From: an uncultured Bacteroidales bacterium
Lineage (GTDB): Bacteria > Bacteroidota > Bacteroidia > Bacteroidales > Paludibacteraceae
Length of the DNA stretch: 37,402 bases
NCBI GenBank assembly: GCA_902800525.1
Contig: CADCEV010000017.1
Span: forward strand, 1-37,402
Direction: 5' to 3'
The position numbers were made by a program, and so were the translations under genes. The notes below the pieces were generated by a model. The model worked only from the letters and a program-made list of their open reading frames with translations, searched no databases and was not told where the DNA came from. Numbering within the stretch: position 1 is the first letter of the stretch; the number at the start of each line of letters is the position of its first letter. Shown here one piece after another: positions 1 to 37,402 of this stretch.

Positions 1-1
1 G

Positions 2-328
2 GGCAAGATCAGTAAGAAATTCCGCACGACCTACAACTATCGCAAGGCGAGCGAACGTAAGTACACCTCCGTACGCGGCGAACGCACTACGCCGGTGAGC
101 GCAGACGAGATTGCACAGCGGTTGAAATTCGCCACCGTACGTAGCGCAGCAGCTGCACGTTCCAAGGACTTGGCGCACATGTCGCAAGACCAAGTGGCGT
201 ACAAGGCGGAGAAGAAAGCGCAAGGCGCATCGTTCAAATACACCACCTATCTCGGCTGGCTGTTCGGCAAAGGCTATCTGTACTACAACGAGACCACCAA
301 ACAAGTTGATTGGCCGGAGGAACTTTAA
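2..328 (+). CDS. Hypothetical protein, C-terminal part (5' end outside window)
   Basis: An open frame runs in from the left edge and stops at TAA 326-328, so the start codon lies outside the window. A GTG at position 95 is in frame, but coding continues upstream of it and is lysine/arginine/tyrosine-rich (begins GKISKKFRTTYNYRK), so I treat the gene as partial. The visible part is basic, alanine-rich in the middle (VRSAAAARSKDLAHM) and ends in an aromatic stretch (YLGWLFGKGYLYYNE). I do not recognise the family. A smalltalk-type micropeptide begins 33 bp downstream. In Bacteroidetes such peptides are often next to small HU-like DNA-binding proteins, but this sequence shows no clear HU fold signature, so no function is assigned. 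Confidence 0.6.
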   Translation, partial: GKISKKFRTTYNYRKASERKYTSVRGERTTPVSADEIAQRLKFATVRSAAAARSKDLAHMSQDQVAYKAEKKAQGASFKYTTYLGWLFGKGYLYYNETTKQVDWPEEL

Positions 329-361
329 CAATTCACAATTAACAATGCACAATTCACAATT
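329..361 (+). repeat. AATTCACAATT-type short tandem repeat before a start codon
   Basis: The whole gap between the upstream stop and the ATG of the micropeptide is built from repeats of a ~9-nt unit (CAATTCACA / CAATTAACA / CAATGCACA). Similar A/T-rich repeats fill the gaps before the ATGs at 5737 and 23343. There is no Shine-Dalgarno match; an A-rich leader suits Bacteroidetes initiation. Confidence 0.6.
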
Positions 362-472
362 ATGACAAAGCAGCAGATTTACAAGATGGTAGTGACCATC
401 ACCACGGCGGTTGTGACCTGTGTAGCCATCGCCCTTGGGTTGCAGAGTTGCAAAGACCGTGGAGACGTATGA
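362..472 (+). CDS. Smalltalk-like membrane micropeptide (36 aa)
   Basis: ATG at 362, stop TGA at 470-472. The peptide has a short polar N-terminus (MTKQQIYKM), one hydrophobic stretch of about 17 residues (VVTITTAVVTCVAIALG) and a short end, LQSCKDRGDV. This layout matches the Bacteroidetes 'smalltalk' micropeptides: about 30-40 residues, one membrane-like helix and a conserved ser-cys near the C-terminus. Their function is not established. It follows the partial gene closely and is followed by a strong terminator, so the two are probably one transcript. The call rests on length, layout and the SC motif, not on an alignment. Confidence 0.55.
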   Translation: MTKQQIYKMVVTITTAVVTCVAIALGLQSCKDRGDV

Positions 473-500
473 CGCCAGCCGGAAAGGGTTGTAACAAACA

Positions 501-526
501 AAAAGCGCATTTCGGTGCGCTTTTTT
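501..526 (+). terminator. Rho-independent terminator (copy 1)
   Basis: Nine-bp perfect stem AAAAGCGCA / TGCGCTTTT with a TTTCGG loop, running into a T tract. It lies 28 bp after the micropeptide stop. A 34-nt block containing it (493-526) recurs exactly at 25085-25118. Confidence 0.85.
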
Positions 527-612
527 GTGTATGTGTAAAAATTGACGATGTGGAAAAATTGATGCGATCTTGAGATTGGTTTGCATCAAAAATGAACTTT
601 GCGTCAAAAAAA

Positions 613-674
613 GACCCTAAAAATCGACTTTGCGTAAAAAAATGACCCTAAAAATCGACTTTGCGTAAATTTTT
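613..674 (+). repeat. Two tandem 31-bp direct repeats in an untranslated region
   Basis: Units 613-643 and 644-674 start GACCCTAAAAATCGACTTTG and agree except in the last few bases. A degenerate partial copy (AACTTTGCGTCAAAAAAA) precedes them from about 595. They sit upstream of the promoter of the 817-24974 block. Apart from these repeats, the terminator and the promoter, I see nothing in the 344-base gap 473-816. Confidence 0.8.
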
Positions 675-685
675 GCATCTGTCTA

Positions 686-716
686 TTGCATATTTCAAAA
701 AAAAGTATTATCTTTG
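686..716 (+). promoter_or_regulatory. Bacteroidetes-type promoter for the secreted-protein cluster
   Basis: The -7 element TATCTTTG (709-716) fits TAnnTTTG exactly. A TTG at 686-688 lies 20 bp upstream, as expected for the -33 element. The start codon it would serve is at 817, leaving a leader of about 90 nt. Confidence 0.7.
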
Positions 717-816
717 CACCCGAAACGGGTATGCGCTTTTATAGAAAGATAAATTTGAAAACAATGCGGGATTGGCTTTCTGCAAAAATTACAAACATAC
801 AAACAAAAATTTACTC

Positions 817-3800
817 ATGAAAAAACTATTATTATTTACATCCGCGCTGCTATTAGCGCTATCTCCGAAAATTTGGGCAGAAACGCCTGAGTTGGAAAGT
901 ATGTGGACACTGGTGGAGAGGAGGACTATGGCATGCGCCAAAAGCGACCATGAAAGTATCATACCAGACCAAATGGATAGTACCCAATGGGAAGGTACGA
1001 TATCGGACGTGAGTGGTGAATTCGGTGCCGGTTGCTCCTTTGTAGGCACCAGTCCCGATGAGAGCAAGATGGGTATTTTCTCTATCTATAAGGATGTAGA
1101 GACGGTGCCTTCCTATACGCAGATGGAGTTGAAATGGACCTTCCAGGTAGGAAGCAAGAGCTCTCGTCATCACTCTACAACCTGTCTATATAGTGCCAAC
1201 TCCTATTTCTCGCTCACCCAAAACGGGATGGATTTTTCGAATCACTATGATACGCAAGATGGTTCCTCCTGGCTGATAGGGCGGTTCACCAACAAAGCGG
1301 AGAACGGCGAAATGCTCCATACCGATGATCAGAGTTATACGTTAACGTTTAATAACCTCACCGGCAGCGAGGAGCAAGCCCTGTCGTATTTTATGATGAT
1401 GAGTTACGTATTAGCCAGTGCAGAGGGCAGAAGCGGTTTGGACGAATGGGGCTATTTCAAAACAATCCGTATTGACACTTCGTACTCATACAGCAAACAC
1501 GTTTCCTTCGATGCCAACGGCGGTGAAGGTTCGATGGATGACATGGAAGTGCTTAATATCTGTAACTTGTTCGCCAATACGTTCACCCGTGCGGGTTATA
1601 CGTTTGCCGGTTGGGCATTGTCACCCGAAGGCGAAGTGGCCTATTCCGACAATGGAACGGTTATAGCTTCCGCTACCAACAAAGGTCCCATGACCCTTTA
1701 CGCCGTATGGAGGGAAAAGAGCTATGAATGGAAAGAGGGCCCCTGGACGCAAAAGAAGCAGAAGTCCCACGTCTGCGCTAACGACAACTCCATGACGTCC
1801 ATTAGATTTGACGATATGAATAACACCCAATGGTCGGGAACGATTACCGGTTGGAAAGACGACGAGGGTATCGGCTTCTCTTTCCGGGGTGAAAGTCCGG
1901 ATAAATCGCAAATGGGTATTTTCTCTACGTACGAGAATGCCGTGAAGATGCCGTCTTATTCGCGTATGAAACTGACATGGACCTTCCAATTGGGCAGTTA
2001 TAACTCCAGACACCACTCTGCTACCTGCCTTTACGGCGTCAACGGCTCGTATGAACAAATTATCAATCTGGCAGTGGATTTCTCCAATCACCACGATACC
2101 GAAACGGGCGCCGAATACCTGGTAGTCCCCCCGTTTGTTAATAAAAATCAAGAATCAACCGCGGGAACGTACTACACGGATGTATACACACGTGAATTTG
2201 TGTTTGACAACATAGAAGGCAGTATGGACCAGACCAAGACATGGTATCTTCTGCTGACCCATGTGTTGGCGAGTGCAGGAGCCAAACAAGGCGTAGTTCA
2301 ATGGGGCGCTTTCCGGAGTTTGAGTTGCGAAACGGAATGGACTTACCGTAAGATTATCTCCTTCAACGGCAACGGAGGTATCGGTTCGATGTTGCCGGTT
2401 ACGATAGACAACACCGGCAAGCTGCCGTCGAACACCTTCACTCGCGAGGGCTATACCTTCGCCGGCTGGGCAAAGGCGCATGACGGCAAGGTGGTTTATA
2501 CCGATCAAGCCGCCATTACCGCTACTGCGGCAGACAAAGGTTCCGTCACACTCTATGCCCAATGGAACAAAGAGGACAGCCCCAATGCCATAGCTGCCGG
2601 ACCGTGGGAGTTATTGGATACTTGTTCAGCGGCATTAGCCAATCAGGATACGATCCAGATGAGTTTCGATTCCTTGCAAAAAATGTCCTCCCATTGGGGT
2701 GCCTACCGGCTTTGGAACGGCGATAACGGTATCGGTTTTACCATAGAAACCGCAGCACCGGCGAATGAGACCAGCGGCTTCCTGTCCCTCTACCAACATA
2801 GCGAAGCCGATGTGCCTGCCTATACCAACAGAAGACTGACATGGAGGTACCAATTGGGGTGCGAATCGTCCCGACTGCCTAACTTGACTTCCCTCTATAT
2901 CATCCCGGATTCATTGGTGGGGATCAAGTCCCTGCCGGTGATGTTCTCGCCGATAGATAACACGCAGGAAGCAGGTCATGGTTTGGTATCCCAAACTTAT
3001 AACGCCTCGATGGATGGTACTGCGCATTATACGGACACCCTTATCCAAACCATTGATTTCGATAACCGCGAGAGTGAAGAGGCGCAAACGAAGCATATGT
3101 ATCTGATGATGAAGCATGTGGCAGGTACATCCTCAGCCATGCCTGATGTGAAAGAGTGGGGCGCATTCCTCCCTATAGATGAGGTGTGGGAAGATCTGTA
3201 TTACAAACACATCACTTTCCATTCCAACGACGGAACGGGTTCCAGAACAATACAAGCAATAGAGAACAGCGGCACCCTTAGCCCGAATACCTATACCTAT
3301 GACGGCTATAGTTTCCGTGGATGGTCCACGACACCGGCCGGCGAAGTGGAGTATGCGGACGAAGCCCCGATAGTGGCAACCGCGGACAACAAAGGTGCGC
3401 TGGATCTGTACGCCCACTGGGAAATCATCCATTATAACATCACCTATGATCTTGATGGCGGAACCGCTTCCAACCCGGAGACCTACACCATCCTCGATGA
3501 GACTATTACGCTGCAACAACCCACCAAGAAAGGTTTGCTCTTCTTCGGTTGGACAGGCTCAAACGGCGAGATATTGCAAAAGGAGGTGACCATAGAAAGC
3601 GGTTCGACGGGAGACAAACATTTCGTTGCACGTTGGGGAACCGACGTTGTACCCGCCACCATGGAGAAGATTAACCAAATAGGCACCGTGGAATATACGG
3701 AAGAATGTTATTCGCGAATCTTCGTTGCGCGCTATTATTACGAATCGCTGAGCACGGCAGACCGGGAATTAGTAACCAATTACAGTACGCTCGAAGCAGC

Positions 3801-3876
3801 AGAAGCGCGTTATGAAGAACTCCGTACCAATCCGGATGAAGATGATTGCAGTGAGGCTTTATGGCCGAACCCCTAA
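817..3876 (+). CDS. Secreted modular protein: three novel modules alternating with InlB B-repeats
   Basis: The start at ATG 817 (rather than further upstream in frame) gives a clear Sec signal peptide, MKKLLLFTSALLLALSPKIWA. Layout (1019 aa): three ~190-residue modules of an unrecognised kind at about 22-225, 308-510 and 595-797; each leads into an InlB/Listeria-Bacteroides B-repeat (F.aNGG.G.m ... NTFTR.GYTFAGWA ... KGP.TLYA.W) at about 227-302, 510-585 and 797-870. A fourth, different InlB repeat follows at 873-942 (YDLDGG ... FFGWTGSNG), then one three-helix repeat at about 945-1005 (INQIGTVEYT...LVTNYSTLEAAEA). Modules 1 and 2 carry MGIFS.Y, RHHS.TCLY and DFSNH.D; module 3 has lost these. 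The protein ends DEDDCSEALWPNP, without the tail seen in two paralogues. InlB repeats are common in surface proteins; binding as its role is inference. Confidence 0.85.
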   Translation: MKKLLLFTSALLLALSPKIWAETPELESMWTLVERRTMACAKSDHESIIPDQMDSTQWEGTISDVSGEFGAGCSFVGTSPDESKMGIFSIYKDVETVPSYTQMELKWTFQVGSKSSRHHSTTCLYSANSYFSLTQNGMDFSNHYDTQDGSSWLIGRFTNKAENGEMLHTDDQSYTLTFNNLTGSEEQALSYFMMMSYVLASAEGRSGLDEWGYFKTIRIDTSYSYSKHVSFDANGGEGSMDDMEVLNICNLFANTFTRAGYTFAGWALSPEGEVAYSDNGTVIASATNKGPMTLYAVWREKSYEWKEGPWTQKKQKSHVCANDNSMTSIRFDDMNNTQWSGTITGWKDDEGIGFSFRGESPDKSQMGIFSTYENAVKMPSYSRMKLTWTFQLGSYNSRHHSATCLYGVNGSYEQIINLAVDFSNHHDTETGAEYLVVPPFVNKNQESTAGTYYTDVYTREFVFDNIEGSMDQTKTWYLLLTHVLASAGAKQGVVQWGAFRSLSCETEWTYRKIISFNGNGGIGSMLPVTIDNTGKLPSNTFTREGYTFAGWAKAHDGKVVYTDQAAITATAADKGSVTLYAQWNKEDSPNAIAAGPWELLDTCSAALANQDTIQMSFDSLQKMSSHWGAYRLWNGDNGIGFTIETAAPANETSGFLSLYQHSEADVPAYTNRRLTWRYQLGCESSRLPNLTSLYIIPDSLVGIKSLPVMFSPIDNTQEAGHGLVSQTYNASMDGTAHYTDTLIQTIDFDNRESEEAQTKHMYLMMKHVAGTSSAMPDVKEWGAFLPIDEVWEDLYYKHITFHSNDGTGSRTIQAIENSGTLSPNTYTYDGYSFRGWSTTPAGEVEYADEAPIVATADNKGALDLYAHWEIIHYNITYDLDGGTASNPETYTILDETITLQQPTKKGLLFFGWTGSNGEILQKEVTIESGSTGDKHFVARWGTDVVPATMEKINQIGTVEYTEECYSRIFVARYYYESLSTADRELVTNYSTLEAAEARYEELRTNPDEDDCSEALWPNP

Positions 3877-3903
3877 AAACATACTATTTAAATCTTGTAA
3901 ATT

Positions 3904-5712
3904 ATGAATGTTATGAAAAAACGTATATTATTTGCCTTGCTGCTCAGTATAGCGGCACAAGGAGTATGGGGCGATCTGCCGAAGTATTATCCTGCGGAAG
4001 TGCTGAAGCCGAATGCCGTGGAAGGTCCGTGGACATGGGACGATGTAAGTAACGGCGTGTGGTATGAAGGAAAGGAACAGGATTCATTCAAACAACTGAA
4101 TCGAAATTTCTGGGAGCCGCGTGATGATTGGAACCACCCCACGCACAACGTCATCTACCAATGGCAAGACGGAGACGGCGTAGGTTTTACCCAATGCAGC
4201 AAATCGTCACCAAGTACCCATTTTGCGGTCTATTCCACCTATTGCCATGACAAGAAGATGCCGTCTTATACCCGTTCCCGGATGGTATGGAAATTCCGGT
4301 TAAAAGGAAGAACCACGGAATTCCCGCAGTGCATCACGTTATACGCTCATGAAGATAAGGAAGCATTAAAAGCAATGCCTGTCGATTTCACGTACGACTA
4401 CCGCAACGGCGCCGGAAAGGAGTACGTGATCGCGCAATTCAAGATGCCGAAGGATCAAGAAGAGAAGGAGACGGGTGACTATACCCGGGAATTCGATTTC
4501 GACAACCGATACGGCGCTACCGAGCAAACCATACAATGGACTCTCATGCTCACCAACTCCATGTGGGCCAACAGTAAGCAAAGCAGAGAGTCCGCACACC
4601 AGTGGGGCTCATTCAAGCATAGGGGGGTATCCTGGATAAACTACTACTATAAGTACGTCACCTACGATAAAAACGCGTCCTATGCCGAAGGCACAATGGA
4701 TGTTCAGGAGATAGAGAACGCCGATACCCTGTATGCCAATACGTTCACCAATCCGGGCTTTACCCTTGTGGGGTGGGCTACTTCACCCGACGGACCGGTG
4801 GCCTATACCGACCAAGACATCATCACCGCTACGAAAAAAGACAAAGGTCCGGTGACGCTCTATGCGGTATGGGAAACGAACGTCGAGGCGGTGACGGATC
4901 TTATTAAAAGAATCGGCATTGTGGATAACACACCGGAATGCAAGAAGCGAATAGACATCGCCCGCGAAGCGTATGATAACCTGAGCCCGGCAGACCAAGC
5001 GAAAATAAAAAACTACTGTATTCTGCTCATCGCGGAGCATGTTTATCAAGCCCAAGAGTTGATAGCAGCTGCCGACGCTACGGAATATTCCGATGCGCTC
5101 CAACCGCTCATCGATGCGGCGCGGGATGCATACGATGCACTCAGTGTGCTGGAAAAAGCATTTGTCAACAACTATAATACATTAGTGGAAACGGAAGACA
5201 AGTATGACCCCTCTCATGCTTATGCGCTGATCAACGCGCTGCCGGATTCCATTGTGTATCCCGGTAGCGAGGAAGCCGTTAACGCTGCGCTTACCGCCTT
5301 TACCAAACTATCCGAAAACGCGCAAGCTAAATTGTCGGCAGCCGTATTGGAGAAACTGCAATCAGCGGTGGAGGCGTACGAGGCGATGGGAGGCAAAAGC
5401 ACGATCCGGTTTGTGGACAATGAATCGCAAACAATCCGGACACAGGTGCTCGAACTGAATTATCCTGTTCCGCCCGTGATCGCAGGGTTCACTTTCCTGT
5501 ACTGGCAGGCTGTAGGCGAATATATCATGGAAGAAGAAAAAGCCATTATCATCCGCGCCGTATATAAATATGACACTCCTACGGACATCGAGGAAACTCC
5601 CTTCCCTTCAGGGGAGGGTCGGGGTGAGGCCTCCAAATTCATCAAGGAGGGAAACGTGTATATCCTCAAGGATGAGTTTATCTATACCATTAACGGAGCG
5701 AAGGTAAAATAA
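3904..5712 (+). CDS. Secreted modular protein, divergent module + InlB repeat + helical repeats + C-terminal tail
   Basis: Signal peptide MNVMKKRILFALLLSIAAQGVWG; ATG 3913 in frame is an alternative start. One divergent copy of the cluster's module lies at about 42-240. It keeps EGPWTWDD, VYSTY, PSYTRS, FDFDNR and QWGSF but has HED in place of HHS. Then come an InlB repeat (about 250-324; NTFTNPGFTLVGWATS), three three-helix repeats (about 328-497; LSPADQAKIKNY, LSVLEKAFVNNY) and a small beta module (TIRFVDN ... YWQAV ... IIIRAVY). The last 44 residues form a tail, EETPFPSGEGRGEASKF followed by IKEGNVYILKDEFIYTING. DNA coding most of the tail is almost identical to the end of the gene at 17077. 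The tail may be a sorting or anchoring signal, because it resembles other short C-terminal ends on Bacteroidales secreted proteins; this is inference. It lies 27 bp after the previous gene, so likely the same operon. Confidence 0.8.
   Translation: MNVMKKRILFALLLSIAAQGVWGDLPKYYPAEVLKPNAVEGPWTWDDVSNGVWYEGKEQDSFKQLNRNFWEPRDDWNHPTHNVIYQWQDGDGVGFTQCSKSSPSTHFAVYSTYCHDKKMPSYTRSRMVWKFRLKGRTTEFPQCITLYAHEDKEALKAMPVDFTYDYRNGAGKEYVIAQFKMPKDQEEKETGDYTREFDFDNRYGATEQTIQWTLMLTNSMWANSKQSRESAHQWGSFKHRGVSWINYYYKYVTYDKNASYAEGTMDVQEIENADTLYANTFTNPGFTLVGWATSPDGPVAYTDQDIITATKKDKGPVTLYAVWETNVEAVTDLIKRIGIVDNTPECKKRIDIAREAYDNLSPADQAKIKNYCILLIAEHVYQAQELIAAADATEYSDALQPLIDAARDAYDALSVLEKAFVNNYNTLVETEDKYDPSHAYALINALPDSIVYPGSEEAVNAALTAFTKLSENAQAKLSAAVLEKLQSAVEAYEAMGGKSTIRFVDNESQTIRTQVLELNYPVPPVIAGFTFLYWQAVGEYIMEEEKAIIIRAVYKYDTPTDIEETPFPSGEGRGEASKFIKEGNVYILKDEFIYTINGAKVK
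5590..5697 (+). repeat. 108-bp coding repeat with GC-rich palindrome (copy 1)
   Basis: Identical at 106 of 108 positions to 23194-23301, by reading both copies. It begins with a REP-like hairpin (CCCTTCCC, TTCA, GGGGAGGG, one G-T wobble) followed by GTCGGGGTGAGG. It is read in frame as PFPSGEGRGEAS and continues through the tail of the protein. Confidence 0.85.
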
Positions 5713-5736
5713 ATTAAAAATTAAAAATTAAGAATT
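5713..5736 (+). repeat. ATTAAAAATT-type short tandem repeat before a start codon
   Basis: The entire gap between the stop at 5710-5712 and ATG 5737 is made of an ATTAAAA unit repeated about three times, ending AGAATT. It looks like the reverse-oriented counterpart of the repeat at 23311-23342. Confidence 0.65.
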
Positions 5737-7314
5737 ATGAAACGCAATTTATTATATATCGCCCTTCTGTTGGTAGCAGCGCAGGGACCATGTGCGGAAG
5801 CCCAAACCTATGAAGGACCATGGCGGCAAATGGAGCGGAGAATGATGGTCTGCGACAATACCAATTCACCTTCGATTTGTGTAGATAATACGAACGGTGA
5901 CAAATGGCCGGGAACGGTTTCCGGTTGGTGTAACTCAGACGGTACCGGCTTTACATTCCAGGGTAGGAGTCTCTATTCCAGCAAAATGGGTATTTTTTCC
6001 ACCTACAAGCTGGAGAAATTAATTCCTTCTTACTCGTATATGAAGATGACTTGGACATTCCGATTAGGAAGCCTGACCACCAAGCATCACTCCACCACTT
6101 GTCTGTATGGAATGCATGGCAGTTACTACGATATCATTCATCTGGAAGTGGATTTCTCGAATCACTACGACTCCAAAGTCGGAGCCGAATACCTATTGGC
6201 GCGCTTATCGCGTACCGACCAAACCGGCAAGATAAAGTACACCGGAGATCAAACCTATACGTTTGACTTTGATAACCGGAATGGTAATAGAGACCGGCTT
6301 GAATACTGGTATCTGCTCCTGACCCATGTCATGGCGAGCGATTCAGGAAAGGAAGATCTGGATGAATGGGGCGCTCTCAAGAGTATAGGCGACGAAACGA
6401 TATGGAGTTACCGCAAGATTATCTCCTTCAATGCCAATGGCGGTTCGGGAGTGATGGATAATGAGAATATCGATGACAGTGGTACTCTAACCCCCAATAC
6501 GTTCACGCGAGGGAGTTATAACTTCTTAGGCTGGGCACTCTCGCCTTCCGGGGAAGTGGTCTATACCGATCAGGCGGCGATCACGGCCGGCAAAAATGAC
6601 AAAGGTCCCGTGACGCTCTATGCCAAATGGGCTCCGTCAACAGACGGCGTAATGGCGGATATTGAGGCTATCGGCGCGCCTGTTACCTTGGATAGCCGCG
6701 ATGCAATTCACTATGCCCGGGAGGGATACGACGACTTGAGCGCGGAACAAAAAACACAAGTAACCAACTATGCCAAACTAACCAATGCCGAAGCTGCTTA
6801 CAACGCGGTAAGCCTTATTCAGGCGATTGGCAAGGTGGTATATAGCAATGCCTGCAAGACGAAAATCAATGCCGCCCGCAACGCTTATAACGCGCTCAGC
6901 GAGATACAGAAAGACCTGATCCCGGAAACGGTTCTCCGTCTCCTTATCGCGGCTGAAGATAACTACAGCGTATTGTGTGCGGAGGCTAAGATAACGGCCA
7001 TCGGTACGGTGGCATACACCCAAGAAAGCAAAGCGAAGATTGATACTGCACGCACCTATTACGATGCGTTGACCTATCCGCAGAAAGAGATTATCTCTGC
7101 TTCGTTCCTTCAAACGCTGCAAAAAGCAGAAGCCGATTATGCAAGTTTCGCACCGAGCAACATCCGCTTTATGAACAAGGACCAATCGGAACAGATAGAC
7201 GGCAACCGGCAGAAAGCCATCTATTATCCCGCCCTGCCTGACGGAGCATCCAACTGGCAAACCGTGGAGAAAGACGTGTCAGACAAAACCATCGTTATCC
7301 AAGCGGTGGAGTGA
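5737..7314 (+). CDS. Secreted modular protein, one novel module + InlB repeat + three helical repeats, no tail
   Basis: Signal peptide MKRNLLYIALLLVAAQGPCAEA. A well-preserved module spans about 26-225 (EGPWRQMERR, WPGTVSGW, MGIFSTY, PSYSYMKMTWTFRLGS, KHHSTTCLYG, VDFSNHYD, WYLLLTHVMAS, DEWGALK). It passes directly into an InlB repeat (about 227-300; SYRKIISFNANGG ... KGPVTLYAKW). Three helical repeats follow at about 305-470, each with an AIG...I..AR..Y..L...Q motif. The small beta module (NIRFMNKDQ ... NWQTVEKDVSDKTIVIQ) ends the protein at AVE. Compared with the 3904 and 17077 genes it lacks the tail. The codons for the signal peptide closely match those at 23343. It is the cleanest single-module member, so the best one for structure prediction. 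Function unknown. Confidence 0.85.
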   Translation: MKRNLLYIALLLVAAQGPCAEAQTYEGPWRQMERRMMVCDNTNSPSICVDNTNGDKWPGTVSGWCNSDGTGFTFQGRSLYSSKMGIFSTYKLEKLIPSYSYMKMTWTFRLGSLTTKHHSTTCLYGMHGSYYDIIHLEVDFSNHYDSKVGAEYLLARLSRTDQTGKIKYTGDQTYTFDFDNRNGNRDRLEYWYLLLTHVMASDSGKEDLDEWGALKSIGDETIWSYRKIISFNANGGSGVMDNENIDDSGTLTPNTFTRGSYNFLGWALSPSGEVVYTDQAAITAGKNDKGPVTLYAKWAPSTDGVMADIEAIGAPVTLDSRDAIHYAREGYDDLSAEQKTQVTNYAKLTNAEAAYNAVSLIQAIGKVVYSNACKTKINAARNAYNALSEIQKDLIPETVLRLLIAAEDNYSVLCAEAKITAIGTVAYTQESKAKIDTARTYYDALTYPQKEIISASFLQTLQKAEADYASFAPSNIRFMNKDQSEQIDGNRQKAIYYPALPDGASNWQTVEKDVSDKTIVIQAVE

Positions 7315-7318
7315 AAAA

Positions 7319-7362
7319 TGGTTTGAAACGGTTTGAAGTTGTTTGAAATGGTTTGTAAAACT
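7319..7362 (+). repeat. Degenerate ~10-bp tandem repeat, GGTTTGAAAT type
   Basis: Four to five imperfect copies of a GGTTTGAAAT/GTTGTTTGAA unit fill the gap before the giant gene. A longer version follows the gene at 23343-24974. Confidence 0.6.
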
Positions 7363-7377
7363 TTTAATTAATACGCA

Positions 7378-10300
7378 ATGAAAAAAACGATCCAATACTT
7401 GTTACTTGCGTGGGCAATAGCAAGTATTCCTATGGTAGATCTCTTTGCACGCGCCAAACACGGAGACTGGTATTTCCGTGAAGAGAGGGGCGGCACCCAG
7501 TACTCGGCATATTCAGTCGGTAACGGTAAAGTGCATTACAAGATTCTCGTTTTTGCCTCCGGTTCGAAAAGAAACTTCTGGGCTTATTCGGATGAGAACG
7601 ACGTCACGCAGGGATCTCGCTGTTGGACGCATTTAGAGGGTGCACCCGATACCGACTATCCGAACTTCATGATCTACGAGGCGGACAATAGAGAGCATAA
7701 CAGGCCAATAGGCGATGATGGCAAAAACCCCAACGACAGAGGCTGGGCTCGTGTGAAAATGCTGTCCGGCGTCATTATCGTGACCAATACCTATGACGGC
7801 GAGCCGGAGCGTATTACGGCGGACGGTCAGTGGCATGAGGTTTGGCTCAAACGTGACGGTAACGAGGATTGGCTGACCTATTTGGAGTTCGACTTTATAG
7901 AACCCGTGGAATATGCCAATAAGAAGTATTGGGTGGGAAACTCGGTTCATTACCGTCGTGAAGGCGACAAACCCAGTGACCAAGCCCGCGGTTCTCAAAC
8001 CCGAACGTTAGCGAAGATAACCGGCGGCAATCCCGATCCAGCACCTCAATTGCAGACACCGTTCCTGTACGTCTTAAACGAAAACGGTCCTGCCGGTTAC
8101 GGCAAGATAGCTATACCTTATGTCTCGGTACAGCAACCGTACCGGTATTGGCTCTACGGAACGGGAGATCCTATCCCCTGCGAAGAAAGAGCGGACATGA
8201 TTTTGCTAAAAAGCGACGATGTGGTGCGTAGTTTCTATATCACAATGGAGACCCAGCGTTCGCAAGACCCGGATTCCGTTCAAATACAAAACTCCAACAC
8301 CCTCACTATTCCTGCCTATCACAAGCTCCATGATTTTGCGATAGACGGTGTCAAGACGCAGGATGCAGCGACGGGTAAATGGTTTATCAATTACCGCTAC
8401 AAGAAACTGACGTGGAAGATCTATTATCCGGACGAGAAGGAGTTGATGATAGGTGACATGTTCGAGATCCAGCGTGCGTATAAATCCGACTACTCCGACG
8501 CCGAAACAATCGGACTGATCCCGATGATGTACGATTCGCTGGCGACGGATACGCTCACCGACCGTCAGACCTATACCTATATCGACTCAGCGCGCGGGGC
8601 TTGGTGGAACCCGGTAGAGAACAGTTACCGTATCTACTACCGTGTCCGCCGTGCTTCTTCGGGACAATGGGGCTGGGACGGACACGACTTTGCCGCCCAA
8701 CTGGCGTATTATCCGGCTCAGGAGTATTCCCCCTATATTTTCGACAAAAACCTCACGTATCGTCTGTCAGCCGATTTTGAGACCAGCCATAAGGTGAATA
8801 TCACGCTGGAGCTCCCGAACAAGAACATGCAGGCATCCCGTACGGAAGAGACACCGGGTTTCAGCTACTATTACTACGACCCCAAACAGCGCTTCATCCT
8901 GCGCAAGATCATGACGGAGTTGCAGGACACGGTAGAGGTCACTATCCCGGGCAAGTACATCGAGGAGGCACTCAATAAATCTTACCTCAACACGGACGAT
9001 ATCAAATACTCGCAAGAGCCGATAACCATCCTCTACACCGATGAGGCGAACTCTCCTTGTGTACACTATCAGTACGAGGTCTATATTGATACCGCCGGTG
9101 TGACGGTTTTCCGTCCGAACAAGGACTATCCCGCACGCCGGAAAGTGACCCCCGCCGGTGAAGATGACCAAAACGTCTATTTCACGGAGGCGGCGAATAT
9201 CAATTCGTTCCGCGCGACGAAGTCCGACTACTCCGACGGCGTTCTGCTGACCTGGCAATTGACCGACGGGAATATAGGCTCTTACAAGATCGAGACCCGT
9301 CCGGCAGGTAAGGACACCGCCTGGACGGTATTGGTGGATGAGTACGGTGGCAGTTGGTACAAAGACAAAACAGCCAATCCGTTTATCTCTCGCGAATGGG
9401 AATACCGTCTGACGATGACTTATGAATGTAACGGCAACATCCTGTCCGTCGCGAAGACCGCCGTCGGTTCGCGTGACCCGTACGGGAAGGTAAGCGGTTA
9501 TGTACGATATGAGGACGGCTCCGCCTGCCCCGGTTTCGAAGTGAAAGCCAGCCGCACCAGTACCGGCCAAACGGTACAGAGAGTAACGACCGACGAGAAT
9601 GGGTACTACCTGCTGGACAGCCTGCTCTACGGCGAAGGATACGCCTATGCCATTCAGCCGGAAAGCATGTCGGCGGAGTTCAGGTACAATAACACCTCCG
9701 CGACATCCGCTACCATCACGCTTGGTCTGAACGACTGCATCCGGGAGAATATCAATTTCGCCAATATATCCTCAGTCCGCTGTACGGGTCGTGTGCTGTA
9801 TGAGAACAGTACCGTTCCGGCTCGCGATGTACATTTCCTGCTCAACGGCATTCCCGTAAAGAACGGAACATCGCTGTACAAGACCGATGTGTCGGGTAAT
9901 TTCGAGTTCCGCATCCCGCTGCATACGCCGTTCACTCTTCAGGCGTACAAAGAGGGTCATACGTTCGCGGGAGACGGCTTTGTGCGTATGATCAATGAGC
10001 AGACCGGCGAGCCGGACAGCCTGCTCTCCATGGAAAGCGCGCTGGACGGCGTACGTATCTATGACCAGACCAAAGTGCGCCTCATCGGCCGTCTCGCCGG
10101 TGGACGTCTACAAGCAGAGAAACCGCTTGGATTCGGTCTGAGCAAAAATAACCTCGGTGATGATCTCAAGATCGTATTTGAACTGGAGGGAGACAATATC
10201 TCGCATCTCGTGCATTACAAAGATGACCTGTCACGCGACAGCGTTACCGTTAACCTCCTTCACGAGGTACGGAACGGAGAACAATCCGACTCGGTCGGCA

Positions 10301-13300
10301 TTACCCATACGGAGTACTACAAGAAACGCATCATCGTCTTTCCGGATGTACATACAGGTGAGTATTACGTAGATCTGTTCCCTGTTAAATATAAGATCAC
10401 GCAGGCGACCGCGCGCGGGTACGCAACGCTCTATGCGGAAGGTAAAACCGGCGAGACGCTGGATCTGACGGATGCACCGCTCCATCAGCGTACCAATAGC
10501 GAAGGCGGCAAAGAGGTGGATTATAACGAGACGTATAATATCACCTATCATAGCCCGATCGCTATCTCCTGCACACAGTTGCAGTTCGGTATGCCGGTGA
10601 ATTATTACGGAGAGAAGACCATCTTACGCCAAAATATCCAAAATCAGCAGATAGAGGTGCCGGTAGCGGAAAAACAGGCGGATGGCAGTTACCGTTACCT
10701 GTTTGGTGCACCGGTATTCAAATCCGAGAAATACCAGTTCATCGTCACCGCTCATGAGGACTACTATTATAACAACGATCTCAGCTCCACAGAGCATGAA
10801 GAGGTACGTATCCAAGGCGGTACGCTCAAGGTCTATAACGGATTGTATGACACGCAGAACACCGAGATCCAGACGCACGAGTTGGACACGCTGGGTCAGG
10901 CGACGATCACCGTCCCGGTGGACTATGTATCGTTCGTCAAGACGGGCGAGAATGCGCTTCGCGTGCTGGATCTTTCCGTTGAGTACCAGGGAGCCTTCGT
11001 TGAGAGCCAGGCACTGCGTGCATTCGTGACCGGCGACAAGCTGAAAGGACAGGAGTTTGCCGCTTCTACCCACGGCGATGTGGTATTGTTGGATATCTTG
11101 CGCGATCCTCCCGGATCGGGTAGTTCCGCCTATATCGATGCAGGTACCTCTTATACCTATAACTGCAATACGGATTTCAGCGTGACCTTAGGTGTGGGCA
11201 TCACGCTCAAATACGGATCGGGTGCGAATATCTACATGGGCGCCTTCGCCGGCGTGGGCGGTGGAGCATGGAGCGGTATGCCGACCGAAGCCACCTCCAG
11301 CGCTTCGCTTACCCTGCCGCTCGCCGCTACCTATTTATACAAACACACCGGATCCTATACCTTCACTACCTCCGACCGTATAACTACCGGCGGCGATCCG
11401 TTCTCGGTAGGTCCGTCGGCAGATGTCTATATCGGCGCGACCCAGAATGTGCTCTTCGGTATGATGGATGCGGTGCAACCGCTGGATTCGCTGACCTATG
11501 TCACGCTCGCGGCACAGGCCGCCAACGGTACAATGCGTACCATCGCAGAAGGACGCGATGCTACGGGGCAGAAATACTACCTCGTTATCGGTACCGAGTT
11601 AGGCGCAACATCCTATATCAACTCTACCTTCGTACATACCCAAAGTTATATCGAGAATACGCTTCTGCCGCAGTTGGCTCAGCAACGCGACGCGCTTCTC
11701 ATGACGGGTGATAGCGCTACAGTCGCCGCTATCGTTCAGAGCACGAAGAGACCGGCTTACTGGAGTAAGGTGGAGCCGAATGACCCGCACTTCGGCATGG
11801 ACGGCTACTACGTACAGATCGTGCCGGATAACAAACTCTATGACGACGAGGTCGCCTCCTACAACCGACAATATGTCAATTGGTTCAAACTGCTGATGAA
11901 GAACGAGCGGGAGAAGATCAGTGCGCTCCGCGGTACGAACAGCGAAAAGGTCGGCACTTGGTCGATAGGAGGCGCTACCTCCGTTACCCATACCGAGAAC
12001 TACAACTCCACCAGCTCGGTCTATAATTTCTTAACGTACCCGAGTTTGAAGTTCAATACGGGCAGTTTCGGGAAGAAGGAAGCTACCTTGATACAAGGCA
12101 GTCAAGCCTCTATGAACGATTTGTTAGGCGCGGCCATCTCGCAAGAAGCCACCAATCCTGACAAGCCCGTAGAGGTATTGGGAAAGACGGCGGCTGCCAC
12201 CTGGAAATTCGAGTTCCTGCCTATCCGCAACATTGATTGGAACAAGAGCCCCGCTATCCAAAACAAGGGCAAAACGAAAGCCGCCGGTTTTACACTCAAA
12301 GTAGATGATTTCTCGGCCGAGCATTTGAACGTGTCCGTCTATCGCGTGGTGGAGGAAAATAGCGGCTATAACGATCAGACGAAAGACAACCGCAGTTTCA
12401 CCGAAGCCGATGATGACCACCTCTACGGATCGTATGTCTATTACCTCAACGGCGGTGCCACTCGCTGCCCGTGGGAGGCTCCGGACTCGACACGTTTCTA
12501 TACGCCGAAGGTACCGCTCTCAGCCGGTACACTCAAGCTGGAGAACCCCAAACTGGATATCGACGTTCACGAGCGTAGCAACGTGCCGGTGGATCAGCCG
12601 GCAGTCTTCAATATCCGAATGACGAACGAAGGCGAAATGCCATACGGTTCGGGCAACGGAGGTCTGATGTTCACGCTCAAACTGCACGAGGGTTGTAATC
12701 CGAAGGGAGCCCGCATCATCATTGACGGTGCTCCGCTGCTGGAAGAAGGACGCCTGTACCGTCTGACCCGCGGAAACGTAGAGATGAAGCGCGTGGAGGT
12801 ATATGCCGGAGAAGGATACGACTTCGAGAATATCGTGCTGACGTTGATGTCTAATTGCAGCATGAAAGAGTTGGCAAGATGCACCTTCTCAGCGCACTTT
12901 ATGCCTGTCGCTTGTCCGGTGAACATCTCAGCTCCGCATGACAACTGGATCATGAATACGCTCTCGCCGCAAGACTCGACCGGCTGGTACCTGCCGGTAG
13001 TGATCGACGGCTTTGATGTGAACTACAAGAACTTCGACCATATTGAATTCCAATACAAACTGGCGACCCATAGCGACGATGATTGGGTGAGCCTCTGCTC
13101 GTACTATGCGGACGACAGCCTGTATAACGCCGCTTCGGGCAACAAGTCGATGATCAGCTCGGGTCGTATCGAAAACATCCGTTTCTACGGAGAACGTGAC
13201 CCGATGGAGCAGCAGTACGACCTGCGTGCAGTAGCATTCTGCCGTCACGGCTCAGCCTTCATCACCCGCTCCTCCGCCGTAGTACGCGGTGTGAAGGATA

Positions 13301-16300
13301 CACGTGTACCGCGTGTGTTCGGAGAGCCACAGCCGGCTAATTCGATCCTCGGCGTGGGGGATAACATCATGCTGCGCTTCAACGAGCCGATAGCCGGAAA
13401 CTACCTGGATGAGGATAATAACTTCCAGATCGTAGGCTATACCAACGAGGCTGGTATCAGCACCGGTATATCGCTCCACTTCATTGATACGGAGAAGTCC
13501 TACGCCGAATCCAAAGTACTGCGTTCGATATACGATAAATCATTCACGATAGACATGATGGTCCGCCCGGAAGATCCGAACGCAGCGTACACCTTCTTCA
13601 ATTATGATACGAAAGCAGGTCGTTCTTTCCTTTTCGGCAAGACGGACGACAATCGCCTGTACGCCAAATCAGGCAGAGAAACGATCTATTCAGACACCTT
13701 GCCGGAGAAGATGATTCCTTTCACCCGCGTGGCAGTCGTATATGACCGCGAGAGCCGTCTGGTACGTTTCTATGCCGGTACGAAGGAAGTGACGGATACC
13801 ACCGTAACTCCGTTTAAGGGTTCGTTGGAATTAGCCGGCAGTGCGCCGATATGTATCGGTAAGGGTTTTGCAGGCAACATGATGGAGGTTCGTCTATGGT
13901 CCAAGGCGCTCTCTCCCGATGAGATCGCGCAGACCAATATGCGTCGCCTGACCGGCTATGAACGCGAACTGATAGCCTATTACCCGATGAATGAAGGCAA
14001 GGGCGAGGTGCTGGCTGACAAAGCTAACGGCGCAACTCTTTATACCTATCAGAGCAACTGGGAATACCAAAAAGGTATCTCGTTGCACGTGAACGATGGT
14101 CAGGTGGTGAAGATGGCGGATGCCTTCCTTTCCCGCTCGAATATAGAAGATGAAACGCTGATGTTCTGGTTCAAAAGCCCGAGCAAACGCGGTACTGTCT
14201 TCTCCGCCGGCAGAATGAGCAATACCCAAGGCACGGAGATCGCGTTCAACAACGGCGCATTGATGCTTATGAACTACGCGAACTCATGGAAGATCAGCGG
14301 CAACTATTCCGACAACGAATGGCACCATTTCGCCATGACCATTAACCGTACATTCAACAATGTAGCCGTTTATCTGGATGACCAGCAGAAACTCTCCTTC
14401 GCCGCCACCGAGATGGGCGAAGTGAGCGGAGAGATGTATATCGGCGGAGGTGATTTCGTAGGAAACATAGATGAGTTCATCATCTTCGAACAAGCCCTGC
14501 CCCAATCGCTCATGGAGACGTATGGAACACTCTCGCCGCGAGGCGATGAGATGGGTCTGATGGCATACCTGCCGTTCTCGGAGATGAAGGAGAACGCCAA
14601 CGGTATTTTGGAGCAAGTGTTCTCCGTCAATGACCAGCGCGTATTCAAGACCTCCGAGGGCGATGTGGTGGAGAAAGTACAACCGCTGATTCTCGCTGTA
14701 TCCGATTCGACGGACGTGATGCAATTAGGAGACCGAACCCTCTCGGCTCCCGTACAGGATATCGGACAGTTGACAAAGATGAACTTCGATTGGTCGTTCA
14801 ATAACGACGAATTGATGATCCACCTCAATATGCACGACCGCGAGATCAACAAACAGACAATCTATATCACCGTGCGCGATGTAGAAGATATGAACGGAAA
14901 CCCGATGACCTCGCCGGTGACCTGGCTAACGTTCGTTGACCGTAACTCGCTCAAATGGGCGAAACGTCAAATGAACGTATCCGCAATCTATAAGACGGCC
15001 AATGAGCCGATAACACGCACTATGCGCATTATCAACAGCTCCGGTAAACGCCATCAATATTCCATCGAGTCTATACCCGCTTGGCTGAAGATCGATGCTT
15101 CCTATGGCACGATCGAACCCGCCGACGAGGTAACACTTACTCTTACTTTTGACAGCGAACTATCACCGGGTGAGCATGTGGATATCATCTATCTGACCGA
15201 TGAAAACGGCCTCTCCGAGCCGCTCGATGTACATTACTCAGTAACGGCTGAACCGCCTTTCGGCAATGTGGACAAGAGCAAATATCCGCTTAGCATGTCC
15301 GTCTGCGGGCAGGTGATCATCAACGGCAGTTACGATACGGACAACAACGATATCGTCTATGCCATGTTCCGCAACGAGTGTATCGGTATGGCCAATGTTG
15401 ATTTTGACAACACCGCCCATACCAGCAAAGTATTCCTTTCTATCTATGGTAACGAAGCTATGAAAAACAGGGAGGTCTCCTTCCGGATATGGGATGCTTC
15501 GGCCGGCAAGCTCATCAACCTCACCCCAAGTGTTTCCATCCTCTTCGGACACGGATACGTTTATGGCTGCGGTGAAGATCAACCGGTAGTCTTCACCTCT
15601 TCGGGGGCGGAGACTCAGAACATAGACTTGGCTAACGGATGGAACTGGATCTCGACTCACTTGAACCTGCAGCCCGAAACAGCAGCCCTCAACCGCGTAA
15701 TGACCGCTTCTGAGCCTTGGACGGAAGGGGATTTGATCAAGAATCCGGAAATCCCCGCATTCAGTACCTATTCGGAGGTGAAAGACCAGTTTGTGGGGGA
15801 CCTCAAGGCATGGGATTATACCCAGATGTACATGGTCTATTCGGCAAAGGGGAATACCCTCCGTCTGAGCGGTGACAAACCGGCAGAAGAAGACAAGCGC
15901 ATCATCCTCCACGGAGACGGCAGGTGGACTTCTTTCCCATGCCTCTTCGATCAGGCTACGTCCATCACAGACGCACTCGCCGACTACTACGACCACGCAT
16001 CCGCCGGAGATATACTGAAAGCATATGACCGCTTTGCTGTCTTCTCGACCGATAAGAAATGGGAAGGCGATCTCAAGACCCTCCGCCCCGGCGAAGGATA
16101 TCTCTTCCGCCGTAAGGGCGCCGGCGACGTGACGGTCAAGTTCTTTAACAAACCCTCCGCAGCTGCGCCGCAGAAAGCACCCGCTTTCCAAGGTAAAGCA
16201 GCCACGAACATGACAATGATCGCCACGGTAGAAGGCGAAGGACTCCGCGCTTATATAGGCAATGAGTTGGTCGGTGTTGCAACGAAGATAGACAGCCTCT

Positions 16301-16545
16301 ATTTCCTGACCATCAGCAGCGATGCTGCAGGCGCCGAACTTCGCTTTGAGACGGAGACGGGTACGCCGCTTACAAGCCAGACGACAATCCCGTTCGTAGT
16401 CAACAGCCATCATGGCTCGCTCAAGACCCCTGTCGTGCTGAAACCGTGCTCTTCCGAGCGACCGTACAAGGTTATCGAGAATAACCAGGTCATCATCATC
16501 CGCAATGGAGAACGATACGACGTGACGGGAAAGAAAATGAAATAA
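7378..16545 (+). CDS. Giant secreted multidomain protein (3055 aa): carboxypeptidase-regulatory-like, LamG, BACON-like
   Basis: Hydrophobic N-terminus MKKTIQYLLLAWAIASIPMV fits a signal peptide. What I can see, in order: FN3-like stretches (about 325-690); two carboxypeptidase regulatory-like domains (about 702-775, VSGYVRYEDG ... TDENGYYLLD; about 799-870, CTGRVLYENS ... DVSGNFEFRIP); a conserved-looking LLDILRDPPGSGS segment (about 1236) followed by a Gly/Ala-rich hydrophobic stretch; an Ig-like SwmB-type region (about 1974-2006); two LamG-like jellyrolls (about 2040-2190 and 2232-2380; NEWHHFAMTIN, NIDEFIIFEQAL); a BACON-like region (about 2526-2620; IPAWLKIDAS.GTIEP); a D.VYAMF..ECIGMA domain (about 2638-2735), a LANGWNWIST motif (2747) and a second copy of the D..AAF type (about 2944-3020). 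It ends KVIENNQVIIIRNGERYDVT. LamG and BACON often bind glycans in Bacteroidetes; its ligand is unknown. Confidence 0.85.
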   Translation: MKKTIQYLLLAWAIASIPMVDLFARAKHGDWYFREERGGTQYSAYSVGNGKVHYKILVFASGSKRNFWAYSDENDVTQGSRCWTHLEGAPDTDYPNFMIYEADNREHNRPIGDDGKNPNDRGWARVKMLSGVIIVTNTYDGEPERITADGQWHEVWLKRDGNEDWLTYLEFDFIEPVEYANKKYWVGNSVHYRREGDKPSDQARGSQTRTLAKITGGNPDPAPQLQTPFLYVLNENGPAGYGKIAIPYVSVQQPYRYWLYGTGDPIPCEERADMILLKSDDVVRSFYITMETQRSQDPDSVQIQNSNTLTIPAYHKLHDFAIDGVKTQDAATGKWFINYRYKKLTWKIYYPDEKELMIGDMFEIQRAYKSDYSDAETIGLIPMMYDSLATDTLTDRQTYTYIDSARGAWWNPVENSYRIYYRVRRASSGQWGWDGHDFAAQLAYYPAQEYSPYIFDKNLTYRLSADFETSHKVNITLELPNKNMQASRTEETPGFSYYYYDPKQRFILRKIMTELQDTVEVTIPGKYIEEALNKSYLNTDDIKYSQEPITILYTDEANSPCVHYQYEVYIDTAGVTVFRPNKDYPARRKVTPAGEDDQNVYFTEAANINSFRATKSDYSDGVLLTWQLTDGNIGSYKIETRPAGKDTAWTVLVDEYGGSWYKDKTANPFISREWEYRLTMTYECNGNILSVAKTAVGSRDPYGKVSGYVRYEDGSACPGFEVKASRTSTGQTVQRVTTDENGYYLLDSLLYGEGYAYAIQPESMSAEFRYNNTSATSATITLGLNDCIRENINFANISSVRCTGRVLYENSTVPARDVHFLLNGIPVKNGTSLYKTDVSGNFEFRIPLHTPFTLQAYKEGHTFAGDGFVRMINEQTGEPDSLLSMESALDGVRIYDQTKVRLIGRLAGGRLQAEKPLGFGLSKNNLGDDLKIVFELEGDNISHLVHYKDDLSRDSVTVNLLHEVRNGEQSDSVGITHTEYYKKRIIVFPDVHTGEYYVDLFPVKYKITQATARGYATLYAEGKTGETLDLTDAPLHQRTNSEGGKEVDYNETYNITYHSPIAISCTQLQFGMPVNYYGEKTILRQNIQNQQIEVPVAEKQADGSYRYLFGAPVFKSEKYQFIVTAHEDYYYNNDLSSTEHEEVRIQGGTLKVYNGLYDTQNTEIQTHELDTLGQATITVPVDYVSFVKTGENALRVLDLSVEYQGAFVESQALRAFVTGDKLKGQEFAASTHGDVVLLDILRDPPGSGSSAYIDAGTSYTYNCNTDFSVTLGVGITLKYGSGANIYMGAFAGVGGGAWSGMPTEATSSASLTLPLAATYLYKHTGSYTFTTSDRITTGGDPFSVGPSADVYIGATQNVLFGMMDAVQPLDSLTYVTLAAQAANGTMRTIAEGRDATGQKYYLVIGTELGATSYINSTFVHTQSYIENTLLPQLAQQRDALLMTGDSATVAAIVQSTKRPAYWSKVEPNDPHFGMDGYYVQIVPDNKLYDDEVASYNRQYVNWFKLLMKNEREKISALRGTNSEKVGTWSIGGATSVTHTENYNSTSSVYNFLTYPSLKFNTGSFGKKEATLIQGSQASMNDLLGAAISQEATNPDKPVEVLGKTAAATWKFEFLPIRNIDWNKSPAIQNKGKTKAAGFTLKVDDFSAEHLNVSVYRVVEENSGYNDQTKDNRSFTEADDDHLYGSYVYYLNGGATRCPWEAPDSTRFYTPKVPLSAGTLKLENPKLDIDVHERSNVPVDQPAVFNIRMTNEGEMPYGSGNGGLMFTLKLHEGCNPKGARIIIDGAPLLEEGRLYRLTRGNVEMKRVEVYAGEGYDFENIVLTLMSNCSMKELARCTFSAHFMPVACPVNISAPHDNWIMNTLSPQDSTGWYLPVVIDGFDVNYKNFDHIEFQYKLATHSDDDWVSLCSYYADDSLYNAASGNKSMISSGRIENIRFYGERDPMEQQYDLRAVAFCRHGSAFITRSSAVVRGVKDTRVPRVFGEPQPANSILGVGDNIMLRFNEPIAGNYLDEDNNFQIVGYTNEAGISTGISLHFIDTEKSYAESKVLRSIYDKSFTIDMMVRPEDPNAAYTFFNYDTKAGRSFLFGKTDDNRLYAKSGRETIYSDTLPEKMIPFTRVAVVYDRESRLVRFYAGTKEVTDTTVTPFKGSLELAGSAPICIGKGFAGNMMEVRLWSKALSPDEIAQTNMRRLTGYERELIAYYPMNEGKGEVLADKANGATLYTYQSNWEYQKGISLHVNDGQVVKMADAFLSRSNIEDETLMFWFKSPSKRGTVFSAGRMSNTQGTEIAFNNGALMLMNYANSWKISGNYSDNEWHHFAMTINRTFNNVAVYLDDQQKLSFAATEMGEVSGEMYIGGGDFVGNIDEFIIFEQALPQSLMETYGTLSPRGDEMGLMAYLPFSEMKENANGILEQVFSVNDQRVFKTSEGDVVEKVQPLILAVSDSTDVMQLGDRTLSAPVQDIGQLTKMNFDWSFNNDELMIHLNMHDREINKQTIYITVRDVEDMNGNPMTSPVTWLTFVDRNSLKWAKRQMNVSAIYKTANEPITRTMRIINSSGKRHQYSIESIPAWLKIDASYGTIEPADEVTLTLTFDSELSPGEHVDIIYLTDENGLSEPLDVHYSVTAEPPFGNVDKSKYPLSMSVCGQVIINGSYDTDNNDIVYAMFRNECIGMANVDFDNTAHTSKVFLSIYGNEAMKNREVSFRIWDASAGKLINLTPSVSILFGHGYVYGCGEDQPVVFTSSGAETQNIDLANGWNWISTHLNLQPETAALNRVMTASEPWTEGDLIKNPEIPAFSTYSEVKDQFVGDLKAWDYTQMYMVYSAKGNTLRLSGDKPAEEDKRIILHGDGRWTSFPCLFDQATSITDALADYYDHASAGDILKAYDRFAVFSTDKKWEGDLKTLRPGEGYLFRRKGAGDVTVKFFNKPSAAAPQKAPAFQGKAATNMTMIATVEGEGLRAYIGNELVGVATKIDSLYFLTISSDAAGAELRFETETGTPLTSQTTIPFVVNSHHGSLKTPVVLKPCSSERPYKVIENNQVIIIRNGERYDVTGKKMK

Positions 16546-16575
16546 TTCGTGTAATCCGATTAATTCGCAAACAAT

Positions 16576-17034
16576 ATGAAAAAGAAATTGATGGTTATCG
16601 CCTCTTGCGCCTTGCTGCTTTTCGCGGCAGGGTGCAAAAAGGACGGACAAAATGCTCCTGATTCATTCATCGGCGATGTAGCATCCCCCACATGGACCGT
16701 TCCCGAGGCATATGACTACACCTCCTCCATGACCGCGGTCGTCAAGGTGGATCTCAAAGCGCAGTATCCCGGCAAAGCAGCCGATTGGCAACTCAATGAC
16801 AATGATATCCTTGCCGCCTTTTCCGGGGACAAATGCGTGGGAACAAGCAGCCCGAATGAAGGATTGTTCTTCTTAACAATCGTAGATGCGGAAAAAAACA
16901 TTACCCTGCGCTACTACTCTGCGCAATACAAAAACCTCTTTGAGGCCCGTGATGTATTCCCCTTCCACAATGATGATCACCTCGGTACTATCGCCGAACC
17001 GCTTGTTCCGACCTTTGTGGTGGTTAAGCAATAA
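16576..17034 (+). CDS. Small lipoprotein, free-standing copy of a domain in the upstream giant
   Basis: The start gives a lipoprotein signal, with a lipobox LFAAGC and Cys20, so it should be lipid-anchored after cleavage by signal peptidase II. The mature part (about 130 aa) is one domain: MTAVVKVDL, then DNDILAAFSGDKCVGT, GLFFLTIVDAEKN, ITLRYYSAQ and F..DDHLGTI. The same order (MT or MS, a D.I.A.F..ecvG core, a .F.L.I strand, then a FR or LRF strand and a Gly-containing end) appears twice near the C-terminus of the giant (from about residues 2638 and 2944). It begins 30 bp after the giant, so the two are probably made together. A role as partner or anchor is inference. Confidence 0.75.
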   Translation: MKKKLMVIASCALLLFAAGCKKDGQNAPDSFIGDVASPTWTVPEAYDYTSSMTAVVKVDLKAQYPGKAADWQLNDNDILAAFSGDKCVGTSSPNEGLFFLTIVDAEKNITLRYYSAQYKNLFEARDVFPFHNDDHLGTIAEPLVPTFVVVKQ

Positions 17035-17076
17035 AAAGGTAAAAAACGTAAAATCAAAACTTAAAACTTTTATAAC

Positions 17077-20000
17077 ATGAAAAAAAAGATCTTATTATTA
17101 CTGATGCTGATGCTGAACGTGGGGTTCGCATCGAAGATGTATGCCGTGGATGGTGATCAGAGTCATTCCGGCGATTGGTATTATATCGTGAGTGGAGGCT
17201 TTTCGTGGGTACGAGTAACAGACTGTGACCCGATTGTAAATGCCAATATTCCGGAGACGCTTGAAGGATATCCCGTCCAACAAATTACGGGATATTATCC
17301 TATTTTTAAGAGTGCAGTCAAACCTTTCCAAAATCGTACGACTTTGGTCACCTGTACGATTCCTAAAACCGTCACCCTTATTGAAGACGGAGTGTTCTTT
17401 GGCTGTACTTCGTTGCGGGCTATTCTGGTGGATGAAGCGAATCCCAATTATTGCTCCGTCGATAGCGTGCTGTACACCAAGGACTTGACCAAAATCCTGC
17501 GAATACCGTATGCCAAGGCGGACGACTACACCCTTCCCAATACGATTACTGAGATAACCACGTCTCTGTTCGAAGGCTGCGCGGCATTGCCGGAGATTAA
17601 TATTCCGGCTTCCGTGGAAACCATTGATATTCGGGCATTCGCGGATTGCGCCGGTCTGACAGCCATCAATGTAGATGCCAATAACCCCAATTATTGCTCC
17701 ATAGATGGTGTGTTATATAACAAAGACGTCACCGAACTCATTGTTTGCCCCCGCGGCAAGTCCGGCACCTGCAAGGTTCCGAATACCGTTACCAAAATAG
17801 GCGTGTATGCCTTTGCCAATTGCAGCCTTCTGACATCGGTGGAGATGACCGGTACGGTTGAGGAAATCGGTGGTCTCGCCTTTGGCGGCTGCACGAGCTT
17901 GCAGACTATGACATGTTATGCCATCACGCCGCCTACCCAGTCGTGGTTTATGCCTACGTTTGGATTAGCATATACGTATCCCAAAGTGGATACCACTCAG
18001 TGTACCCTCTATGTGCCGAAAGAGGCGATAGACGCCTACAAGGCGGACGCTCATTGGAACGGTTTCGGACATATTGAGGTCATTCCTCAGCCTTCGGATT
18101 TCTTGGGCGACGGCACCGCCATTTCCCCTTATCGTATTTTCACGGCAGACGACTGGAATCTCCTCGCTACACGTGTTGCGCAAGGAATTCGCTACGAAAA
18201 TACATATTTCAAACAGGAGTTGGATATAGCGGTTACGACGATGGTAGGCGACGAGACGCATCCATTCTGCGGTGACTATAACGGCCACGAACATAAACTG
18301 ACCTTCACCGCCGACGTATCTGAGAACTACGCGGCGCCGTTCCGTCATGTGAAAGGCGCTACTATTCATTCGCTCGTCGTGGACGGCTCTATAGCCACAT
18401 CGGCGGCTTATGCCGGCGGACTGGTCAGCATGGCGGACAGCGCTCTCACAGTAACGGACTGCCGCGTAAGCACCGATCTCAGCTTCAGCGGCACGGACAT
18501 AAAGAGCGGCAGTATCGTCGGTTGCGCCAACGGTACCGTAACGATGGACGGATGTCTCTACGACGGAGACTTAACCGGCAGTAGCACATGGACGAATTTC
18601 GGCGGTTTTGTATGGTCGCAAGCTGCAGACTCCGCGGTCACTATCTCCAACAGCCTCTTTGCACCGGCTGCTTTCACCGGTTATGGGGCAAACATTTATC
18701 CGTTTGTATGCGGCGTCAATGAGGCAAAAACCGCCTTCACGGATAGTTATTATATCGCGCCGTTAACCTCTACTCAAGGAGCGCGCGCATATACCCTCAC
18801 CGCTGCGACAAATAAGATTACCATAAGTCGCCATGACGAACCTGTGTTCAGCCATGCACTCACCGGTCTGACCATATACAATGCCGGTGTCTTGCACGGC
18901 GGTGTGCTCTACTGCAGTGCGAGTGCGGAGGTACCGCTCAAGCTCAGCGGTTCCTATGCGTACAAGCCTTCGGTAGGAGCGCTCGCTTCGAAAGAAGGTT
19001 ACTATACCTTGACCACTGTGGCTGAAAACACCGTCATCTATGGTTCGGCTGCCTTCGACACGAAACCGTCGGCGCGCAATCCGGTGTATACCGGTTCTGC
19101 ACAAGGGCTTATCACAACCGGTACGTGCAAGCAAGGCACTCCGCAATATTCCTTGGATGGAGAGCAGTGGAGCGATGCTGTGCCGCAGGCTACCAATGCA
19201 GGCACCTATCGTGTATACTACAAGATTATCGGTGACGCCACCCATGCGGATAGCCAAGTATCCTATCTGAATGCGCCTATCGCCAAAGCGGAGACGGGCT
19301 ACGCTACGCGTCCTGCCGCGATAGCTAACCTTTATTATACCGGTTCTGCATATGAGCTTATCACCGCCGGCGAAGCGCAACAGGGTACGGTAACTTATTC
19401 GCTGGACAAAGAGAACTGGAGTACACATCTGCCCACAGCTACCCACGTAGGTATCTACCGTGTGTACTATAGAATAGAGGAAAGCGACAACTATAAAGGT
19501 CTGGGTCCGGATAACGTGATTGTTTCTATCCACGATAGTTATATTCCGGAATCCGCCGACTATTTCTTTGAAAATATCACAGTGTTGGCATCTCAGCAAG
19601 GAGCCGATACAGGATTGGACAAAGCAGAAAAAATGTTCGATGGCGATAGAGACACCAAATGGTGCAGTAAGACGGATGGTGTAACACAGTATTCCGACCG
19701 CCCGAAAGACATCGTGGTTTGGATGACGGATGCACCCGTTGAGATGCTGACCTATACGCTTACTACAGGCAACGACACGGAGACATTCCCCAACCGCAAC
19801 TGGGATTCCTGGACCATCTATGGAGGAAATTTCGCCGATTCCACTGCCGCCAAAGCAGCACTCTTGACCGACGACGGATGGACGATTTTGGATCATCGGC
19901 TCGGGGATACCGTGCTGCTGGCAAAAAACAGTACAGACTTCAAGTTCGCTTGCCTCAACACGGGCACGTATCAGTATTACCGCCTCGTCATCCATGATCT

Positions 20001-23000
20001 CAAACACGTACAACCGGACGAAGACCAAAGCACGCAGCAGATGGCGGAACTGACCATGGGCATTCGTCATGAAGATTCGGAGCGCAAAGAATTATTATGG
20101 ACTCCGATTGCAACCAAGACCGGCACCTGCGCTAAAGACGGTTCAACGACGAAAAAGGCTTTTGCCGGCATGGACAATGACAAATGGCCCGGAACGGTGT
20201 CAGCTTGGGATGACTACTTCACAGGATTCAACTATCAAGGCAGCAGCCCGGATAACAGCGTAATGGGTATTTTCTCTACCTATAAGTGTGCGTCCGACGT
20301 GCCGGCCTATACAACGATGACCCTGACGTGGACATACAAATTGTATAGCAAGTGTACCGGGCATCACTCCGCTGTGTGTCTATATGGGCTCCAAGGTACG
20401 GAGAACGACATCAACACTCTGGAGGTGGATTTCACAAACCACTACGATTCGAAAGCCGGTGCACAATACCTGCTGAATAATTTCACCAACGAAAATCAAA
20501 ATGGCAAAATTTACGATTCAGCCAAGAAGACCGCTTCCCTCAACTTTAATAACATCGACGGCGCTACAACGCAAACCAAGACATGGTATCTCCTGTTTAC
20601 TCACGTGATAGCGAGCGGAACCGGCAAGACCGGTTTGAACGAGAGTGGTTCCTTCCAAGGCATCAGCGTAGATACCACCTGGACATACCGCAAAATCGTC
20701 ACCTTCGATGCTAATGGCGGTACGGGCACGATGGCCAACCAGATCATTGATAACAGCGGCAAACTCTCGCCAAACACATTCGTCAAAGACGGCTATACCT
20801 TTACCGGTTGGGCAACGGAGAAAAACGGACCGATGGTCTATAACGACCAAGCCATCATCACAGCCACCGCTGAGGACAAAGGTCCCAAGACGCTTTATGC
20901 CGTTTGGACGGAATGGGGAAAGGGAACGAAAGAAGGCCCGTGGACACAATTGGAATGGAAGAGCGGAACCAGCGTCAAGACTAAAAACTTGTCGATTTCT
21001 TATAACGAACTGGACAACACCCAATGGCCGGGCACGATAACCAGCTGGTGTGACAATGACGGTATCGGCTTCACCTATAAAGGAACAAGCCCCGATGAAA
21101 GCAAGATTGGTATATTCTCTACCTATCAAAAAGAGGTGGTCGCACCTGCCTACTCATGCCTCACGCTGAAATGGACATACCAACTGAGCAGCAAGAGCAC
21201 CGCTCATCACTCTACCACTTGTCTTTACGCGCTTCAGGATTATAACCAACTCAAGGCGCTGGCGGTCGATTTCACCAACCACTATGACAACGAGGCCGGC
21301 AAAGACAACCTGTTGGCTACTCCGTTCCAGAACCGCTATCAGAATGGCAAAATCGTGGCAGATATGCAGAGCCATACGTTCCTCTTTGATAACCGCGATG
21401 GCAGTGCGCCGCAAACCAAAGCATGGTATCTGCTGCTCACGCACGTGGTAGCCAGCGCGGACGGAAGAAGCGGTTTGAAAGAGTGGGGTGCTTTCAAGAA
21501 TAGAGCTGTCGATTCCGTATGGATATACCGCAAAATCGTCACCTTCAATGCCAATGGCGGTACAGGCACGATGGCTGACCAGATTGTTGATAACAGCGGC
21601 AAACTGTCGCACAACACGTTCACCAAAGCGAATTTTTACTTCGCCGGTTGGGCTACGGCTGCTGACGGCAAAGTGGTCTATGACGATGGCGAAGTGATAA
21701 CTGCCACGGCTCAGGACAAAGGTCCCGTCACCCTCTATGCCGTATGGAAAGAGGGTAGCGATGACGATCACGCATTAAAGGGAATATGGACGCATGTGGG
21801 TAGGAGTAACTTTGAGTGCGATAGAATGAAGTATCCGTCCCTCTCGTACAATGAGTTGGATGGCTCCAAATGGGGTGGCTTGGATTCATGGGGCGCAAAA
21901 GGTGATAGCACCGGTTACGACTTCGAGGGTGGAAGCCCGGATATCAGCAAGAATGCCATCTTCTCGATTTATCGGAAAGATATTGTGGTGCCTTCCTATA
22001 CCTGTATAAAGATGGCATGGAGATTCCGCCTGGGTAGCAAGAGCAAAAAGCATCACGCCACCGTATGTATGTACGGACTCCCGGATTCGGAAACTGACAT
22101 CAAGAATCTGAAGGTGGATTTCTCGGATGATTATGTAACGACAGTAGGCTCCGAATATCTCTTGACGGCTCCGTTCTCCCATAGCAATCAAGATGGCAAA
22201 ACACGTTTTGCCGACCAGGCATATACCTTTGTGTTTGATAACCGCGCAGGCAGCGTGGACCAAACCAAAACATGGTTTACGATGTTTACCTATGTATTGG
22301 CGAGCTCAGGCGGAAAAGATAATTTGAATGAGAGAGGGTATTTCCGCAGTCTGCGTGTCAAGTATATATCGATATACTACAAGGCCTTCTCCTTCAATGC
22401 CAATGGCGGTTCAGGTATAATGGAACAAGCGTTGGTGGAGAACGGCGGTAACCTGCCGGCTAACATCTTCACGCGCAATGGCTATACCTTCGCCGGTTGG
22501 GCTACCTCCGCTGACGGCGCAGTAGAATATGCCGATGAAGCTGCGATTACGGCTACCGCAGAGACCAAAGGCGCATATACGCTCTACGCTGTATGGACGC
22601 CGGAGAACTACACTATCTCCTATGATTTGGACGGCGGTGAGGCAACCAATCCGGCTTCTTACACCGAGGCAACCGAGACCTTCACGCTCACTAACCCGAC
22701 CCAAGACGGATACACCTTCCTCGGTTGGACCGGCTCGAACGGCGATGTGCCGCAAGCAAGCGTTGCTATCGTCAAAGGCTCGACAGGCAATAAGTCCTTC
22801 ACCGCCCGTTGGATGAGTAATGCAGTGGCTACTACGCAAGACCTGATTACTGCTATCGGCGTGGTAACCACCGAGAGCGGAGAGGCTATTGCAGATGCCC
22901 GTGCCGCATACAATGCGCTGAGCACGGAAGACCAAGCCTTCGTCTCCAACTATACGACGCTCACCGCAGCGGAAGCCGCATACGAAGCAGCAAGAGACGC

Positions 23001-23319
23001 AGCAGGAAACACCACGATTCAATTTATAGGCCAAGACGAATCCTCTGTTGCAGTAGCAAAGATCCAATTGGATTATCCCGAGGCACCGAAGATTTCCGGC
23101 TATACTTTCCAATACTGGAGGGTAGCAGAGAAAAATCTCTCCGATGGCACAATCCGCCTCCAAGCGGTTTATACCTCTACTCCTACTGACCTTGAGGAAA
23201 CTCCCTTCCCTTCAGGGGAGGGTCGGGGTGAGGCCTCCAAATTCATCAAGGAGGGTAACGTCTATATCCTCAAGGATGAGTTTATCTATACCATTAACGG
23301 ACAACGTGTTAATTTTTAA
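17077..23319 (+). CDS. Large secreted protein: BspA-like LRR + GLUG-like + discoidin-like + three novel module/InlB pairs + tail
   Basis: Signal peptide MKKKILLLLMLMLNVGFASK. Layout (2080 aa): BspA-like leucine-rich repeats (about 40-340; IPKTVTLIEDGVFFGCTSL, NTVTKIGVYAFANCSLL); a GLUG-like beta-helix region (about 345-590); two 82-residue Ig-like repeats (about 663 and 745; RNPVYTGSAQ.LI, IANLYYTGSAYELI); a discoidin/F5-8C-like region (about 828-998; EKMFDGDRDTKWCSK); three copies of the cluster module (about 1006-1198, 1287-1480, 1569-1765), each followed by an InlB repeat; a fourth InlB of the YDLDGG type (1845-1913); a helical repeat (1917-1975); the small beta module; and the tail also seen at the end of the 3904 gene. 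All three modules keep HHS or HHA. Module/InlB pairs 1 and 2 are close at DNA level, suggesting internal duplication. LRR, discoidin and LamG types are adhesin-like parts; the target is unknown. Confidence 0.85.
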   Translation: MKKKILLLLMLMLNVGFASKMYAVDGDQSHSGDWYYIVSGGFSWVRVTDCDPIVNANIPETLEGYPVQQITGYYPIFKSAVKPFQNRTTLVTCTIPKTVTLIEDGVFFGCTSLRAILVDEANPNYCSVDSVLYTKDLTKILRIPYAKADDYTLPNTITEITTSLFEGCAALPEINIPASVETIDIRAFADCAGLTAINVDANNPNYCSIDGVLYNKDVTELIVCPRGKSGTCKVPNTVTKIGVYAFANCSLLTSVEMTGTVEEIGGLAFGGCTSLQTMTCYAITPPTQSWFMPTFGLAYTYPKVDTTQCTLYVPKEAIDAYKADAHWNGFGHIEVIPQPSDFLGDGTAISPYRIFTADDWNLLATRVAQGIRYENTYFKQELDIAVTTMVGDETHPFCGDYNGHEHKLTFTADVSENYAAPFRHVKGATIHSLVVDGSIATSAAYAGGLVSMADSALTVTDCRVSTDLSFSGTDIKSGSIVGCANGTVTMDGCLYDGDLTGSSTWTNFGGFVWSQAADSAVTISNSLFAPAAFTGYGANIYPFVCGVNEAKTAFTDSYYIAPLTSTQGARAYTLTAATNKITISRHDEPVFSHALTGLTIYNAGVLHGGVLYCSASAEVPLKLSGSYAYKPSVGALASKEGYYTLTTVAENTVIYGSAAFDTKPSARNPVYTGSAQGLITTGTCKQGTPQYSLDGEQWSDAVPQATNAGTYRVYYKIIGDATHADSQVSYLNAPIAKAETGYATRPAAIANLYYTGSAYELITAGEAQQGTVTYSLDKENWSTHLPTATHVGIYRVYYRIEESDNYKGLGPDNVIVSIHDSYIPESADYFFENITVLASQQGADTGLDKAEKMFDGDRDTKWCSKTDGVTQYSDRPKDIVVWMTDAPVEMLTYTLTTGNDTETFPNRNWDSWTIYGGNFADSTAAKAALLTDDGWTILDHRLGDTVLLAKNSTDFKFACLNTGTYQYYRLVIHDLKHVQPDEDQSTQQMAELTMGIRHEDSERKELLWTPIATKTGTCAKDGSTTKKAFAGMDNDKWPGTVSAWDDYFTGFNYQGSSPDNSVMGIFSTYKCASDVPAYTTMTLTWTYKLYSKCTGHHSAVCLYGLQGTENDINTLEVDFTNHYDSKAGAQYLLNNFTNENQNGKIYDSAKKTASLNFNNIDGATTQTKTWYLLFTHVIASGTGKTGLNESGSFQGISVDTTWTYRKIVTFDANGGTGTMANQIIDNSGKLSPNTFVKDGYTFTGWATEKNGPMVYNDQAIITATAEDKGPKTLYAVWTEWGKGTKEGPWTQLEWKSGTSVKTKNLSISYNELDNTQWPGTITSWCDNDGIGFTYKGTSPDESKIGIFSTYQKEVVAPAYSCLTLKWTYQLSSKSTAHHSTTCLYALQDYNQLKALAVDFTNHYDNEAGKDNLLATPFQNRYQNGKIVADMQSHTFLFDNRDGSAPQTKAWYLLLTHVVASADGRSGLKEWGAFKNRAVDSVWIYRKIVTFNANGGTGTMADQIVDNSGKLSHNTFTKANFYFAGWATAADGKVVYDDGEVITATAQDKGPVTLYAVWKEGSDDDHALKGIWTHVGRSNFECDRMKYPSLSYNELDGSKWGGLDSWGAKGDSTGYDFEGGSPDISKNAIFSIYRKDIVVPSYTCIKMAWRFRLGSKSKKHHATVCMYGLPDSETDIKNLKVDFSDDYVTTVGSEYLLTAPFSHSNQDGKTRFADQAYTFVFDNRAGSVDQTKTWFTMFTYVLASSGGKDNLNERGYFRSLRVKYISIYYKAFSFNANGGSGIMEQALVENGGNLPANIFTRNGYTFAGWATSADGAVEYADEAAITATAETKGAYTLYAVWTPENYTISYDLDGGEATNPASYTEATETFTLTNPTQDGYTFLGWTGSNGDVPQASVAIVKGSTGNKSFTARWMSNAVATTQDLITAIGVVTTESGEAIADARAAYNALSTEDQAFVSNYTTLTAAEAAYEAARDAAGNTTIQFIGQDESSVAVAKIQLDYPEAPKISGYTFQYWRVAEKNLSDGTIRLQAVYTSTPTDLEETPFPSGEGRGEASKFIKEGNVYILKDEFIYTINGQRVNF
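23194..23301 (+). repeat. 108-bp coding repeat with GC-rich palindrome (copy 2)
   Basis: Partner of 5590-5697, 17.6 kb away, differing at two positions. The same hairpin is in the same reading frame, just ahead of the C-terminal tail. Confidence 0.85.
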
Positions 23320-23342
23320 TTTTTAATTTTGAATTTTGAATT
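23311..23342 (+). repeat. AATTTTTAATTT-type tandem repeat spanning stop and next start
   Basis: Repeats of AATTTTT/AATTTTG run from inside the last two codons of the upstream gene, through its TAA, up to the ATG at 23343. The final residues N-F of the upstream protein come from the repeat. Confidence 0.65.
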
Positions 23343-24974
23343 ATGAAAAAGATTTTATATATCGCCCTTCTGTTGGTAGCAGCGCAGGGAGCATGGGCAA
23401 TACAGTCCAATTTCTACCCGAAATTACTCAGCCCGACGCCCTCCGAAGGACCGTGGACCTATGACGCATTCAATAGCGATGTCACAGATGATGGTGACAA
23501 TTACCGGTCTTTTAATGACTTGACCCATAAGGCCTGGGAAGCATGGGACCATGACAATGATAAAAATGGTACCCACCAAAGACAAAATGACTACGGACTT
23601 GGTTTTTATTTTCATTGCGACGAAGCCCGGTATACATATTATATAATGTATCATACCTATTATCATAACGAAACCCTGCCTCCATACACCCGTAGGCAGT
23701 TAACCTGGGATTATGAGATATACGGAAGTTATGGCTTAAAATGGTGTGATGCTTTGTTCGCTCACGAGGATATGGATGCGCTGAAGAATATGTGGACGTA
23801 CGTTACGGTTGATAAGGATGGCTTTTCGGGTGATTATAGGGCAGTATATAATATCCATACCAATCCATACTGTATTGTTTACTATAAAGGACAAGGACAG
23901 TCATCAACGGTTGATAGGACCGGTACCAAAGTCTTTGATTTCGACAACCGACACGGCAGCGAGACCACCGTCAAATCATGGAATCTCATGATGACTTTTG
24001 TTGTATATGATTCAGATGTTGAGGATGAAGCGACGGGAAGATCGTCTTTCAAAAGTCGCAACGAGAAATGGGATACCTTCTATTACAAGTACATCACCTT
24101 TGACGCCAACGGCGGTATAGGCACGATGGCTACGCAAGAGATTGAGAACAGCGGCAACCTGAAGGCAAATGCCTTCACCCGCGCGGGTTATGCCTTCGCC
24201 GGCTGGGCAACCACACCTAACGGCGCAGTGGTGTACACCGACGGACAAGCGATCACTGCTACCGCCGAGGACAAAGGTCCCGTCACCCTCTATGCCGTAT
24301 GGAAGCCGACCGTCGCAAACGTGATAGCTGCCATTGACGCTATCGGAGAGGTGGTATATACCGCGGAGTGCAAAGCACGCATCGATGGCGTGCGCGCGTT
24401 ATATAATGAGTTGAGTGCCGAAGACAAAAGCGCTGTGACGAACTATAGCACCCTGGTCGCTGCCGAAGCAACCTATTTAGCTATCCAAAATGTAGTTACC
24501 AAGATTACTGCTATCGGCGAGGTGACCGCAGCGAGCGGAGACGCTATTGCTGCAGCACGTGCCGCATACAATGAGCTGACCGAAGCACAGAAGCCGTTGG
24601 TCATCAACTACAGCGCTCTGGTCGATGCCGAAGCACAATACGCCATCTTGCCGGTCGTGGCTGCCATTGGCGCTATCGGCGAGGTGACCGCAGAGAGCGG
24701 AACGGCTATCGCAGACGCTCGTGCTGCATACGATGCACTGAGCAATACGCAGAAATCGCTGGTAACCAACTATCCTACGCTCCTTGCCGCCGAAGCTGCG
24801 TATGCCGACTTAGGCAAGACCACGGTTCTCTATGTGGACAAAGCGGGCACAGATACCATCAGCACCCGGCGCAAGTCTGTCGCCTATCCTGCCTTACCGG
24901 AAGATGCTATCTACTGGCAGACCGTAGAGAAATCCGTTTCCGACAACATCATCGTCATCAAGGCGGTGGAGTGA
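23343..24974 (+). CDS. Secreted modular protein, divergent module + InlB repeat + three helical repeats, no tail
   Basis: Signal peptide MKKILYIALLLVAAQGAWA. The module (about 33-245) is the divergent type, like the 3904 gene: it has SEGPWTYDA, MYHTYYHNETLPPYTR, LFAHEDMDALK and FDFDNRHGSETT, and lacks HHS. An InlB repeat follows (about 248-320; YITFDANGGIGTM ... KGPVTLYAVW), then three three-helix repeats (about 323-490; LTEAQKPLVINY, LSNTQKSLVTNY) with clear similarity to one another. The small beta module ends the protein at AVE, as in the 5737 gene. So it shares its module with one paralogue and its signal peptide and end with another, which suggests mosaic origin. It is the last gene of the block, followed by tandem repeats and a terminator. 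Confidence 0.85.
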   Translation: MKKILYIALLLVAAQGAWAIQSNFYPKLLSPTPSEGPWTYDAFNSDVTDDGDNYRSFNDLTHKAWEAWDHDNDKNGTHQRQNDYGLGFYFHCDEARYTYYIMYHTYYHNETLPPYTRRQLTWDYEIYGSYGLKWCDALFAHEDMDALKNMWTYVTVDKDGFSGDYRAVYNIHTNPYCIVYYKGQGQSSTVDRTGTKVFDFDNRHGSETTVKSWNLMMTFVVYDSDVEDEATGRSSFKSRNEKWDTFYYKYITFDANGGIGTMATQEIENSGNLKANAFTRAGYAFAGWATTPNGAVVYTDGQAITATAEDKGPVTLYAVWKPTVANVIAAIDAIGEVVYTAECKARIDGVRALYNELSAEDKSAVTNYSTLVAAEATYLAIQNVVTKITAIGEVTAASGDAIAAARAAYNELTEAQKPLVINYSALVDAEAQYAILPVVAAIGAIGEVTAESGTAIADARAAYDALSNTQKSLVTNYPTLLAAEAAYADLGKTTVLYVDKAGTDTISTRRKSVAYPALPEDAIYWQTVEKSVSDNIIVIKAVE

Positions 24975-24977
24975 AAA

Positions 24978-25085
24978 ATGGTTTGAAATGGTTTGAAGTT
25001 GTATGACTTTGTTTGACTTTGTTTGACATAGTTTGACATCGTTAACCACTTCAAACGAAGCGAAGCTTCTTCAAACAACTTTCAA
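24978..25085 (+). repeat. GTTTGA-type tandem repeats facing inverted TTCAAAC copies
   Basis: About seven degenerate copies of a GGTTTGAAAT/TGTTTGACTT unit, then TTCAAACGAAGCGAAGCTTC and further CTTCAAACAACTTTCAAAC in the opposite sense, so the stretch can fold back on itself. I see no gene between 24975 and 25232; the rest is the terminator and a promoter. Confidence 0.65.
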
Positions 25086-25092
25086 ACAAACA

Positions 25093-25119
25093 AAAAGCGC
25101 ATTTCGGTGCGCTTTTTTT
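25093..25119 (+). terminator. Rho-independent terminator (copy 2)
   Basis: Same AAAAGCGCA / TGCGCTTTT stem and TTTCGG loop as at 501, with seven T residues after it. It closes the secreted-protein block. Confidence 0.85.
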
Positions 25120-25168
25120 GATACTATCGGTTGATTTTGGGCTATTTTGAACTAAAAGACAAAAAATA

Positions 25169-25200
25169 TTTGCATAATTGCAAAAAAAGTAGTAAATTTG
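25169..25200 (+). promoter_or_regulatory. Bacteroidetes-type promoter for the oxidoreductase operon
   Basis: TTTG at 25169-25172 and TAAATTTG at 25193-25200, spaced 20 bp, fit the -33/-7 pattern. ATG 25233 is 32 bp downstream. Confidence 0.7.
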
Positions 25201-25232
25201 CACGCTAATTGTAAACACTAAAATCAAAAGGT

Positions 25233-26036
25233 ATGAATAATCTATTTTCTTTAGAAGGAAAAAACGCGTGGGTGACGGGCGCATGTTATGGAATAGGCTT
25301 TGCTATAGCCAAAGCATTCGCGCAAGCCGGCGCAAGTAATATCATCTTCAACGCACGCAGTCAGGAGGCTATCGACAAAGCGCAAGCAGCCTACCGCGCA
25401 GAGGGTATTCTCAATGCGCACGGGTATGTGTGTGATGTCACGGACGAAAAGGCGGTTAAAGCGTTGGTGGAGCAGATCCATGAGGAAGTGGGGGCTATTC
25501 ATATCTTGGTCAATAACGCAGGAATCATCAAACGTATTCCGATGCATGAGATGAAACGTGAGGAGTTCCAGCAGGTGATCGATATAGACCTCGTAGCGCC
25601 GTATATCGTGAGCGCGGCAGTACTGCCGGAGATGATGGAGCGCCGCGAGGGTAAGATCATCAACATCTGCTCGATGATGAGCGAATTAGGTCGCGAGACA
25701 GTGAGCGCCTACGCGGCTGCCAAAGGCGGATTGAAGATGCTGACCCGTAACATATGCTCGGAATACGGCGAATATAACATCCAGTGCAACGGTCTGGGTC
25801 CGGGGTATATAGCTACTCCTCAGACGGCTCCGCTCCGTGAGCCGCAGGCAGACGGCAGCAAGCACCCGTTCGATGCATTTATCTGCGCCAAGACTCCGGC
25901 AGGACGATGGCTGGAGCCGGATGAGTTAGGCGCACCGGCGGTGTTCCTCGCCAGCCACGCCAGCGATGCTGTGAACGGACAGATATTGTATGTAGATGGC
26001 GGTATATTGGCGTACATCGGCCGTCAGCCCAAGTAA
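25233..26036 (+). CDS. Short-chain dehydrogenase, gluconate 5-dehydrogenase-like
   Basis: Classical SDR of 267 residues. It has the nucleotide-binding TGACYGIG (about 15-22), NNAG (about 92), the catalytic Ser region (NICSMMSE) and the YAAAK catalytic pair (about 158-162). PGYIATPQT and the VDGGI end are typical of the gluconate 5-dehydrogenase / 2-deoxy-D-gluconate 3-dehydrogenase branch, cytoplasmic NAD(P)-dependent enzymes of sugar-acid use. Bacteroides relatives are often annotated as gluconate 5-dehydrogenase, or KduD when next to kduI; no kduI is present here, so the substrate is uncertain. It leads the run with cdd 36 bp downstream, and has its own promoter. Confidence 0.85.
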   Translation: MNNLFSLEGKNAWVTGACYGIGFAIAKAFAQAGASNIIFNARSQEAIDKAQAAYRAEGILNAHGYVCDVTDEKAVKALVEQIHEEVGAIHILVNNAGIIKRIPMHEMKREEFQQVIDIDLVAPYIVSAAVLPEMMERREGKIINICSMMSELGRETVSAYAAAKGGLKMLTRNICSEYGEYNIQCNGLGPGYIATPQTAPLREPQADGSKHPFDAFICAKTPAGRWLEPDELGAPAVFLASHASDAVNGQILYVDGGILAYIGRQPK

Positions 26037-26072
26037 TTTGGATGCTTAGAATTACGAATAAACAATAATAGC

Positions 26073-26558
26073 ATGAAAGAATACCAATTAACGGCAAAAA
26101 TGCGTTCCTACCAATGGGACGAGTTGTCGGCAGAGCAGCAGGCTCTGATTCAAGTAGCGAAGGATCAAACGACCCGCAGTTATTGTCCGTACAGCCATTT
26201 TCACGTAGGGGCGGCGGCCTTATTGGGCAATGGCGAGATCATCCGCGGTTGCAATCAGGAGAATGCGGCTTATCCCAGCGGTTTGTGCGCAGAGCGCAGT
26301 GCCTTGTTCGCTGCCGGCGCACAATACCCCGACCAACCGGTCAAACGGTTAGCTATAGCTTGTTTTACCGGCGGACATTTTACCAAAGAGCCCGGTGCGC
26401 CTTGCGGCGCCTGCCGGCAAGTGATGACCGAAACCGAACACCGGTACGGAGGAAAAATGGAGGTACTGCTCTATGGCGAAGATGAGACCTACGTCTTTGA
26501 TTCCGCTGCGGATCTCCTGCCGCTCGTGTTCGTAAAGGAAAACCTGTTGGGAAAATGA
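26073..26558 (+). CDS. cdd: Cytidine deaminase
   Basis: 161-residue zinc deaminase that turns cytidine or deoxycytidine into uridine or deoxyuridine in pyrimidine salvage. Visible signatures: CPYSHFHVGAA near the start, CAERSALFAA (zinc-ligand Cys and catalytic Glu) and PCGACRQ (the other two zinc Cys). The length suits the Bacteroidetes homotetrameric form. The stop is 10 bp before the next start, so it is probably translated from the same message. Confidence 0.93.
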   Translation: MKEYQLTAKMRSYQWDELSAEQQALIQVAKDQTTRSYCPYSHFHVGAAALLGNGEIIRGCNQENAAYPSGLCAERSALFAAGAQYPDQPVKRLAIACFTGGHFTKEPGAPCGACRQVMTETEHRYGGKMEVLLYGEDETYVFDSAADLLPLVFVKENLLGK

Positions 26559-26568
26559 TAATTGATAA

Positions 26569-28056
26569 TTGAGAGTGATAAAGAAAATAGACATTTATTT
26601 GCTGCGGAATTTTCTGGGGCTGTTCTTGGCTACATTCTTTATCGCCATCTTTATCCTGCTGATGCAGTTCATGTGGCTGCATATAAGCGACTTGGTGGGA
26701 AAAGGAATAGGGCTGGATGTATTAGCGGAGTTCTTTGTCTATGCCGCTGCCTCCGTAGTCCCTTTGGCACTGCCGTTAGCTATCTTGTTGAGCTCGCTCA
26801 TTTCGTTCGGGAACTTAGCCGAGAAATTCGAGTTGACCGCCATGAAAGCCGCGGGCATATCCCTGTTCCGCATCCTGCGGCCATTGGCTTTCGCGGTGGC
26901 ATTGCTGAGTGTAGGTGCGTTCTTTTTCAGCAACAATATCCTGCCCAAATCGCAGATGAAGTTATGGGCGCTCATCTTCTCCTTGCGGCAAAAAAGCCCG
27001 GAGTTGCAGATACCGGCCGGCGAGTTTTACGACGAGATAAGCGGCTATCATATTTATGTGCGCAACAAAACACCCCATGGCGAGTTGCTCAACATTATGA
27101 TATATGATTATACCGACGGCTTTGAGAACGCCAAGGTGATGGTAGCGGACACCGGCAAACTATCCACCAGCGCGGACAAACGCTTTTTGCTGTTGGAACT
27201 CATTAACGGCGAGTCATTCGAAAATTTGAACCGCAAGCAGCAACGCGCTACCGGTACTACCCAAAATATCCCTTACCGGCGTGAGACCTTCACCCATAAA
27301 CGCATCGTCATAGATTTTGCTACGGATTTTAACCGCTACGACGAGTCGATACTGGAGGATCAGCACGTCAGCAAGAACGTCCGGCAGTTAGTGCACTCCA
27401 TTGACTCGGTACAAATAGTGTCCTTGGAACGCAGCAAAGAGCAAAGCGACCGGCTGCTCAAAGAGCGCTATTTCGGCCGCGAGAACAGACGGACGGAATT
27501 AGTGATCCCGGAGCAAGTGACCAGCGAACAGAAAGAGGAATACAACTTGGATTCGCTCTGGGCAAAGATGGATGTACAGCAGCAGCGGCAGGCATACCGC
27601 ATAGCGCAGGAGAACGCACGCACCTATCGCGACCAGATCGAATATAACGCCATCATGTTAGACGACGCGCAGCGCTACATTCGCAAACATGAGATCGAGT
27701 TATACCGTAAGTTCACTCTGGCTTTCGCCTGCCTGATCTTCTTCTTTATCGGTGCTCCGTTAGGGGCGATCATCCGGAAGGGAGGTTTAGGCGCACCGGT
27801 AGTGATCTCGGTGATCCTGTTTATCATCTATTATATCATTGACAACACAGGATACAAGATGGCGCGTGAAGCACTCTGGCCTTGTTGGGCAGGTATGTGG
27901 CTCAGTTCGTTCGTGTTGCTGCCTACCGGCATTTTCCTGACCTACAAAGCCGCTACCGATTCGCCGCTCTTTAACCCCGAAGCATGGGCGATTACGTGGA
28001 AACGAATCGTTTCCAACGTTAAACAGTTAAAATGGTCACTGCGTGACGTTAAATAG
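26569..28056 (+). CDS. LptF/LptG-family permease (YjgP/YjgQ)
   Basis: Integral inner-membrane permease of the Lpt lipopolysaccharide export ABC complex. The 495-residue protein has three predicted helices near the N-terminus (FLGLFLATFFIAIFILLMQF; about 55-80; about 100-125), a large central soluble part (about 140-385), and three helices at the end (LAFACLIFFFIGAPLGAII, VVISVILFIIYYIIDN, WAGMWLSSFVLLPTGIFL). The GAPLGAIIRKGGLG motif is typical. Bacteroidetes members often have this extended soluble region. I chose TTG 26569 because the result (MRVIKKIDIY) matches how relatives start; GTG 26575 is possible. LptF versus LptG cannot be settled without alignment. Confidence 0.85.
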   Translation: MRVIKKIDIYLLRNFLGLFLATFFIAIFILLMQFMWLHISDLVGKGIGLDVLAEFFVYAAASVVPLALPLAILLSSLISFGNLAEKFELTAMKAAGISLFRILRPLAFAVALLSVGAFFFSNNILPKSQMKLWALIFSLRQKSPELQIPAGEFYDEISGYHIYVRNKTPHGELLNIMIYDYTDGFENAKVMVADTGKLSTSADKRFLLLELINGESFENLNRKQQRATGTTQNIPYRRETFTHKRIVIDFATDFNRYDESILEDQHVSKNVRQLVHSIDSVQIVSLERSKEQSDRLLKERYFGRENRRTELVIPEQVTSEQKEEYNLDSLWAKMDVQQQRQAYRIAQENARTYRDQIEYNAIMLDDAQRYIRKHEIELYRKFTLAFACLIFFFIGAPLGAIIRKGGLGAPVVISVILFIIYYIIDNTGYKMAREALWPCWAGMWLSSFVLLPTGIFLTYKAATDSPLFNPEAWAITWKRIVSNVKQLKWSLRDVK

Positions 28057-28081
28057 TTAAAATGGTTTCACCATGTGAAAC
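27997..28081 (+). promoter_or_regulatory. Array of three hairpins with 3-nt loops at the permease/ribBA junction
   Basis: Hairpins TGGAAACG-AAT-CGTTTCCA (27997-28015), GTCAC-TGC-GTGAC (28035-28047) and GTTTCAC-CAT-GTGAAAC (28065-28081) differ in arms. The first two are followed by similar spacers, GTTAAAcAGTTAAAATG and GTTAAAtAGTTAAAATG. Two lie inside the permease 3' end, one in the ribBA leader. Confidence 0.7.
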
Positions 28082-28086
28082 GTTAT

Positions 28087-29352
28087 ATGAATATGAAAAT
28101 CAATACAATAGAAGAAGCTTTAGACGATTTCAAGCAAGGTAAGTTCGTCATAGTGGTAGATGATGAGGATCGCGAGAACGAAGGCGATTTCATCATAGCT
28201 GCAGAGGCGATCACGCCACAGAAAGTGAATTTTATGCTGCAACACGGTCGCGGCGTGCTTTGTTGTCCGATTACGGAGCAGCGCTGCGCAGAGTTGGATC
28301 TGATGCACCAGGTAGCGAATAACACCTCTATGTTAGGCACGCCTTTTACGGTGACGGTTGATAAATTAGAGGGTTGCACCACCGGTGTTTCCGCCGCCGA
28401 CCGCGCGGCTACTATCCGCGCTTTAGCCGATCCCAAGAGCAAGCCGGAGACCTTCGGCCGTCCGGGGCATATTAACCCTCTGTATGCCCGCACAGGCGGT
28501 GTGTTGCAACGCGCCGGGCATACCGAAGCCGGTGTCGATTTAGCGCGGATGGCAGGCTTTTATCCCGCTGCCGCGCTGATCGAGATCATGAATGAGGACG
28601 GTACGATGGCGCGTATGCCACAACTGCAAGAGGTGGCGAAGGAGTTTGACTTGAAGATCATCACAATAAAAGACTTGATCTCCTATCGTCTGGCGCATGA
28701 GACCGTCAGCGCAAGCGATCACACAAACAATGCCGCTTCGGGCACAACTTGCGAAAACGGACTTATAGAAAAAGGAGAAACGGTCTTTCTGCCGACGCAG
28801 CAAGGTGAGTTCATGCTGACGCCTTTCCGCGATATGACTACCGGCTTGGAGCATGTGGTCTTAGCCAAAGGCGAATGGAAGGAAGACGAAGCCATTCTCT
28901 GCCGCGTACACTCCAGCTGCATGACAGGAGACATCTTCGGCTCGCTGCGATGCGAATGCGGCGAACAACTGAACCGAGCTATGCAGATGATACAGAATGA
29001 GGGACGAGGCATCATCGTCTATATGAACCAAGAGGGTAGAGGTATCGGACTGATGAATAAGATCCGCGCCTATAAACTGCAGGAAGAAGGCGAGGATACC
29101 GTAGAGGCAAATGTACATCTCGGCTTCCGTCCCGATGAACGCGACTATGGAGTTGGAGCACAGATCCTGCGAGCGATGGGAGCGCATAAGCTGAGACTGA
29201 TGACTAATAACCCCGTGAAAAGGGTAGGGTTGGAAAGTTACGGTATTGAAATCGTTGAGAATGTGCCGATCGAGATTCAGCCAAACCGCTGGAATGAACG
29301 CTATATGCGCACCAAAAAAGAAAAAATGCACCACGACCTGAAGTTGGTTTGA
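28087..29352 (+). CDS. ribBA: Bifunctional RibBA: DHBP synthase / GTP cyclohydrolase II
   Basis: Fused first enzymes of riboflavin synthesis, cytoplasmic. N-terminal half (about 1-205): 3,4-dihydroxy-2-butanone 4-phosphate synthase, with [24 protein letters not shown] and [17 protein letters not shown]-terminal half (about 215-420): GTP cyclohydrolase II, with the zinc cysteines in [15 protein letters not shown], then [19 protein letters not shown] and [17 protein letters not shown]. Both halves look intact. A GTG at 28075 opens the frame but lies inside a hairpin; ATG 28087 or 28093 fits how relatives begin (KINTIEEAL). No FMN riboswitch was seen upstream; the gene follows lptF/G at about 30 bp. 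Confidence 0.93.
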
Positions 29353-29357
29353 GCCTT

Positions 29358-29374
29358 TTGGCACGATATTTGAA
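29358..29374 (+). promoter_or_regulatory. Possible sigma-54 (RpoN) -24/-12 promoter
   Basis: TTGGCACGATATTTGAA closely matches the TTGGCACR-N4-TTGCW consensus: GG, then 10 bp, then GA in place of GC. It lies about 70 bp upstream of ATG 29445. No TAnnTTTG site was seen in this gap. Confidence 0.4.
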
Positions 29375-29444
29375 GAGATAAAGTATCGAGGTACCGGTAT
29401 ATCGGTTTATCGGGAGATCGGAAACCCTTTAAAACAAAACGATT

Positions 29445-30800
29445 ATGAAAACAAGAATTACTACACTTCTGATGATGCTGCTGATGATGAGCGCAGCGCT
29501 ATGGGCAGACGAGACAGTAACCGTTTCCGCCAACAGCTCGGATATCTCCGAGGGTCTGGATCTGAAAGTCGTAGCAAAACTGTTTGCTGAGGCAAAGAAC
29601 TTGGAGGAATTTGAGATAATGCTCAATAATCCGGACAGTTCGTTCTGTAATTTGGATCTGAACGGCGACGGTCAAGTGGATTACTTACGCGTAGTGGAGA
29701 CCGGTGAGGGCAACAAGCGTCTGATCGTGTTACAAGCTATCCTGGCGAAAGATATTTTCCAGGACGTAGCCTCGATATACGTGGAGAAAGACGAGCAGAA
29801 CAAAGTCTCCGTTCAGGTAGTAGGCGATGAATACGTCTATGGCACGAACTATATCATAGAGCCTGTGTATGTCTATCGTCCGGTGATCTACGATTGGTTT
29901 TGGTGCGACGCATGGTACGCATGGAATAGTCCCTGGTATTGGGGGTATTACCCGGGCTGGTGGTACGCACGTAGTTGCTGGGCATGCGATGTCTATTGGC
30001 ATCACTGCTACGCCTTCCATCACTGCCACCACTGCTGTTCATTCCGTTGCGGTTATACTGTATGCTCCGGCTACTATGAGTTAAGTCCCCGCGTTACCCG
30101 CAGAGAGTACGCCGTAGCGAACCCGGGTCGTTCGTTCGAGCGTCGTAACAGCGGCAAAGTGAATGCCCGCGATATCCGTTCTACGAACACGCTGCGCAGC
30201 ACACGTCAAGTGGCAACCGCCGGTGGAAGTGGCCGTCAAGGAGGCGTTACCCGCGGCGTAGCGGATACGAGAAGCCGCACCTATGGCAGCGCGAACACCG
30301 CGAGCACCCGCAGTACCGCCGCCCGTACGGCAAGCAGCGCCGGCCGTAGCACAGCCGGAGCAGAAGGCGCTACCCGCACCTCAACGCGCTCTACCGCCTC
30401 TTCCGGTCGCTCTACTGCCACGGCAACCCGCTCTACGGCTTCGACCGGCAGCACCGGCCGCTCCACAGCATCCGTAGGCACCGCAACGCGCTCTACGGCA
30501 ACGCGCTCGACGTCTAATACTTCCGTCAGCTCCACTCGCTCGTCCGGCACACGCAGCACCGCCTCTGTGGGCAGAACAACGCGCAGCACGGCTTCGTCAA
30601 GTTCATCCACAGGCACACGCAGCAGCTCTACCTATTCCGGCTCAAGCCGTACCTCCTCCTCTTCATACGGAGGCTCTCGCAGTAGCGGAGGGTATTCAGG
30701 TGGCTACTCCGGCGGCACTCGCAGTAGCGGAGGCTACTCGGGAGGTGGAGGTTCACGCAGCAGCGGTGGCGGCGGAGGTGGACACGCCACAAGAAGATAA
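29445..30800 (+). CDS. Secreted protein with EF-hand-like loop, Trp/Tyr/His/Cys belt and low-complexity tail
   Basis: Signal peptide MKTRITTLLMMLLMMSAALWA. A folded N-terminal part (about 25-140) has LDLNGDGQVDYLRVVE, an EF-hand-like D.N.DG.VD calcium loop, followed by strands (RLIVLQAILAKDIFQDVASIYV). I recognise this arrangement from uncharacterised Bacteroidetes envelope proteins. From about 147 to 208 the sequence is extreme in Trp, Tyr, His and Cys (DWFWCDAWYAWNSPWYWGYY; HHCYAFHHCHHCCSFRCG). The last ~230 residues are a disordered Arg/Ser/Thr then Gly/Ser/Tyr tail with RSTAS-like repeats. A metal-binding or polymer-forming role is possible from composition but not shown. A sigma-54-like site lies upstream and a hairpin terminator starts 4 bp after the stop. 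Confidence 0.75.
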   Translation: MKTRITTLLMMLLMMSAALWADETVTVSANSSDISEGLDLKVVAKLFAEAKNLEEFEIMLNNPDSSFCNLDLNGDGQVDYLRVVETGEGNKRLIVLQAILAKDIFQDVASIYVEKDEQNKVSVQVVGDEYVYGTNYIIEPVYVYRPVIYDWFWCDAWYAWNSPWYWGYYPGWWYARSCWACDVYWHHCYAFHHCHHCCSFRCGYTVCSGYYELSPRVTRREYAVANPGRSFERRNSGKVNARDIRSTNTLRSTRQVATAGGSGRQGGVTRGVADTRSRTYGSANTASTRSTAARTASSAGRSTAGAEGATRTSTRSTASSGRSTATATRSTASTGSTGRSTASVGTATRSTATRSTSNTSVSSTRSSGTRSTASVGRTTRSTASSSSSTGTRSSSTYSGSSRTSSSSYGGSRSSGGYSGGYSGGTRSSGGYSGGGGSRSSGGGGGGHATRR

Positions 30801-30804
30801 CAGA

Positions 30805-30828
30805 AAAGGTGGTCAAACGACCACCTTT
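30805..30828. terminator. Bidirectional terminator between convergent genes
   Basis: Perfect 10-bp stem AAAGGTGGTC / GACCACCTTT with an AAAC loop, between the + gene ending at 30800 and the minus gene ending at 30847. T-rich on both sides, so it could serve both transcripts. Confidence 0.8.
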
Positions 30829-30846
30829 CTTGTTGCATCCTTCTGC

Positions 30847-32241
30847 TTAATGGGAGGCAAGCATGTTCTTCGGATCTAACAGGTTATCCAACTGCTCCTT
30901 GCTGAGCAATCCATGCTCTAACACCAAATCATATACGCTCCTGCCGGTCTCCAACGCCTCTTTGGCAATCTTTGTGGATGCCTTATAACCGATAGTCGGA
31001 TTTAGCGCCGTGACAATACCGATGGAGTTCTTAACGGTTGCTAAGTTATGCTCGCGGTTAATGGTGATACCGTCAATACATTTCTCACGCAAGATCTTCA
31101 TTACATTCTTGAGCCACGTGATGGATTCAAAGATACACTCGGTGATGATCGGCTCCATGACGTTGAGCTGCAGCTGACCCGCCTCTGCGGCAAAGCAAAC
31201 CGCCGTATCATTACCGATCACCTTGAAGCATACCTGATTCGTCACTTCCGGAATAACAGGGTTCACTTTACCCGGCATGATCGAACTGCCCGGTGCCATA
31301 GGCGGCAGATTGATCTCGTGCAAGCCGCAACGTGGACCGGAAGCCATCAGACGCAGGTCATTGCAGGTCTTGCTCAGTTTGACCGCCAGACGTTTCAACG
31401 CAGCCGAATAGCTGACATATGCACCTGTATCCGGTGTGGCTTCTACCAAGTCGCTGGCTTTGAGGAAAGGCTCGCCGGTCAGTTCGCATAGTTTTTGCGT
31501 GCATAACTCCGCATAGCCCGCAACGGCATTCAAACCCGTACCGATAGCCGTTCCTCCCATGTTAATCTCATAGAGCAGCCGTACATTCCGGTCCAAGTTA
31601 GCCACCTCTTCCTCCAAGTTATTGGCAAAAGCGTGAAACTCCTGTCCGCTGGTCATAGGCACAGCGTCCTGCAATTGGGTACGCCCCATCTTGATCGAAT
31701 CGTTGAACTCATCTCCTTTCTTGCGCAGCGAGGCAATCAGTTCTTTCAATTCCGCCTCCAAGCCTCGGTTCATGCGGATGAACGCATAGCGGAAAGCAGA
31801 AGGGTAGGCGTCGTTGGTACTCTGCGCGCAGTTCACATGGTCGTTCGGGGAACAGAACTGGTACTCGCCGCGCTGATGTCCCATGATCTCCAACGCGCGG
31901 TTGGCAATCACCTCGTTCGCATTCATGTTCACCGTTGTTCCGGCACCGCCTTGTACCATGTCGGTAGGGAACTGATCGTGCATCTTGCCGTCAATAATCT
32001 CGCGGCATGCCTGCGCAATTGCAGCATAGATCTCATCGTTGATGACACCTAATTCATGGTTCGCCTCAACGGCTGCCAGCTTGATGTACGCCATCGCAAT
32101 GATGTACTCCGGAAAATCCGACATCTTCAAATTAGACACTTTGTAGTTGTTGATACCACGTTGTGTCTGCACCCCATAATACGCCTCTGCGGGTACTTTC
32201 AATTCGCCTAAGAGGTCTGACTCTAAACGATAGTTTTCCAT
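30847..32241 (-). CDS. aspA: Aspartate ammonia-lyase
   Basis: Member of the aspartase/fumarase superfamily; converts L-aspartate to fumarate and ammonia in the cytoplasm. Signatures: YRLESDLLGE..VP.EAYYGVQT at the start, QGGAGTTVNMNANEV, TNDAYPSAFR, and the superfamily signature GSSIMPGKVNP (about 313-323). The opening YYGVQT motif favours aspartase over class II fumarase. I chose ATG 32241 because the product then lines up with known aspartases; ATG 32262 would add seven residues (MYKQIKS). It lies 32 bp downstream of ftsY. In anaerobic Bacteroidales aspartase can feed fumarate respiration. Confidence 0.88.
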   Translation of the reverse strand: MENYRLESDLLGELKVPAEAYYGVQTQRGINNYKVSNLKMSDFPEYIIAMAYIKLAAVEANHELGVINDEIYAAIAQACREIIDGKMHDQFPTDMVQGGAGTTVNMNANEVIANRALEIMGHQRGEYQFCSPNDHVNCAQSTNDAYPSAFRYAFIRMNRGLEAELKELIASLRKKGDEFNDSIKMGRTQLQDAVPMTSGQEFHAFANNLEEEVANLDRNVRLLYEINMGGTAIGTGLNAVAGYAELCTQKLCELTGEPFLKASDLVEATPDTGAYVSYSAALKRLAVKLSKTCNDLRLMASGPRCGLHEINLPPMAPGSSIMPGKVNPVIPEVTNQVCFKVIGNDTAVCFAAEAGQLQLNVMEPIITECIFESITWLKNVMKILREKCIDGITINREHNLATVKNSIGIVTALNPTIGYKASTKIAKEALETGRSVYDLVLEHGLLSKEQLDNLLDPKNMLASH

Positions 32242-32273
32242 AGATTTGATTTGTTTATACATTAATCAATAAC

Positions 32274-33233
32274 TCAGTTCATGCTTCCTAATAATGATTT
32301 GACGAACTCCACGCGGTTAAAGGCCTGCAGGTCTGTCATCTGCTCGCCTAAACCGATGTACCGCACAGGAATCTTGAATTGATCCGAGATGCCGATCACT
32401 ACACCTCCTTTGGCTGTACCGTCTAATTTGGTGATAGCCAAAGAGGTCACTTGTGTAGCAGCGGTGAACTGACGCGCCTGCTCAAAGGCGTTCTGTCCCG
32501 TTGAGCCGTCTAACACCAGCATGACGTCATGCGGCGCATCCGGCACTACTTTCTGCATCACGTTCTTGATCTTGGTCAATTCGTTCATCAAATTGATTTT
32601 GTTATGCAGCCGCCCTGCCGTATCGATCAGCACAACATCCGCATCGTTCGCTTTAGCGGACTGCAAGGTATCGAATGCCACGGAGGCAGGGTCGGATCCT
32701 TGCTGCTGCTTGATCACCGGCACGCCTACGCGTTCACCCCAAATGCACAGCTGCTCCACTGCCGCTGCGCGGAAGGTGTCTGCTGCACCGAGATAAACCT
32801 TCTTGCCTGCCGCCTTGTATTGGTAGGCTAACTTGCCGATGGTCGTTGTTTTGCCAACTCCGTTGACTCCCACTACCATCACTACATAGGGCTTAGCCGG
32901 TAGCGGAGCAGAGAAATCCAACGTATCCTCCATGTTATTCTCTTCCAAGAGCGACGCTATCTCGTCCACTAACAACCTGTTCAGTTCGCTCGTGCCGATA
33001 TATTTGTCTCTCTTTACGCGCGCCTGCACGCGCTCAATAATACGGAGTGTGGTCTCTACTCCCACATCGCAGGTAATGAGCGCCTCCTCCAAGTTGTCGA
33101 GCACGTCATCGTCGATAGTTGACTTACCGGCGATGGCGTGTCCGATCTTAGAGAGGACGGATTCTTTACTCTTTTCCAGACCTTTATCCAAGGTCTCTTT
33201 CTTTTCTCTGTTAAATAATCCGAAAAATGCCAT
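32274..33233 (-). CDS. ftsY: Signal recognition particle receptor FtsY
   Basis: SRP-type GTPase of 319 residues that docks ribosome-SRP complexes at the membrane for co-translational insertion. An N domain (about 1-110, helical) is followed by the G domain: P-loop GVNGVGKTTTIGKLA (about 123-137), DTFRAAAVEQL, DTAGRLHNK, and TKLDGTAKGG. It lacks the long acidic N-terminal domain of E. coli FtsY, which is usual for Bacteroidetes. It starts 4 bp after the stop of a T9SS-exported repeat protein and precedes aspA. Confidence 0.94.
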   Translation of the reverse strand: MAFFGLFNREKKETLDKGLEKSKESVLSKIGHAIAGKSTIDDDVLDNLEEALITCDVGVETTLRIIERVQARVKRDKYIGTSELNRLLVDEIASLLEENNMEDTLDFSAPLPAKPYVVMVVGVNGVGKTTTIGKLAYQYKAAGKKVYLGAADTFRAAAVEQLCIWGERVGVPVIKQQQGSDPASVAFDTLQSAKANDADVVLIDTAGRLHNKINLMNELTKIKNVMQKVVPDAPHDVMLVLDGSTGQNAFEQARQFTAATQVTSLAITKLDGTAKGGVVIGISDQFKIPVRYIGLGEQMTDLQAFNRVEFVKSLLGSMN

Positions 33234-33237
33234 ATTA

Positions 33238-36200
33238 TCAATACAGTATTACTTTGTGAACTTGTGCTTTGTCCTCACCCTGAGTGGTGCGGATGAAGTA
33301 TATACCGCGTACAGGAGGTAAGGTTACTTGCGTCTTTCCTTCGCTGATCTTACCGGCGGATACATGCATACCCGTGGTGGAGTAGATATCGAAGTCTCCG
33401 TCTTGCTGTGCCTCAATTGTTACCACCGGAGCGTGTCTCGGAGCCTGCGTCGGATAGACGATCACCGGAGTGACATACACGTCCGGAGCCGGTGCTTCGA
33501 TCGTGATCGGGCATGACGGGATAGAGTAACTCTCACCGCGACGGGTTGCTACCATGTAAACTTGGTCGCCCGGCAGCAGACTGCGGTTATGGAGATAACC
33601 CATACCATTAGTCGGCGAGAGTACACCATTGATATACCACTCCGTATTCGAGAACTCATATCCACCGTTATAATCGCTGCTCAGCGGAGCCACTACATCC
33701 GTCCAGTTCTGCTCAATGATCCATGACGGATACTTGATCTGGAGCGTAATGCTATCCGAGCGGCTTGTACCGCATACACCGTTGTCCAAGACGAGGCGCA
33801 TGGAGTAGTTATCCGGACGGACGTAATACGGATGATTCTCATAGCAGATCATGCTAAATGTCGGCAGCGATACGTGAGCCAGCATATTCTCATCGAAGCG
33901 CTCGTTGATGACATCCTTAAATCCGGCGCGTTTAGCCGCTACGTCGAAGTAAACGCTATATACGGCAGGTTTCTGACCCGAATAGTTGAACGAGATATCA
34001 AAGCCCTCTGCGTCCGCGCAGATATCACCACTCGCGCGTGCCGAGGTGATGACGGTCGGACGAACGGTAACGAGATTCAACGAGTAGATAGCCGAGTAAT
34101 AGGTCTCTAATCGGCGGATGGTATCTACATAGTTGCCTTCGTAGCGGATCGTATCTCCACGCCAGATATAGTCTTGACCGGCGCAGATGGTATCATCAAT
34201 GTGGTAGCGCTTGGTCTCTACCACCGTCAGACGGAGCGTGTGCGTACTATCGCAGTCATTGATAGTGGACCAGCTGCGGTCGATATCCATCGTGTATTTG
34301 CCATAGCCATCGGAGGTAGTCGTATCGGTGTAGGTCATACCATTCCAATAGTAGCCCTCATAGTCCGTGATCACGGCATGCTCGATGATACGGTAGGTCG
34401 GGTAAACGGTCAGGTCAAGATGCATCAAACTATCGCAGCCCTCTTTGGTCTTGAGCGGGATGTCGTAATGACCTCCACGTGTAAACTCTTGACCGGCATA
34501 GCGAACCGTATCGCCCTGACAGATCACTCTCGCTTCCGCCGGCAGATCATATGCCGGAGCGTCATACACCTCGACGCGGAGGAGACTGTCTTGTACGCCT
34601 GATGTCTTGGATAGACGGAGGAAGGTGTAGAGACCGGCTTTGGTGATCACCTGGTCGTCGATCTTCACTTCGCTTCCCGGACAGATAGGTATAGGCAGCC
34701 AATCCGAATAGTGCGTTGTTACCAGAATGATGAAGCGGTTAATACTATCACATCCGTTTGCAGCTATCAGCGTATCGGAGAACAAGTTACTACCTACTTT
34801 CAGATTATTGTACAGTTGTCCCTTATGTACATAAGAGCCGCCTTCCACTTGTTTGTCGGTAATAACAACGCGTTCTTCGTTTACAGGAACAGCCTTGACG
34901 GTCAGCTGCAGGTTAACGATACTGTCTTTGTCCTCAGACTCCCACTGATAGTTTCCGGAGCGGGTCAGTCTCTTTCCGAAGAAGTCCACGTAACTGCCTT
35001 GGCAGATCTCTCTGTTCCAGCTGAACTCACGCGTGCTCTTCGGGATCACATAGACGTGAACGATACTATCGCAACCGTAGGCTGTCTTATGAGTGAACCA
35101 GAAATCACCGGTAGTGCGGATGACGGTATCTTCCAACTCGATCACCTCACCCTTGCCTAATTCGTACTTCTCGTAGCCATAAGCAATACTGTGTGCGCCT
35201 ACGTGCAGATGATATACACTATCGTATCCATATACCGTATAGAGGCTGTCGTGGTAGTTACCGGATGTAGTAATGATTTGATTGTGCCATATCAGCGTAT
35301 CCGGCATACAGAGGTGAACAGAGTCTTCGAAATGATAGGTCTTGTGAACCGTCAAGTTCAGATGGTGAATGCGGTTACAGCCTGTCACTTTGTCCGTCTC
35401 CATATTCTCATAATAGCCTGTCTGCGTCAGTTTACGTCCGTAGAAGTCGTATGGTATCTCTTTATCCGAGATGTTCACTACATCGAAGTATTCGTATGTC
35501 GGATGAACAGTGACGTTGATCTTGATGATAGAGTCGCAGCCGGTGGTCATACGAATCGTGTCGTAGAAGGTGCCATTGGTCTTGTAGGTCGTGTTGCGGT
35601 AAATAACGCTATCGCCTTCGCAGAATACGAGACTTTGCTCGGAAATAGCCAACGGCAGCACTTTTACCATCAATCCCGTTACCACTTTTCTGCCGTCTGT
35701 CTGCGTAATGGTATCGCGGTATAGACCGGATTCGTAGATCTCCATCACTTTCGAGGTATCGCTCTTGAGACGCCATCTGTACGGCAGCTCGCTGAAGCAG
35801 AGACTTACGGAGTCGTCATATACGCGGTTAACAGTCAGTCGCAGTTCGGTCAAACTGTCGCAGCCAAAGACGGTGGTGTCGTACTTCTGATAAATACCGG
35901 TGGTGGTAAATACCTTGTTGTCGAAGTGTACGGTATCGCCCTGGAAGATCGTGCGGTCGAGGATGGTATGATACCTGCGGTTAACGTTCAAAATCAGGGT
36001 CACAATACTGTCGCAACCATTGATGTTCTTGAAGGTCTTGGTGTATTTGCCCGGCTCTGTGTATTCCTGTTTTGCAAAGGTAAATGCGTCTCCTTCGCAG
36101 ACAGAAGCACGGATCGTATCATACGTAATTGGCAGTACGTTCAACATCAAGCCATAGATAGCCATCTTGCCATCTTGCATCACTGTATCGCGATAGATAC

Positions 36201-37402
36201 CGGCCTTGTAGAGCTCCTTCACTTGGGTCGTGTCACTTCTCAAACGCCACAGATAAGGCAACTCGTCGTAGCAGATATTGATACTCTCGTCATACAGACG
36301 TACAACCGACAAATTCAGTTCTACAATCGAGTCGCAGCCCCATTGGGTCGTTGTGTTCACGATCTGATAGATACCGGTTCTCCAGTATTTCTTACCATAG
36401 TACTCTACGGTATCGCCTTCGTAGATCGTCTTGTCGATCGAGCGGTAATAGCGCTGGCCTACCGTCAGGATGAGGGTGACAATCGAGTCGCAGCCTGATA
36501 CATTACCGATAGAGTAGGAGTACCGTCCGGCTGTCGTCAGATTTTGACCGCCAAACCATTTCGTATCTCCCTCGCAAATCGTGTCGCGGATGATGGTCTC
36601 GCTTACTTCCTTAACGATGAGTTTCAAACCGTAGAACGTCTGCTTGCCATCTACGTAGACGCTATCGTTGCGGTAGAGACCGGCAGCGTAGATCGGTGTT
36701 ACCTTAGTCGGATCCCACTTGTTGACCCACATGTACGGCAGGTCGTGCGAGCAGACGGTAACTACGGTATCAATGAGCGGATGAACTACAACTTTCAAAT
36801 CCACAATACTGTCGCACCCTTGCGGCGTCGTGCCCTTGAAGGTGCAGATGGTATCGTTCTTGAATGCCTTGCCGTTCATTACCACGGAGTCGCCTTCCAC
36901 AATATGTTTCTCAATAAAGTTGTAGTACGGCTTGTTGACGATGAGGTTCAATGTAACGGTAGAGTCGCAGCCGTTCGTAGCCAGCAAGTGCTGTTGGTAG
37001 ATACCGCTCTCGGTGAGTTCTTTACCATCGAAGAAGTAGAAATCACCTTCGCAGATAGTCGTTACAATCGTGCTGTCGCTCGGCTGTGTCACAATGAGTC
37101 TCATTCCGTAGAACATCTGCTTGCCATCTACGTAAACGCTATCGTTGCGGTAGAGTCCGGCAGCGTAGAGCGGTGTTACCTTAGTCTGATCCCACTTGTT
37201 GACCCACATGTACGGCAGGTCGTGCGAGCAGACGGTAACTACGGTATCAATGAGCGGATGAACCACTACTTTCAAGTCCACAATACTGTCGCACCCTTGC
37301 GGCGTCGTGCCCTTGAAGGTGCAGATGGTATCGTTCTTGAATGCCTTGCCGTTCATTACCACGGAGTCGCCTTCTACAATATGTTTCTCTACAAAGTTGT
37401 AG
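33238..37402 (-). CDS. T9SS-exported surface protein with GCDS repeats (N-terminus outside window)
   Basis: The frame is open to the right edge, so the protein is longer than the ~1387 visible residues; the 5' part is missing. The visible body is made of repeats with ICEGD ... L...G.Y ... GCDSIV.L.L.V, a motif common in Bacteroidetes surface proteins. Each supermodule (about 159 residues) holds two GCDS units and one LPY.W unit; four LPY.W copies are visible (PYMW twice, PYLW, PYRW). Near the C-terminus is a less repetitive part, then a type A T9SS sorting domain: DFDIYSTTGMHVSAGK, VRGIYFIRTT and VHKVILY. So it should cross the outer membrane by T9SS and be attached or released at the surface. 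The function of the repeats is not known. Confidence 0.85.
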   Translation of the reverse strand, partial: YNFVEKHIVEGDSVVMNGKAFKNDTICTFKGTTPQGCDSIVDLKVVVHPLIDTVVTVCSHDLPYMWVNKWDQTKVTPLYAAGLYRNDSVYVDGKQMFYGMRLIVTQPSDSTIVTTICEGDFYFFDGKELTESGIYQQHLLATNGCDSTVTLNLIVNKPYYNFIEKHIVEGDSVVMNGKAFKNDTICTFKGTTPQGCDSIVDLKVVVHPLIDTVVTVCSHDLPYMWVNKWDPTKVTPIYAAGLYRNDSVYVDGKQTFYGLKLIVKEVSETIIRDTICEGDTKWFGGQNLTTAGRYSYSIGNVSGCDSIVTLILTVGQRYYRSIDKTIYEGDTVEYYGKKYWRTGIYQIVNTTTQWGCDSIVELNLSVVRLYDESINICYDELPYLWRLRSDTTQVKELYKAGIYRDTVMQDGKMAIYGLMLNVLPITYDTIRASVCEGDAFTFAKQEYTEPGKYTKTFKNINGCDSIVTLILNVNRRYHTILDRTIFQGDTVHFDNKVFTTTGIYQKYDTTVFGCDSLTELRLTVNRVYDDSVSLCFSELPYRWRLKSDTSKVMEIYESGLYRDTITQTDGRKVVTGLMVKVLPLAISEQSLVFCEGDSVIYRNTTYKTNGTFYDTIRMTTGCDSIIKINVTVHPTYEYFDVVNISDKEIPYDFYGRKLTQTGYYENMETDKVTGCNRIHHLNLTVHKTYHFEDSVHLCMPDTLIWHNQIITTSGNYHDSLYTVYGYDSVYHLHVGAHSIAYGYEKYELGKGEVIELEDTVIRTTGDFWFTHKTAYGCDSIVHVYVIPKSTREFSWNREICQGSYVDFFGKRLTRSGNYQWESEDKDSIVNLQLTVKAVPVNEERVVITDKQVEGGSYVHKGQLYNNLKVGSNLFSDTLIAANGCDSINRFIILVTTHYSDWLPIPICPGSEVKIDDQVITKAGLYTFLRLSKTSGVQDSLLRVEVYDAPAYDLPAEARVICQGDTVRYAGQEFTRGGHYDIPLKTKEGCDSLMHLDLTVYPTYRIIEHAVITDYEGYYWNGMTYTDTTTSDGYGKYTMDIDRSWSTINDCDSTHTLRLTVVETKRYHIDDTICAGQDYIWRGDTIRYEGNYVDTIRRLETYYSAIYSLNLVTVRPTVITSARASGDICADAEGFDISFNYSGQKPAVYSVYFDVAAKRAGFKDVINERFDENMLAHVSLPTFSMICYENHPYYVRPDNYSMRLVLDNGVCGTSRSDSITLQIKYPSWIIEQNWTDVVAPLSSDYNGGYEFSNTEWYINGVLSPTNGMGYLHNRSLLPGDQVYMVATRRGESYSIPSCPITIEAPAPDVYVTPVIVYPTQAPRHAPVVTIEAQQDGDFDIYSTTGMHVSAGKISEGKTQVTLPPVRGIYFIRTTQGEDKAQVHKVILY
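36631..36925 (-). repeat. Near-identical repeat within the GCDS protein (copy A)
   Basis: Matches 37108-37402 at a period of exactly 477 bp (159 codons) with only scattered differences. The unit continues beyond the window. Confidence 0.85.
37108..37402 (-). repeat. Near-identical repeat within the GCDS protein (copy B)
   Basis: Partner of 36631-36925. It runs up to the window edge, so the true number of copies is not visible; assembly could collapse such repeats. Confidence 0.8.

Follow-up and report, generated by a model that had tools for sequence, protein, structure and literature searches.

Among described systems, those closest to the locus analysed here are the InlB B-repeat, or Listeria-Bacteroides repeat (PF09479, TIGR02543), whose role in gut Bacteroidota is to our knowledge largely open, and a series comprising β-sandwich carbohydrate-binding modules (CBMs), the surface glycan-binding protein B of Bacteroides thetaiotaomicron (7kwc/7kwb) and Bd1399 of Bdellovibrio (8okh). 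Proteins of the 7kwc type are typically encoded in a SusC/SusD polysaccharide utilisation locus. Bd1399 was assigned by its authors to DUF4360 and is described as having two highly conserved disulfides (PMC10792529). Carbohydrate-binding clones resembling Prevotella proteins with divergent InlB repeats are reported in a further study (PMC10076258). The window described here, meaning the whole stretch of DNA that was analysed (37,402 nucleotides, an entire contig of an uncultured Bacteroidales bacterium), encodes repeated copies of a module that represents a real unnamed domain family, with a predicted fold of a familiar class and an unusual coupling to one InlB subtype.

Identification and distribution of the module

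All nine copies of the module that an earlier note had placed in five neighbouring genes of the window were located in translation, each being cut from the region of the conserved first Trp to the start of the InlB repeat (Table 1). They comprise 201–215 residues and display 22–51% identity to the copy starting at 5815 in an alignment of 234 columns. A search of the source genome (2.39 Mb, judged 93% complete) with the protein encoded at 5737 revealed four further copies outside the window, on contig C13, where gene X contains three modules and the next gene, Y, contains one, bringing the genome total to 13. The family is real and well beyond chance, since in a leave-one-out profile test of these 13 copies each held-out copy scored 105.6–259.6 bits, compared with a top score of 5.6–10.6 bits among 500 shuffles per copy.

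Profile searches detected the module in 10 of the 358 genomes of the bacterial family, nine in the genus of the window and one in another genus, the same 10 being recovered by the 13-copy and 29-copy profiles; copy numbers obtained with these profiles are lower bounds, as at most eight candidates were scored per genome. Even sampling of the order (393 genomes, 13-row profile) and of the class (395 genomes, 29-row profile), from a collection that holds about half of known species and in which remote members could be missed, yielded the source genome as the only match. Two narrow peptide patterns compared with named genomes returned 22 matching stretches, of which two are relatives, both from isolate RUG281, an uncultured Bacteroidales bacterium whose prefix stands for rumen uncultured genome; the source bacterium probably belongs to a rumen-dwelling group. 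So far the module has been detected only in a small fraction of a single Bacteroidales family. The window, together with 18 further stretches, provides 34 copies, 29 of which were used for alignment and tree, the remaining five being cut by contig ends. A candidate remote cousin located before InlB in genomes G094 and G107 (loci L082 and L085; ends YCYKY, PSYTR stretch) was not confirmed, with 2.5 and 3.5 bits against shuffles of up to 8.5 bits and an hhalign probability of 8.6%. Its own profile matched three of 131 genus genomes, two of them its source genomes and the third, G105, at E 0.0017, and the G105 match displayed no match to the module.

Table 1. Positions of modules, InlB repeats, genes and the candidate promoter in the window
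Feature	Position	Strand	Basis
Candidate Bacteroidota-type promoter upstream of gene run: TTG (686-688), 20 bases, TATCTTTG (709-716)	686..716	+	by eye
Gene A: signal peptide-like start, three module-InlB units, extra InlB repeat, C-terminal helical-type stretch	817..3876	+	start and helical stretch by eye
Module copy 1 (gene A, 1 of 3)	892..1500	+	alignment
InlB repeat, module-coupled subtype (gene A)	1501..1710	+	InlB subtype profile
Module copy 2 (gene A, 2 of 3)	1738..2355	+	alignment; query of module-only structure model
InlB repeat, module-coupled subtype (gene A)	2356..2565	+	InlB subtype profile
Module copy 3 (gene A, 3 of 3), divergent, without HHS	2599..3210	+	alignment
InlB repeat, module-coupled subtype (gene A)	3211..3420	+	InlB subtype profile
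Gene B: type II, single module, helical-type repeats (by eye), shared C-terminal tail	3904..5712	+	
Module copy 4 (gene B), without HHS	4024..4656	+	alignment
InlB repeat, module-coupled subtype (gene B; protein below Pfam cut-off)	4657..4872	+	InlB subtype profile
Gene C: single module, helical-type repeats (by eye)	5737..7314	+	
Module copy 5 (gene C)	5815..6420	+	query of module-InlB structure model
InlB repeat, module-coupled subtype (gene C)	6421..6630	+	InlB subtype profile, structure model
Gene D: 3055-residue protein, laminin-G/concanavalin-like domains, without module, within gene run	7378..16545	+	
Small predicted lipoprotein, lipobox by eye	16576..17034	+	weak similarity to end of gene D protein
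Gene E: BspA-type leucine-rich repeats, three module-InlB units, extra InlB repeat, helical-type stretch (by eye), shared tail	17077..23319	+	
Module copy 6 (gene E, 1 of 3)	20092..20697	+	alignment
InlB repeat, module-coupled subtype (gene E)	20698..20907	+	InlB subtype profile
Module copy 7 (gene E, 2 of 3)	20935..21537	+	alignment
InlB repeat, module-coupled subtype (gene E)	21538..21747	+	InlB subtype profile
Module copy 8 (gene E, 3 of 3)	21781..22386	+	alignment
InlB repeat, module-coupled subtype (gene E)	22387..22596	+	InlB subtype profile
Gene F: type II, single module, helical-type repeats (by eye)	23343..24974	+	
Module copy 9 (gene F), most divergent of window, without HHS	23448..24092	+	alignment
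InlB repeat, module-coupled subtype (gene F)	24093..24302	+	InlB subtype profile

Predicted fold and comparison with known domains

Structure models were obtained for the module alone (copy 2) and for the module with its InlB repeat (copy 5, gene C). The earlier note had suggested a structure prediction for the gene C product; the predicted fold is not evidently new in class. Matches repeatedly include CBM27, CBM61, CBM4, CBM11, CBM6 and CBM16, and the protein-binding sandwiches MAM and Eph are also among the fold neighbours. The likeness to β-sandwich CBMs consists of these recurring fold matches, but levels of sequence similarity provide no convincing family match. Scans of the 29 copies gave best E values of 0.02 (Pfam), 0.0089 (NCBIfam) and 0.013 (PHROGs), each for one or two copies and to unrelated families, while profile searches of PDB sequences reached only E 1 and E 0.63, with unrelated proteins; in these searches the module thus remains without a known name, as had been proposed. 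No relative was found in virus, phage and plasmid collections, and no description of this module appeared among the papers listed by literature searches. A fold search of viral predicted structures gave scattered matches, with TM-scores of at most 0.31 among the 50 matches listed; many of these are tail proteins or proteins with InlB-like parts.

The glycan-binding protein 7kwc/7kwb is a borderline fold match of the module, with 9–10% identity and a borderline Z-score, and was not recovered by the module profile search of PDB sequences. No SusC/SusD-type Pfam match was identified in the 15 window proteins scanned, which follow the partial gene at the start of the contig. The two highly conserved disulfides of Bd1399 contrast with the module, which displays only two common cysteine columns, occupied in 17 and 16 of the 29 copies and candidates for a disulfide (both in 12, one in 9 and neither in 8; Fisher p 0.067 for their pairing, uncorrected for relatedness). 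DUF4360 had no match at E ≤ 1 in these copies.

Coupling of the module to one InlB subtype

The nine window modules all run directly into an InlB-type repeat; the predicted structure of such a repeat agrees with that of the Listeria B-repeat. The PF09479 cut-off of 27 bits was passed by the proteins of genes A, C, E and F, with gene B just under at 24.6; the module itself lies outside that family. Excluding three of the 34 copies that are cut before their end, InlB follows the module directly in 29 of 31. The pairing suggested for the window is thus general but not absolute, both exceptions being copies in giant frames of genome G022. InlB repeats are present in 177 of the 178 genomes of the genus, so that the dependence is one-directional.

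A profile built from 18 module-following repeats was run over the 178 genus genomes, scoring up to 33 candidates per genome. The 28 best matches (83.5–127.2 bits), 11 of them outside the profile, all lie directly behind a module, whereas the next match, behind no detected module, scored 79.5 bits. The lowest complete module-following repeat scored 90.0 bits, and the 83.5-bit repeat is truncated at the edge of its contig. The separation is clear, though not wide, and the profile itself derives from module-following repeats. At 23 loci where InlB matches are not behind a module, a sensitive 13-row profile search detected no module (best E 0.24). The module-coupled repeat is thus a distinct subtype of the PF09479/TIGR02543 repeat. 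In the module-InlB model a single predicted strand, residues 182–206, continues across the junction, which together with the distinct subtype supports the proposal that the two form one structural unit. Tight co-inheritance was not apparent from distance correlation: module and InlB divergence displayed no significant correlation among 26 copies (Mantel r 0.14, reached or exceeded in 549 of 5000 permutations; the 29 less the two G022 copies lacking InlB and the L050 copy, whose InlB is truncated), nor among the 13 of the source genome (r 0.18, 947 of 5000).

Copy history and residue conservation

In the tree of 29 copies, 15 type I copies group in a starred clade (97/98), and the type II modules of genes B, F and Y and one copy of genome G115 form a less well supported clade (92/94). 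The third module of gene E pairs with the third of gene X (100/99), and the first of gene X with the first module of G115 contig 47 (100/97). Pairs that are not starred join the first module of gene E with a G123 copy (94/86) and the second with a G115 copy (91/86). With 12 of 26 inner branches drawn open, the rest of the tree is unresolved. Recent tandem expansion was rejected, as no resolved fork joins modules of the same gene and the above pairs extend across genes; the diversity of the module thus seems old. For four close pairs dN/dS was 0.29, 0.19, 0.25 and 0.33 (NG86), and for the first three 0.39, 0.28 and 0.27 (YN00); these ratios suggest purifying selection on the copies.

Conservation is highest at W3 and G45 (29 of 29 copies) and at Y73, W80, L97 and N154 (28), followed by P71, Y98, D153 and Y199 (27). 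In strand 74–87, hydrophobic residues (M78, W80, F82, L84) alternate with polar ones (K77, T79, T81, R83), which suggests that W80 is located in the core. Mean entropy is 2.26 bits in loop columns and 2.11 bits in strand columns; loops are only slightly more variable than strands, so that hypervariable binding loops are not clearly indicated.

The earlier note had singled out HHS and NHYD as possible ligand, metal or catalytic sites. Several motifs that it quoted are not general even within the window, where HHS occurs in five of nine copies (HHA in one; absent from those at 2599, 4024 and 23448) and NHYD in four (NHHD in one). Across the 29 copies H91 is kept in 19, H92 in 11, S93 in 18, N116 in 13, H117 in 9 and D119 in 11. 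Because H91, H92, H117 and D119 vary in this way, both motifs are a subgroup feature. A module acting as an enzyme or metal-dependent lectin through these His and Asp residues is highly improbable: striking as the motifs are in a subset of the type I copies of the source genome, their residues are far less fixed than W3 and G45, HHS is missing from the four type II copies and from the G022 and G080 copies, and no enzyme family gave a convincing match. As a family-wide catalytic or metal site, HHS/NHYD is rejected on conservation, being missing in copies where core residues are kept; such a site may still exist in the HHS-bearing subgroup alone.

Gene organisation and probable export

The run 817–24974 comprises seven genes on the same strand, separated by 23–63 bases, which suggests a single operon. 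The candidate promoter upstream of it resembles the Bacteroidota-type consensus. In the Pfam scan the gene A protein displayed PF09479 in four stretches, and LRR_5 repeats, of BspA-like leucine-rich repeat proteins, were restricted to gene E (E 9e-24). A PT-VENN match in gene F (E 1e-4, 18 residues, above the Pfam cut-off) lies within the helical repeats and was judged to reflect chance or composition. Reverse-strand frames are also present inside the module genes. Downstream genes encode a short-chain dehydrogenase, a cytidine deaminase, LptF/LptG, DHBP synthase plus GTP cyclohydrolase II, a fumarase-type lyase and an SRP-type GTPase by Pfam, and two downstream proteins had no Pfam match at E ≤ 1e-5.

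Export of the module proteins to the surface is likely, given the signal-peptide-like starts (by eye), the PorV encoded in the source genome and the recognised secretion tail (PF18962) of a relative in genome G135. The source genome has four matches to PF18962, a type IX C-terminal sorting domain, two of them above cut-off; none of the products of genes A, B, C, E and F matched it at E ≤ 1. Genes B, E and X share a different C-terminal tail, for which the genome contains 13 matches at E ≤ 0.01, including itself, four of them with E below 1e-11.

In genes B, C and F the single module starts at residue 41, 27 and 36, respectively, close behind the signal-peptide-like start. This is an odd site for a spacer, and it speaks against the possibility, which we consider rather unlikely, that the module-InlB units are passive stiff beads of a stalk holding leucine-rich or helical repeats off the cell. 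Such a stalk would fit the linker-free junction with its continuous predicted strand, the triplets of units in genes A, E and X, the alternation of strand 74–87 and the structural appearance of W3, G45, Y73, W80, L97, Y98, D153, N154 and Y199. Spacer arrays often stay alike, however, whereas the closest match to a given module generally lies in a different gene and not next to it.

Gene order is the same in A-B and E-F of the window and X-Y of contig C13: a three-module gene is followed, 23–27 bases on, by a type II single-module gene. On contig C19 of G115 a single-module gene likewise adjoins a type II gene. These arrangements, and the MAM and Eph sandwiches among the fold neighbours, would fit a module that bound a protein of the same cell or of a partner cell rather than a glycan, as in a two-part surface fibre of type I and type II proteins. 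Gene order alone is no proof of a complex, however, and gene C is followed by gene D rather than by a type II gene, so that we regard a protein partner as improbable.

Proposed function

On balance we lean towards the module being the ligand-binding head of an adhesin, an unnamed, predicted ~200-residue β-sandwich of the broad jelly-roll class joined to InlB. This reading is based on the fold neighbours, the diverged repeated copies and the association with leucine-rich, laminin-G and InlB repeats. The head would belong to secreted, probably cell-surface, multi-domain adhesins of a small group of Bacteroidales and would join the distinct InlB subtype without a linker, the last long strand of the predicted sandwich serving as the first strand of InlB. 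Each protein would carry between one and three rigid module-InlB units of ~272 residues, with InlB as a rigid neck. The 13 diverged copies, partly in pairs of neighbouring genes, would probably serve several related ligands. A glycan, for instance of plant, mucin or microbial origin, is the likeliest ligand and a protein partner the next. A bolder version, which we offer as doubtful, treats module and InlB subtype together as a new two-domain recognition unit: InlB would be part of the binding device and not a spacer, paired type I and type II genes would form a two-part adhesin, and old diverged modules would be kept across species as a specificity repertoire.

The locus ties one InlB subtype to a specific unnamed sandwich domain with which it is predicted to share a strand. 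If glycan binding proves true, the module would constitute a new binding family and would hint at how this bacterium grips its substrate, host or neighbours.

Conserved C-terminal tail and neighbouring genes

Two of the module-bearing genes, B and E, end in a conserved tail that, in a search of their own genome, gave 13 matches at E ≤ 0.01, the query being counted among them. This tail appears to resemble a sorting tail lying outside the recognition of PF18962, the type IX C-terminal sorting domain. A short GC-rich palindrome of the CCCTTCCCTTCAGGGGAGGG type occurs 21 times genome-wide with up to 2 mismatches, while the backward control gave 0 occurrences; in genes B and E the repeat is in frame and yields the peptide PFPSGEGRGEA. 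The small predicted lipoprotein is weakly similar to part of the C-terminal end of the laminin-G protein (BLASTP E 2e-5, single comparison). The frame reaching towards the contig end consists, by eye, of repeated GCDSIV-type units and is without a Pfam match at E ≤ 1e-5.

Coordinates of the features described
Feature	Location	Strand	Context
Conserved tail (last ~45 residues), gene B	window 5575-5706	+	
Conserved tail (last ~45 residues), gene E	window 23176-23316	+	
CCCTTCCCTTCAGGGGAGGG-type repeat	window 5599-5618		gene B; within tail match
CCCTTCCCTTCAGGGGAGGG-type repeat	window 23203-23222		gene E; within tail match
CCCTTCCCTTCAGGGGAGGG-type repeat	same genome, C13 8562-8581		within tail match
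CCCTTCCCTTCAGGGGAGGG-type repeat	same genome, C2 172597-172616		within tail match
3055-residue laminin-G protein (gene D)	window 7378-16545	+	within module gene run
Small predicted lipoprotein	window 16576-17034		next after gene D
1374-residue frame	window 33238-37362	-	almost to contig end
Unnamed ~244-residue domain	L082:631-1362	-	other genome of genus
Unnamed ~244-residue domain	L085:1717-2448	-	another genome of genus

The module and a possible remote cousin in other genomes

The unnamed domain of L082 and L085 ends in YCYKY, is followed directly by an InlB repeat and contains a PSYTR stretch similar to that of the module; profile comparison of this domain with the module was not significant. 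These sequence features suggest a possible remote cousin. Genome G022 carries two giant frames (L045 and L046, about 3,870-3,880 residues) with the module at their start and no InlB repeat behind it, and PF09479, the InlB repeat, has only two matches in that whole genome. Module genes are repeatedly cut by contig ends (C6, C47, C51 and C61 of G115, C19 of G140 and C5 of G148); module arrays may thus break assemblies, and the module copy numbers may be too low.
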